Assembly: GCA_963989385.1 (NCBI GenBank) | Contig: OZ022502.1 | Span: 15,859,001 to 15,923,000 of the forward strand | Reading direction: 5' to 3' | Origin: Ctena decussata | Lineage: Eukaryota; Mollusca; Bivalvia; Lucinida; Lucinidae | DNA length: 64,000 bases | In this document: positions 1-64,000 of the stretch, one piece after another | How the letters are laid out: every line of letters begins with the position of its first letter | How positions within the stretch are numbered: position 1 is the first letter of the stretch | Notes under the pieces: generated by a model | The model's database searches: none | Told to the model about the DNA's origin: nothing | Seen by the model: only the letters and a program-made list of their open reading frames with translations | Translations under genes and position numbers: made by a program

Positions 1-3000
1 ATGCTAGTATTCGCCCTAAATAATGTTGGGTTTGTCTGCTAGTACATAAATCACTGTTTCAAAGTTATTGACATTGTCAAGGCGAAGTTGACTAGCCTGT
101 ATAACGTAGTTTACATTGCATTTGACGTTTTTTCCCCTTAAGTGTCTAAATACATGTAATGTAAGGAGCAAATTTTAAGAATATAAGTGTAAGGAAAAGT
201 TAATGTCATATATATGACTGTTTCAATATTCCATTAAAAAAGAAACAATCTAAAGTCTTACAAAACTCGTCAGCAGTCACGATAAATACGTAACGAATAT
301 AATCACAACAAAAATACGAAAAAAAAAAAAAAAAAAAAAAACAGAATCAGACAAAATCGCTGAATTGGTGGACTGAAGTTTATTCTTCTTTTATTCATGT
401 CCAGCTTAGATAATTTAGGCAGCAGTTAAATTAGCAGTGGATACATTGAATGGGGACAGAAACCATCTTATTTTTGAAGAATTTAACCTACAAAATGACC
501 AGAAAAGCTACGAACGCCAACATTAGCTGCATTTTATATTTCAATGTTATCTTTAATTTGTTTTCAGTGGATACTGTTGTATATGTAAACATGAAGAATT
601 GTCAATGTTATGTGTTCTCAAACCATAAAAAAAACATCTTAAGTGGATATTTGAAAAACAATCAAACAGTAACATTACGTCACATAATTGTAATATGTCG
701 AGGAATAAGATTTGTGAGTCATCTGTTATCAAATTTTAGTTCCCTGGCGGCATGAAGTATTTATTGCTGTAGTATAAGCTTACCACTGGTAGTCAGATGG
801 CAAATTTAGCTCTTTGAAATAAATAAGAGTTCAGCAAGATGCACATAAATTGTTACAGCTGAAGCAGTTCGACCCTGCCTTCAATTCAGTCTCACTTAAA
901 AGTGTCTTCATAAAAATGACTTTTTTTTAAATTTTATGCATTAAATGAAGTAAATATAAATTGATATATGCTGCAACTGATTAATATTTAGGTTCTCGTT
1001 ATGATGGTGATAAAACCAGTTTCGCTACCTGTGCTGTTGGCTGAGCCATTCAATTACCCCACATACAAATACGCAACTGTGACTGCCAGCCGAGGCAATC
1101 AAAAGCAGTACCAACTCTGCCAGCATGCATTAACACCATGTTTCTATGCTGTCAGTCGAATCTTCAGCCACGAGCCTCTTTGCACAGTAACTGCTTTACA
1201 TGAGTTAGCAAATATGTGTGGCTCCCGTGATCATAACTTATATGTTAATTTGTGATCTACGTGATCTGTTTATGCAGCTCCCGGCCATCAAATACATTAC
1301 AAAATGTTAACAATGTGAAAATTTAAGGATTATAGAAAATGACATACTTTATAACGCATACAACATTCTGTCTTGAGCCTGTTCAGGAGTTCTATTTTTC
1401 ATTATGTTGTTACAAATATTCAAATGGTCGGGTAATTTTGCGAACCCCATGGTTTTATTCCCACGTGTTGGAACTATCAAGGACTAAAGGTGTTACAAAA
1501 TACAAATTTCAGTCAGACAATTTTCAATAATGTAACAACTAAAATTGGGGCTTTATTCTCTAACAGTACTTAACATATTTGGACAAGGATGATTTGATAA
1601 GCAGTAAGATATCATAAATAGGCAGTTTACAACGGTTACCATATTCATTGCTAAAGAGTAAACAATATGGTAATACAAGGTCATAAAGATCAAATGCAGA
1701 AAGTTACCTAGGTTAGCCCTTCCTTGGCGTGTATAGGTATGCACTATTTCTATTGTTTGATTATTTGCTCTTCAGAAATACTGTATTAATAGTTAAGGAT
1801 ATCGGAAATGAAGAATTCATAAACTCTCAATAAATACGTTGTATACGTTACTTGTTTGGTCTTTCTTTTTTCCCCAATATTATGCTGCAAAGCATATAAT
1901 TATAGTGTAGGCAAATACATTCTGAAGGAGAACAACTAAGATTTGCTCATAGATATCTGAACAGCGATGACCAACATTAATATATTCTGTCATTTTCATT
2001 TGCCATTTTATTATGTGTGCGGAGCTACTGGAACACTGTCGCTTGAAAAAAAAACACTTTTGTCCAACTAAACGTGTCTTTATGTTCTTTAGTGAATAGA
2101 TTCTTTCAGAGATGATTGAATGTAGTTAGATTCTTTAGGAGATGGTTGAATGTAGTTAGACTTTAAAGAGCAAGAAACAAAAGCATAGAAATATAGATCA
2201 TCTTAAACATAGCATTTATAGATAGCTACAGTATACTAGTAAACTGCCAGTGTCTCTTTTCTGTATTAAATATTTCTGATACTATTCTCCCAAACTCCTG
2301 GTTGACACATAATTGTTAGTTACATAAATGAACTAAGTAAAGCAATGTTTTGGCACTACTATTAATTACTTTCAAAAGTTTGTTTTGTTTCTTAAATTTT
2401 GTTTCTTAAACTGTAACACAGCAATGTTGTTTTCTCTGGTAACGTAAAATATACAACAGTCTTACAAAAGTAAGTATACGCTGCCAGCAAATATCTATCT
2501 ACAGTAGCTTTGATGCAGAACTGTATTTGGCTTAAGCCTTTAAACTTCAGGTTACTGTTCTGCTTTTTAGTTTTTCAGTGTGCACGTAAAAGCTATAACA
2601 AATCATGTCAATAAACAATGTGGAACTCCAGTTTTCATTGTTGATTACTGATTAATTTATAGTTTTAAACTAAACACGTCAAATCCCCTTAGCTTTTAAT
2701 GGTATCAAACTGATCGCATATCATTTTATTCGAGCCCTATATGCTAAATCAATGCTGGCTTTTAATAGCTGCGGCTTTATCTTTTCTGAAGTATTTTTCA
2801 TTTTATTTATTTATTTATTTATTTTTTTTTTTTTTTTTTTTTGGGGGGGGGGGGGGATTTTTCAGCTGTATATAACAAAATTTCAGGTAAGTTACTGTGT
2901 TTATTTAGGTCTCAAATGTACAAATTGTAAAAGAAACAAACTGGACAATGTCATTATGAAATACTTTTATTTTTCATATGGTAACAAAGTAAACAGCAAA

Positions 3001-3776
3001 ACCCGTTTTACATATGCAGAATATGTCAATGCCTTTAACATTACAATTTGAAATATACTGTGTTCAATCACGTATAAAACACACCTTATAAATCCTTAAA
3101 AGTAATAACTGAGAGGAATGTTGATAGGTCCAAGTACACAATATATCATAAGAACACCCAGACTTATATGTGTTATTTTTTTAATGTGACAGTGGAAAAA
3201 AACTGATTAAAGGTATTATAATAAAATATTTTAAATGTTAATGTTATTCACGTGACTACTAGTAATAGCTTATAATAGAAAATAAACCAGAATGAATTTT
3301 TCTCTTATATTAAAAGATTATTTTGTGAAGAAATGCTACCAAAGAAAATAAAATGATTCTTTCTTCAAATTATATGATTTTAACAAATGTAGCCCTAGGT
3401 AACGTATATAATCTATCATTATGGACGACTAAAATGCATTCAAAATATTGTTGAACTGAACCTTGCTGTTTAAATAGGCTGGCATATTCAATATTACCGT
3501 TTACTGTTGTTTTCCATTCCAATAGTGTAGTTCAAGCGCTTGAATTATACGGAAAGTGATAATTGTAATATGGAACATTCATAAGGGGTTACTGCGTTAA
3601 AAATCCTATTTCTCCCAAAGTATACAAGATAGGATTAAAATTTTTGCAGATCTGAAAAGATCAATAAATTGTCTTTAACACATAAACAAACATTAGGTCT
3701 AATAGTAAAGGAATAACTTACAAAAAGAAAGTATTTTGGATTGAAATTGCAATTTTAATGGAGAGTAAAGAAAAAC
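1..3776. other. AT-rich region without a recognisable gene
   Basis: No open frame here shows a conserved domain or convincing codon pattern; the longest (1001-1255 and 2752-3051, plus strand) look like chance frames, and the second runs through a homopolymer tract. It holds a poly-A run (319-341) and a compound TTTA/poly-T/poly-G tract (about 2800-2856). It could be intron, UTR or intergenic DNA. Confidence 0.5.
2800..2856. repeat. TTTA / poly-T / poly-G microsatellite
   Basis: TTTA repeats run into about 21 T residues and then about 14 G residues. Simple sequence; the length may be unreliable in an assembly. Confidence 0.85.
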
Positions 3777-4101
3777 GTCACGTATACTACACCACATAGG
3801 CTAAAGTGACGTTTCAAACATCATAACTTTTAGTTGTTGGATTGTTCTATTAGACTCTATTATAATTTTAAACATAGGAAAGTGACTTCTATTTTTTATA
3901 ATTTTTGATATTTTTTATTTTATGTTTATTATTTTAATGGGTAACGTAATGTAACAGGCTGTTACAGCTTAACGCCCAACTCGCCAGAGGGCTAACATGC
4001 TGCAAAAGACTTCTTAGATGCTGGTCTTTAAGAAAAGTATGGTCTACAAAACTCCCCCTGGGGGGGGGGAGGTAAACCATATTTGGCTCATGGCCTATAT
4101 A
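3777..4101 (+). repeat. Dispersed repeat, inverted copy at 63670-63999
   Basis: About 325 bp that reappear in reverse complement at the far end of the window. Shared segments include the stretch around AAGTATGGTCTACAAAA, the poly-G/poly-C tract, and the GTCAC...GTATACGTGAC end. The copies differ by substitutions and small indels. It is likely a dispersed element rather than a local duplication. Confidence 0.75.
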
Positions 4102-4473
4102 TAAATCTAAGAGTAATGGAAATAATTATAACGGTTACTTAGTCATGTTGAATTTGTGAATTCTAATTCAACTTCAGGGCAATAACCCATGCCGTTCAGA
4201 GACGATGTCAACCGAACCGACTGATGAAGACAGACAGACGGACTGATGGACAACAACTAACTATCATTCATCGCTTCGGCAGGGACGATAAAATTGATTC
4301 AGATAGTTAAAGTATCAGCTCTGAAAAAAAACCCTGTGTATTTTCTCCAATACATCTACATTTTGGAACGTCAGTTTTATGACGAAACAGCACCAAATCA
4401 CCAAATTTAATGATGTGTAGTTTAATGAGCCAAAGCCACAAGAAGCAAACGAGTATTTTTCTTTCTGATTCAG

Positions 4474-5086
4474 CATAGCTACGGCCCACCCTTACATGAC
4501 TTGGAAAACGTTCGTTGATGTGTCACTTGCTGCTCTGCGAGATACAGCTAGACACGAGTGGAACCAAAGGTATCCAGACCAAATGTGGAAAGACAACGAT
4601 CCAGATCAGATAACACGTTTCATAATAATAGAATCTGCAGCCTACCACGGAAATATCCCACAACGATTCCAGAGGGTGATATTCGAAATGCAAAGAAAGG
4701 GTGCAAATATTCATATATGGGACACAAGATTTCTTGTATTCTTTATCTGTGAAAGCAGGTGTCTTGATCTTAGGAATAGAAAACCAACTCTGGTTCATTG
4801 CGTGGAAAGCCTCAAAAGTCTACGAGATTCGTACAAAAACTGCTCAAATCCTAATGGAATAACTTACGATGAGCTAAGAGAGGTACACAGCCAATACAGG
4901 AATCACCTAAGGAAACTGACCGTCCCAACCAAAGCCTCTTTTTTGGATGACTTGAACCAAATATTCAGCTGGACAAAAACCCATAATGCTGCTAATGCAA
5001 ATGTGGGCGCATGGTATCCCGGTGCTCTACATTTAGGCATAGTTTTTGGAGTTGCAGCAGCCGTTTTATTAATGTTTTCGAAGTGA
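4474..5086 (+). CDS. Unidentified tail-anchored protein, probable last coding exon
   Basis: An open frame from the ATG at 4496 to the stop at 5084-5086 encodes 196 aa. I do not recognise the family. The N-terminal ~170 residues are soluble and mixed-charge (Trp/Arg/Asp-rich near the start, then helical-looking segments). The last ~20 residues (LHLGIVFGVAAAVLLMFSK) form one hydrophobic segment ending in Lys at the very C-terminus, as in tail-anchored membrane proteins. A strong splice acceptor (TTTTTCTTTCTGATTCAG) ends at 4473, and the frame is open from there through the ATG. This may therefore be a downstream exon of a larger gene whose earlier exons lie upstream and were not found, or the ATG may follow a 5' UTR intron. 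A candidate AATAAA lies at 5234-5239. Function unknown. Being coding is supported by length, termination, the acceptor and the poly-A signal, not by homology. Confidence 0.55.
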
Positions 5087-5206
5087 CTGACTTGCATAGA
5101 AACAAATCAGCACTCAGATGACTGTCAGACTTATCCTCTTTGCTTAAAATCAGCTTTATGGGTTAACAGGGGATTCATCTGCTCCAGTGTTTCAGTGTTG
5201 TTCTTG

Positions 5207-5644
5207 CTATGGAGTTCCAGCATGTTTCATATCAATAAATATTCTGGTTTTAATGTTTCCTGTTTCTAATCCGTTGATGAGTAAGAAGTCATATGCACGA
5301 AATGAATAACTCGTAGGTTTATGAACAATAATACAATCTAAGGTTAGGTCATGTAAAACAGATTTAAGCCCTCTACCGGTGCCCCCACGCCTCTGCCTAT
5401 ACCGTGATTTATTACCGACCGTTCCAGGGCTGTGCGTGTTTTGTGGATCACCATCGTTGCCATTGTTTATCGGCTCTCTATTAAGGCCATAATGCATTAC
5501 CAATTGTCTGTAGTAAAATGTCCTTGATTTATAGTGCTTGTCAAGGAAATGTTTGATAAAACGTTCAATATACACTGTGTTGCTTCTTTGTTCTTTGGTT
5601 AAATTTTCTTTATTTATTTTGTTCAAATGAAATGTTTGATTCAA
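5207..5644 (-). CDS. Doubtful open frame, 145 codons
   Basis: A minus-strand frame with no internal ATG near its left boundary (it opens at TTG), converging on the 196-aa gene and overlapping its possible 3' UTR. Its composition (Asn/Lys/Arg/Gly-rich with a GTGRG stretch) is not obviously random, but no domain is recognised and no convincing splice sites were found. It could be a decayed exon or chance. Confidence 0.12.
   Translation of the reverse strand: MNQTFHLNKINKENLTKEQRSNTVYIERFIKHFLDKHYKSRTFYYRQLVMHYGLNREPINNGNDGDPQNTHSPGTVGNKSRYRQRRGGTGRGLKSVLHDLTLDCIIVHKPTSYSFRAYDFLLINGLETGNIKTRIFIDMKHAGTP
5234..5239 (+). terminator. Candidate polyadenylation signal AATAAA
   Basis: AATAAA lies about 150 bp after the stop of the 196-aa frame, a plausible 3' UTR length. 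The hexamer is common in AT-rich DNA. Confidence 0.35.
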
Positions 5645-6049
5645 TATTTATGACGCGCTGTCAAAAGTTTAGCTTCATACTTCGTAGATTTGCCATGTGG
5701 GCCGCCTCCAATGTTTTTATCTTATTTGAAGTGTAATTAAGAATATTTGATTGGCGTATTACACTCAGTGTGTCAAATAATTTAAATGAACATAAATTAA
5801 CCCGTATTTGATCAAACAATGTGGTTGATGTTAGATGGGCTTTAGACTTTGGCCTCTTGTACATTATTCAAGATATCCTCGCGGCGTTCTGCTGGGAAAG
5901 ACCTGACGTATTGGCGTTTTACGAGTACTTATCTTGTTTCGCTTTGTTTGCCAGCTTTATTGTTTTCTTTCCATTTGGTATTTGGGGTAGGATGTGAATA
6001 TGATATATCGGGTCATGATCATAGCCTTTTGATCTACTCAATGAAATAC

Positions 6050-6285
6050 GAGCCGCGACACGAGAAAACCAACAAAATGGTTGTGTGCCCAGGCCAGACT
6101 CAGATCAGCCTGGACAACCGCCCAGTTTGACCAGACTCTTCGCTAAGTGCTCAAAGGGTAGCTAAGAGTCTAACCTACCGCCATGCGGATAGCGAAGACT
6201 CTGATCAGACTGGGCGGATGCCCAGGCTGATCTGAGTCTGCTCTGGGCGCACAACCACATTGTTGGTTTTGTCGTGCCGCGGCTC
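6050..6285. mobile_element. GAGCCGCGAC palindromic element, copy 1
   Basis: It starts GAGCCGCGACACGAGAAAAC and ends with the inverted form (GTCGTGCCGCGGCTC). Internally the arms carry the mirrored motifs CAGATCAGCCTGG and CCAGGCTGATCTG around a centre with GGTAGCTAAG. No coding capacity. It is a non-autonomous foldback or MITE-like element, one of at least eleven copies in the window. Confidence 0.85.
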
Positions 6286-6692
6286 ATACAACTGTGCCAA
6301 GAAGTAAGCGTATGAATATATAATTATAGTTCTTAAATTGCATTTTGTACTATTACCACACATTAGTTTAACAGCTACCGTGCTAATAACAACATACTAA
6401 ATGATGTAAATGATGCTCATTTATTTTTGTGTACATGTATTATTTTATTTTTTTGTACATGTATTATTTTTCATTAAATGGAATTTGAGGCGACTGTTCA
6501 TTTATTCAGTTAAGAGTTTTCGGTTTATGTTTTGTCGTAGATCATGTCCTATAGGGTTATCACACGTTCTATGCTTGAAAGAATTCATTGGAAAAGTATG
6601 CAGTATTATGTCAAAGTGAACACATTTCATTCAAGAAGAAAGTTTTGATCATAGTTATAATTATAAATGTGTAAATTTTACAGAAAGACTCA

Positions 6693-7132
6693 CTTAAGAA
6701 TTGAAATTTGACTGTTCAGCGTTCATCGTGTTATGAAGCCAGTGGGCGGAGCTGAAATTCTATGAGGCGCGAAGCGCTTCTTGTAGACCACTGGCTTTGT
6801 CACACGATGAACGCTGAAAAATCAAATTTTTATTCTTATATTTACACTTTATATTTAGACCCTTCCTGAGCTGTTTTCGTGGTAATTTAATGTAGAATAT
6901 GCGAAGTATGCGTCGAAGAATTGATTGACAGAAACGACGTACTTGGCCATTACGTTAAACAGCCGTTGCCATAACGTGGCGTCAATCGAGCTTTATGTGG
7001 ACCAATCAAGACGTTTGTTTATCTTAGACGTCGCTTGACGACAACGTCACATGATCAGCTGTCTTTCATCGGTGTATGAAGCCAGTTGCTCTAGACGGTT
7101 TACCTATGGGAAATCAGTGGCAAGTGTAAATA
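6693..7132. repeat. Dispersed ~440-bp repeat, copy 1
   Basis: Closely matches 36051-36500. It begins with an imperfect inverted repeat (TTCAGCGTTCATCGTG ... CACACGATGAACGCTGAA) around GCGCGAAGCGC. It continues through a shared tail holding CAACGTCACATGATCAG and the direct motif TGTATGAAGCCAGT. Confidence 0.8.
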
Positions 7133-7369
7133 TTTATGGATGAATCTGTTGAGTTCCCTGAAATGCCAAAGTGACCTATGAGAGAAAATAAATCAAAGAC
7201 AATCAAAACGAGACAGAGACAGTGTTTTAAATAAGAAGTAATTTTACCTACCCATAAATTATCGCTGATTAACACAATTATGTTGCTGGAGGGCAGATCA
7301 CGAAATATTAAGTCACTACGGCGAAACCGTAGCAAATTTATATTTGTAGCTTCCCGACAACACATGTGT

Positions 7370-7541
7370 TCTCCGCCCAGTCTGATCAGAGTCTTCTGCC
7401 CGCATGGCGGTAGGCGAGACCCATAGCTGCCCTTTAAAGTGCCTAGCAAAGAGTCTGATCAATCTTGGTGAAATGCCAAGCTGATCTGAGTCTGTGCTGG
7501 GCAAACAACCACTATGTTGGTTTTCTCGTGTCACGGCTCAT
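7370..7541. mobile_element. GAGCCGCGAC palindromic element, left-truncated copy 2
   Basis: The right half is clear: CCAAGCTGATCTGAGTCTG followed by TTGTTGG-like sequence and CTCGTGTCACGGCTCA. The left terminus is missing or too diverged. Confidence 0.7.
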
Positions 7542-8017
7542 ATAGAAACGACCCGGATATTGTGGTAAACAGGTTGCTATCATGTTCTACATGCACAACA
7601 ACAGTTTTTCTCACCCATTGGACAAGGATATCCCTTTCTAGAGGTGTCCGAGATTTTTCTATCTCGGCCTGCTATCTCAGCCTAGGCGCAGAAAGCTGTC
7701 TCAAAATGCCAATCATTGCTATATAGTACAGCCCAATTAATTACACACTTTAATTCAACAAATCAAGTTGCTACCTGTCACGTTAATTGCATGCAGAATA
7801 TGAAATTGACACCCAGTGATGTACAGGAAGTATCACTGTAGATTTCTAAATAGCTACCAATCATGAAAAACGCATGCACAAGGTGAAATTAACACATGTC
7901 AAACTATTTCTAGAAAATTAGCTTCAAGTTTATAGGAATGGACTCAACAAGAAGTTAAGAATTCAATGAATATTCTCTTTTATAAAATTTTGGGTGAGAA
8001 AAATAATCAATGATGGT

Positions 8018-8142
8018 GCTGAGGCCTTGACAAGGAAATCTCAGATTCGTTTTCAGATTATTTCAGTCTTATGCTCGGCAAGCCTCGCATAAGACTAAAT
8101 TATCTGAAAACTAGCCTGAGATTTCCTTGTCTCGGCCTCAAC
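8018..8142. repeat. Imperfect palindrome, ~125 bp
   Basis: Arms GAGGCCTTGACAAGGAAATC and GATTTCCTTGTCTCGGCCTC are inverted. The inner arms (CAGTCTTATGC ... GCATAAGACT) also pair, around a CGGCAAGCCTC centre. Confidence 0.8.
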
Positions 8143-9894
8143 CCGATCATAGATTCTAAAAGGCTTTACACGAAACCATGCTCTTGCGAAACGGTATCCC
8201 GTCGACCGTAACAAGACAATGTCAATGATTCATCTTTGTACATTAATCACCTTTGTCACCAACTAAAGCCGATTTGGATGATCATTGTTTGTCACATTAT
8301 TTACAAATCTTTCATGAAAACAGCCCATCTTTATGTAAGAAACGAAAATGTAAGTCAGTTTGTTTACGTTTTCTACAAACTGACTGCTGCATGGGCGCAG
8401 GCATTGCTGTTGATTCACCGTGATGCCATGAGTGTGAACCCCGGAAGGCTAGCCAGTCAGCAGCTAGCGGCATCGGTGAGACAAACGTAATTGGCTGTAA
8501 GTGACAATATTGTCACCGTTGTCGCAGTTTGTCACATATTTGTCACATCTAAGTGACAAGTTCAAAGCTTTTAGCGAATCTGGTTCTGAGATCGGTCGAT
8601 ACACAGTTCTATGTTGCGCTGTGTCGCAAAATTGTTTTGTAAATGCCCTTTGTAGCTTACAAGTTTAGCCGTAGGATTTAATATTGCAATCGGGTGAAGG
8701 AAGGTAATCTTTGAACAGTATTTCTAGTCTTTGCTGGGTATTTTTAGTATTCCATAGACGCCGGGAATTGACCTATGGAAGTGGGACATAGATGTGCCCA
8801 ACATGAGGATGTCGCGCATCCTGTAGTATTTAGTTTTATTGTGGGAACTTAGTGAATTGAACTTGGAGGTGACATTTATGTCTCTTAATTGTCGACGGAA
8901 TTGAGGGTTAGTGAGTGTCCGTTAATTGACCGGACAATCTGCCTGGGTTTTACGATACAAGTTCAAAGCAGAGAAGTTCCCACTGTGGGCTAGAAATATT
9001 GTAGTGCTATTCAAAGACTAGCATAGTTAGCAAAAGGTTAGTCTGTTCGTAGGAGAATATTATTCTGAGATTACAATTTACTAGTCGTAAGTAGACCCAA
9101 CACTCCATTTTGCTTGGGAGTAATCCAGATGGGGCTAAGTGCATCTCTTCCTCCCTGAACTGGCGCAACAACACATGTAATTCTTGCTGTTAATTGTGTG
9201 AATGGTCACTGTATTGTCATGTCATGTTTTTATGATAGAATTTAACGCTACCGTTAATTTGTATAGTTGCTAGAATAGAATAAGTGCAAGACTGATTGTT
9301 AAGGGAAGTAAGGATAAATTATCAAGCAGCAGACGGATTCTTAGTCGTTTTTGCCTTCCATCTTTTCCGTGTGGGATCCTGCATGAGTGAACAGGGATAA
9401 TGTAGGGTTTCTCTCCAGTATGTGTGGCCAAAAAGGGAAGTAAATCGTAAAGGGACGTTACAGTACTTCTGTTGTGGTTCTTCATTGTTGTTCTTGTGTC
9501 TTAGCTAATTTATTTGTGGTCTGCTAGCATTGTGACCACCTGGTAATTCCGCAGCTGCCCGCTTTGCTTCCTGTTTTGTTTTATAAAAAATATTGAAAAT
9601 AGGTAAAAATAATTGTTAAATTTTTTTCGTAAAGTTTGTTCAGTCTGTCGTGTGGTATGAGCGATTTTGTTTGATTGAACCGTTAAGGAACTTAAGGGCG
9701 AGGTTTGGGTCCAGTAAAACTACTTCTGGCCACCCTCCCCCACCCCTCCAGTAATCTGTTGCTGACCATTCCAAGGCGGTATTTCTGTTGCGGCTCCTTG
9801 GTGTTATATTGTGCTGTGTCCGCTTGCCTATGGTCCCTTGCGGTTTGGTCACCTGTATTGCTGCCCAATCTGCCTTCTTTTTTGTTAGCTCCCC
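8143..9894. other. No recognisable feature
   Basis: No conserved coding region, RNA or clear repeat boundary seen. Short open frames (8236-8490 plus, 9640-9900 minus) show no recognisable domain. Confidence 0.4.
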
Positions 9895-10019
9895 TGCCAA
9901 GGCAAGTTTTTTAGTATAGCCTTGGTCCGTCGTCCGTCGGCGTCGTCGGTGTCGTCGGCGTTCACACTTTCAAACATCTTCTTCTCAGAAACCACTGGGC
10001 CGATATGACCGTTAAGTAC

Positions 10020-10256
10020 GTTGCCTGTTCCCGGTTCCTGGTTCCCGGTTCCCGGTTCCTGATTCCCGGTTGCTGGTTCCCGGTTCCTGGTTCCTGGTTC
10101 CCGGTTCCCGGTTTCTGATTCCCGGTTCCTGATTCCCGGTTCCCGGTTCCCAGTTCCTGGTTCCCGGTTCCTGATTTGCCGTTTTCAAACGATGGTGGAT
10201 AAACAAATTAGGAACAAGGAACTAGTTCCCGGTTTCAGATTCTCATTTCCCGGTTA
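10020..10256. repeat. GGTTCC(T/C) minisatellite
   Basis: Dense tandem variants of a unit close to GGTTCCCGGTTCCTG. The minus-strand frame across it is only a translation of the repeat. Confidence 0.9.
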
Positions 10257-10379
10257 GTATTTTTTTTCCTTAGTTACAAAGTAGCATTGATAGTAAATGC
10301 TTTATCATATTTACACGATTGCAAATTCATTATATGCCTTTCACAATGTTACATGTCAGATCAAAAATTATCGTGCCAA

Positions 10380-11306
10380 CTGTTTAAAAATAAGACTTGT
10401 TCAAAAAGGAAACGGTAACTCTTATCCGATTATTTTGTGCTTTCATTTCTTACTTACAAAGTTGAGTTCATTGTAATTCAAACATAACATTTACTTGGTG
10501 GCAACATCATCTTATGCCTAATAACATGTCATATGTGAAAAAAATATTCATGCAACTTTATTTAAACCGCCTTTTGTTCTAAAAGGAACCGGGAACTGGT
10601 TCCTTGTTGCCGATTGGACATTTTCAAACAATGATGATGGATATACAAATAAGGAACAGGCAACTGGTTCCCGGTTCCCAGTTCCCGATTAGTATTTGTG
10701 TTTTCTTTGAGTTACAACGAAACTTTTATAAGAACAAATGACTTGTCACATTTACCCGATTGCAACATGTTATATGTCAGAACAAATATAAGTGTACCAA
10801 CTACATAATAATCAGTATTGTTCATAAGAACCCGGGAGCTGGTTCCTTGTTGGCCTTATGCAGTTCTGTCAGATTGATGAGTTTTTCCAAATAAGGAACA
10901 AGGAACCAGTAACCGGTTCCCGGTACCCGATTCCCGATGCCCAATTGCCGATTATAGTGTGCTTTTGTTTCTTACTTACAAAGTCAAATTTATGGTAATT
11001 AAAGCATTATATTAACTCGGTGCCAACATCATCTTATGCCTAATATTATATCATATTTCAAAAATTAATTATTCATTCAACTTGATTTTAACCGCATTTT
11101 GTTCAATAAGGAACCGGGAACTGGTTCCTTGTTGCCGATTTGCCGATTTCAAACAATGATGATTGATATACAAACAAGGAACAAGGAACTAGTTCCCGGT
11201 TCCCGATTCTCAGTTCCCGATTAGATTTGTTTTCTTAGTTACAAAGAAGCTTTGATAAGAAGTGACTTTTCACATTTACCCGATTGCAACATCATCACAT
11301 TCCTTA
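10380..11306. repeat. Diverged satellite units, left part
   Basis: Diverged copies of the unit found intact at 14485-16105, recognisable by AAGGAACCGGGAACTGGTTCC, GGAACAAGGAACTAGTTCC and CTTACTTACAAAGT. They lie directly left of the inserted element at 11307. Confidence 0.75.
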
Positions 11307-11681
11307 TACCCCTATTCCACACAGACCACGAATCCCACGAATCGTCACGAATTGATAAATTTTAGGATTCGTAGTTGAATCGTAATTATTTCGTGAAGTT
11401 CTTAACTGAATCGTATATATTCGTAGTCAGTTCTTGCAATTCTTGAGCAATCGGGAATTCGTGGCAAAAGTTTTGAGCTGTTCAAAATTTTGGCCACGAA
11501 CTCCCGATTAAAAAAATTCGTAGTTAATTCGTAACAGATTCTTAATGCATTCTTAGGCATCGCAACTGAATCGAAATCGATTCTGAGGCGCTCGTAGTGT
11601 TCTCAACTCATTCGGGGATTCGTGAACTTGTACCTTTGATGCATTTGCGCACAGAGAAGACTCAGAACGCATGCATTTATC

Positions 11682-11780
11682 TACCCAGCGGGCAAATGAC
11701 GTTGTACTGACGTCGATGAGATGTCACTAATTCGCACTGACCTTAGTACGACGTCGATACGACATCATGTGCATCGTGCG
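11682..11780. repeat. CCCAGCGGGC / GACGT palindrome
   Basis: Begins TACCCAGCGGGCA and contains mirrored GTACTGACGTCGATGAG / AGTACGACGTCGATACGAC blocks. The right end is degenerate. Same family as 46899-47047. Confidence 0.6.
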
Positions 11781-13037
11781 TAGATATTTTATTTCGTGGC
11801 CATAGATTTCTGATGATTCATACTTAATATGTGCGTACAGCAAAGGATTTGATCAGGCTTCGGGCCTTTTTATACCTATCTTGGGAGAAAATCCCACGAA
11901 TTTTCAAGAATAGTCACGAATTCATTTTATTCGTACCGGATTCGTACGTTCATTCGGCGTATTCTTAACTGATTCGTAACTAAAGCCCCAGTCACACACA
12001 CACATTACGGATAGGGCGGATAGTTGCGGATAAAATCCTCAGTTTATCCGCAGAATTTGTGGGCGTGGCCTAATTTTATTTAATGAATTTACGGATATAG
12101 TTACCAATAGATGCGTATGGATACGAATAGGTACGAACTACTAAACTTCCGTTACCTTCTGTAACCTTTAGATGCGGATAAATACCTTCAGATGCGGACT
12201 GTTGCGTATGCCTAGCGGATAGAAGAATAGAAAAGATTAACTACGACGTCCACATCTGTGTCTACTCCTTGTATGCTCCAGTCACACACACACACATACG
12301 GATTGTGCGGATACTACGGATGGCCCGTCCGTATCGTTCCGTTTTATCCGTAATGGATCCGTATCAGATCCGCAGAGTCCGTAACTGTCCGTATCATATC
12401 CGCAGAGTCCGCAGGATCCGCGTCGAAATTTTGAAAAGTTTCAAAATTCGGGCGCGGATGAGTAAACCGTAATGGTGCGTTACTAAACGCATATATCCGC
12501 ATCTATCCGTATCTAATCCGTGTCGCATACGTATCTATTCCGTATCTTATCCGCTATTGAACCTATCATTCCGCAGTCCCACTCCAAGTTGAGGACCGTT
12601 ACGGTTTCAAGCGGATCGTTACCTTTAGTTACGGAAGTTACGGGTCTCGTTCGGCGTACTGTAACGGACTGTTTTCTACAGTAACGTGTCAATACAAAAA
12701 GGTTGCGTTCCAATACTGACAGATACCTACAGGATGGTTTGGAGAGGCGGTTGTACGGCAACAACACCAGTATGGGGGGCAAAGAGGCAGAGACTGTATC
12801 TCAAGGACTACTACAACAGAGAGGTCGGTTCGGTGCAATGGCAGTGATGTATGGTGCAGTTATGGTGCGATGTTATGTTTCTTATTTGTAACAGTGGAGT
12901 CATCTTTTCATGAACTTGCCAATGGCAAAAGTAGGGCCATCATTTCATAAACTTATTTGACTTTTATCAATTCGAATTAGTTGTCCAATATAGGACAAAG
13001 TTTAATGGTGAAATGACGCAATAAATATCTACTGGTC

Positions 13038-13490
13038 AGGCTTGAGTAGCCGAAGCATCGAAGATGGCCCATGTTCCTTCTTTCGAATGTGTTCTGTGCT
13101 CTTGAATGAAACTCTTTTAGATTTCTATTTTACTTCAGTGCCACTGGTGTCGTGCCGTGCGGCGGACGTAAAACGTCTCCCCGTACGTCATCTACAGTGC
13201 AGATTATATATAATTTTTCCTTTGAGGTCAAGAAAATATTCTGAGAAATCAGAAAGTTTTAATTCGTTTAGATTTATAGTCTAGATTATTGCTTTTTTTT
13301 CCTTTTAGATCTTTTATGGAACTAATCAGTCTTTGAATTTACTGCCTTATCAAAATTAAGAAATTACATTATGCTTTCTCTGTTCATAACCAAATCATAT
13401 CGGGGTCACCGATGCGGTTTGAGTAGCCGAATTCTCGAAGTGTGGTCCATGTACCTTCCTTCGAATGTGTGCAGTGTTCTTGAAGGATTG
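13038..13490. repeat. Internal direct duplication with GAGTAGCCGAA motif
   Basis: Sequence around TTGAGTAGCCGAAGCATCGAAG (13042) recurs at about 13418, followed in both by CCATGT(T/A)CCTTC and TTCGAATGTGT. It lies inside the nested element. Confidence 0.6.
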
Positions 13491-13537
13491 GAATAGTATC
13501 TACTTTATCAACTGCCGACTGAATATCTATGTCAACC

Positions 13538-13715
13538 AAGCAGTAAATGGGTATTTTTTTTTCAAATCAGGGAAGGACAAGTCAGCGAAAGGAGAGAGAT
13601 GGGCTTCGCCTTTCATATGCTATGCCCAAGATACATTGACCCTAACCACCTACCCCCATCCCCCTCCTCTCCCAAGCCACCGCCCCTACGGTCATTAGGC
13701 TATAGGCAACCTTTA
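13538..13715 (+). repeat. SINE-like tail repeat (CAGTAAATGGGTA family)
   Basis: Shares CAGTAAATGGGTA, AATCAGGGAAGGA, GCCTTTCATATGCT and the terminal CCTTTACCTTTAC with 57850-58100. No tRNA-like head is seen here, so it looks 5'-truncated. Confidence 0.65.
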
Positions 13716-14484
13716 CCTTTACCCAATTTAGAGTTTGGATCCAGGTATACAAATTTAAATAAAAATCTAATCCTTCATGAGCACAGGACACTAAACAAAT
13801 TCTGGAGAAGGAGCATTGGCCATACTTCGAGGTTACGATTACTAGAGCCTCATCAATGACCCTGACATGATCCTTAACTTCCGTAACTAAAGGTAAAGAT
13901 CCGTATGAAACCGCATCAGTCTTCAACTTGGGATTGCGGAATGATGGGTTCAGTTACGGATAAGATACGGACTAGATACGGATGAGACACGGATTAGATA
14001 CGGATAGATGCAGATAAATGCGTTCCGTTACGGACTTTTACGGTTTACTCATCCGCGCCCGAATTTTGAACCTTTTCAAAATTTCGATGCGGACCCTGCG
14101 GACCTTGCGGATATGATACGGACAGCAACGGACTCTGCGGATGCGATACGGATCCATTACGGATTAAATGGATAGATACGAATAGATACGGACGGGTCAT
14201 CCGTAGCATCGACATAATCCGTATATGTGTGTGTGACTGGGGCATAATTCTAAACGTTCGTGCAGTATTACCAAAGAGATTCCTGTAAATCGTACTGAAT
14301 TCTAAACATTATTCGTGCGAGTCCAGCCGAATCCCACGAATATTCGTAACCCCATCGTACTTGTATCGTAACTGAATCGTAGAGCATCACGTTTTGGACC
14401 AGAAAATTTAAACTCGCCACGAATTCTAATATTTATCAATTCGCGGCGATTCGTGGGATTCGTGGTCTGTGTGCAATAGGGGCA

Positions 14485-16215
14485 TTACAACATGTTATCT
14501 GTCAGAAAAATATTGATGTCCCAAATATTTAATAATCAGTTTTGTTCATAAGGAACCGGGAATTGTTTCCTTGTTGCCCTTTTGCAGTTTTCTCCTATTG
14601 ATGATTTTTCTCCAAATAAGGAACAAGGAACTAGTTCCCGGTTCCCGGTTCCCATTACCGATGCCCAGTTCCCGATTATATTGTGCTTTCATTTCTTACT
14701 TACAAAGTTAAATTGATTGTAATAAAAGCATGATATATACTCGGAGACAACACCATCTTATGCCTCATATTATGTCATATTTAAAAAAATTAATTATTCA
14801 TTCAACTTGATTTAAACCGCATTTTGTTCAATAAGGAACCGGGAACTGGTTCCTTGTTGCCGATTTGCCGATTTCAAACAATGATGATGGATATACAAAT
14901 AAGGAACAAGGAACTAGTTCCCGGTTCCCGATTCTCAGTTCCCGATTAAATTTGTTTTCTTAGTTACAAAGAAGCTTTGATAAGAAGTGACTTTTCACAT
15001 TTACCCGATTGCAACATCATCACATTCCTTACAACATGTTATCTGTCAGAAAAATATTGATGTCCCAAATATTTAATAATCAGTTTTGTTCATAAGGAAC
15101 CGGGAATTGTTTCCTTGTTGCCCTTTTGCAGTTTTCTCCTATTGATGATTTTTCTCCAAATAAGGAACAAGGAATTAGTTCCCGGTTCCCATTACCGATG
15201 CCCAGTTCCCGATTATATTGTGCTTTCATTTCTTACTTACAAAGTTAAATTGATTGTAATAAAAGCATGATATATACTCGGAGGCAACACCATCTTATGC
15301 CTCATATTAAGTCATATTTAAAAAAATTAATTATTCATTCAACTTGATTTAAACCGCATTTTGTTCAATAAGGAACCGGGAACTGGTTCCTTGTTGCCGA
15401 TTTGCCGATTTCAAACAATGATGATGGATATACAAATAAGGAACAAGGAACTAGTTCCCGGTTCCCGATTCTCAGTTCCCGATTAGATTTGTTTTCTTAG
15501 TTACAAAGAAGCTTTGATAAGAAGTGACTTTTCACATTTACTCGATTGCAACATCATCACATTCCTTACAACATGTTATCTGTCAGAAAAATATTGATGT
15601 CCCAAATATTTAATAATCAGTTTTGTTCATAAGGAACCGGGAATTGTTTCCTTGTTGCCCTTTTGCAGTTTTCTCCTATTGATGATTTTTCTCCAAATAA
15701 GGAACAAGGAATTAGTTCCCGGTTCCCATTACCGATGCCCAGTTCCCGATTATATTGTGCTTTCATTTCTTACTTACAAAGTTAAATTGATTGTAATAAA
15801 AGCATGATATATACTCGGAGGCAACACCATCTTATGCCTCATATTAAGTCATATTTAAAAAAATTAATTATTCATTCAACTTGATTTAAACCGCATTTTG
15901 TTCAATAAGGAACCGGGAACTGGTTCCTTGTTGCCGATTTGCCGATTTCAAACAATGATGATGGATATACAAATAAGGAACAAGGAACTAGTTCCCGGTT
16001 CCCGATTCTCAGTTCCCGATTAGATTTGTTTTCTTAGTTACAAAGAAGCTTTGATAAGAAGTGACTTTTCACATTTACTCGATTGCAACATCATCACATT
16101 CCTTACAAGACGTTATATGGCAGAAAAATATTTAATGTCCCATGTATTTGATAATCAGTTTTATTTATAAGGAACCGGGAACTGTTTGCTTGTTGCCCTT
16201 TTGCAGTCCTCTCAT
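14485..16215. repeat. Satellite array, ~540-bp unit
   Basis: Units begin at ACAACATGTTATCTGTCAG: 14487, 15031, 15568 and a partial unit at 16105, giving periods of about 544, 537 and 537 bp. Each unit carries two hairpin-prone segments built on AAGGAACCGGGAACTGGTTCC and GGAACAAGGAACTAGTTCC. The units from 15031 and 15568 are nearly identical, indicating recent homogenisation. Confidence 0.9.
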
Positions 16216-16279
16216 ATTTCAATTGGAAAAGCTGAAAAAGTGCATTTTTCTGTTGCTCTTGTGCTCTGTGATATAGAAA

Positions 16280-17665
16280 CTCAGTCCTTGTCAACCCTTA
16301 TAAATACAAGAGGTCAAGGTCATTGTCGTCGTCAACCGTTGTCGTCCGTCGTCAACATTTTCTAAGGATTATCTTCAGAAACCACTGGGCCGATTGAAGC
16401 CAAATTTCATATGGAACCTTAACAGGATAAAGAAACAAAAGTTTATATATTTAGCCCAGGTCACACGACCAAGATGGCCGCCATACCCCTATATAGTACC
16501 ATATATATTACCTTGGTTTGACGTTGACCTATTTTATAGCAAGGTCAAATTTGGTCCCTTAGGCTTTTGAATGAGAAAAACTAAATCCGTGCATATTTCT
16601 GTTGCTATTGAGCTCCGTGATAGGAAATGCAGTCACTTTCAACCCCTATGAATACTAGAGGTCAAGATTATTGAGTGACCTTAGCCAAAGGCCATTTGTC
16701 TGTTGTGTGTCAATATTTACAAAGGAATTCCTCTCTGAAACTACTGGGCCAATTTCAAATAAATTTCACAAGCAGACTTCAGGATAAGCGGTAACGAAAG
16801 TTTATATATTTAGTCCAGGTCACATGACCAAGATGGCTGCTATGCCCATTTATGGCAAAATTCTTCTTCTCCGGAACCACTGGGCCGATTGCCTTAAAAC
16901 TTGGTATGTAGCATCTGAGGCTGTAGTAATACAAATTTTATATAAATGATAATCTTTGGTTGACCTTGACCTATTTTACCACAAGTTCAACTTTGGTCCT
17001 TTATGCTTTTGAATGGAAAAAGCTGAAAAAGTGCATTTTTGCTGCTATAATGCACTATGATATGGAAATGCAGTCAACTTCAACCCCTTAGAATTCTAGC
17101 GGCCAGGGTCATTTAGTGACCTTGGCCAAAGGTCACTTGTCCGTTGTGTGTCTACACGTTTAAATAACTTCTCTGAAACTACTGGGCCAATTTCACGTAA
17201 ATGTCATATGCAGCCTTCAGGCAAAGGGGGAGGGGGGAGAAAAAGTTTATATATTTGGTCCGGGTCACATGACCAAGATTGCCACCGTGCCCATATATGA
17301 TAAAATTAAAAAAAAAATCTTCTTCCCTAGATCCACAGGGCCTGTTGCTTTGAGACTTGGTTTATAACATCTTGGACTCTAGTGCTACAAAATGTATAAA
17401 ATGATAACCTTGGAATGACCTTGGCCTACTTTACGGCAAGGTCAATTTTTTTCTGTAAGGCTTTTGAATGGGAAAAGCTGAAAAAGTACATTTTTCATTT
17501 GCTATGAGACTCTATGATATGGAAATGCCGTCCACAAGCATACAATCTCTGATGCATTTGATATTAGACCATATTGTACAATTCGCCTTAGAGTAACTTA
17601 CCCTAGAGTGCTGAGGCTGAATGGACTCAGGTGAGCTACAGGTCCAATTGTCCTCTTGCTTTGTT
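16280..17665 (+). repeat. Internal degenerate tandem units of element A
   Basis: About three units, each with a series of CCACTGGGCCGATTG, GACCTATTTTA, GGCTTTTGAATG, GATATGGAAATGCAGTC and GGTCACATGACCAAGATGGC. The same unit makes up 23877-25920. Confidence 0.8.
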
Positions 17666-18206
17666 TTTGTAATTAAAATAAAAATATAATTAAAAACAGA
17701 TATTGATGCTGTTATTGTTGTAGCTGAATTTCCATCTGTATGGGAAAGAGCTGCTCATTCGGTTTACTGTGCGTGTCTTTCGTAAACTTATGTCAATTTC
17801 TGTGTGTATGTGCTTCTTTCGCTATTGGTTTTGAGAGCGGAATGTGGGATCTAATTGTATTGATTCCTGAGCATTGCCTATCTTTTTTGTCAGTTAGGTG
17901 GGGTAAGGTGGGGATTAGTATTTTATAGCTATTATTGAGCGGATTAACGGCCGACTTTTTTCTTTCAGAAACGGGGTCACTTTTTGGTTTAAACATATTT
18001 ATTTAGCTTATTCTGTTAACATATATATATGCATACATACATAAACAAGTAAGATATCAGTACAAGCTATGGGATTAGAACGAAAGCAATATGCTTATCA
18101 TGTTCTTCTCCCTAATCATTATCCTAAAAAGATTAGTGATCCCCCTACCCCGTCATAATATTATTACTCTGCGGTCACAACATTATAGTATAATAACCCC
18201 CTCCCC
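17666..18206. other. No recognisable feature
   Basis: AT-rich sequence with no supported gene. Confidence 0.4.

Positions 18207-18249
<43 letters not shown>
18207..18249. repeat. (CA)n microsatellite
   Basis: About 20 CA dinucleotides. A plus-strand frame of 144 codons running through it is not credible coding sequence. Confidence 0.95.
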
Positions 18250-18357
18250 CCTTCTCCTTCCTACGCAAAATTAAATTACTCCTTAAATAAAGTTACCCTG
18301 GTCATAATATTATTACTCCTCTACGCGAAATTAAATGACGATACGCGAAGAAGTTGC

Positions 18358-19668
18358 TTATACACGCCTACCAATCGCTCTCATGCGAAACCGTGGTTCA
18401 GAACGCCAATCCATGAGAGGAGTTTTCGGTTTTGCATTAGGGGAGCCAAAAAGGTAAACAAATTTGACATCGGTACGATGTTTGAGTTATTTATTATCTC
18501 TGAAAACTATTTATGCAAAATATGAGAATGCTATTTTATCGCATATAGATTGCTTCTTCCACATATTAAAGGATTAGGCATATGGCCTTGCATTTTTCGA
18601 GATATTCATTTAGTACAGCAAAGCATGTGTTCAAAGTCAATCTCGGCGATATATACATGTAGGGAAAAGTCACATTCTGTTGCTTGATTTTAAGTTTCTG
18701 ACCTTGTCAGTCGTAAAAAGTGAACAGAACTATTGTACGCGTAAATCCAAACGTTGAAAGTAAGCTCTCCGTGTTGGACAGATTAGCCTATAGAAAATAT
18801 ACGCAAAAACTTGGCATCGTCAGCCCGGTTCCGCATGAGATAATAGAAAATATAAGGACTCTTTCTGAAAAACAAAAACAGTTTCTGGACAATAATTGAA
18901 TCAAAACTAACATGAACTCTGTGATAAATTCTTATTTTATACATTGCAGATGATTACTTTTAGGCTGTTTTTATTCCCCGTTTGACTTTTCTAGGCCTTT
19001 TGCAAACCCTCTTTCAAACCCTCTTGCATGCCTCCAAAACAGACAAACGGGAATTAAAACAGCCAAAAGGTCATCTGCAATGTATAAAATAATGATATAC
19101 CACAGAGTTCATGTTAGTTTTAATCTAATTATTGTTCAGAAGCTGTTTTGTGTTTGATGGAAATTCCTTAAATTTTCATACATCTCATGCGGAACCGGAC
19201 TGACGACGCCACGTTTTTGCGTATATTTTCAAAAATCTTATCTGTCCAACGCAAAAAGCTTGCTTTAAACGTTTGGATTCACGCATACAGTAGTTCTGTT
19301 CACTTCTTTGCGACTGACAAGGTCAGAGACTCAAAATCAAGCAAGAGAATGAGACTTTTCTCTACATGTATATATCGCCGAGATTGATCTTGAATACATG
19401 TTCCGCCGTACTAAATGCATATCTGGATAAATGCAAAACCATGTGCCTAATCCTTTCGTGTGCCAAAGAAACAATCTATATGCGACAAAATAGTATTCTT
19501 ATATTTTGCATAAATAGTCTCAGAGAAGTAAATACCTCAAACCTTGTGCCGATGTCAAATTAGTTAACGATTTTGGCTCCCCTAATGCAAAACCGGAAAC
19601 TCCTCTCATGGATTGGCGTTCTGAACCGCGGTTTCGCATGAGAGCGATTGGTAGGCGTGTTATAGATG
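18358..19668. mobile_element. Large inverted-repeat (foldback) element, ~1.3 kb
   Basis: The left arm starts CACGCCTACCAATCGCTCTC and the right arm ends in its reverse complement. Inner segments continue to mirror: CCAATCCATGAGAGGAGTTT with its inverse near 19600, TCTACATGTATATATCGCCG (19359) with its inverse near 18645, and TTTATACATTGCAGATGA (18934) with TCATCTGCAATGTATAAA (19070). The centre is near 19015. Arms are about 640 bp with substitutions. TA-rich flanks, no coding capacity. Confidence 0.85.
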
Positions 19669-20149
19669 GGTCTAAATGTATTTTCGGTATACTTTAAAAT
19701 TTCCTTTGAAAGGTGTTGCTCTGAATTCCCTATAAATAGCTCTTTCTTCATGTTTCAGCAGATAGACTTTGATTTTTTTGGTGTTTTTATTACTGAATGT
19801 ATTGAAAATAAGCACAGTTTTATAGAGATACTTTTCCCCAATCCCCGTGCCTTAGCAACCTACTTCGCGTACATGTATGCGTGCACTTTTAATATATACA
19901 TTCATATGTGAGGTGGAATGCCCAGGCTCAGGGGAGGGGAAAGTGTATAGCTGGAAAACTGAAAAATTGGTGGGGTAATTAGACCCACTGCATCTAAGAA
20001 TAAGGCTAGCATACTATTCATTTATAAATTATTGCATGATATGAGCAGCTGTAGTATTTACTTCTTTTTAAGCATATTAACAAAATAAATTCAGTAAAGA
20101 AAACTCGAAAAATATATTTGGAAGACTGAAAATGTCATGTACGCCTCTT

Positions 20150-20818
20150 CACAGTATCCGAACGCACTGTACCCTCTCTTCCGGTTTTCATAGCGTTGAA
20201 TCGAGAGTACAAAATTCGCTTATAACCAGTAGCCGGAAATTATCATGTTTTGAGTTTTTATCCGGAATCTACTGCGTCATTTATAGTTATTCAGCTTCGA
20301 AAATGTAAAGAGGTAAGTTTAATATAATTTTCTCTTCGGTCTTTTACTTTATTGCCCTGTACAATGAAAAACTCCTTGCCGTCGCAGATTTTTTTCCGAA
20401 CAGCTTAATTTAACACCAGATTGTGTCGTGCAAAGCTTAGCTATCATTCTTTTATCAAAACTAACAAACTGTAGATTGATAACGCCTTCCGTTTATTTTA
20501 AAGATTTTTTATAAAACATGTAAGAAAATGCTCAAAATGGTTTAAGAACCATGCCAAGGGCGAATTGAATACTGTACCAATTACTACCCACCCATACACG
20601 ACATTGTACAGGGTAATAAAGTAAAAGACCGAAGAGCAAATTATATTAAACTTACCTCTTTACATTTTCGAAGCTGAATAGCTATAAATGACGCAGCAGA
20701 TTCCGGATAAAATCTCAAAACATAATGATTTCCGACTACTGGTTATAAGCGAATGTTTGTACTCTTGATTCAACGCTATGAAAACCGGAAGAGATTGTAC
20801 ATGTATTTCGGATACTGT
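20150..20818. mobile_element. Inverted-repeat element, ~670 bp
   Basis: Left-arm segments (CCGGTTTTCATAGCGTTGAA, TTCGAAAATGTAAAGAGGTA, GGTCTTTTACTTTATTGCCC) each recur inverted in the right arm, mirroring around about 20490. Arms are roughly 240 bp, separated by a unique centre. Confidence 0.85.
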
Positions 20819-21329
20819 GCTCTTGAGAAAAGCAGTTAAAGTAAGTGTGCAGACGTGCTAGTTTTTCAAAATCAACAGCAAAAGCTCTTTATAGTGCATA
20901 CGTCTACCTGTTAATGCTAAAATCTTATATCACATTAACAACATAAAGGCATTGTCATTTATCTTAATTTGTGACATTGACTTTATCTTTTGAGGTGGGG
21001 ACCTTTATCTTGCGCGAGATACATTGTCTATATGTGGCTAACATTTGTTTCCAGTTCTTTTAAAGTCTACCCACAAATGGCAAAGTTAAGGTCAGACACC
21101 GCATTCTGTTTGCCAGAGTCCAGAGTCATATAGCAGGACACCATACTCTTTGAATGATCTCTGTGATCTTGACCTTTGAGTTAGGTACCTAGGACTTGCG
21201 CGCGACATATCGTCTTGACATTGGTGGCAAGTTACCCTGATATTTCAAAATCCATCATCAAACAAGAGAGTTGTAATAGACCGGACACAACACTCCGTAC
21301 GCCATATGCATATATGAAAACACAATTGC

Positions 21330-21535
21330 TTCATGGGGAGTCATAATATTATGACCGGGGTGCGAAGTCACTATTCTTTAAAGAAAAATGACCGCGGGTC
21401 ACTATCTTATACGTGTCATCAGGGGGTCATTATTTTTTAAAGAGACTCAGTATTTTTTAGAAAACGGTCACCTTTTCTGAAGAATAATGACCGGGGGGTC
21501 GTTATTGTATGTGGGTCACTTTACTTCGTTACACC
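21330..21535. repeat. AATGACCGGGGGGTCATTATT-type motif cluster
   Basis: Repeated, partly palindromic variants of AATGACC(GC)GGGTCA joined to ATTCTTTAAAGAA-like spacers. Possibly a short motif-filled element; ends not resolved. Confidence 0.55.
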
Positions 21536-21837
21536 GGTAGCATTATTTACATGCTAGAAGAATGATTGAAAGAATTTGGAGTAAATGAATACTGTCTTTT
21601 TTAGGCTTTTTGTGTAAGCATTAAAATAGCTCATCTCTAACAGTGATTTTAGCTCACCCGAGCCGAAGGCTCAAAGGTGAGCTTATAGTACATGTATAGG
21701 CAGGCCTCCGTCGTCCGTTGCCCGTCGTTTGTCGTCGTCCACACTCTTTAAACATCTTCTCCTCTGACACTACTGGGCCAATTGAAGCCGAATTTTAAAT
21801 GGAGCCTTAACATGTTGGGGAACGGAAAATTTATATA

Positions 21838-23874
21838 CTGAACAAAAGTGAAAACGCTACAAGTAATTTGTCTTCAAACTTTCTGTTTTGCGGAACCAGA
21901 AACAGTACATGAATAAGAGCGCATTTTAAAGTTAAATGTATGTGTAAGGTCATGACACCAGCGGATAGCTGTAAAAGCCGTTCCAGATGAAACGAACACA
22001 TTTTGAAATGAACAGGGGTCCGATTTTCTGCTGTGCAAATACAAAACAGTCGACCAGGTACTTTAAACTTGATTTAGAAAAAGGACTTCATGATACAATT
22101 GTCCTTATTTTATCTTAAGGCCCTGTCACACTACAACGTTTCAGACAACGTATGCCAACGTATGAAAAATTTATCCAATACGCTGGCATACGCTGGCGAT
22201 AAATTAAAACATCAAACAGCAGCCAGTTTTGGAACGCACACATAGCGTATTGAAACGTATAAATAACTTATTCACAACTTATCCCTAGCGTAAACATAAC
22301 TTATACAAGCGTATAACAGCGTGTTCCCAGCGTATCTGTAGCGTTATCGTCTTATGCCGAACGCATGCACAACGTTAGTCTAACTTACGCCGACCTTATG
22401 TATAGCGTGTTGGAGCGTGCTTCGACGATCAGATGTAAAGCGACGGCTCTCTACAACTCTTTTTATTGTAGTGGACGTTGATCGATGGACATGCCTAAAG
22501 AACGAAAATTAGAGAACTTTGCAGGTAGTAGCTGACCACCTGCATGACCCAATCATCACCCGACTGCCGTGCCTACGATGGTAGCCAACCTCCCTCTCGC
22601 GCAGACTCCAATGCCTCTTTAGTGGTATTCGTGGCGGCATCTGCAGCAGCTGTGGTGGCATCTGAAGTATTAACCCCCTCTCAAGCCCCAAAACGACAAG
22701 CAGAAGCGGTCCAAGAAGATTCCTTATTTAAAAGTGATGAATTGCTGATCTGTATCCAATATATATAGCTGAAGCCCTGGTCGCTGGCGGATATGTTACC
22801 TAAATACGCTCAGTGCGTTCGTGATACGTTGAATACGTTCTAAGGTCGTCAGGCATATGTTGGATACGTTCGGGATACGCTCGGTATAAGTTACAGGTAC
22901 GTTACCTATAAGTTAGAAAAAAGTTACGCGTACGCTCCACAATGACCCTGCTGGCTGCCGACGTATGTCAACGTATGATTAACTTATAAGTTGCGTGCAT
23001 GAACGTACGCATAACTTACCTGTTGCGTACACCAAACTTATGACTAACTTATAAACAATACGTCGGCGTACGTTGAAAATTTTATGCATGCACAAAATTT
23101 TGGGCCGCATTCGACGTACAACAACTTATACCAACGTATTTGAGCGTACTCGTAACTTGTTCATAACGTACCCCTAACTTATTCAACGTACACCAGCGTG
23201 TTTACTAAATTTCTCATACGTCGGCATACGCTGATGCTATACGTCACTGTGTGACAGCCACATTAGGTAAACAGCCAGTGTACCAAACATATCTCAAAAG
23301 AAAGTACACATCAATATGTGTTTTCATGTCTTTGAAAACTAGTGCTGAAATAACGCGATTTCTTCGAAAACACAATAAGAATCCGGAAACAATGGAAATT
23401 CCTATAAGAAATTAATTTGTGGTTTCCTCACATATTGTCACAATTTTACTTGAAATTAACGATAGGTAAAGTGTAGGATTTACTACACTGTAAGAACGAG
23501 GAAAAATTTTGCTCTGAAAATTGATAAACCAAAGAAACATCGAAAACTGAAAGTTGCTATAGTTTTAATAATTTTGAATTTTGAAAAATAAGGCTTCAAT
23601 TTCCTAGTTTTTCAAAATAACAATTATGAGTCATTTGTTGCTTGTTTCATCTCTCTGCATGTAACGCTTCAGATCAGCAAAGAAATATGCATTTGGTGTA
23701 TTACAAATATGCTAAAACTGAATAAAGTAAGATAACTCTGTTATGAAGAGTGTCAGATTCAGAATTTTATAGACATTATCTTGCTGAATGTCTTGCACAA
23801 CTTAAACGTTTATATACAGACAAAAAAGTATCATTGTGTCTGTTACAAATTGTCTCCTTTTGAAGCGTTTTCAC
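21838..23874. mobile_element. TA-flanked TIR element inserted in element B
   Basis: Near-terminal GTGAAAACGCTACAAGTAATTT is inverted at the right (AGCGTTTTCAC preceded by AAATTGT). Flanking TA on both sides, with the uninterrupted target sequence visible in element A, supports a 2-bp TA duplication as in Tc1/mariner-like elements. The interior holds another element (22118-23262). No transposase recognised. Confidence 0.7.
22118..23262. mobile_element. TTA-flanked TIR element 3 (ACGTATG-motif type)
   Basis: The left end AGGCCCTGTCACACTACAACG is mirrored by ...GTGTGACAGCCACA at the right, with TTA at 22115-22117 and 23263-23265. The interior is filled with ACGTATG, AACTTAT and GCGTA variants in both orientations. 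A second copy occurs at 39811-41335. The minus and plus frames at 22509-22768 have no recognisable domain. Confidence 0.8.
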
Positions 23875-23876
23875 TA

Positions 23877-25920
23877 TTTGGTCCAGGTCACATGACCATG
23901 ATGGCCGTCATGCTCATATATGGTAAAAACCTTAGTAAATATTCTTCTCCAGAACCACTGGGCCGATTGTCTCGAAACTTTGTATGTTGCATCTGGAAAC
24001 ATAGTACAATAAAGTTTATATAAATGTTAACCCTGGATTGACCTTGACCTATTAATAGCAAGGTCGAATTTTGTCGCTTTGGCTTTTGACTGGAAAGATC
24101 TGAAAAGTGCATTTTTGTGTTGCTGTTGTGTTCTGTGGTATGGAAATGCAGCCAACTTCAATCCTTATGAATTCTAGAGGTCAGTGTCATTTAGTGACCT
24201 TGGCCAAAGATCACTCCTCCATCCTCTGTCAACATTTTCAAAGTTCTTCTCCGCTGAAACTACTGGGCCAGTTTCCAATAAATTTCATGTACAACCTTCA
24301 GGCAAAGGGAGAATGATACTTTATTCATTTGGTTTAGGTCACATGACCAAGATGGCTGACATGCCCATATATGGTATAAACCTTAAAAAAATCTTGTTTT
24401 GAAGAACCACTGATTGTCTCAAAACTTTGTATGTAGCGTCTGGGAACATAGTTCTACAAAGTTTATATAAATATTGACCCTGGATTGACCTTGGCCTATT
24501 TCATGGCAAAGTCAAATTTGGCCTTTTAGGCTGTTGACTGGAGAGATGTGAAGAAAAGGCATTTTTCTGTTGCTAATATGCTCTGTGATATGGAAATGCA
24601 GTCAACTTTAACCCTTACGAATTTTAGAGGTCAGGGTCATTAAGTGACCTTGGCCAAAGGTCACTCATCCATCCATTGTCAACATTTTCAAAGGACTTAT
24701 CCTCTGAAACTACTGGTCCAATTTCAAATAAATTTCATGTGCAATCTTCAGGCGAAGGGGGAAAGAATATTTACAATGTATATATTTGGTTCAGGACCAA
24801 GATGGCCGCTATGCCCATATATGTAAAAAAAACTTAAATATCTTTTTCAGAACCACTTGACAGATTGCCTTGAACCTGGTATTAAGCATCTTGGAACAAG
24901 GTACTACGAAGTTTTTTTTAAATATTGAACCTGGGTTGACCTTCACCTATTTTATGGCAAAGTCAAATTTGGTTCCTTTGGCTTTTGACTGGGAAAATCT
25001 GAAACAGTGAATTTTTTTGTTGCTATTGTGCTCTGTGATATGGAAATGCAGTCAACTTCAACCCCTATGAATTCTAAAGGTCAAGGTCATTTAGTGTCTT
25101 CACGGGTCAAAGATTACTCGTCCATTGTCTGTCAACATTTTCAAAGGACTTCTCCGCTGAAACTACTGGGCCAGTTTCAATTAAATTTCATATGCAGCCT
25201 TTAGGCAAAGCTGGAAAGAAACTTTATATATTTGGTCAATGTCACATGGCAAAGATGGCCTCCATACTCATATATGGTAAAAATCTAATAAAAAATCGTC
25301 TTCACCAGAACATTCTGGGCGATTGCCTTGAAATTTGGAATGTTGCATTTGAGACTCAAGTACTACAAAGTACATATAAATGATGTTCAGGATTGACCAT
25401 CAAATAATTTATGGCAAGGTCAGCTTTGGTCCCTTAGGCTTTGAATGGGAAAAGCTGAAAAGGTGCATTTTTCTGTTGAAATGTGCTCTGTGTTATGGAA
25501 ATGCAGTCAATTTCAACCCTATGAATTCAAGAGGTCAAGGTCATTTAGTAACCTTGGTCTAAGGTTACTTGGGTTGAATTTTGTACGTTTTTTTTCCCGG
25601 AAACTTCAAGGGTAATGACAATTACCTGATCAAACTTGCTGATAACCAGGACAGGCACAGACTCTCTCGGATGAGTTGGGACTTTGGCTATATTGTGCAT
25701 ATTGCCTTGGAGTTACTTGCCCTTGACTGCTGAAATACATGTAGCCCATATTTTACCCTTTCCCGTGCATAGCAACTTAAATTTTTACCGAAACTTCATC
25801 AAACTTGCTGATAACTAGGACGAATCTCAGACCCATTCCAAAATTTGTACAGATTGTACAATTTGCCCTAGAGTTACTTATCCTTTAGTGCTGAGGATGA
25901 CTGGACTCAGGTGAGCTACA
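23877..25920 (+). repeat. Degenerate ~400-bp tandem units of element B
   Basis: About five units with the recurrent order GACCAAGATGGCC, CCACTGGGCCGATTG, TTGACCTTGACCTATT, CTCTGTGATATGGAAATGC, GGTCA...TTTAGTGACC, CTGAAACTACTGGGCC. Multiple short frames here are repeat translations. Confidence 0.85.
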
Positions 25921-26052
25921 GGACCATTGGTCCTGTGGTTGTTAAGTAATTTATCACTGCCAATTAGTTGTGTATTTTTCTACAATATTTTTAGGGATGT
26001 ACTTGCATCACCGATATCGTGAAGACACAGCATTGCCTGCAGGCGTAATGCA

Positions 26053-26211
26053 GTGAGTGAACTCGGGTTTAACGTCCCACCAACAACGAGGTCATATGGA
26101 GACGGGACCTCGGTTTACAGTCTCATCCGAAAGACCGGAGAAGCGGGGGATCGATCTTGCGACCCCTGGGTTGGTAGTCTGGAGTGTTATCCACTACACT
26201 ACAGCCGCTCC
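26053..26211 (-). mobile_element. tRNA-derived SINE, perfect 12-bp target duplication
   Basis: Full-length copy reading leftwards: a tRNA-like head (GGAGCGGCTGTAGTGTAGTG type with a GTTCGATCCCCCG-like B box) and a tail domain containing ACCGAGGTCCCGTCTCC and GGGACGTTAAAC, ending in a TCAC-rich tail. It is flanked by AGGCGTAATGCA at 26041-26052 and 26212-26223. The tail resembles conserved-domain SINEs of molluscs (RUDI-like), which I recall but did not test. Confidence 0.9.
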
Positions 26212-26888
26212 AGGCGTAATGCAATCTGTTGGAGTAGCATGTGAGGTGAAGAGCCGTCCGTCATGAATATTCGTGTATGACTGTGCGAATAGATCTAAGC
26301 AAAACGGGTTACAATAAGAATGTTTAAATTGAAAATAAGAAAGCATCCTATGGAATTAGATACATAGCAGTAATATTAATAGCACACAGAAAATACTAAA
26401 TGCAGAAATGTCGTTGAGTTCATACGTTGTTCTGCGAAGAAATTTCTCGTTTACATTATTTCCACAATTTTTTAAGTACATGTATATTGCAGTTTGAGAA
26501 GAATTGTAGGGTAAAGGAAATTCCAGGGGTATAGAATGTCCGTTAGGATTTTAGGCAGCAGATTAACGGTCATTGATAATCAAAGCTTTCAGTGGTAGAT
26601 CGACACTCTTGGTTTGATATCCCAGATTTGATCCGAGAGAGAAGTTGCAGGTCACTACTTAGCATGAAATTTATATCGTTAGCAACAGAATACCGGTACT
26701 CTGATCATCCTGCACAGAAACGCAGTCTGATGGAAGTCCTCATGTACTTTAGGCATGATTAATAACGCAGCTAGGGGCGTTTTAAGTGATACGCATAATC
26801 ATATAAAACGGTCGAGGTGAAGTGTTGGGATCACAGTGGTTGGGATTTAGCCAATAGTATACTGTAAAACACTTAATTTTGGCGGTTA

Positions 26889-28097
26889 TACCCCTATTCC
26901 ACTAAATGACGCTTTGACTGCGCTCACGGCGAACATGGCGCTTCTTCAGGATCTTCGAAATCGTCGCAGAAGCGTAGGCACTTGCCAAAACTTGGGACTT
27001 GTGCGCTTCCAGTACGCTGCCACTACACTTCTTATACGATCTCGCTAAACTAGTAGCGATGCTGCCGCGATTTAGCTGCGCTTCTGCCACGCTTAACGGA
27101 TTTCAAGGGCGCTTCTAATACGCTGCCACTACGGCAAAGGATTTCAAGCTACGCTTGATCTACGCTTATTACTATCCATTTGCGATCGTGCTACGACCTA
27201 AGTGCCGGAGCTGCGCTCATGCTGCGCTTGTGTTGCGCTTTGTAACCGCTTCTATGTATATCGGCGGAGAATCGGAGTTTTGCCACCAGCCTTCAAACAA
27301 GATTGATAGCATATTCCAGTGGCTATGATCCAGCTGGCAATCATGAAGTAGTGACTTCATACACTTCGTCTTGTTCTTCGTGCTGTTTAGGCTCAACTGG
27401 GTCCTCTGCTCGGAGTTCTGGAGGGCGTGTGTCTGGCTCAGTTTAGAGAGCATGCGCCTGGGAAGCAGGACTTGGGATACCATCTCCTGCGGTAAAGGCC
27501 GCGTGAAAATAGTCTCCTGACCAGGCCTGGGTGTGGATTTCGTCTTCTGCAGATAATGAAGATCGCCGTGAAAACGCGGCGTTTTCATGCCCAGATTGCC
27601 ATAAGAACAGAGGAAACGCATATAAAGCGCCAAGAGCACAGCGGAAGCGTCGTGGTTGCGCTAGTCATACATGTAGCTAATAGAGTCGCAGCGGAAGCGG
27701 CAAGAGCGCCAAAAGAGCGTTTAGAGCGCAACGAGGGCACAGTGAGCGTAGTAGAAGCTTAGCTGTGTCATGGACGAATCTCAAGGCGTTGTCAGCGAGA
27801 TTCCACTGTGCTGGTGCTGCGTTGCTTGCGCGTCTGCCTCGATGCCACTGTGTTCATGAATTTCGAGCTGCGCTGTTACTACGCTTTCGTTGCGCTTTGT
27901 GTCTACGGCGATTCCGCAACGTAAATTTTGAGCACGGTCAAAACAAGCGCCGTAACTTGGCGATCATTCCGCTTCAGATACACGTTCACTGCGACCTAGA
28001 AGTTTCTGCTGCGCTGCTGTAGTTTCTGCTACGATTCATGGCGTTATATCCAAAATTTTGAAGCGCAGCAGAAGCGCCGTCCAGTGGAATGGGGGTT
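26889..28097. mobile_element. TTA-flanked TIR element 4 (GCGCTTCTGC-motif type)
   Basis: The left end TACCCCTATTCCACTAAATG is mirrored by CCAGTGGAATGGGGGTT, with direct TTA at 26886-26888 and 28098-28100. The first 14 bases match the terminus of the element at 11307, although the interiors differ. The interior is saturated with GCGCTTCT/GCTGCGCT variants and their inverse. The frames at 27217-27639, 27556-27762 and 27765-28022 are unsupported as genes; the low-motif centre (about 27230-27560) is the only part that could be captured unique sequence. Confidence 0.85.
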
Positions 28098-28164
28098 TTA
28101 CCGAACTTTGGCTATATTGCCGGTCAGGGCAAAGGGCGCTTAAATATAAATCCACAAGCATCGC

Positions 28165-28435
28165 GCCGGGCCGGGTAGCGCAATCGGTAGGGCACCTGAC
28201 TCGTAAGTCAGAGGTCCTGGGTTCGAATCCCGGTCTGGCCACATACTTTCGTTTCTCCTTCCGCTGATTCAAGAAGGGCAGTTGTCAGTTACTGGCGAAA
28301 GTATGTGCACTTAGTACTGGTTAACCGCTTAGGAGGTCTAAGCCTGCCCAGGAATAGTGTGGTTAGGTTAACTGACCGTCCCGACATGACCTTAGTTGTT
28401 TACCGTGGACGTTAAGCATCAAATCAACCAACCCA
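28165..28435 (+). mobile_element. tRNA-derived SINE with 13-bp target duplication
   Basis: Flanked by CCACAAGCATCGC at 28152-28164 and 28436-28448. It starts with a tRNA-like head, has a body containing TACCGTGGACGTTAAG, and ends in CAACCAACCCAC repeats. A complete retrotransposed copy inserted just right of the TIR element. Confidence 0.92.
28169..28241 (+). pseudogene. tRNA-like SINE head (CGT anticodon position), not a functional tRNA
   Basis: The seven-base-pair acceptor (GGCCGGG/TCTGGCC) and T arm (CTGGG TTCGAAT CCCGG) fold well. The anticodon stem CTGAC/GTCAG leaves only six loop bases and the D stem has a mismatch. It sits exactly at the start of a SINE with target duplications, so it is the SINE promoter (A and B boxes). 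Confidence 0.85.
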
Positions 28436-28448
28436 CCACAAGCATCGC

Positions 28449-28937
28449 ATACAATAAATGCATATACATACGCACAGCATAACGAAGATTCAGGTGAAGA
28501 GGGTTATTTGATGAGTATTTTAGATTTTTCTATACCTTTCCATTAAACTATACTTAGTGGCATCCCATTACAATCGCCTCAATGAGGCGATTCTAATGGA
28601 TGCCACACTGTATCGGGAAAAGAAAAGTAAGAAAAAATGTTACAAATTTACATCAAATATGCTTTATTATCTTGAGCTGTGGTATATCATGGCCGCCAAA
28701 TTTATTATACCATCATAAAATCGCAAAATTTTGACACCGCAAGTATTAAGTGTTTTACAGTATTCCTCATTGATCTGTCAGGTAGTATTATAATCTTGTC
28801 CAACTTACAAACTTTCATGATGCAAATAAGCAGGCGTGTGTTGAAATTTGTCAACCTGACAAACTTTCAATACGCAGATCTGCGTATTTGCGTATAGCCT
28901 CCTACACCCTTAATAGCGCACCATTTTTTTCTATCAA
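28449..28937. other. Region downstream of the Kv gene, no separate gene
   Basis: Holds a short palindrome around CAATCGCCTCAATGAGGCGATT (about 28572-28593). It probably includes 3' UTR of the Kv channel, but no poly-A site could be assigned with confidence. Confidence 0.35.
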
Positions 28938-30197
28938 TCATATGTCCGCTACAGTCAATTTGTTGGAATTTATTCTTGTCTTCTGTGTATCGTTTTCCTT
29001 CTTTTCCGGATTAACCAATCTTTTTATTTCAACATCAGAAAGAGGATTTTTCTCAACGTTTTCTTTTCTGTTTTCCGTGCTTTTCGCTTGAAGTACGTCG
29101 TCAACCATAGCGTACTGATACAGCGTCAAAAAATTGTTCACAAATATTGGTAGGGTCAACGAAATGAGAATCACTCCACTGACTGCACAAACCGAGCCAA
29201 CTAGTCTACCAGCTCCAGTTTTAGGTGTGATATCTCCATACCCGACGGTTGTCAAGGTAACCAATGCCCACCACCAGCCAGCTGGAATACTTTCAATGTT
29301 CTCCCGATCTTCAGCAAAATAAACAATACTCGCAAATGTACACACTGCAATCAATAGAAACATGAGTAAAATTAGTAAATCTTTGAAGCTTTGTTTCACA
29401 GCATAGACCAGGACCTTAGTTGCGCGGACATTTTTCACCACCCGGAAAAGTCGAAGTGTCCGTAATATTTGAAAGTAGGCTATAATATCAACCCAGTTGT
29501 CCACATATCTTTGTTCTCTCTTCAGTGCTGTTATTATCACATGGATATAGGAACCAGCAAGAGCTATCACGTCAATAACATTAATTACGGACAGAAAATA
29601 TTTTGGAATAGATGGGCATGACATAAGCCGAAGTAGTAGGTCTAAACTGAAGAAACTCATAAGCACAATGTCAATGATATCAAATGCTCGATTATGAACC
29701 ATTATGTCTGGTATTTCAATGCGCTTTGGTGGGGGAGGGCGATGATTCAGTGTCCCTGGGGAATCTGGATCAACACTTGGAGCGGTTGCAGTGCCTGTGT
29801 ATGAAGATGTAGAAAACCCACCTGGCCCCATACCTCCTGTCGGCGGCGGACCACCTGGCCCCATACTACCAGCTGGCGGCATGATTGTGGTGGTACTACC
29901 CACGGTTGTCTCACTAACGGTTGTATTATTTTGCTCGTAGGACTCCATGGCTTCCGACCAGTAACCTTGAAGATAGTCATCTAAAGCGTCCCAATCGTAT
30001 GTGCCATAATAATCAAAGTCGTGGCAGCTAGGATTTCCAAGAATTTTCTTAATCTTTTTAAAGTCTTCATGATCTGTATACTCCATATATTCCAACATTT
30101 CACACATGTTCAATTTCCTCATGAAAACCTTTTCCGTACTCAGGGCCAGACCGAATATAGAGATTATCACCATTAGAAACAGCAACAGGAAATACAC
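28938..30197 (-). CDS. Kv channel exon 3 (S1-S6 and C-terminus)
   Basis: 1260 bp including the TGA stop at 28938-28940. The acceptor GTTGTTTTGCAG|GTG at 30198 opens in phase 0 directly at S1 (VYFLLLFLMVIISIF). The frame stays open upstream of this acceptor, so a longer unspliced reading exists but lacks T1. After S6 the cytoplasmic tail is about 60 residues, Lys/Glu/Asn-rich. Confidence 0.92.
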   Translation of the reverse strand: MYFLLLFLMVIISIFGLALSTEKVFMRKLNMCEMLEYMEYTDHEDFKKIKKILGNPSCHDFDYYGTYDWDALDDYLQGYWSEAMESYEQNNTTVSETTVGSTTTIMPPAGSMGPGGPPPTGGMGPGGFSTSSYTGTATAPSVDPDSPGTLNHRPPPPKRIEIPDIMVHNRAFDIIDIVLMSFFSLDLLLRLMSCPSIPKYFLSVINVIDVIALAGSYIHVIITALKREQRYVDNWVDIIAYFQILRTLRLFRVVKNVRATKVLVYAVKQSFKDLLILLMFLLIAVCTFASIVYFAEDRENIESIPAGWWWALVTLTTVGYGDITPKTGAGRLVGSVCAVSGVILISLTLPIFVNNFLTLYQYAMVDDVLQAKSTENRKENVEKNPLSDVEIKRLVNPEKKENDTQKTRINSNKLTVADI

Positions 30198-33100
30198 CTG
30201 CAAAACAACATTACCCGTCATGGCCCTAAATGTTCGGACAGACAGGTTTGAGCAAACATTGTAGTCCCAGATCAAACTGCTCCCAATGGAGCAGTTTGAT
30301 CAGGCTCTACAACGTTTGACATTCACTAAGCATCATTTGAATGCATTAAACTGTGTAAAATCCACTTTATAAGAATTTTCAAACAATGACTTTCTGACTT
30401 TGGGTGTCCAAAATTGTGGGTGATTACGGTAAGGTGAATAGGTACACTCTTAGGGGGAAGCAACTGTGCCTGTTTCATTTCAGCCACTATTTTCAAGGTC
30501 TACACTCAAACAAAAGAATTTGCTCCACAAATAGCAGATACTATCTTTTAAGAGTTGATTCGAATTCGAAAAGGGATTCGACCGCCATACAATCAGGAAG
30601 TAACGTTGTATGGTGCCATTACAACGCGTCAATCCACTACTGCAACATGTCGTTGTTGGAGCAGGTTCAGAAACGTTCCGTTATCTCAAAATATTAAAAA
30701 GACAGACAATCAAAGTCGTTTCTTCATAGACGTCGGCTCAGTTGATCCTAGTCACAAAATTTATCTTAACGGTACCTGTCAGCTACATTATCAACGACTT
30801 CCGCGGCGGTCACATTGTTAGCGCGAGGTTGACAGAGTACAGCGAGGCTCTGACGTCACAAATCTAGTTACCGCGACTTTAGCTGAGCGGTTTTAATACC
30901 GTTATAATTGGATCAAAAGAAATCAGTTTTTCGGCGGAATATTTTATCTGACAGTTGACCGTAACAGATTACCATCGCCTTTAGAAGGACGTTGGTTGCA
31001 GTAGATACTTGACTTGTAGTAATACCATACTATTTATAAAAACACTGGCTGCTCTTTCCTTATATTATGTTCATCTCTCTGAAATAAATATTGCGAAACG
31101 CAAACCAATATACTAATACCGATACCTTTGCAATTACCGATGATTCATTGTTATCGACAATATTCCACAACCTGCTTCTACAGGTAGCTAGTGTGTTGCC
31201 ATTCTTCACTGGAACATGAAGCGAATTTCCTGTATATATTGTTGCCTGAGCTCTTAAGACTTCCTGTCGGAATTTTTTCGACGTCTCTTGTTCGTCCAGA
31301 AAAGATATGTATCTAGAATAGACACAATAGTATAAACAACGGTTGTTTACTTGGCATTTCGACATTACAGCAGTTGTTTGAGGCTAGAATAACATAGATG
31401 ATTACCCACTTGGCACACAACGTTGATTCAACATTGAATCAACGCTGGTTCAACGTCATGACGTTGAATCAACTTTGATGCAATGTTGAGTCAATATAGT
31501 GCGCTTTCTGGGTAATATCTACATTCAATACCTATCATTAAAATTCTAAGTATATGAACAAATAGGTTATTGGTTTACACTATTTGCCATTTCGACGCAT
31601 TACTACACTGTACATAACATATAAAACGGTTCCGTCTTGGGACAGTTACAACAATAATTTAACTTTTTCCAGATTTTAGAATTTTCACGAAACATTCGAA
31701 ACCAATATGGCAATTGAATGAAAATCCAGAAAAGCTATCTTCAAACATTCATATTCTCTAGTGGATCCCCTATTCTGTTATCTTTTAAAGGGAGTTGAAA
31801 CACATCGACCTGGCCAAGATCTGTTTACGAATCAAAAGCGCAAGGCAGTCATTGAGTAAACAAGAAAATGGCCCGCAAGCGTTAGGTAAGCACGGATTTT
31901 TTTCAAGATGGCTTATAAAGGGAGGAAACCTGTAATGACGACCGTATATCGTTTGCGCAGTTCACCATTATTTTAATTTGTTTGTGTATTCTGTCCACAG
32001 AAAATGGCCTGCACAAAAGCAGGGGTCATATTTATAAAAGCACTTAAGTCATTGCTATGATGTTGCTAAGGCTTAAATTCTATAGAGGAGATTTCCTACA
32101 ACTATGAACTTTGCTCTGGAGGAATAGTCTTTTTCAGACTCTTCCTCCAGAGCAAATTTCATAGTTGTAGGGAATCTCCTTCATAGAAATTCAGCCTTAG
32201 CAACAGCATAGCAACGACTAAGTCGTTTTATAAATACAGCCCGAGGTTTCCAGAAGAACCTGTAGTGAAGCCCGTATAAACCTGCACAATGTCACATTCT
32301 GGCTGTGTATTCTGTCCATTTTGCAATCTTTTTATGGATGTTTTACGCTGCACAATTATTCTTAAAGTTGGAACTCAGCTATTTCGGGGCCCATCTTGTG
32401 AATGTCTGATGCGTTAAGAGCACGGGCTTTGTCTGCCGTTCTCCCAGGACAGTGACTTTTTGAGCATCCCCTGTCCTAACCACGCAGTATCGGTTTTAGG
32501 AAGTTCACATATAAAGAAAAAGGGGGAAACAAATTAACAAACATAATAATGAACGTAGGATATGAGCTTTAAAAATAAGAATCCGACAATCGTGGTGGTC
32601 ACGATCACCAAAATTTTGTATACCGCTGCCTATAATCGTTCAACGATGTTCCGATTCTCATAGAAAACCTTCCTAGGAAAGAATCCATGGTTACAAAATC
32701 CTGGCACAGGGCCTGTCTGTCCGTCTGTCCCCTCTCCAATTCGAAGAGGAGAGAGCGTTGGCCAACATCATGAAGATGCTTATTCGAAACGTCATTTGAA
32801 GATAAAATTGTTTATTTTTTATAAACAGAAGGTGGTATTACAGTAATATGTCACGCCTTCAAAAAATATAAAAGGTGCCCAGCGGGCACACAGATTTGAA
32901 TCAACCTTGATTCAACCTTGATTCGACGTCATGACTTTGAATCAAGGTTGATTCAAGTTTGATTCAATCTTGTGTGCCCAGTGGGTGTATTTTTATAATG
33001 GAGAATATTTTTACCGTCATTTTTATCATTTAATAAGCAGATTTAACAAGTATAAATTCGGCAATACTATCGTTTTGGCAGGCAAAATCGAAAAGTGCCC

Positions 33101-34831
33101 TTGTGACACACAAAACAGTCTCAGTATAGCGCTTTATCGAAAGAAATTTGAATTTGGTTTTATCTATGATGTTTGGAAAGGTCCAGCACGAAGTTTCTCG
33201 GAATGCTGATGGGAAGAAATCCATTTTATTTTGTATGGGTTGCCATTTTACTATTTATTCTCTATTCATTGATATCTACTATTCAAGTTTTTATATCCGA
33301 TTTATGGATATCCAATATTCATTATCATTGTATGATATCCAAATTTCGTGTTATGGATATCCAAAAAATCCAATTATGGATATCCATAAATCGAATTATG
33401 GATATCCATGAATCAAACTATGGATATGCATGAATCGAACTGTGTCTAGCCAAAAATATTTGGAAATCTCATATTATTTTTGGACATCACTTCTTCGAAT
33501 TTTGGATATCACTTGTTCGAATTTTGAATATCCAAGAAAGAATTATTGACATCCTAAAAATGAATAATGGTTATCCTAAAGAAAATGATGGCTATCTAAA
33601 TATCGGGAATATATAGAAAAAGGCGCACCTCTCGGTACTGAGTTTGTACAAAGCAATGCATAGTTTATATATACAAACTTTTAAAACTATTGTTACAGTT
33701 GGTTTCGGTTACATGAATTCGAAACAACTTATGAATTATGAAAGTTGTTCTATGCCCTGACTAAGGTCAAAATCTTTTCAAGCTTAATTCCCAGGAGTTT
33801 TCAGAATGAGAAAGCATTCAGGTAAATTCGGACAGCATGTAAATTCGGACACTGACATTATGACCTTTATATGTCATTTGCTCGGAATTAAAAAAAAAAT
33901 AACTGGGCAAACAGTGAAAATCCAGATGAGACGGCTCATAATGAGCCGTCTCATCTGGATTTTTACTGGTTGCAATGGTATGTCCGAATTTACCTGCTGT
34001 CCGAAATTACCTGATAGACCCTACTAGGCAGACAGTCTGGGGAACAAAAAGTGCCTGGACATCAGAAAATGAGTAACTTATCTTTGGACAGAACTATTAA
34101 TCAGATATTAGTAAACGTCGCCGATGGTTTTTGAAAGAATACCCGTCAGTTGTATCAATAGACTTTTTCTATTTCCATTGGTTATTATATTAAAAACAAT
34201 CAGGGAGTCCAAATTGTCCTTAATGTTCTAAGTACCACACCAAAATAATGATAATAATAATAATGCGTATGAAGGCTTTTGTTTAAAAATGTCTGCTAAA
34301 ATATCGGCGAGTTTAACCTATATTTGGTTTAAGTTATGTTTAGAAATTGTGCACTTTGCCTACACTTTTGGAAATGTTGCAATTTATTTTCTAAAACCAA
34401 TCGGTAGAGTTTGCTCCAGCAGATATGACGTCGAATGGACGTTGATGCGACGTTATGACGTCGCATCAACGTCCGTACGACGTCTTTTGGACGTCACGTA
34501 CCCGCTTGGGCTGTAGCTAGGTAACCGCGTTTGCATACCTGACCAAGCAGCATTCTGCTAACTTCTTGGAATCTATATCCCAGTAGAGTAGCTCTTTCTG
34601 GAAGGCTCCCGGGCATACACCACCCGGTATATGCAGCTCTCCGGTCTGATAGTAAGCTATTATAGCCGAGAACCTTTCTACTGGTCGATCGACGACAAAA
34701 TCCAGAGGTTTGCCATTTTTCTGCGCTTCTTTCACCATAAGCGGTAGGCGCTGGAATGGTTCTTCCTCTAAACATTTGCTGTCCAATTCAAACTGGGTAC
34801 CAGAAACTTTCAACGTCACCCTCGGCATCAT
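28938..34831 (-). CDS. Voltage-gated potassium channel (Kv, Shaw/Shab-like), three coding exons
   Basis: Joined model 34831-34539, 31312-31126, 30197-28938 gives 579 aa. A T1 tetramerisation domain (residues ~4-97) contains H67, C73, C94 and C95 in the HX5CX20CC zinc pattern of non-Shaker (Kv2-Kv4) channels. The linker has RSRLWNIVDNNESS, as expected just before S1. S1 is ~161-181, S2 ~332-351, S3 ~360-381. S4 carries R406, R409, R412, K415 and R418 at every third position, then S5, the pore with TVGYGD (477-482), and S6 ~491-520. Known role of the family: tetrameric plasma-membrane K+ channels opening on depolarisation. Odd points are an S1-S2 loop of ~150 residues with Thr-rich and Gly/Pro/Met-rich low complexity (~251-319) and an S6 hinge SLTLPIF in place of the usual LPxPxI. 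Pore and turret look Shaw-like (SIPAGWWWA); VNNF recalls Shab. Subfamily uncertain. Confidence 0.93.
30252..30318. repeat. 67-bp hairpin element, core type CTGCTCC
   Basis: Outer arms GCAAACATTGTAG and CTACAACGTTTG; core CAAACTGCTCC/GGAGCAGTTTG. Lies in Kv intron 2. Confidence 0.85.
31126..31312 (-). CDS. Kv channel exon 2 (T1-S1 linker)
   Basis: 187 bp. Acceptor TATTCTAG|A supplies the last base of an AGA codon split across intron 1 (AG from exon 1). Donor AAAG|GTATCG ends it in phase 0. It encodes 62 residues including SRLWNIVDNNESSVIAK, which matches the pre-S1 consensus of Kv channels. Confidence 0.85.
31403..31514. repeat. TTGATTCAA-type palindrome (CCCAGCGGGC family)
   Basis: Starts TACCCACTTGGCACACAACG and ends GCGCTTTCTGGGTA. 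Interior of CAACGTTGATTCAACATTGA variants mirrored around ACGTCATGACGT. Lies in Kv intron 1 beside exon 2. Confidence 0.75.
32031..32236. repeat. Long near-perfect palindrome, ~205 bp
   Basis: Outer TTTATAAAAGCACTTAAGTC mirrored by ACTAAGTCGTTTTATAAA. Inner CTACAACTATGAA...TTTGCTCTGGAGGAA mirrored by TTCCTCCAGAGCAAATTTCA. Lies in Kv intron 1. Confidence 0.85.
32878..32986. repeat. TTGATTCAA-type palindrome with GCCCAGCGGGCACA ends
   Basis: CCCAGCGGGCACACAGATT on the left is mirrored by TCTTGTGTGCCCAGTGGG. The interior consists of AATCAACCTTGATTCAA copies. Lies in Kv intron 1. Confidence 0.85.
33236..33615. repeat. GATATCCATAATTCGAATTATG motif array
   Basis: A run of degenerate copies of a palindromic unit near ATGGATATCCATAAATCGAA. 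The left flank (ACTATTTATTCTCTATTCATTGATATC) resembles the terminus of the larger array at 56025-56895. Lies in Kv intron 1. Confidence 0.8.
33907..33973. repeat. 67-bp hairpin element, core type GACGGCTCAT
   Basis: GCAAACAGTGAAAATCCAGA with a core GATGAGACGGCTCAT/ATGAGCCGTCTCATC. The right arm ends ACTGGTTGC. Lies in Kv intron 1. Confidence 0.85.
34417..34512. repeat. GACGT palindrome beside Kv exon 1 donor
   Basis: Starts CCAGCAGATATGACGTCGAA. The interior ACGTTGATGCGACGT is mirrored by ACGTCGCATCAACGT. It ends 26 bp inside the intron from the exon 1 donor. Confidence 0.75.
34539..34831 (-). CDS. Kv channel exon 1 (T1 domain)
   Basis: 97 codons plus two bases. Two adjacent ATGs (34831 and 34828); the first is taken. 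The donor is CAG|GTATGC at 34538. A splice acceptor (TTTTTGCAG, ending at 34857) lies 25 bp upstream of the ATG, so a non-coding 5' exon probably exists further right; it was not found. The short upstream ATG at 34853 is out of frame and stops quickly. Confidence 0.9.
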
Positions 34832-34970
34832 GTATGGCAATTAGTTTGCTTCATCTCTGCAAAAATACAAAAATCAAATTATGTTGAAAAAATACTTAAA
34901 TCATACAAGTATCAAATTGTATGAGAAAAAGAAGACTCGTCTTGGATGTATAGATGTTATGTTACCAGTC

Positions 34971-35303
34971 TACTGCACTGTAAAGATTTCCGTAGATTTT
35001 ACGGTAGAATAACTGGCAATCAGCTGCCAGTCCGTTTCCCGTTATTTTACGGGCGCACGTAAACATTTGCAGGACTCATCACGCAGAGTAGGGTAGAATG
35101 TGATAGTTATTGTTTGGGTCATACAGCCCTTCAATACTATGAAGGTATTACCGAGTGCGGTTAATTATCATAACCCTACCATATCGTGATTTTCACAAAT
35201 GTTCTACTGGTAGACGTCTGTAGAAATAACGGGAAATGGACTAGCAGCTGGTTGCCAGATATCTTACCGTAAAATCTACGGAATTGTTTTACAGTGTGTA
35301 GTA
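34971..35303. mobile_element. TIR element with CCGTAGATTTTACGGTA ends
   Basis: ACTGTAAAGATTTCCGTAGA and TAACTGGCAATCAGCTGCC are mirrored by GGACTAGCAGCTGG...TACCGTAAAATCTACGG...ACAGTGT. Related sequence occurs around 53466-54830. Lies upstream of the Kv T1 exon. Confidence 0.8.
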
Positions 35304-35410
35304 GAGTGATATTCTGCATCATCATTATTATAGTCTCTCTATATGCCTTTCTATATACATGTATATCGGAATTTAATCCTAATGCCTCCCTCCCCAGTCC
35401 ACACTCCCCC

Positions 35411-35520
35411 TCCCCCGTCCAAAATTTCCCTCCTCCCCCCCCCCCCTCCCCGCACACACACACACACAAATAATAATAATAACAATAATGACAATGATAA
35501 TAATAACAATAGTCTACGTA
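35411..35520. repeat. C-rich / (CA)n / AAT low-complexity tract
   Basis: A poly-C tract, ACACACACAC and AATAATAAC repeats in succession. The frames on both strands here are not credible genes. Confidence 0.85.
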
Positions 35521-36050
35521 CAACATTTCGGGTGTTAACTTGACTAAGTGGGCCAAATGCAAATTCCGATATACTTTCTCAAACCAAACTATGGAATTCA
35601 GATTTGGATGAAAACTTGGTGCAGAGTGATGCGAAACTGAAATAGCTTGCGACAGCTTTTCTAAAATTCTAAAACTTATTCCCCTGTTTTTAATAATCAA
35701 TATTTAAATAACAAATCGGAATATTGAATATAGGAATAATTTAAATTTACAGAAAACGATTAGTGAAAACCTGCCCAGAACTGATTAGTTTAGAAAGTAA
35801 TAGAACAAAAAAAAGTAAAAGAGAAAAAGCAGGCATGCGTAACTTCAAAAACTAAAAACACTGTCTAACATAATAGAAATTGATATGAGCCTTTCGTTAC
35901 GAAAGCCTGAAATATGCTTTATACCATCACACTCTTCCCAGTTCAACTGAAAGAAGTATTGAATCTTGTGGAAAATGAAAACACAATACCGAAAGGCTGA
36001 TCAGAGTCTTCGCTATTTACACATATTTCCAGTTATTTGCTCACTGCGCA

Positions 36051-36500
36051 ATTAAGAATTGAAATTTGATTTTTCAGCGTTCATCGTGTGATGAAGCCAG
36101 TGGGCGGAGCTAAAATTCCATGAAGCGCGAAGCACTTCTTGTAGAATTTTAGCGACGACCACTGGCTTCTTCACACGATGAACGGTGAAAAATCAAATTT
36201 TTATTCTTATATTTACACTTTATTTTAGACCCTTCCTGTGCTGTTTTCGTGGTAATTTAATGATATATATGCAAAATATGCGTGGAAGAAAAGACAGAAA
36301 CGACGTATTCGGCCGTTATTTAAACAGCCGTCGCCATAACGTGACGTCAATCGAACGTTACATGGACCAACCAAGACGTTTGTTAACCTTAGACGTCGCT
36401 TGACGACAACGTCACATGATCAGTTGTCCTTCATCGGTGTATGAAGCCAGTTGCTCTATACGGTTCACCTATGGGAAGTCAGTGGCATATGTAAATATTA
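36051..36500. repeat. Dispersed ~440-bp repeat, copy 2
   Basis: Closely matches 6693-7132 over the full length, including the palindromic left part and the TGTATGAAGCCAGTTGCTCTA tail motif. Same orientation as copy 1. Confidence 0.8.
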
Positions 36501-36659
36501 ATAATTATAACCTGAATACAATCTAATTTCCATTAATTTTTCATATGAATATAAATTGAATATAGATTTCAAGTTATATCAAAGAGAACTTACTATAGCT
36601 GTAACAAATGGTCTGGCGGACAGTAAGTACGATCCTCGCAACTGGGATGTAGCTAAATT

Positions 36660-37014
36660 GAGCCGTGACACAACAAAACCAACAAAGTGGCACATGCGCC
36701 CAGCGAAGACTAAGATCAGCCTGGGCATCCGCCCAGTCTGATCAATGCTTCGCAGCCCGCATGGCGCTAGCTTAGACCCTTAGCTACCATTTAAGCGCAC
36801 AGCAAAGACTGATCAAAATGGGCGAATGCCCAGTCAGCCTGGGCATTCGCCCAGTCTGATCAGAGCTTCGCAGCCTGCATGGCGCTAGTTTAGACCCCTA
36901 GCTACCCTTTAATCGCACAGCAAAGACTCTGATCAAACTGGGCGGATGCCCAGGCTGATCAGAGTATTCGCTGGGCGCACATTTACTTTGTTGGTTTTAT
37001 CGTGTCGCGGCTCA
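36660..37014. mobile_element. GAGCCGCGAC palindromic element with internal duplication
   Basis: 355 bp rather than ~230: the central block with GGCGCTAGCTTAGACCCTTA occurs twice. Ends GAGCCGTGACACAACAAAAC and TTTTATCGTGTCGCGGCTC. Confidence 0.85.
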
Positions 37015-37084
37015 ATTAATTATAAATTATAAATGAATTATGTAATTTACATCAGTTGATCATTTAGAGAAATTCTGCAGTTGT

Positions 37085-37215
37085 CAAGTTTTGCCTCCCT
37101 TCTGAATGGCGTCAACTCTTGAAGGAAAGCATTTGCTCCCTATGAGCAATTTTTTTTCCTTTCTGAGCAGACCCCATTTGGATGGACTAAATTGTCAAAG
37201 CGAGTAAACAGGAAA
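37085..37215. repeat. TTGCCTCCCTTCT hairpin family, copy 1
   Basis: AAGGAAAGCATTTGCTCCC and GAGCAATTTTTTTTCCTTTC form a hairpin between CAACTCTTGA and GAGCAGACCCCATTT. Similar units occur at 45430, 46250, 47165 and 59590. Confidence 0.6.
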
Positions 37216-37667
37216 TCACAAAAATTATTTCTGTTTGTAAAAAAAGCTGATAAGCATGCAGCTGCATTCTACCACCGAAACATACCACCATTTGTTCAAA
37301 TTTAGGCTAATTACAATATTCATAGGTAATTTGTTTCATTATTTAGATATTTCTGATGAAGTATCCCATTCTGAGACTGAATACTTATAAGATATTTGGT
37401 AATTTCGCGAATGTGAATGGAACATAACAGAACAAAACGTCCTATTGAAAGATTCTTATAAATATTCTTATGTGCATTCATGTTGATTCAGGATTATCGA
37501 GATTTTTAAGCCAATAGAAAGGGAAGGAGTGAGGGGGGAGATAGGGGCATTAAATAGAAAATTAATGTATACACAATTAAAAGTAAAACGAACTGCGATG
37601 TGAAAAGCATTCCATGTACACATACTGTATGCGTTACTGGTGTGATCTAAGTTTCTGATTATTATTA

Positions 37668-37991
37668 AGCTTCGTTTACACGGGCAAAGTTTCTGTGACA
37701 CAGTAGGTTTGGCATAGACAAATTTGCTCGTGTGAATGAAAAAATATGCCACATTTTCATTGCCAAATTTATATGGTAAAGTATATATGACAAACAAAAT
37801 TTGTCCGTGTGACAGAAAATTTCCCATAGAATATGTAACAAAGAAACTAGCTATGGAGATGAACACAGAAAACTTTGTTCATAATTAAATCCGTTTGATT
37901 TTGAACAAAGTATATAAAACATTTAACAAAGAAAATGTGGCATGGTGGGCCGTTCACACGGCAAAGTTTATTTGCCCGTGTGAACGAAACT
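37668..37991. mobile_element. TTA-flanked TIR element 5 (ACAAAGTTT-motif type)
   Basis: Left AGCTTCGTTTACACGGGCAAA, right TTTGCCCGTGTGAACGAAACT, TTA on both sides (37665-37667, 37992-37994). The interior holds repeated CACA/AAAGT/TTTGTCCGTGTGA variants. The 132-codon minus frame over it is not a gene. Confidence 0.85.
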
Positions 37992-38037
37992 TTAGTCAAA
38001 GAACTGACTGAGGTCCTATAACAGGCCCAAAGATATA

Positions 38038-38270
38038 TGAGCCACGCAAGAAAACCAACAATGTGGTCGTGCGTCCAGCGCAGACTCAGATCAGCCTGGG
38101 CATCCGCCCAGTCTGATCAGTCTTCGCTGTCCGCATGAAGGTAGCTTAGTCCCTTGGCTACCCTTTAAGCTCTTAGCGAAGGGTCTAATCAGACTGGGTG
38201 GATGCCAAGGCTGATCCGAGTCTGCGCAGGGCGCACAACCACATTGTTGGTTTTCTCGTGTCGCGGCTCA
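38038..38270. mobile_element. GAGCCGCGAC palindromic element
   Basis: TGAGCCACGCAAGAAAACCA to TTTTCTCGTGTCGCGGCTCA with the full set of internal mirrored motifs. Confidence 0.9.
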
Positions 38271-38279
38271 TATACTGTT

Positions 38280-38475
38280 GACATTCGTTATCTCAACGAA
38301 TGACATCTCAAAGTACCCTCATATATCAAAGAATACAGACGCATTTCCGAATGTGCTTTACATCTCTACTCCCGTTATCTCAAAATACTGGTATTTCAAA
38401 GTAAATTTTCTGGAGACCAGAAAATTTACTTTGAGATATCAGTACTTTAAGATGAATTTCGACTTGAGACATCGA
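38280..38475. repeat. TATCTCAAAGTA motif cluster
   Basis: Repeated variants of TATCTCAAAGTACC and its inverse (TTTGAGATAT). Possibly another short motif-filled element without resolved ends. Confidence 0.5.
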
Positions 38476-38809
38476 GCGCTGGCAGTATTATGTTGTATAT
38501 ATCTTCTTGTTAATTTTTATTTTATTTTTATTTTTTAATTTATTTTTTTTTTAATTCCACCTGTCTCAAGGTCAAAATATTCATGCCAACATAGAAATTA
38601 AATAGGTTAATTGATTCCGAGATCAAGGTGTTCCTTTTGTTCTCATCTTTTTACCGTCGAACTCAGTTAATAGTCTCATATTTATTGTGGCTAAAAGCAA
38701 TTGATTATAATGGCTATTGTAAACAATATTGTAGTGATGGGAATGTATATATAAGCAGAAACCCAAGGTCAGCACATCACTGTTTCAGACAGAGATATAC
38801 AGCAACATA

Positions 38810-38889
38810 CCCAGCGGGTAGAGGACTTCGAATCAATGTCGATGAGAATCGACGTCAGTACGTCATTTTGACGGTATGCGCCTGCTGAG
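38810..38889. repeat. CCCAGCGGGT / GACGT short palindrome
   Basis: Starts ACCCAGCGGGTAGAG, contains GATGAGAATCGACGTCAGTACGTC, and ends near CGCCTGCTGAG. Confidence 0.6.
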
Positions 38890-38944
38890 TAGCTGACCAC
38901 TGACCAAAAATACTTCCGCAAAATTAGTGATGCTCATGTTAGAC

Positions 38945-39154
38945 TGAGCAGTGACACGAGAAAATCAACAAAGTGGCATGTGCGCCCAGCGAAGTCAGAT
39001 AGACTTTGTTGTGCGCTTAATTGGTAGCTAAGGGTCTTAGCTGGCTCCATGAGGACGGCGAAGGCTCTGATCAGACTTGGCGGATGCCCAGGCTGATCTG
39101 AGTCTTCGCTGGACGCACATGCCACTTTGTTGGATTTGTCCTGTCGCGGCCCAT
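38945..39154. mobile_element. GAGCCGCGAC palindromic element, diverged
   Basis: TGAGCAGTGACACGAGAAAA on the left, TGTCCTGTCGCGGCCCA on the right. The left internal arm is shortened. Confidence 0.75.
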
Positions 39155-39329
39155 CAGTTACTGTTAATAATAATTTTGAAGCAGTAATTGAATAAAAATA
39201 CCTTTCATGTTTAAGCGGTTAAAAACGGCATTTTTTCCATTTCTAGGATGAAGCCAAATGTCTAACTCAAGTCTTATGAAATTCATCTTTAGCTAGTAAA
39301 CGGGGTTTTCTGTTCTAAAAACAAGCCAA

Positions 39330-39785
39330 AATATCTAGATCCTTTGTGACAGATGCATGGCTACAAATGCTAAATGAAGGTAATTTAGTAGGATGTGTGT
39401 TTGTGGACTTATTTAGTAGCTTGGGAAAACTTAGCTCGTATAAGCTTAACATACATGTTTGTCTTGGTTTGAATCATATTAACGAAAGAGAAGTCAACCG
39501 GTAGCAGTTCTCAGCGGGAGGAAGTAATGTGTGGGGTCCCTCAGGGGTCCATTCTTGGGCCACTCTTATTCCTATTTTTTTATTATTATTATTAATGATT
39601 TACCTTTAGCATTAAAGCATGAAAAACAAACTGTAGACTTATATGCAATGATACAACTATACATGTTGCTGAAAAAGATAAACAAATTACTTGAAGAAAA
39701 CTTTCAAAATGCTTTGGACCTGCTTCGTATTTGTTGCCTGTAAATGGGATGATTCTTAATACAGGAAAAACTACTTCAATGCTCA
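39330..39785 (+). pseudogene. LINE reverse transcriptase fragment, frameshifted
   Basis: A first frame gives FVTDAWLQMLNEGNLVGCVF and a VDL motif, typical of the palm of non-LTR reverse transcriptases. A later frame gives MCGVPQGSILGPLLFL, the conserved PQGS-LGP box. After a TTATTATTATTATTA expansion a shift restores INDLPLALKHEKQTVDLYA, where a one-base loss breaks the catalytic YADD. At least two frameshifts and no 5' or 3' ends make it a dead relic, likely of a jockey/CR1-like clade; clade not determined. Confidence 0.85.
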
Positions 39786-40013
39786 TTACCAGTTGACAAA
39801 AGAGAAGTGTGATTAACTTACGTTACGTACATGAACTTACGCATAACGTACCTGTCGCGTACATCAAACTTATGTCTAACTTATAAACAATACGTCGGCG
39901 TACGCTGAAAATTTTATGCATGCACAAAATTTTGGGCCGCCTTCGACGTACAACAACTTATACCAACGTATTTTAGCGTGCTCGTAACTTATTCATCACT
40001 TACCCCTAACTTA

Positions 40014-41251
40014 AGGCCCCTTTACACTATAACGAATTGAGGGAACGTACCGTGAACCAATTCCAAAAAAATAGACAAAGCTCGAATACGCACAAATACG
40101 CACAAAAACTAGACGAATGTGTTCGTCGGAGCCAAACATAACGAACTGAAAACGAATTTGAAACGACACCAGAACGAGTTCATAACGTATGAATAACTAC
40201 ATATTAACGAACCAGAGCGAATGCGAAACGAATATCAACGAATGTCAACGATCTCTCAACGAACGTCAAACGTGTTTTACGTGCTCTCTGCGTGCGCTCT
40301 GCGTTTAGTGTGCGTATTCGAACCGATCATAGGAGCGGCTGTAGCGTAGTGGATAACACTCCAGACTACCAATCTAGGGGTCGCAAGTTCGATCCCCCGC
40401 TTCTCCGGTCTTTCGGATGAGACTTTAAACCGAGGTCCCGTCTCCATATGACCTCGTTGTTGGTGGGACGTTAAACCCGAGTTCACTCACTCGAACCGAT
40501 CACGTAACTTACAGGTGTATGCACTAGAAGATGGCCAAGAGACGCACGCGAAAGAAATTCTCCGGGGGCAGAGGCAGGGGAAAAAAGGCAGAATCCCCAT
40601 CGCCTCCACCCGTAGCTTCACCACATGATGAAATAAACACTGAAGTATGTTTTTATATACTCAAATAGGCAGGACAACAAGCCTATGTACAAAAGCGCAA
40701 GTCGAACGCTACCCATACGGTACCGCTAAGTTAAAGCACGCCAAGCACGGAACTTAAACGTTTGGAAGTCGCAGCAGCAACGGTAATGATAGGTTGGCGC
40801 ATCGTAATCATACGTTGTTAATACGTGAGAAGTTCGTTAAGAAGTGACAACAATTTGGTTGGACGAATGCCACTGTAGAGGTAACGAACCGTTGTCTTAC
40901 TGCGAACGAACAAACCGTTCGAACTGCACTGCGTTCATAGAAAGAACCCGCTGCGTATGGGCTGTTCGTCGGCATACATCGAGAAATTTTGTGCATGCAT
41001 AAACATTTTCGACGAACTGAGCAAACAACAACGTACGCGAACGTACTTCAACGAACTTAAAACAAACTTAAAGCGATGAGCTAACAAACTCCAGCGTATG
41101 CCAACGTATGTCAGCGAATGCCAAATATCTCCGTACGCTGGCATACGCTGGGACAATTCGTTATAGTGTAAATGCCCCTTTAAGGGGCCTTTACACTATA
41201 ACGAATTAAGGGCCTTTACACTATAACGAATTGGCCCAGCGTGTAAAGGCT
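40014..41251. mobile_element. TTA-flanked TIR element 6 (ACGAATG-motif type) with multiple right termini
   Basis: The left end AGGCCCCTTTACACTATAACG is mirrored at the right. TTA lies at 40011-40013 and 41252-41254; the paralogous locus at about 23178 shows the uninterrupted AACTTATTCAACG. The interior is filled with AACGAA, CGAACG and ACGTATG variants. The right end holds three copies of CACTATAACGAATT within 41155-41235. It also carries a SINE (40330-40490). Confidence 0.88.
40330..40490 (+). mobile_element. tRNA-derived SINE, 12-bp target duplication
   Basis: TCGAACCGATCA at 40318-40329 and 40491-40502. Head AGGAGCGGCTGTAGCGTAGTG, B box AAGTTCGATCCCC, tail TTCACTCAC. Inserted into the TTA element. 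Confidence 0.92.
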
Positions 41252-41335
41252 TTATTCAACGTACTCCAGCGTGTTTGCTAAATTTCTCATACGTCGACAT
41301 ACGCTGATGCTAAACGTCAGTATGTGACAGCCACA

Positions 41336-42611
41336 TAAACCTCAGGTCAGTGTCAAATAAAAAAAAAAGATTAATCTTTTTAAAGGCAGCTTTTCGTACT
41401 CCGGTGGAATGGTTTGGATCAAGATTACTTGTTTTATAATTCATGAAAGTTTAATAATAAAACAATCAAATTCCCTCGAAGCATTTACGAAAAAATGTTT
41501 AAAATGGAAGGTGAACATGTTTCTTAAAACAATCATCTTAATTATTTGATATAACTCCATCGCCATAATAAGTTCCCTGCAGTTCATACTCATTGATTTG
41601 TAGCATTTCTTGTATTTTTAATTGCATTACTTTGTATTTGTACATATACATGTAACTTTTCGAGGACATAAAATGTATGCCATGCTCCTCTCGAAACCTG
41701 AAATGCATAGAATGGAAAGCCCGATTTTCTCAAACAAATAATTATTCTCAAGTCATTTAATTTCGTGTTCCAGTTGTTTGTTAGTCATTATCATCGTTTG
41801 TCAGATATCATCTTTTAATTCCACCTTAGCAGTTAATCAAACCAGTTTCAGAGTATGAAAATGCAAGGCAGAAAATTAATCAGCTTGGCACATGCATCCA
41901 CCCATCCCCCCCCCCCCCCCACACACACACACACATACACACCTTTTTTTCACACTGACCTTTATTTCATTGCCTTATGACTGACAATCGAGCTGTCAAC
42001 ATTTAAGTCAACCCATTTCCAAAGTACTAATTTCGCAACATTGCACTGATAATAATATCATTTCGACCAAGTATTTTAGCAAAACAACGTCTTCGTGAAA
42101 TATTGCGAAATAAAACTTCTGCGAATATTTCCCGACTAACTGTACACACATAATTGTAAAAAAAAAACAAAAAAAAAAAACTAGAACATCAAAAAATAAT
42201 TACCGTATTGTCCTAAAACGTCTCAAAGTTGCAGATGGAATGAAAAACAGTGTTGACCCTGATCAGACTGTCCTTAGGAGCAGCCTGCTCCGTGTCTACT
42301 CTGTTTTCTCAGACCTGTCTGTCCCAATATTTTGTAAGTTTTACGGTATTAAATAAGTTACAAAAATTACAAAATAATTTGCAGGAAACCCTGACCAGAT
42401 TTAAAATGTGTTATTAAATTCAAATAAGGTAAAACAAAAGAAATCACGTACAAATGACAAAAATGAAAATAATAATAAGAATTAGCCTCTTACCCTTATC
42501 AGGACAAATTTGCCAGTAATTTACAGCGACCAGGTTACATGATAATTATCACTTACAATTAAAACATGTTAAATTCTGCTAATTCCTAAATATTGGGACT
42601 GAAATCCATGC
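41336..42611. other. No recognisable gene
   Basis: AT-rich. Contains a poly-C/(AC)n tract (about 41908-41935), an A-rich tract near 42160, and a degenerate copy of the 67-bp hairpin near 42247-42315. Confidence 0.45.
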
Positions 42612-42678
42612 GCAAGCAGTGTAGACCCAGATCAGACTGCTCCTCAGGAGCAGTCTGACCAGGGTCTACACTGTTAGC
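42612..42678. repeat. 67-bp hairpin element, core type CTGCTCC
   Basis: GCAAGCAGTGTAGACCCAGA / TCAGACTGCTCC-TCA-GGAGCAGTCTGA / CCAGGGTCTACACTGTTAGC. Confidence 0.9.
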
Positions 42679-43176
42679 GACTTTTTTAAAAGTTTTTACC
42701 ACCTCATCAGTAAGAAGCATCTTGTTTAGAATTTATGAAAATTACATTTAATTTAAAAAGCGAATCCCAAAATTTAGGGTGGTTATGGTAAAATATGATT
42801 ATGCAAATAATCTATATATTATTCCCCAAGGAGGAGTCTTTTAGTAAGCATGCTAGCAACACAATATGACTACTATCCCGGATAGCAATAATGTTCAATT
42901 TATATTCGGATTTAGTTCCATGCAATGGACATCGATTTCGACCCGTCTCAAAATCGTACCTCACGATTTGCTAAAATTGACACTCAGAGCGGGTTTTCGA
43001 ACTTGCGTAGATAGATCTTCACAGACTTGGGTGTTTCTAGGGATCTGCAGATTGTTGTCGTGGATATGGAAGACTGGTCAGACTGCGCAACTACATAGAC
43101 TGGTCTGATTCGGAACACTGTTAGAAGGTGCCAAAAGCCTCTCTGTCTTTCATGCTGACATGGGTCAAATAATATT

Positions 43177-43403
43177 TGAGCCGCGACACGAGAAAACCAA
43201 CAATGTGGTTATGCGCCCAGCGCAGACTCAGATCAGCCTGGGCATCCGCCCAGCCTGATCAGAGTCTTCGCTGTCCGCATGCGGAGGTAGCTTAGACCCT
43301 GAGCTACCCTGAAGAGTCTGATCAGACTTGGCGGATGCCCAGGCTGATCTGAGTCTGCGCTGGGCACACAACCACATTGTTGGTTTTCTCGTGTCGCGGC
43401 TCA
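43177..43403. mobile_element. GAGCCGCGAC palindromic element
   Basis: TTGAGCCGCGACACGAGAAA to CTCGTGTCGCGGCTCA, arms well conserved, short central deletion. Confidence 0.9.
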
Positions 43404-43736
43404 TTTATATTCTAATTGATGATCTGAACAAAGAGTTATTAATGCAAAGCTTCTCTGTTCGCAGGGCATAGTTTTCAGTGCAGAACTGTCACGGATCATT
43501 TTAAAACTTTTTTGTTTACTTGTATTTGTGTTAAAATAGTAGAAAGACAGAGCCTTAAATTAATTGTCTAAAGCATTAATGCACGGTCACAATGGTTCCT
43601 TTTTTTCTGTGAAAAAAATAAATAAATAAAAAAACGAAAAAAAAAAAAAGGAGCAAACAAGCTTACAACATCAAAAACCAAATTGGATATCCCCATCAAA
43701 TCAGTAGGACTAAAATCATTAATACTTTTTTTTATA

Positions 43737-43905
43737 TTTGAACCGCGACACGAGAAAACCAACAGTGTGGTTGTGCGCCCAGGGCAGACTCAGATCAGCC
43801 TGGGCATCCGCCCAGTCTGATCAGAGTCTTCGCTGTCCGCATAGAGATAGCTCAGTCCCTTAGCTACCCTTTAAGCACTTAGCGAAGAGTCTGACCAGTC
43901 TGACC
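43737..43905. mobile_element. GAGCCGCGAC palindromic element, right-truncated
   Basis: Left arm from TTTGAACCGCGACACGAGAA through TTAGCGAAGAGTCTGACCAG. The right terminus is absent. Confidence 0.8.
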
Positions 43906-44154
43906 AAAGTGCACAAGTATCAGAAATATTGGTGATATAAGAGATTCACAAACGGACAGAACGGTTTTGTAATAAGAAAACAAATCAAGCAGCACCACAA
44001 TAAAAATTTCAAAGAATTAATGTATTTGAAAAAAGATTTTTTAACAAACACTAAACGGTTATAATAGAATATGATGAGTGGGAAAAATCATCTGAACTTG
44101 TATGGTTATGTCATATAAGCTCATAGACTTCCCAGCTTGACAGATTGAAGGGGT

Positions 44155-44215
44155 GGGGCGGGGTGGGTTGTGTGTGGGGAGGGGGGGGGGGGAGGAGGTG
44201 TGGGAGTACCCAACA
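44155..44215 (+). repeat. G-rich tract
   Basis: Runs of three or more G recur (GGGGTGGGGCGGGGTGGG and a 12-G run). G-quadruplex formation is possible; assembly length uncertain. Confidence 0.7.
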
Positions 44216-44421
44216 CGGCGTCCGGTCCGTATGGTAAAACCTGAAATTGCTTACAGTGGAAACCAATTTTCGTCAGTTTGAGCTTTAACACATGGTAAAT
44301 AAGCCTTTTAAGTTTTAAGTCAGCGCTTTGCCCTTTTTATGGAATTTCCGCTCGCTAGTTTTAATGTTATGCTTAGCTTTGAATGAGTTGAGGATTTCCA
44401 TTCAGAGCGACCTCCCTTTAA

Positions 44422-44755
44422 CACAGGGTATAATCGATTCCGCCAATTTTCGCTTCCTGCAGAGACTGTCCGTCATATTTGGCTTCCGCCGAGACTGTCC
44501 GCGAACTCTTGCTTCCTGCAGAGACTACTGTCCTCGAGAAATGGCTTCCTGCCGAGACTGTCCGCGTGACTCTGCTTCCTGCCGAGAGCCTCGGCAGGAA
44601 GCAGAATCACGCGGACAGTCTCTGCAGGAAGCCATTTATCATGTACAGAAGTCTCGGCAGGAAGCAAGAGTTCGCGGACAGTCTCGGTGGAAGCCAGATA
44701 TGATGTACAGTCTCTGCAGGAAGCGAAAATTGGCGGAATCGATTATACCCTGTGT
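44422..44755. mobile_element. Palindromic TIR element with TTAA flanks
   Basis: CACAGGGTATAATCGATTCC is inverted exactly at the right end, with TTAA at 44418-44421 and 44756-44759. The interior arms are built from GCTTCCTGC(C/A)GAGACTGTCC units pointing towards a centre at about 44590. TTAA target duplication is typical of piggyBac-like elements. No transposase. The apparent frames are repeat translations. Confidence 0.88.
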
Positions 44756-44855
44756 TTAAGAAGTTAATTTTACTGCAAAATTCTAAGTATTGGGGAAGAT
44801 AGGTGTGAGCAACAGTTCAGATCCAGATCAGACTCTGACCAAGGTCTACATTGTT

Positions 44856-45420
44856 TGCCATATCATCTGCATTTTAGACACATTCTTGCATTGTAAAGAC
44901 AAACTATTCCATTTTTTGACAATTACTCGATGCCAGGATCAGGTGTGGCCTTTACCTTCTGGAGAATATGGTTTTAAGAACTGGGCGCAAGTAAGCATAA
45001 ATAGGATGAAACATAAAACAAAATATCGGTTTCTATATAATCATATATCATATTACCTGCGAAATATTTTCATTCAACAGACATCAAAATGGCATTTTTG
45101 ACAAAACATGGTCACAACAATAACATCTGCTCAAAGCCGATGTATCACGGCTAGCTCTTTCAAATGGCGCCGTCAGTGGAAACCAGTGGCGGCCGCCAAC
45201 CAGTGGTCTCACAATCGCAAGGCCGTAAAGGCTGATACCTTGCTTTGTGAATAAAACACAACATATCGTATTAATCCTATTAAACGCCCCAGGGGCGTTG
45301 CATTTTACAAAAGGGTGGGCGTTAGTTAGAGCCTAAAATGTAGTAAATTAGCTACTGCCAAATACCTCTAATCACAATATTAAGATGAGTGGGTATACTA
45401 GCAGAGGAAACAACTCTCCT
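44856..45420. other. No recognisable gene
   Basis: A degenerate hairpin-family remnant lies near 44807-44862; the rest shows nothing recognisable. Confidence 0.4.
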
Positions 45421-45424
45421 ATTT

Positions 45425-45535
45425 TTGCCTCCCTTCTTAATAGGAGTCAACTCTTAAAGAAAAAAAAAATTGCTTCTCTAGAGGCAAATTCTTTTCTTTA
45501 AGAGTAGACTCCATATCAAAGAGCTATCTAATACA
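45425..45535. repeat. TTGCCTCCCTTCT hairpin family, copy 2
   Basis: CTCTTAAAGAAAAAAAAAAT...GAGGCAAATTCTTTTCTTTAAGAG folds back on itself between GGAGTCAA and TAGACTCC. Confidence 0.65.
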
Positions 45536-45706
45536 GAGAAGCAAACAGGAATTCATGAAATTTATAGATAATTTAATATTATTTTCGGAAAAAGGCAGTG
45601 GGCATTTATTAGAGCAGGGGCGTTTATCTGGATTAATATGTTATGTATATTGGTCAAATTTGATCCCATAGTTTAAAAGCAAACAAATAAATACAAAAAG
45701 AAGAAT

Positions 45707-45708
<2 letters not shown>

Positions 45709-45760
<52 letters not shown>

Positions 45761-45775
45761 CACACACGGACACAC
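45709..45775. repeat. (AC)n microsatellite
   Basis: About 27 CA dinucleotides followed by an interrupted stretch. The 120-codon frame through it is spurious. Confidence 0.95.
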
Positions 45776-45979
45776 ACAAAGAATATTAATTACCAAAAAA
45801 ATGTTATCAAACTTAAAAATACTTTTTGTTCCAATTCGAATAGTGATAATATAATAAAAGCAGCAAGCATTTGATGGTAATGGTTCACCAGGATCCATGT
45901 AAAGCTGGTGATACTGCTCCGAATTAGAATGGATAATACCAATTGTCGGCATGCGTTCAGCCGCGCTGATGTTAAAAAT

Positions 45980-46217
45980 TGAGCCGCGACACAACAAAAC
46001 CAAAAAAGTGGTTGTGCGCCCAGCGCAGACTCAGATCAGCCTGGGCATTCGCCTAGTCTGAACAGAGTCTTCGCTGTCCGCATGGAGGTAGATTAAAACC
46101 TTAGCTAGCCTTTATGCGCTTAGCGAAGGGTGTGATCAGACTGGGCGGATGCCCAGGCTGACCTGAGTCTACGCTGGGCGCACGACCACTTTGTTGTTTT
46201 TTTCGTCTCGCGGCTCA
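45980..46217. mobile_element. GAGCCGCGAC palindromic element
   Basis: TGAGCCGCGACACAACAAAA to TTCGTCTCGCGGCTCA, full-length. Confidence 0.9.
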
Positions 46218-46239
46218 AATTTGAATACACTCTCAGGGA

Positions 46240-46400
46240 GAGCAACTCTGCCGTTTTCATTTTTGCCTTCCTTTTAAATGGGGATCAACACATGAAGAAA
46301 AGAATTTGCTCCTCTAGGAGCTAATTCTTTCCTTTTAGAGCAGACACGTACCATTTTGAAGGGCTACGTGGTCCAAGCAAGCAAATAAATGGTCATAAAA
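46240..46400. repeat. TTGCCTCCCTTCT hairpin family, copy 3
   Basis: GAAAAGAATTTGCTCCTCTA and TAGGAGCTAATTCTTTCC form the stem; flanks GGGGATCAACAC and GAGCAGACAC. Confidence 0.6.
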
Positions 46401-46898
46401 GTTGTTTCCCTTTGTAAAAATGGTAGAAAAATGGATCTATACTCATAAAAAGTATTTTATAAACCTTGTGATTGACTTGATATACTGATGAAATATTCAT
46501 TTGTAACCTCAAGCATTTACATTGTTACCAATATTTATGAGCGATTAATATTTATAAGCGATTAAGTTTAATACATATTTTATTATCTATACTTTACTTT
46601 GAACTAATTTTGAATTTTGATGCTATTCAAAACAGATTGATATCACCAATATGAACAGATAAGATTCATGCCAATTCATTTTAAGAAAAATCTATCATAC
46701 AATATGTGCCTCCGTTTAAGGTGCGCGAGAACACCAAGGGCGTAACTGATTATACGCAAAAAATACGCAGGTGCGTAATGAAATTTTGTCGATTGACAAA
46801 ATTTCAAAAAGCACATGCATATTTAATGATGCTGCTGAAATTTTGTAAACTGGTCGAGATTTCAATAGTTACTGCAAACAGACTATCTTTGGGGATAT

Positions 46899-47047
46899 AC
46901 GCAGCAGGCACATGACGTTGAAATGACGTCGTACTGACGTCGATGAGACGTAAAGACATCGCATCGACGACATACGTCATTTTGACGTCATGTGCCGTCA
47001 CATCGACATCAGTACGACGTCATTTCAACGTCATGTGCCTGCTGGGT
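46899..47047. repeat. GCAGGCACATGACGTTG palindrome
   Basis: GCAGCAGGCACATGACGTTG and CAACGTCATGTGCCTGCTGG are exact inverted ends. The interior is GACGTCGTACTGACGTCGA repeats. Clearest member of the CCCAGC(A/G)GGC family. Confidence 0.88.
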
Positions 47048-47164
47048 AAACTCTTATTCTTGCTCTCAAGGGGTATAAAACATAATTATGCGTAACATGT
47101 ATCAACCCTAGTTACGTCCCTGTGCACCACCATTTTTTCCGTCGCCTTTATGAAGAGGAACAGC

Positions 47165-47360
47165 TTTCGTGGCTTACTGTTTCCTTTTTTATCCTGAAAC
47201 GCATCCCAAACGGGATCAACTTTTAAAGGAAAGAATTTGCTCCTATAGTAGCAAATCCTTTGTTTGCTCCTAGAGGAGAAAATCCTTTAAGAGTTTCCCC
47301 CCTTTGAGAAGGGAGGCAAAGTGTAAATAGCAGAGTTGCCTTTCCTGAAAGTGTTCACCT
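47165..47360. repeat. TTGCCTCCCTTCT hairpin family, copy 4
   Basis: GATCAACTTTTAAAGGAAAG...TTTGCTCCT...AGGAGAAAATCCTTTAAGAG, ending in the inverted GAGAAGGGAGGCAAA. Confidence 0.65.
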
Positions 47361-47524
47361 TTAACAACAATCTTTCATACAATCTGTGGCAGACCCATTA
47401 TTGGAATGGGATGTACTGTATAAATGATTGCCTAGAAACGGACTTCTGTGAGTGTTATCTTGACTGGCATTGGTCTAGAGATAACTTCAGCCACCAACAT
47501 GCATACATCCCATAGGTCACCATC

Positions 47525-47586
47525 TACGCAAGCCAAGGGTACTAAGTCCACTTACAAAGTAGACTTAGTACCCTTGGTTTGCGAAG
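47525..47586. repeat. Short palindrome, ~62 bp
   Basis: CGCAAGCCAAGGGTACTAAG mirrored by CTTAGTACCCTTGGTTTGCG with an 18-bp centre. Confidence 0.85.
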
Positions 47587-47589
47587 ATG

Positions 47590-48090
47590 ATAGGTCGGTC
47601 ACAGGGCATACGTTTTTTAAATCGCTGAAAATATATATGTAAGATTTTCAAGACATACTTTCTTTCATATTTAAATTTAAGCTAAATAGGAGAAATAATT
47701 GCATATACAACGTTTGGTTGTCTCAGTCATATAAATCATATAATAAAAAATATTTATTAGAACATCCGCTGTGCAATTTCAATGACTTTTACATGTAAGT
47801 GGAATCATACAATAAGTATAAGAGGAATTAACATGCTAATTTAGGAGCATTTTTTTTTTCTTTTTAAGAGTAGATCCCATTTTATAACGCTAAAGTAGAT
47901 CCCATTTTATAACGCTTCGTTTTCCAGAGAAGCAAACAGGAAGTCACAAAAGTTGTTTTCCTTTGTCAGAATAGCGTAAAAACATTGAGATGTACCAAAA
48001 CACCTGAACTCCAATGAGCTTTAATGGTCTGAAATAACGCATTTCAACCACACGTGCACCAATTATCATTTAATGCAAAGCGATACATAT
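47590..48090. other. No recognisable gene
   Basis: AT-rich; contains a short direct duplication GTAGATCCCATTTTATAACGC (about 47872 and 47895). Confidence 0.4.
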
Positions 48091-48361
48091 TGAGCCGCGA
48101 CACGACAGAACCAACAAAGTGGCATGTGTGCAAAGCGAAGACTCTGTTCAACCTGGGCAGTCTTATTAGAGTCTTTGCTGTGCACTAAAAGGGTAGCTTA
48201 GGGCCTAAGCTACCTCCATTGTAATAGCAAAGACTCTGATCAGACTGGGCTCATACCACTTTGTTGGTTTTAGTAGTATTTCAATTCTCATATCGACGTT
48301 GCCCCCGCACCTCAGCGGAACGAATCCATACCCGCAGTATTTTTTGTCGTGTCCCGGATCA
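48091..48361. mobile_element. GAGCCGCGAC palindromic element with a short insert
   Basis: TGAGCCGCGACACGACAGAA on the left. Near the right end about 65 bp (TTTCAATTCTCATATCGACG...) are inserted; the same segment is found at about 50390-50450. Confidence 0.75.
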
Positions 48362-48379
48362 TTTATAACACAATGAAAT

Positions 48380-48720
48380 ATGAGCCGCCTCACGAGAAAC
48401 TATCCTTGTGGCAAGTGCAAACGATGGAGACAACAAGGCCCGGAGGTTATAAAGCTTGAGTACATTCTCAAACTCAAAATAAAGCACACTGATTGGCTGC
48501 TTCCGAGCAGCCAATCAGTGTGTTTTATTTTGAGTTTGAGATTATACTCAAGTTTTATAACCTCGGACCCAGATTGTGCATTCGCATAGATTGACTTTAA
48601 TCTTCGTCTTCCACAAGATCCATAGAGATTCTTGTCGCAAAAAGGAAGACTCAGATCAGCATGTACGGATGCACAGGGTGATCTGAGTCTTCGCTGTTTG
48701 CATAGGTCGTAAGGTCCCCT
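48380..48720. mobile_element. Fragmented GAGCCGCGAC element split by a palindrome
   Basis: Left scrap TGAGCCGCCTCACGAGAAAC and a right portion with CAGATCAGCATG...GTGATCTGAGTCTTCGCTG, separated by the palindrome at 48438-48571. Confidence 0.55.
48438..48571. repeat. Near-perfect 134-bp palindrome
   Basis: GGCCCGGAGGTTATAAAGCT mirrored by AGTTTTATAACCTCGGACC. The centre is CACTGATTGGCTGCTTCCGAGCAGCCAATCAGTG. Confidence 0.88.
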
Positions 48721-48786
48721 ATCTTGTGGTTTGGTTCTGCGATGAAATGGAAGTAAAGTTTATGGAATATAAAATGGAAGTAAAGT

Positions 48787-48871
48787 TTATGGAAGACTTG
48801 ATAAATCCCTCTTAGGAGCAACACCAGTGGGTCTTTCTTCTGCCTTGGCCTTTTCTTCAAACAACAAAATT
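48787..48871 (-). CDS. AIF1: AIF-1 exon 6 (C-terminus)
   Basis: Acceptor TTTTTGTCTTTCTTCAG|A, then [20 protein letters not shown] and RDLSSLP, stop TAA at 48787-48789. The stop region (GTAAAGTTTATGGAA) is directly duplicated just downstream, at about 48751-48765. Confidence 0.94.
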
Positions 48872-51800
48872 CTGAAGAAAGACAAAAATAAGTAAGTATG
48901 TAGTATACGAGACATACGCATGTACAACTGAAATGCCATCCTTGTAACATCCTTGCCAGAACACGGAATACTTCGTTATTTGTGAAGGTCTACACTGATG
49001 AGGTTAGTATGAAATAATTATGCATGAAGGGGAGACAATCGACAAACTTTGGATTATCTCTTCGTATAGGTGCACAATCAATGGTTGATTGATAACTTTA
49101 TTTCCTCCAGGACTGGAGAGCAAAAACATGACAAATATTTACAAACATGACAAGAAATAAAACCATGCCACAAACAAATAATACATAGAGAAACATTCTC
49201 CCGAATTAAGAATAGCAAAGTTGCATCCCCTGAAATGATCGATTTCAGGATGTAGAATAATTGTGACAACTGATACCTGTCTTTACTGATCATAAATACT
49301 TAACATAATCTTGTTTTATTCCAACATTTTAATTAGAAGAAAAACTTTTTACAAAGGGGAACAACTTTTCGCATGGCCTTCTGTCAAATCAATTTTAAGT
49401 CGGTTACATTTTTCAGTCCGATAGTTTTGAGTGTGCCTTGTTTACTAGATAAAATAAATTAAAAAGCATCACAAAAGTTAAACCCACTTTCTTAAATACT
49501 CCTTTAAGAGTGGTAATAACCATCAAAATATCTGACTCCAGTTGTTCAAAGCATCGTTAGCCGAACAGGCTCATTAAGAGGTCAACTTGTCAAGTGTTTT
49601 ACGATTTTATGACCAAACACACTGATATTTTTGTTAAAAATGTGAGGCAAAAGCTTCTCACATTTTTTCAACAAAAACTTTCAGCGTATTTGAAATATTA
49701 TCGTTTGAAATTACGAAACGTTAACTAACGAAGTCGTTAGTTTTGAACAACCGGGCTATGTGCTTTTATTAACAAACAGCTTCTTTTGTAGACAGGTCTT
49801 GCATATGGTGCGGGAAGGGCCGTAACTAATGTTGTTAGAACTTGTAGCCCGATCCATTTGCTTGTATTTGACTTTATAAGCAAAAAATGTTTAAGTCAGG
49901 TCCGATACATTTTAAATCATGCTGTATCACTCCAAACACAATGCAAAAAAAATAAAATATACTTACAATTTTAATACTGAAGTTTTAGGACCACACATCA
50001 TTGCTATGAAATCTCTGTAACAAATCGTTCCTTTCCCTGTTTTGTCAATTTCTTTAATCATTTTCTTCATCTCAAGATGTGTCTTAGCTTGACCTAGTTT
50101 TTCCAACATTCGTTTTAGACCCATTAAATCTGAAACGAAGTTATTTTACTTCATTGCATGCAGTGCTACGAAGAGACAGAGTTCTAGATAAGAGGCAGTA
50201 TTTGGTGATAATTAGGGATAATTTTTGTTAATTCTGCATAAAAACATATGTTGTGACCCATCATCTGAAGGGGTCACAACATATGGTTTCGATGAGAAAT
50301 AAAAAAAATTATCCTTAATTATCATCAAATACTCCCTCTATCTAGAGCTCTGAGAGACCGGATTAAAAATCATCATCATCATATTTTCAATTCTCATATC
50401 GACGTTACCCCCGCACCTCAGCGGAACGTATCCATAGCCGCAGTAACGGGATTAAAAATGACATACTAGTGAACTTTTACGTCGGTCAGATTTTAAACTC
50501 TATCGGTTATAATAATTTGGGGACAAGTTTTATCCTGGACTTTGATTCGTTTTCTCTGCACATTGTTTGATGGTGCTTTATATTTATACCAAGTTTTGTG
50601 GAAATATCTTCGTCAGAATTAAAGTTAGAGAGTGGAACAATTTCTATATTGAAAATTACACAGGGGCATACTTCTGTAAAAACAGAAACGAAGTTACTGT
50701 TCTTATTCTCTGCACATTGTCTAATAATGCTTTGTATAATTTTTACAAAATTTCATCAAAATATCTTTGACAGTTTTAAAGCTATAGTTTATACTTAAAA
50801 GGAGCACAATCTAATGAAAATTGAAGATGAAGTTATGGTTCTTATTCTCTGCACATCATCTGATAATGTTTTACAGTTGTGCCAAGTTTTGTGAAAATAT
50901 CTCAAACAGTTTCAGAGTTATGGAGCAGACACGATTTCCGTACTAAAAATTACAAAGGGGAATAATTCAGTAAAATATAGGTAGAGTTACAGTCCCTTTT
51001 CTCTGCACATCGTCTGAAGATGCTTTACATTTGTACTAAGTTTCGTGAAAGTATCTCTAATGGTTTTAGAGTTATGGAGCGGACACGATTTCCGCACTTA
51101 ACATTTCAAACGGGCGTAATTCAGTACAAACTGTAGGTCGCGTTATGGATCTTTCTCTCTGCACATCGTCTGATGATGCTTAACATTTGTAAAAAGTTTC
51201 GTAAAAATACCTCAAACGGTTATAGAGTTATGGAGCGGACAAGAAATCATCACGGACGGACAGACGAACTGATGGACGGACAAGGTGATTGCTACAGGGC
51301 CTCCGCAGACTTCGTCTAGCGGGGCCCTTATGATCACTGTACGCATAATTTTTCTGTTCGCTGACACCATTTATAGTGACGCTAGATTTCCTTACCTATA
51401 TTTCCGTCGTCATCTTTGTCAAACTCCAGAAACTTGGCTGGAAGAAAGAAAATAAGTAAACAAGAAATATCTTTAAAAAATATTCGGCTTAGATTAAATA
51501 GAAGTGTGTATTGTTATATGTATGAGTCAGGTACATGTAAGATATCGAATATGCTGATCAGATTGTACAGATGCGCATGTTGATATGCATATTTGTTGTT
51601 GGTGTTGCGGTTTCGATTTCGGAAATGCTGTTGAATTTTGATAGGAGTCTATCTGTGTTGCAAATAACACTGAAGATTGGTTGGCTGACCGCCCCACAAG
51701 TAACCTTAAAAGTGTGGCTAAAATTTGCGTTTTATATCTAGTGTGATAAAATTTGCGATCAAGTGGCAGCCATTCTCGTTTAAGTTGCAGGCCCCTTCAC

Positions 51801-52527
51801 GTAATAGGAGATAACGGGAATCCCCGGAGTGACGTCATCGGATGATCACGTGGGTAGATTGGTTGGCAAAAAGATAGCGACAGACAGTGGTCTTCTATGG
51901 GATTTTGCTGAAAATTAACTTCTGAAATGCGTAAAATATAGTTTAGAAAGCTGCGAATAAATAGAAACCGATAAAACCAGTGCAAATATTGTTTTAATCG
52001 CTTGTCGCGCGAAAAAAGAGAGTTATTTAATATTATTTAAAGTTATTTAATTACTCGACATACATTGACTCGCTTCGGAACAGGACTTTTTCTCTTAATA
52101 ACTTTGAATTAAAAAGAAAAATAAATAAATGAAATAAAAATACAATAACTCGGAGGTCCTAAAGATCAGTATTTTAACCTTTAAACCTTTTCGACAATCA
52201 AGGTGATTAGTAAATATAACACGGTTGATAGAAAATGAAAGACAATAAAATATAGAAACTTGTATCCAACGAGAAGTAAGACAAAATTAATAGACACATG
52301 TTGATGATTTAGGGATAAGTTACTGATAAAAGATAAATAAGTAAATGAATTTATATTCATGACTGCGATTCAAAAGAGAATGTTATAAAACGGTAAAGGA
52401 TAATATACACGTATAAGCAGAGAAATTTCTGTTTTGAAATTACTATCAGTAATTACCACATTATTTAGTCCCAGGCCGAGCTCATGACATCTGAACAACA
52501 AATTCACTCTGTCTGTTTCTCTTTCTG

Positions 52528-52561
<34 letters not shown>

Positions 52562-55500
52562 GGTTTGATAAAACGGTAATGGATAATATATAAACAGAGA
52601 ATCTTCTCTGTTTTGAAATGCAGTAATTACCATAGTATTTAGTCCGAGCTCATGACTGCTCTCTCTCTCTCTCTCTCTCTCTCATTGTTTGCTCATTACA
52701 TTTTATCAGCGGACAAGCAAATAAATATTAAAATATCATAGATTATAATAATCGCGTTTTATTTGATATTTAACGTTAGCCACACCGCCAAAAACAGCTG
52801 GTTATATTACACAAGTTAATATGACATTGTCACTGTAGGAAACCCGCGGCGTCCTTTGAAATATGATAATTAAAGACATTCCTTATCGAAAGATCCGCTG
52901 AATACCGGATACATTCATTATAAACAATAAACAACCGGTTTAATTTCAAAATGTACACCAGATACAGACACATTTTTAGGAGTATCCATGCTAAAACGTA
53001 CATCTAAAAGCACTTCGTGTGGAACCAAATTAGGAAAGAGAACAGAACAATATTTCACACTAAAATACCAACATTTCTCAGCGTTATCATTTATATAAAA
53101 ATATGCACCATAATGCGCAAAAAACACGGCATGATGAATTACATAGTTTAACATCACCCAATAAACGTTCAATATAGCGTGATTGATTATCGACTTTTTG
53201 CCAACCAGTGTGGGGAATACCTTGGAAATCCTTATCGATGACGTCACCGCGTTTTCTCCTATTGTTTCGTCATAGATTTCGGACACAGACCGTTGCTGTG
53301 AACAGCGAAGACTCTGGTCGGACTGAAAATGCGCAGGTATAAGTATCTGCTGTTCGAACTCGATTATGTCCTAAGACTCCTTTTCAGTGAGTCATACTAA
53401 ATACCGCAAGGTTGCACAAGGTACCGCGAGGAAGCACAAGGTACCACAAAGTAGCACCACACTGTTAAAAAAAATATCCGTAGATTTTACGGCATAATAA
53501 CTACTGGTTAGGAGCGTACAGTACATGTGCCCCGTTGTCCGATATGTATAGTGGACATATCTTTGTTGTTATGACCTTCAAGGTGTGTTGGTGTGAAATG
53601 TGTTTTCTTTTATTGTTTGGATTTAAACCACTTGGTAAGATTGTTTTATCTATTTATCTTTTCCATAATGGTCGTCTTTGGAGATGGCTAGATGTTGCTT
53701 TCTTTGGTCGAAACCTATATTTTCATCTGCAAATCACTGTTTTTTGTAATAGATCGACCAAGTTTGCGTTGTAATTCAAAAACAGCGTTAGTTTATCCCT
53801 TTTTAAGATAGATGAATAATTAATCAAGAGATTTACTCATGATAAATATCATGTAAGTACAGGGCGAAACCACACGACAAGCAAGACTGAGCATCCCCAA
53901 ATTTTCTGACTGTGTGGGATGTCTAACTGAGAATCAGTTTTGCGACATACGATACAGAATAGTTTTTGACCCCTCCATCGTTTTCTTCGAAAATAATTTG
54001 AAACTAGTTGCCCTAACATAGCATGATATCTAACAAGATTAATTAATCCTGAACCGAAATACACTATAAAATATTTGTAATGCAGATTCGGCAGAGGCTT
54101 ATGAATTACTCACTGAGTAGTTATAAACCTCTGAGATTCGGTTGTTTCGTGTAGAATTGATGGCTAAACTTGAAGAAATGGTACCAGTGCAGCTTTCGAA
54201 ATCGAAAGTAGAACTGTGATTTTCTAAAGATAAATGTGGAAATAAAGCACATCATAACAAAATACAGAAAATCAAGGAGGCAGGTCGAAAAGACCTGTAG
54301 TTATGCTTGTCGAACTAGCGATACTATCCATACTTAATGATTTTAAAACACAAAAATAAATAATTCTGAAAATTACCCGACATACTGGGACAAAGATGCT
54401 CGCACTATACAGATCGGTACTACGGGTCACTTGTACTGTACGCTCCCAACCAGTGTAACTGGCAACCAGCTGTCAGTCCATACCTTTATAGTGTTGAAGG
54501 TCAATATGACCAAAACAACACCTGTTCTATTCTATCCTACTCTGCTTGATAGTTCCTGCAATTTTTACGACCGCCCGTAAAATAACGGGAAATGGACTAG
54601 CAGCTGGTTTCCAGTTATTCTACTGTAAAATCTAGGAGCGGCTGTAGTGTAGTGGATAACACTCCAGACTACCAATCCAGGGGTAGCAAGATCGATCCCT
54701 CGCTTCTCCGGTCTTTCGGATGAGACTTTAAACCGAGGTCCCGTCTCCATATGACCTCGTTGTTGGTGGGACGTTAAACCCCGAGTTCACTCACTCACTC
54801 ACTACTGTAAAATCTACGGATTTTTATAATGACTGCAGCATACCAATAGGTATTGAGGCCCAAAGTTCTACTCAAATGGTTAAAATAAAACTTTTTTTTT
54901 TCATAAAACCTTCTCAGTGTACCAGGTGCTACCATGCGATACCTTATGCCTACCTTGCGGTACCTTGTGCTACCTTGCGGTACCTTGTGCTACATTGTAG
55001 TATTTAGTATGACCGTTTCAGTTGCACGGTTCGAATCTTACACTCTTACCTTTATAACTTGCCAGTTTTTCGTCCAGATCTTCAACCTCATCGTAATCCT
55101 TGTCTTCTCGAATCTCCTGAAAAAAAAAATGAAATGGTACATGTACAGTGGCTCCTCTTTATAGCAACGGCATTTCTTCCAAAATATTTTGGCGTTAAAC
55201 CGAATTTGCTGTTATAAAGAATACAGATTTTGGACGATAAAGCCATTCCGTGCATATCAAAATGACGTTATAAAGAATTTCCGTTGTAAAGAGGGTTGTC
55301 TGTATACATTTTAATGGATGGATGGATGGATTAGGGTTTTACGGCCAATTCAACAGTATATCAGACCTATGGTTACTAGGGTCATGATGGTGGTGAGATC
55401 AAACTAATCCAGAGGCTACAGAAGAATCAGGACCTGGAGCGAGCTCTACCTATGACCTCAGCATTCTGAGTCTAACCTTCGATGTATAAAATTTGTTTTG

Positions 55501-58500
55501 GAATATTGCCATAAATATTCTATGTATTAGGAAAGACAGTTTTGAGCACACAGCGCAAACACAATTCAGCCTGCTAAGGGTTTACACTGTTTGTCATTCC
55601 ATCTGCGGCAGCTTTATTTTCACTCGCATTTGAATTTGCTGTGTAAAGATTCTGATCTAGAAATAAATTGTCTTTTGATAATGCTACCGGACAATGCCTT
55701 TGCAGTTTGGGTAATGTAAAAAATTAACTGGTCTGAAAGAGACGGCAACAAAATTAGAGGCAGTTAAATGTCCAGGTATATCGGTAAGGATAGCTCCATA
55801 CTGATCCAAGGACCTTTAAGTCTAAAGGCCCTCAGGCTATCCGGCCCAATGTGCCTGGATCGCGACACCATACGTGCACTTAATAGATAAATATACTATG
55901 AACCTGATTGATTCGTTCGAGAGCTTCTTCTTCGGGATCGGCTTTTATTCCATAATTCTTTGGAGCTGAAAAAGGAGTCGATCAGGTTTAACTACGAAAA
56001 CAAAAAGATGTTCATACATATGGGGTGCAGTTTTCTGTTTATTCCCTATTAATAGATATCCATTATTTGATCAATGGATGTCCGAATATGTGGTGTCCAT
56101 AATTCAGCTCATTTATTGATGTCATAAATTCGAATAACTGATATTGAAAAAGAGATATCACAATTTCGATTGATGTATAGCTATAACTGAGTCCGATTTA
56201 TGGATATCACTAAATCGAGTCACGTATTGATTTCATTAATACGAATTTTGGATATCCTTAAATGGAATGTTTATCTATAAATGGTTTGAATATCGATATC
56301 CTTAATACGATTTGTGGATATCCCTAATTTGAATGTGATATCAATAAATCGGGCCGAATTATTGATAATTATAATTCGAATTATCGATATCCATAAATCA
56401 ACACAGAGCAGTCGTCTTTTTAAAACTTATCATTGCAGACATAAATTATTGATATCCATAATTCTAATTAGTGATGTCCTTAATTCGGTCGAATTGTTGA
56501 TATCCATAATTTGAAATATGGATATCACTAATTCGAATAATGGTTATCTAATAATCTAAATAATTAACTGATATTACTTATTCAAATGACGGATATCACA
56601 TTCGAATTATGGATGTCACTACTTCGACTTCGATATCCATAAATGGGCAGAATTATGGATATCCATATTTGAATTATGGATAACCATAAACCAAATCAGT
56701 GATATCCATAAATCATTCAGATTATTGGATATCCATAATTCGAATTGTGGACAAATCGAATTATGGATATCCATAATTTGACTTTTGACTTATGGATATC
56801 ACTTATTCGAATTATGGATATCACTTTTTCGAATTTTTGATATCCACAAATAATTATGGCTATTGATAAATAAGGAATAAATAGTAAAACGGACTCAAAC
56901 ACACGCCATATTGAACTTAGACTAGAAACTGGATTAAGAGTCTCTGATAAAAATCAGCATGGGTTCTACAGGGCTCGCAACAGATAAACAATTTTATTCT
57001 CCTGCATTCTGAGACGACCAAATTTGATCTAAAACTTGACATTAACCCATTGTTGACTAATGGATTTGTCTATCCGTATCATTTGGATGAGTCCATTTCT
57101 AGTTTTAGGGGTTTCTGGTGACTGTTTTCAATTTAATTGTATTTTGCATAAAAATTCCAGAAAACAAACAGTGATGAACCTGATCAGACGCGAACCTGAT
57201 CAGACGCCGCGTTCTGCGGCGTCTGATCTGGGTCCGCACTGTTTGCTTATGTCCCCAAAACGGGTTTCCAGTCTGAAAAGGGTTAAACGTTTTGGAATTT
57301 GACAAGTTTAACAAATGATATGTCGAACTCTGGAGTTGAGACTTCAAATAAGATCTTAGGTTGTAGTGCTGCGGTATCATATACCAAGCAATTTGATGCA
57401 GATCTTCGCGCATCCATATATGAGCCGCGACACGAGCAAACCAACAATGTGGTTGTGCGCCCAGCGCAAACTTAGATCAGACTGGGCATCCGCCCAGTCT
57501 GATCAGCGTCTTCGCTGTCCGCACAGAGGTAGCTTAGAACCTTAGCTACCCTTTAAGCGCTTAGCGGAGAGTCTGATCAGACTGGGTGGATACCCAGGCT
57601 GATCTAAGTCTGTGCTGGGCGCATAACCACTTTGTTGGTTTTCTCGTGTCGCGGCTCATATATAGTCGTACATGTAAATTTACTTTCCATATACAACCAT
57701 TATACTTATCTTGTCAATGAAAATACTATCCCTCTATCTTACAAACGCGGAAGTTAGACATGCTGTCTGAAGTAAAAAAAAAAAATGTACATTTTGGTGT
57801 TGCGTTTATTTATAGCTTTAAAATAATAATGTAAACACTATTTCAAATATTAGTACCGTTTCGGTTATATAGTGCAGAAGGTCTTGAGTTCGAATTCCGG
57901 CTTGGGTCAACTGGCGGCTGGAAAACTCTCTCTGTGTCAACCCTGCAGTAAATGGGTACCTTTTTTGAATCAGGGAAGGATACGGCAGCGAAAGGAGAGG
58001 GAATGGGCTCCGCCTTTCATATGCTGTGCCCAAGAAACAGAGCGCCTCTAGCCCCCACTGCCCCTATGGCCACTAGGCTATAAGAAACCTTTACCTTTAC
58101 TATAGTTTCCACAGTCTGAAATCTGCTCAAGGCGATTAAAACTCGTTTCATTGAGAAATACCAAAAACCTGCATTGTGGAGCCGAGATTGCCAACCCATG
58201 TATGATGATTCATATATATTTCAATCAAAGAAAAGGCAAAAAAATTACATTGGCTTGTTACCCACAATCCTTTAGGTGGTTCATCGCCCATGTTTTTGTT
58301 TTTCAGTATTTGTATCGTGTATCCCGTTTAGACCAAAGTTCTATTTTGCTAAAAAATACATGCACTACCTAAAGGTAATTAATATAAAGTTGCATTTTGA
58401 CCATATCAGGATACAAGAAAATTGAGCCGCGGCGACACAACAAAACCAACATATGCACCAGGATTAAGATCAGCCTGTGCATCCGCTCAGTCTAATCAGA

Positions 58501-61076
58501 GTCTTTGATGTCTGCATGGAGGTAGCTAGACCCCTAGCTACCCTAGGCTGATCTGATTCTTTGCTTGGCGTATATACCACTTTGTTGGGTTTTCGTTCGT
58601 TTCGTTCGTTCGTGAGTGAGTGAGTGAGTTAGTGATTGATCGAGTGAGTGAACTCGGGGTTAACGTCCCACTACCAACTAGGTCATACATGTATGGAGAC
58701 AGGACCTCGGCTTAAACTCTGATCCGAATGACCGGAGGAGCGGGGAATCGATCTTGCCACCCCTGGATTGGTAGTCCAGCGCGTTATCCACACACTACCG
58801 CCGCTCCTTCGCGTTTTCGTGTCGCGGCTCAATTGTGCTTGATCCCATGTGCGAACAGCCAATATATCAAAGCCTTCCCTGTTTTCAGCAGCTATAATAG
58901 ATTCGGAGGAGCCTTCACTAACCGCTCCGGGCTACCAATCCAGGGGTCGCAAGTTCGATCCCCCGCTTCTCCGGTCTTTCAGATGAGACTTTAAACCGAG
59001 GTCCCGTCTCCATATGACCTCGTTGTTGGTGGGACGTTAAACCCGAGTTCACTCACTCACTTCACTAACCGAATGAAATAAGTAGAAACTGCTTAATCTA
59101 TGCACCTCGTAGTGATGTTTTCACTTTCTGCATGCACGGTAGACATCGCGATATTATTTTGGGATATCAAGATAATATCTTGTTTCCTGAAGAAAATTTC
59201 TTGATACCTCAAGACAGTGTACTGCTAATCAAGATAATATCTTGTTTCATCAAGAAGACAATTTCTTGTTCCCTTGCGACATTTACAGTTCCTTCAAGAT
59301 AATATCTTTTTCATCAAGACAATTTCTTGTTCCTTGTTTTACACTAGGGTACACTAGGGTCGAGTCGGGTAAATTCAGACAGCGGGTAAATTCGGACATA
59401 CCATTGCAAACAGGGAAAATCCAGATGAGACGGCTCATAATGATCAGGATTTTCACTGTTTGCCTAATTAATTTTGTTATAATACCAAACAGCTGACATA
59501 TAAAGAGGAAAATGTCACTGTCCGAATTTACCTGCTGTCCGAATTTACCTGACTTGACCCTACCGCGTCCTCTCCCATTTTCCAAAGGGGGACAATTTCG
59601 TGACTATATTTCCAAAGGGGTGTTCTCTTACAGGAAATAATTCCTTTTTGGGGAGCAAATTTTCCTTTAAGGGTCGACCACCACATTTTTTTTTCTTTTA
59701 GAGTTGACCACCACTGTAAAGAGCAGCTAAAAATGGAATGTATTAGAGCTGTTTCTCCTGAAAGTGTACCGATACACGTTAAGACTTTAAGATATATTAA
59801 AGGAGCAAGATATAATATCCTGTGGGCACAAGATATTATCTTTGGGCAACAAATTATTATCATGTGCTGCAAGATAATTATATTGTTCGTTAAAGATAGT
59901 ATGCTGACACCTCAACATATACTGTTCACAAAAAGTAGGGGATATCAAGATATCAAAAATTGTATAAATCAGAAAAAATAACAAATCCACATCAGTGAAA
60001 CGGCAAGTGTCCATCAGACAAATATTCGATAAAACATGTTGCATTACAACTTTGATGGTATATCGTGTCACGTGATCTGCGTTTAATTCTTTTTAGACAG
60101 GGGCCGACACCCAATGCACCTGTGCGATTTTTGTTTTCTGGTTTTCTTCCCAAAATGACCGTTTTGAAGAGGAAAAATATCTTTTAGCATACAAAACTTA
60201 AAAATGCATTGAAAGGTAAGCTTAGTTGAATAATATGAATGAATTTTTGTTCGAATTTACCACATTTTTGTCCTGACCCCCTGTTTGAAACTAACTATAT
60301 GCAGATCACGTGACAAGATATATGTCTTATCGATACTAAGCGTTGCCTATGGATATCACATTTGTTGTAGATGCTACAATTGTTCAAACCTGAATATCCC
60401 CTACTTTTTGTGAACAGAATATAATACAGAAATTTCATAACCCTCCATAGTAAATCAGAAGCCCCGGTAGATTAAGCGCTGGCCTACTGATCTAGCGGTA
60501 CCGGGTTCGAGCCCCGCTGAAGGCGGGAATCTTTTCAATCGTAAACGGGGTTCCATTGCACACAGCCTTCCCTTATCACCCACCCATCGTCCTGTTAGAA
60601 AGGACGTAAAATCGCAAGTCATCCATCTATTCCATAGTAAATCGAGTACCCACTAAGTTTGCAGTATCAGTATCAAAACGAACACAGTTCCCGGACAAGC
60701 AAAGCCCTACTCATTGGTTTCGCTATCACATAAAACAAAATACCCTTGTAAAATCACAAGCCATCCATCCATTCTATAGTAAATCGAGTACCCACTCAGT
60801 TTGCAGTATCAGTATCAAAACGAACACAGTTCCCGGACAAGCAAAGCCCTACTCACTGGTTTCGCTATCAAATAAAACAAAATATCCTTGTAAAATCACA
60901 AGCCATCCATCCATTCTATAGTAAATCGAGTACCCACTAAGTTTGCACACAGTCCCCGGACAAGTAACACCATATTCATTGGTTTCGCTATAAAAATAAA
61001 ACAAAATACCCTTGTTTAGTTCCCAAGCAGATTCCGTCCCACCATTTTCTGGTTCAGCATCCATATTTTCTGCCAT
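48787..61076 (-). CDS. AIF1: Allograft inflammatory factor 1 (AIF-1 / Iba1), six coding exons
   Basis: Joining 61076-61010, 55965-55904, 55116-55050, 51437-51396, 50129-49967 and 48871-48787 gives a 161-aa protein with every splice phase consistent. Signature stretches are [38 protein letters not shown] and [14 protein letters not shown]. The first EF-hand loop (residues 72-83) has Asp at positions 1, 3, 5 and Gly at 6 but Gly instead of an acidic residue at 12; the second loop (108-119) is degenerate. Known of the family: a cytosolic calcium-responsive actin-binding and bundling protein of phagocytic immune cells, used in invertebrates by haemocytes and in wound repair. Length is slightly above vertebrate AIF-1 because of an acidic N-terminal leader ([13 protein letters not shown]). 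Introns range from ~0.8 to ~5 kb and are full of mobile elements. Promoter and poly-A site were not identified. Confidence 0.96.
48872..49966. other. AIF-1 intron 5
   Basis: No other coding sequence. Contains an imperfect inverted repeat around 49545-49755 (CAAAGCATCGTTAGCCGAAC ... AACTAACGAAGTCGTTAG and CACATTTTTTCAACAAAAA). Confidence 0.5.
49967..50129 (-). CDS. AIF1: AIF-1 exon 5 (rest of EF-hand 1, EF-hand 2)
   Basis: 163 bp: acceptor TTCGTTTCAG|AT, donor AAATT|GTAAGT. Encodes 53 full codons including [19 protein letters not shown] and [14 protein letters not shown]. Confidence 0.96.
50171..50356. repeat. Imperfect palindrome, ~185 bp, in AIF-1 intron 4
   Basis: AGATAAGAGGCAGTATTTGG and TGATAATTAGGGATAATTTT are mirrored by ATTATCCTTAATTATCATCA and AAATACTCCCTCTATCT. 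The centre is CATATGTTGTGACCC...GGGTCACAACATATG. A half-copy lies near 61690-61780. Confidence 0.85.
50540..51330 (+). repeat. Degenerate ~150-bp tandem repeat in AIF-1 intron 4
   Basis: Five units each with TCTCTGCACATCGTCTGATG, TGCTTTACATTTGTA, AAGTTTCGTGAAAATATC and GAGTTATGGAGCGGACA. The end reads CGGACGGACAGACGAACTGA followed by CCTCCGCAGACTTCG...GCGGGGCC. Typical of a dispersed invertebrate tandem-bearing element. Confidence 0.8.
51396..51437 (-). CDS. AIF1: AIF-1 exon 4 (start of EF-hand 1)
   Basis: Only 42 bp: acceptor TTTCTTCCAG|CC, coding [13 protein letters not shown], donor ATAG|GTAAGG. The split Asp codon is completed by AT of exon 5. Confidence 0.93.
   Translation of the reverse strand, partial: PSFWSLTKMTTEI
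51438..53390. other. AIF-1 intron 3, part without a defined element
   Basis: No coding exon recognised. Contains (CT)n microsatellites at about 52531-52558 and 52660-52682. These are embedded in a direct duplication of TAAAACGGTAA(A/T)GGATAATATA and AGTCCGAGCTCATGAC-like sequence (52376-52690). Confidence 0.5.
53391..55013. mobile_element. TIR element with GGTACC motif ends and nested insertions
   Basis: GTCATACTAAATAC on the left is inverted as GTATTTAGTATGAC on the right. Both ends are filled with CAAGGTACCGCGAGG / CCTTGCGGTACCTTG variants. Between about 53466 and 54830 lies a second element related to 34971-35303 (CCGTAGATTTTACGGCA ... CTACTGTAAAATCTACGG). That one has an inner inverted pair near 53505 and 54440 (GGAGCGTACAGTACATGTG type) and a SINE. 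Confidence 0.75.
54635..54801 (+). mobile_element. tRNA-derived SINE, 15-bp target duplication
   Basis: CTACTGTAAAATCTA at 54620-54634 and 54802-54816. Head GGAGCGGCTGTAGTGTAGTG, tail TTCACTCACTCACTCA. Inserted in the nested TIR element. Confidence 0.93.
55050..55116 (-). CDS. AIF1: AIF-1 exon 3
   Basis: Acceptor TTTTTTTTTCAG|GAG. Encodes [20 protein letters not shown] and YK plus a split Ala. Donor AAAG|GTAAGAG. A TIR element ends only 36 bp beyond the donor. Confidence 0.93.
55904..55965 (-). CDS. AIF1: AIF-1 exon 2
   Basis: Acceptor CCTTTTTCAG|CT at 55966. Encodes [20 protein letters not shown]. Donor CAG|GTTCAT is a weak but canonical GT. The next exon opens in phase 0. Confidence 0.9.
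56025..56895. mobile_element. GATATCCATAATTCGAATTATG motif-filled element in AIF-1 intron 1
   Basis: Left TTTTCTGTTTATTCCCTATT and right AATAAGGAATAAATAGTAAAAC are inverted ends. Between them are dozens of degenerate copies of a palindromic unit near ATGGATATCCATAATTCGAATT. A smaller array with a similar left flank lies at 33236-33615. Confidence 0.82.
57164..57246. repeat. Hairpin element, core type GACGCCGCG, with partial duplication
   Basis: AAACAGTGATGAACCTGATC, duplicated GAACCTGATCAGACG, core GACGCCGCGTTCTGCGGCGTC, right arm GGGTCCGCACTGTTTGC. Confidence 0.88.
57421..57658. mobile_element. GAGCCGCGAC palindromic element
   Basis: TGAGCCGCGACACGAGCAAA to TTTTCTCGTGTCGCGGCTCA, full-length, in AIF-1 intron 1. 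Confidence 0.92.
57850..58100 (+). mobile_element. SINE-like element with CAGTAAATGGGTACC body
   Basis: B-box-like GAGTTCGAATTCC at about 57887, body CAGTAAATGGGTACC...GCCTTTCATATGCTGTGCCC, terminal CCTTTACCTTTAC. A relative lies at 13538-13715. Target duplication not resolved. Confidence 0.65.
58423..58831. mobile_element. GAGCCGCGAC palindromic element interrupted by a SINE
   Basis: TGAGCCGCGGCGACACAACA on the left and GTTTTCGTGTCGCGGCTCA on the right; the SINE splits the right arm at TTGTTGGGTTTTCG. Confidence 0.85.
58590..58808 (-). mobile_element. tRNA-derived SINE inside the palindromic element
   Basis: Reads leftwards: head ending ...GCCGCTCC at about 58807, tail GAACTCGGGGTTAACGTCCC, then GTGAGTGAGTGAGTGAGTT. 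Diverged relative to the other copies; target duplication ambiguous because the flanks are TTCG-rich. Confidence 0.8.
58925..59059 (+). mobile_element. 5'-truncated SINE, 12-bp target duplication
   Basis: CTTCACTAACCG at 58913-58924 and 59060-59071. Starts inside the tRNA-like head (CTCCGGGCTACCAATCCAGG) and runs to the TCAC tail. Confidence 0.9.
59150..59340. repeat. CAAGATAATATCTTG motif cluster
   Basis: Repeated AAGATAATATCTTGTTTC and TTCTTGAT-type palindromic units. Similar motifs recur at about 59800-59950, adjacent to GATATTATC. Probably parts of one motif-filled element. Confidence 0.6.
59405..59463. repeat. Hairpin element, core type GACGGCTCAT, shortened
   Basis: GCAAACAGGGAAAATCCAGA, TGAGACGGCTCATAATGA, then CAGGATTTTCACTGTTTGC. 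The second half of the core has been lost. Confidence 0.8.
59570..59755. repeat. TTGCCTCCCTTCT hairpin family, diverged copy
   Basis: TTCCAAAGGGG repeats, then AGGAAATAATTCC...GGGGAGCAAATTTTCCTTTAAG and TTTTCTTTTAGAGTTGACC. Weak match. Confidence 0.4.
60457..60631 (+). mobile_element. tRNA-derived SINE of a third type, 12-bp target duplication
   Basis: CCATAGTAAATC at 60445-60456 and 60632-60643. Head GCCCCGGTAGATTAAGCGCT, B box GGGTTCGAGCCCC, tail AGGACGTAAAATCGCAAGTC then CATCCATCTATT. Different head and tail from the TCAC-tailed SINEs. Confidence 0.88.
60605..61015. repeat. 142-bp tandem repeat including the AIF-1 exon 1 donor
   Basis: The phrase AGTAAATCGAGTACCCACT starts at 60636, 60778 and 60920, an exact 142-bp period. 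Each unit ends in AAAATACCCTTG, the AIF-1 exon 1 / intron 1 junction read on the plus strand. Units also carry the 3' end of the neighbouring SINE (AAAATCACAAGCCATCCATC), so duplication followed SINE insertion. The third unit has lost about 20 bp. Confidence 0.9.
61010..61076 (-). CDS. AIF1: AIF-1 exon 1
   Basis: ATG at 61076, 22 codons plus G. Donor AACAAGG|GTATTTTG at 61009. The remaining G joins CT of exon 2 to give Ala. The last bases of this exon and the donor are repeated twice further left in a 142-bp tandem array. Confidence 0.9.
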
Positions 61077-61195
61077 GATTACAAACTGTCAAAACTTTTT
61101 GTCTCGTGGATTCACAATAGATCCGTACAAGGATACAAGGAAATAGGGCAGTATATTAACGGAATTACCCAAAATATTAGGGCAAAAGTGTCCGA

Positions 61196-61262
61196 GCAAA
61201 CAGTGAAGACCCAGATCAGACTGCTCCTAAGGAGCAGTCTGATCAGGGTCTTCACTATTTGC
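61196..61262. repeat. 67-bp hairpin element, core type CTGCTCC, upstream of AIF-1
   Basis: GCAAACAGTGAAGACCCAGA / CTGCTCCTAAGGAGCAG / GGGTCTTCACTATTTGC. Lies about 120 bp upstream of the AIF-1 ATG. Confidence 0.92.
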
Positions 61263-62431
61263 CAATCCGCTTTGCTATTTTGTCACATCGCTAGATAATA
61301 AGGCCAATGTTTTAATCAAAATTTTAGAATAACAACAGCGATTATGTAGATTGCTGTCCCAATAAGTCGGATACTTATGGTAAATGTTATTCCGGAAAAA
61401 TGTAAGTGTATTTGAAGAGGGTTAAATTGGTTGATATTGTTCTTTAAAGCATATCACGAGATCATTATAATTAAGGATTGCATACACAATTCGTCTTTTG
61501 TGCAATCCATTGGAGCCCAAACTGCAACGACGCTGTCCAGGCTGCGTATGCCCTCAGTTTGGTCAAAGTTCTGGACTTCCGAGAAATCTGTTCAGACTGC
61601 AGTTATGTAGCCCTATTTGGTTGCTTCGTCGCATTTTTATCGGAGGGGTATAAACGATGATTCAAAGATAATTTCTCGACGAGACGGTTCTAATGAGGGG
61701 TCACAACATACGTTAAATGCACAAATGTGAAAAAATTATCCCTTAATTATCCCTGCTACCCCTTCTGTTCTGTTCTGTTCTTATCTGGAGCACAGCAAGT
61801 TATGATGAAAGTGCATGTGCTTAGAAAGTCAAATAAACAAGAAAGTCTCTCCTCCTTGTGGTCCCATTTGTATTTTCTCATTATTTCATAGTTTCCTTAG
61901 CAGGACACCTACTTACATGATCATTGTCTTTGCGAAAGCGGATTTTCGCGTGAAGGCAATTAATAGTTTGTGCATTTGGTTTAAACACTATTTTATTCAG
62001 GAATAAGTTTACAACATAATAGACATACAACAAATAGATCAGGATTTGAAAGTAAGCTTAAAGCTTATATATATCATCTCCTGTAATTTGTGCATTTAAG
62101 CCCATGTCCATCAGTTTTTAACGTTACCAGGCACCAAAGGCACGTGGAGGCAACGCCATGCATTTAAAGTCCGTCTTTCGCCTGTATATGTATGTAAATA
62201 TGTAATGAGGAAGTTGGTTAAAAATAATGCACCCAATAAGGCAAAGTCTCACAGTGTAGGAACGGCAAAGCAACGCTGGGAATATCCCCAAACTGTGGTA
62301 AGGGCACTGGGTATGGGAGACAATACAAAAAGGTACTTCCCTTCTGCAAGGATGGATTAAAACTCTTGTTTGCAGTCGAACAACAAAGACGAGGATCAAA
62401 CTCATTTCCTAAAGCTTGCTTCACAAGTATG
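61263..62431. other. No recognisable gene
   Basis: Short frames (61478-61660, 61815-62006) show no recognisable domain. Contains a half-copy of the GGGGTCACAACATA palindrome near 61690-61780. Confidence 0.4.
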
Positions 62432-62907
62432 TATGGTGGCTGGTTTGTGCCATTTCGTCTTTTCGTCTTTTCGCCGCGAAAAGACGCCACGCGAAAAGAC
62501 GAAAAGACGAAAAGACGCCATGCGAAAAGACGAAAAGACGAAAAAACGCCAGGCGAAAAGACGAAAAGACGAAATAACGCCAGGCGAAAAGACGAAAAGA
62601 CGCCAGGCGAAAAGACGAAAAGACGAAAAAACGCCACGCGAAAAGACGACAATTTAAGAGTTTCAAATGGCGTCTTTTCGCATGGCGTTTTTTCGTCTTT
62701 TCGCGCTGCAATTTCGTCTTTTCGCGTGGCGGGTTTCGTCTTTTCGTCTTTTCGCCTGGCGTTATTTCGTTTTTTCGTCTTTTCGCCTGGCGTCTTTTCG
62801 TCTTTTCGTCTTTTCGCATGGCGTCTTTTCGTCTTTTCGTCTTTTCGCGTGGCGTCTTTTCGCGGCGAAAAGACGAAAAGACGAAATGGCACAAACCAGC
62901 CACCATA
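62432..62907. mobile_element. Foldback element made of GAAAAGACG minisatellite arms
   Basis: TATGGTGGCTGGTTTGTGCC is inverted exactly at the right end; direct AGTATG at 62426-62431 and 62908-62913. The left arm is GACGAAAAGACGAAAAGACGCCA(C/G)GC units and the right arm is their reverse complement, meeting near 62660 in a short spacer (TTTAAGAGTTTC). Long frames on both strands (up to 297 codons) are translations of the repeat. Confidence 0.93.
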
Positions 62908-63062
62908 AGTATGCCACAGGGAAGTAAAACAACGGAAAAAAATATTTGTCTCCTGAAACTTTAACCGTTCAAGCGCAAATAAAGCAGACAAAAAAAAAAT
63001 ACGTCTGCAAAATGTCAAAAATCTTTCATCCAAGCGATCATATTGAAAAACTGAAGACTGGT

Positions 63063-63130
63063 GCCGAACGGTGTAGATCCAGATGAGGCGGCTCATTATG
63101 AGCCGCCTCATCAGGATTTATGCTGTTTGC
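63063..63130. repeat. 67-bp hairpin element, core type GGCGGCTCAT
   Basis: GTGTAGATCCAGATGAGG with a GCGGCTCATTATGAGCCGC core and CAGGATTTATGCTGTTTGC right arm. Confidence 0.9.
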
Positions 63131-63487
63131 TTTTATGTTTTGTTTTTAGCGGCGCCATCATTAGGATAGATGCCTCCTTGCATGTGACTCTGGTCAGCCT
63201 GCGTATGCAAGCAGACTGATCAGAGTCTTTACTCCATAAAATATCCTTTAATACTGAGAAAAGTGTATCGAACTGCAACGGCTCTGGTCAGACAGCGCGG
63301 ATGATCTAAGTCTTCGCTGTTGGCCCATGTCGCTGCCTACATGACCCTAACACGTCAATAACATTTTGCGGTGCATGTTGCAAATATTTTTACACAAATT
63401 ATTTCAGTACAATGTAGTAGCTATAGTGGCGGGTGGATGTTTTCCTTTTTATTGTACGCCCAATTTTGAATACTGAAATACCTGTAA
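63131..63487. other. No gene; degenerate palindrome remnants
   Basis: Contains GGTCAGCCTGCGTATGC, GACTGATCAGAGTC and GATCTAAGTCTTCGCTG, which look like a diverged GAGCCGCGAC-type element without termini. Confidence 0.4.
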
Positions 63488-63554
63488 GCAAACAGTGTAG
63501 ACCCTGATCAGACGCCGCGTTCTGCGGCGTCTGAACTGGGTCTGCACTGTTTGC
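63488..63554. repeat. 67-bp hairpin element, core type GACGCCGCG
   Basis: GCAAACAGTGTAGACCCTGA / GACGCCGCGTTCTGCGGCGTC / GGGTCTGCACTGTTTGC. Near-perfect stem. Confidence 0.94.
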
Positions 63555-63669
63555 ATGTTTACATATATCCCCAAAACGAGTTTCCAGTATAAAATGCGTT
63601 GAAGCATTTATTTTTCATTTAAGGGTTGACTCTAGACTTGCTCCAGTCGGATATATTAAATTGTTTGTC

Positions 63670-63999
63670 ACATATATTAGGCCATGAGCCAGATATGGTT
63701 TCCCCCCCCCCCCACCCCCACCCCCAGGGGGAATTTTGTAGACCATACTTTTCTTAAAGCCCAGCATCTTAGAAGTATTTTGCAGCATGTTAGCTCTCTG
63801 GCGAGTGGGGCGTTATGCTGTGAGAGCCTGTTACAAACGTTACCCATTAAAAAGATAAACATAAGATAAAAATTATAAAAAAAATAGAAGTCACTTTCTT
63901 ATATTTAAAGTTATAGTAGAGTCTAATAGAACAATCCAGTAGCTAAAAGTTATGATGTTTGACAGGTCACTTTAGCCTACATGGTGTCATATACGTGAC
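63670..63999 (-). repeat. Inverted copy of the 3777-4101 repeat
   Basis: Begins near AGGCCATGAGCCAGATATGG, passes GTAGACCATACTTTTCTTAA, and ends near GTCATATACGTGACA, the reverse complement of the sequence at 3.8-4.1 kb with moderate divergence. Confidence 0.75.
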
Positions 64000-64000
64000 A

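What the first reader, a model, noticed from the sequence alone, without database searches (positions are those of the whole stretch)
30252..63554. 67-bp hairpin family whose cores differ but remain self-complementary
Eight copies share outer arms near GCAAACAGTGTAGACCC(A/T)GATCAGA and GGGTCTACACTGTTTGC, yet have three unrelated cores: CTGCTCC-GGAGCAG (30252, 42612, 61196), GACGGCTCAT-ATGAGCCGTC (33907, 59405, 63063) and GACGCCGCG-CGGCGTC (57164, 63488). Core changes are compensated on both sides, so the stem is preserved while the sequence changes. That pattern fits selection for hairpin structure, or a copying mechanism that regenerates one arm from the other (template switching, or hairpin-end processing).
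Basis: partly seen in the sequence, partly recalled or inferred. Interest (0 to 1): 0.75.

Follow-up and report, generated by a model that had tools for sequence, protein, structure and literature searches.

The report
Shared hairpin inside clam mini-transposons
The repeated 67-base hairpins are one conserved folding module carried by several different families of tiny mobile DNA elements in a clam genome; the families have changed letters on both sides so that the hairpin still folds, which suggests that the shape helps these elements spread.

Summary
The hairpins are real, but the finding needs re-reading. The host is a bivalve (inferred). Core types belong to separate MITE families with their own ends: M-A (TA duplication), M-B and M-C (TTAA), F2 (4 bp), M-D (ends not settled). 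The cores are homologous, not unrelated. M-A and M-D consensus hairpins differ at five of 31 pairs, all changed on both sides; other contrasts are 33-71% compensated. At pair 22, paired places outnumber broken ones 28,958 to at most 680. Individual copies show no such protection: 237 one-sided private changes, 14 two-sided (10.3 expected); G.T 59, A.C 58. So pairing is kept in source lineages, not in inserted copies, without sign of RNA wobble. The hairpin is more conserved than its flanks, strongly in M-D and M-C, weakly in M-A and M-B. In four families it starts 35-49 bp inside an end. Best reading: a shared subterminal DNA structure needed for mobilisation. Arm copying in active lineages remains open. 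About 168,000 places keep intact inner arms. The autonomous-partner search did not complete.

The parts
30252..30319 (+). hairpin, M-D class (CTGCTCC core)
   Evidence: flanks shared with 42612, 61196 and 42243
33818..34021 (-). M-A MITE, far end short by about 8 bp, with hairpin 33907-33973 (GACGGCTCAT core)
   Evidence: TA at the intact end
42243..42308 (-). hairpin, M-D class, with the best-kept M-D flanks
   Evidence: possible TA|CCGTAA...ACGG|TA ends in this one copy
42612..42678 (+). hairpin, M-D class
44809..44858 (+). M-D hairpin with the core deleted
55546..55594 (+). M-D-like hairpin with the core deleted (flank score 33, just under the cut of 34)
57164..57246 (-). M-C-type hairpin (GCCGC core) with a 16-bp duplication; M-C right part matched at 57046-57119
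   Evidence: flank score itself below the cut
59357..59560 (+). M-A MITE with both ends and TA on both sides; hairpin 59406-59463 partly deleted
61196..61262 (+). hairpin, M-D class, two mismatches in the stem (one of them A.A)
62965..63130 (+). M-B MITE, left part 62965-63049, hairpin 63064-63130 (GGCGGCTCAT core)
   Evidence: flank score below the cut
63488..63554 (-). hairpin with GCCGC core; M-C by core and by flank similarity to 57164 (flank score itself below the cut)
6050..6285 (.). F2 MITE, one hairpin at each end (6085-6150, 6185-6250), 4-bp target-site duplication
43178..43402 (.). F2 MITE, hairpins 43213-43278 and 43304-43367, 4-bp target-site duplication
45981..46216 (.). F2 MITE, hairpins 46016-46081 and 46116-46181 (no exact 4-bp duplication)
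57422..57657 (.). F2 MITE, hairpins 57457-57522 and 57557-57622, ATAT duplication
48637..48701 (-). related hairpin inside a small element with CCACAAGAT / ATCTTGTGG ends
   Evidence: ends read by eye

Best explanation
The hairpin is a 66-67 bp subterminal module of non-autonomous DNA transposons (MITEs). At least five MITE families with different ends carry it, just inside a terminal inverted repeat where the ends are known; in F2 it sits inside both ends. It acts in cis at the DNA level: the palindrome, extruded as a hairpin or cruciform or bound as paired half-sites by a dimeric protein, helps the element to be mobilised. Elements that lose the palindrome do not found new families, so only source lineages that restored pairing after a mutation spread. 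This gives both-sided changes between families, while inserted copies decay freely. Modules (or ends) have been exchanged between elements with different target-site duplications. SHOWN: module, families, compensation between families, unprotected decay within families, conservation edge at the hairpin. INFERRED: the need for mobilisation, the form that is recognised, the exchange.
For: Flanks predict the core class: of 155 hairpins tested 100 were assigned by flanks, and by eye none of the 100 carries another family's core (L088 mixes one base; four have the core deleted). Consensus hairpins: M-A against M-D 5 of 5 differing pairs compensated, chance of five left and five right differences coinciding 6e-6 for this best of 15 contrasts. 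Swapping arms among the 100 listed copies lowers pairing of the 7 core pairs from 0.86 to 0.65 (maximum 0.70 in 1000 shuffles). Pair 22: 7,600 C-G, 21,358 G-C, at most 680 broken. Outer arms not used in picking copies are more alike than the adjoining 30 bp: M-D 0.74/0.71 against 0.35/0.29, M-C 0.78/0.79 against 0.61/0.39, M-B 0.82/0.81 against 0.69/0.59, M-A 0.91/0.88 against 0.76/0.75, random 30-mers 0.24; ungapped 6-bp blocks agree, with a large step in M-D and M-C and a small one in M-A and M-B. 19 of 20 M-A elements picked by flank only have the module or a remnant. No flank match in the loci held then crosses the site without it. Start of the hairpin from the element end: F2 35, M-B 35, M-C 36, M-A 49 bp (counted on consensuses). 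M-B's hairpin is nearer to M-A's (5-6 pair differences) than to M-C's (9-10), although M-B and M-C share TTAA and M-A has TA.
Against: No mobilisation assay and no transposase was linked: the search for piggyBac transposases (PF13843) did not complete (last try). F2, the most numerous family, has five consensus mismatches, M-C three, so perfect pairing is not required. Between consensuses one-sided changes are common too, for example 2 of 3 differing pairs in MBb against MBc. In MBc the pair-18 asymmetry is mostly lost (A.A in 1 of 11). Five of 20 flank-picked M-A copies have central deletions, so the structure is not kept after insertion. M-A is as near to M-D (5 pair differences) as to MBb (5), so the case for exchange rests on M-B against M-C. 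Founder effects in few source elements could mimic selection. The contrasts are few and not independent. The copies of the conservation test were picked for intact inner arms, which may favour young hairpins, though not their outer arms.
Confidence: 0.5

Rival explanations
1. Arm regeneration without selection: during replication or gap repair of the mobile copies one arm templates the other (quasipalindrome template switching), so any mutation is either erased or copied to both sides in lineages that go on to amplify.
For: Template switching is known to homogenise inverted-repeat arms and to invert spacers (PMC8604942, passages read). Of 13 compensated pair positions between families 6 are double transversions, close to the share among raw private changes (117 transitions, 120 transversions), as expected if the mutation is simply copied. 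One of 17 flank-oriented M-C copies (L034) has an inverted spacer (by eye).
Against: Asymmetries survive: A.A at pair 18 in 18 of 19 M-A, 13 of 17 M-C, 20 of 23 F2, and four more in the F2 consensus. Private changes show no clear arm copying (14 two-sided against 10.3 expected). It does not explain why the module is more conserved than its flanks.
Confidence: 0.25
2. The module is itself a tiny palindromic mobile element that inserted independently into the founders of several MITE families.
For: Different flanks in each family with an edge at the first and last base of the hairpin; the same module in at least five families.
Against: No duplication beside the hairpin was seen by eye in the family consensuses. 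M-D copies with weakly matching flanks mostly still look like M-D by eye, so no solo insertion into unique DNA was demonstrated; 55 of 155 hairpins stayed unassigned, though. No hairpin-less copy of M-A, M-B or M-C was found among the loci held, and 1 of 20 flank-picked M-A places lacks it. The hairpin start is 35-49 bp from an end in four families.
Confidence: 0.12
3. The hairpin works as RNA (structured transcript, small-RNA precursor or terminator), and pairing is kept by selection on the RNA.
For: Very stable predicted fold of a single strand for seven copies (DNA parameters, -25 to -36 kcal/mol, z -7 to -15); covariation. In nine M-A copies G.T 12 against A.C 8.
Against: On the oriented strand G.T and A.C are equal (59 and 58; 49 and 63 in F2). 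Inherited one-sided consensus changes are T.G at two pairs (M-B), C.A at two (M-C), C.C and C.T in F2. No Rfam family but a distant tRNA matches in the window at gathering score. No RNA data here.
Confidence: 0.08
4. Ordinary founder effect: each MITE family started from a near-perfect palindrome and nothing maintains it.
For: Copies decay freely.
Against: Consensus hairpins keep homologous arms with a shared asymmetry, which points to descent from one hairpin and not to separate new palindromes. Coinciding both-sided changes between them exceed chance.
Confidence: 0.05

Closest known systems
MITEs (miniature inverted-repeat transposable elements); they take up a considerable part of bivalve genomes (PMC10294476, passages read)
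   Same: Short, non-coding, terminal inverted repeats, target-site duplications, very high copy number
   Different: A homologous 66-67 bp hairpin is shared across families with different ends and duplications
piggyBac-type ends (palindromes bound by two cysteine-rich domains of a transposase dimer; PMC11707139, passages read)
   Same: M-B and M-C have TTAA flanks, CYC / CCC tips and a subterminal palindrome near one end
   Different: Palindrome of 67 bp instead of 19 bp; also present in elements with TA and 4-bp duplications; no transposase linked here
Helitrons and Helentrons (hairpin near the 3' end; recalled)
   Same: A hairpin near an element end
   Different: These elements have terminal inverted repeats and target-site duplications
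Made1 / hsa-mir-548 palindromic MITE hairpins (PMC1784062, start of abstract seen in the listing; element details recalled)
   Same: Palindromic MITE hairpin of similar size
   Different: There the palindrome is the whole element (recalled); here it is a module inside larger MITEs, and no wobble bias is seen
Bacterial REP palindromes (PMC2817692, listing)
   Same: Small palindrome families in large numbers
   Different: Different domain of life and different carriers

Membership tests
MITE | terminal inverted repeats | tested here: met
   M-A, M-B, M-C, F2 consensus ends; M-D weak
MITE | target-site duplications | tested here: met
   exact on both sides, counted by eye: TA in 11 of 21 M-A, TTAA in 8 of 23 M-B and 5 of 17 M-C (the rest decayed, truncated or misregistered); F2 4 bp exact in 7 of 17 end pairings, two pairings spurious; M-D one copy only, inconclusive
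MITE | short and non-coding, very high copy number | tested here: met
   about 145-240 bp; 167,949 places with exact inner arms; no coding test beyond the length
MITE | mobilised by an autonomous partner | not tested
   transposase search did not complete
piggyBac superfamily (M-B, M-C only) | TTAA duplication and CCY-like tip (rule recalled) | tested here: met
   with decayed copies among them; for M-B the tip is CYC
piggyBac superfamily (M-B, M-C only) | DDE transposase with cysteine-rich domain in an autonomous copy | not tested
   search not answered
Helitron | no terminal inverted repeats and no target-site duplication (recalled) | tested here: not met
structured RNA family | match to a known RNA family | tested here: not met
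   only a tRNA at 28169-28241 at gathering score
structured RNA family | wobble excess on one strand | tested here: not met
   G.T 59, A.C 58

The most novel reading that the evidence does not exclude
A transferable cis-acting DNA hairpin serves transposons with different ends and target-site duplications, and so presumably different transposases, in one animal genome: a structural 'licence to move' that is swapped between element families and kept by both-sided base changes in source lineages only.
Probability: 0.33. Interest if true: 0.75.

Novelty: new variant of a known kind. Interest (0 to 1): 0.58.

Why it matters
If the reading holds, a folded DNA structure, and not only the terminal repeats, decides which small transposons succeed, and it can be exchanged between families with different ends. 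That would help to explain why a few MITE designs fill this bivalve genome, and it gives a natural data set of some 10^5 copies in which selection on source elements can be separated from decay of inserted copies.

Tried and rejected
Rejected: three unrelated core elements sharing arms by coincidence (cores are homologous). RNA-level selection on copies (no wobble bias). Ongoing arm homogenisation in inserted copies. Tried without result: IMG/VR scans for three hairpin patterns, 0 matches each; phage records; full-text search for hairpin, end or flank letters, 0 papers. Literature searches on bivalve MITEs, hairpins and subterminal structures: among the titles listed (20 of 98, 20 of 32, 5, 4, 6, 0) I saw none that describes such a module. 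Repbase and most subscription journals are not held, so this does not show that it is unpublished. The naming of F2 as Sola2-like is recalled and was not tested. A first arm-pattern script was wrong (one base left out) and was redone.

Biases and drops: M-D copies in the consensus were mostly oriented by the A.A pair itself, and 7 M-D copies without it were set aside, so M-D says nothing on pair 18. The random-flank null was drawn from the window and contains true copies; the cut of 34 was its 99% point. In one search variants present in more than two copies of a family were left out by design, and only hairpins of length 67 (66 in F2) were used. In one search only copies of length 67 with 30 bp of flank on both sides were used. 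L021-L100 were picked for exact inner arms; searches list only the first places of contigs C1 or C1-C2. Some of the 680 broken places belong to other repeats (control 24). The 20 places are the first of the list, skipping five that were already held. In one search a 41-bp fragment of an M-A end (L001 3993-4033) could not be judged.

Full report
WHERE WE ARE. The window lies in a 1.658-Gb assembly of 245 contigs, C5:15859001-15923000. A potassium-channel frame (28938-30275, minus; Ion_trans) has its best named relatives in Mercenaria, Dreissena and Mya, so the host is probably a heterodont bivalve (their grouping is recalled); the best hit of all (76%) is unnamed.

THE OBSERVATION. The arms are present and far above chance. 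A covariance model of 32 copies (A1) finds 75 distinct places in 264 kb at E 0.01: 32 in the window and 43 in 200 kb taken at fixed round-number positions on nine contigs. By extrapolation that is about 356,000 genome-wide. Places with exact inner arms number 7,600 (GATCAG-N19-CTGATC, control 34), 21,358 (GATGAG-N19-CTCATC, control 12) and 138,991 (GATCAG-N18-CTGATC, control 18). Two of the eight listed copies are damaged (59405, 57164) and one is assigned a slightly wrong core (63063).

CORE TYPES ARE MITE FAMILIES. Copies picked by their inner arms were fetched with flanks and, with the unpicked ones, assigned by flanks only. Of 155 hairpins 100 passed the cut: F2 33, M-B 23, M-A 21, M-C 17, M-D 6; 55 did not, many of them M-D by core. 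By eye none of the 100 has another family's core (L088, in M-B, mixes one base of the M-A core; four have the core deleted). Consensus elements and ends:

- M-A: TA|GGG...CCC|TA, about 213 bp.

- M-B: TTAA|CYCTTTAA...TTAAAGRG|TTAA, about 203 bp.

- M-C: TTAA|CCCATTAA...TTAATGGG|TTAA, about 235 bp.

- F2: GAGCCGCGACACGAG..., about 236 bp, a hairpin at each end; 4-bp duplication exact in 7 of 17 end pairings, of which two are spurious.

- M-D: ends seen in one copy only.

The hairpin starts 35 (F2), 35 (M-B), 36 (M-C) and 49 bp (M-A) inside an end, and about 37 bp in M-D if its ends are right. Further contexts exist (L039, L014:2023, L040, window 48637).

COMPENSATION BETWEEN FAMILIES. Consensus hairpins compared pair by pair, compensated of differing pairs: MA-MD 5 of 5; MA-MC 5 of 7; MBc-MD 5 of 7; MA-F2 9 of 13; MA-MBc 4 of 6; MBb-MD 4 of 6; MA-MBb 3 of 5; MC-MD 3 of 5; MBc-MC 6 of 10; MBc-F2 8 of 14; MBb-MC 5 of 9; MD-F2 5 of 9; MC-F2 6 of 11; MBb-F2 7 of 13; MBb-MBc 1 of 3. 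In each the number exceeds the coincidences expected (0.1 to 5.0). Chance that five left and five right differences fall on the same five of 31 pairs, as in the best contrast, is 6e-6. Swapping arms among the 100 listed copies lowers pairing of the seven core pairs from 0.86 to 0.65, maximum 0.70; within the two lists alone 0.84 against 0.63 and 0.89 against 0.79. At pair 22, 28,958 places are paired and at most 680 are broken. Over 13 compensated positions, 7 are double transitions and 6 double transversions.

NO PROTECTION WITHIN FAMILIES. Private changes at paired positions: 237 one-sided, 14 two-sided (8 of them paired) against 10.3 expected; G.T 59, A.C 58, other 120; transitions 117, transversions 120. 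By family, M-D has more two-sided ones than expected (6 against 2.6), M-C fewer (1 against 2.4). F2 alone, 44 copies chosen by core and counting inherited variants too: G.T 49, A.C 63, other 86; 36 two-sided against 17.1 expected, an excess that may reflect subfamilies. Nine full-length M-A copies picked by flank: 24 one-sided (G.T 12, A.C 8), 0 two-sided. Inserted copies therefore seem to decay like plain DNA, and an RNA function of each copy is unlikely.

CONSERVATION AND ASYMMETRY. Outer arms, not used for picking, are more alike between copies than the adjoining 30 bp in all four families tested (M-D 17, M-C 16, M-B 20, M-A 18 copies), with a step already in the first 6 bp that is large for M-D and M-C and small for M-A and M-B (for M-A on the right 0.83 against 0.78). 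A consensus A.A mismatch at pair 18 is kept in 18 of 19 M-A, 6 of 9 MBb, 13 of 17 M-C and 20 of 23 F2 copies, but in 1 of 11 MBc. In duplex DNA this is only a difference between the two arms; it gives the module a direction and points to common descent. It speaks against free arm copying.

WHAT IT DOES. 19 of 20 M-A elements picked by flank only carry the module or an internally deleted remnant (five central deletions); among the flank matches of M-A, M-B and M-C in the loci then held none crosses the site without it. The most economical reading is that the palindrome is needed by elements that spread. Precedent: piggyBac ends contain palindromes bound by a transposase dimer (PMC11707139, passages). 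But the module also sits in elements with TA and 4-bp duplications, and M-B's hairpin is nearer to that of M-A (TA) than to that of M-C (TTAA, like M-B), so modules or ends may have been exchanged; M-A is, however, equally near to M-D. Whether a cruciform or a pair of half-sites is recognised cannot be told from sequence. Arm copying in the active lineages (PMC8604942, passages) remains the main rival; the mutation-like transversion share and one inverted spacer (L034) speak for it.

LIMITS. The transposase search did not complete. There were no RNA data and no other bivalve genome to search. The consensus contrasts are few and not independent.

Noticed in passing
window 44416-44760: 345-bp near-perfect palindrome (arms 171 nt, 92% complementary, 3-nt centre) with internal 30-bp tandem units.
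   Followed up: no
window 62432-62907: Inverted block of CGAAAAGACG-type units of about 31 bp, arms 171 nt, 99% complementary, 134 nt apart.
   Followed up: no
window 33334-33600 and 56225-56844: 22-bp GATATCC-rich tandem repeats at two places of the window.
   Followed up: no
window 14485-16218 and 23875-25557: Tandem arrays with 264-bp (6.4 copies) and 450-bp (3.7 copies) units.
   Followed up: no
window 28938-30275: Kv-type potassium channel frame on the minus strand; the mechanical open frame runs into the 30252 hairpin.
   Followed up: partly
L101, L111, L112, L114, L119: Central deletions in M-A hairpins, 5 of 20 flank-picked copies: signs of palindrome instability.
   Followed up: partly
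L034 397-463: M-C hairpin with its 5-base spacer inverted relative to the flanks.
   Followed up: partly
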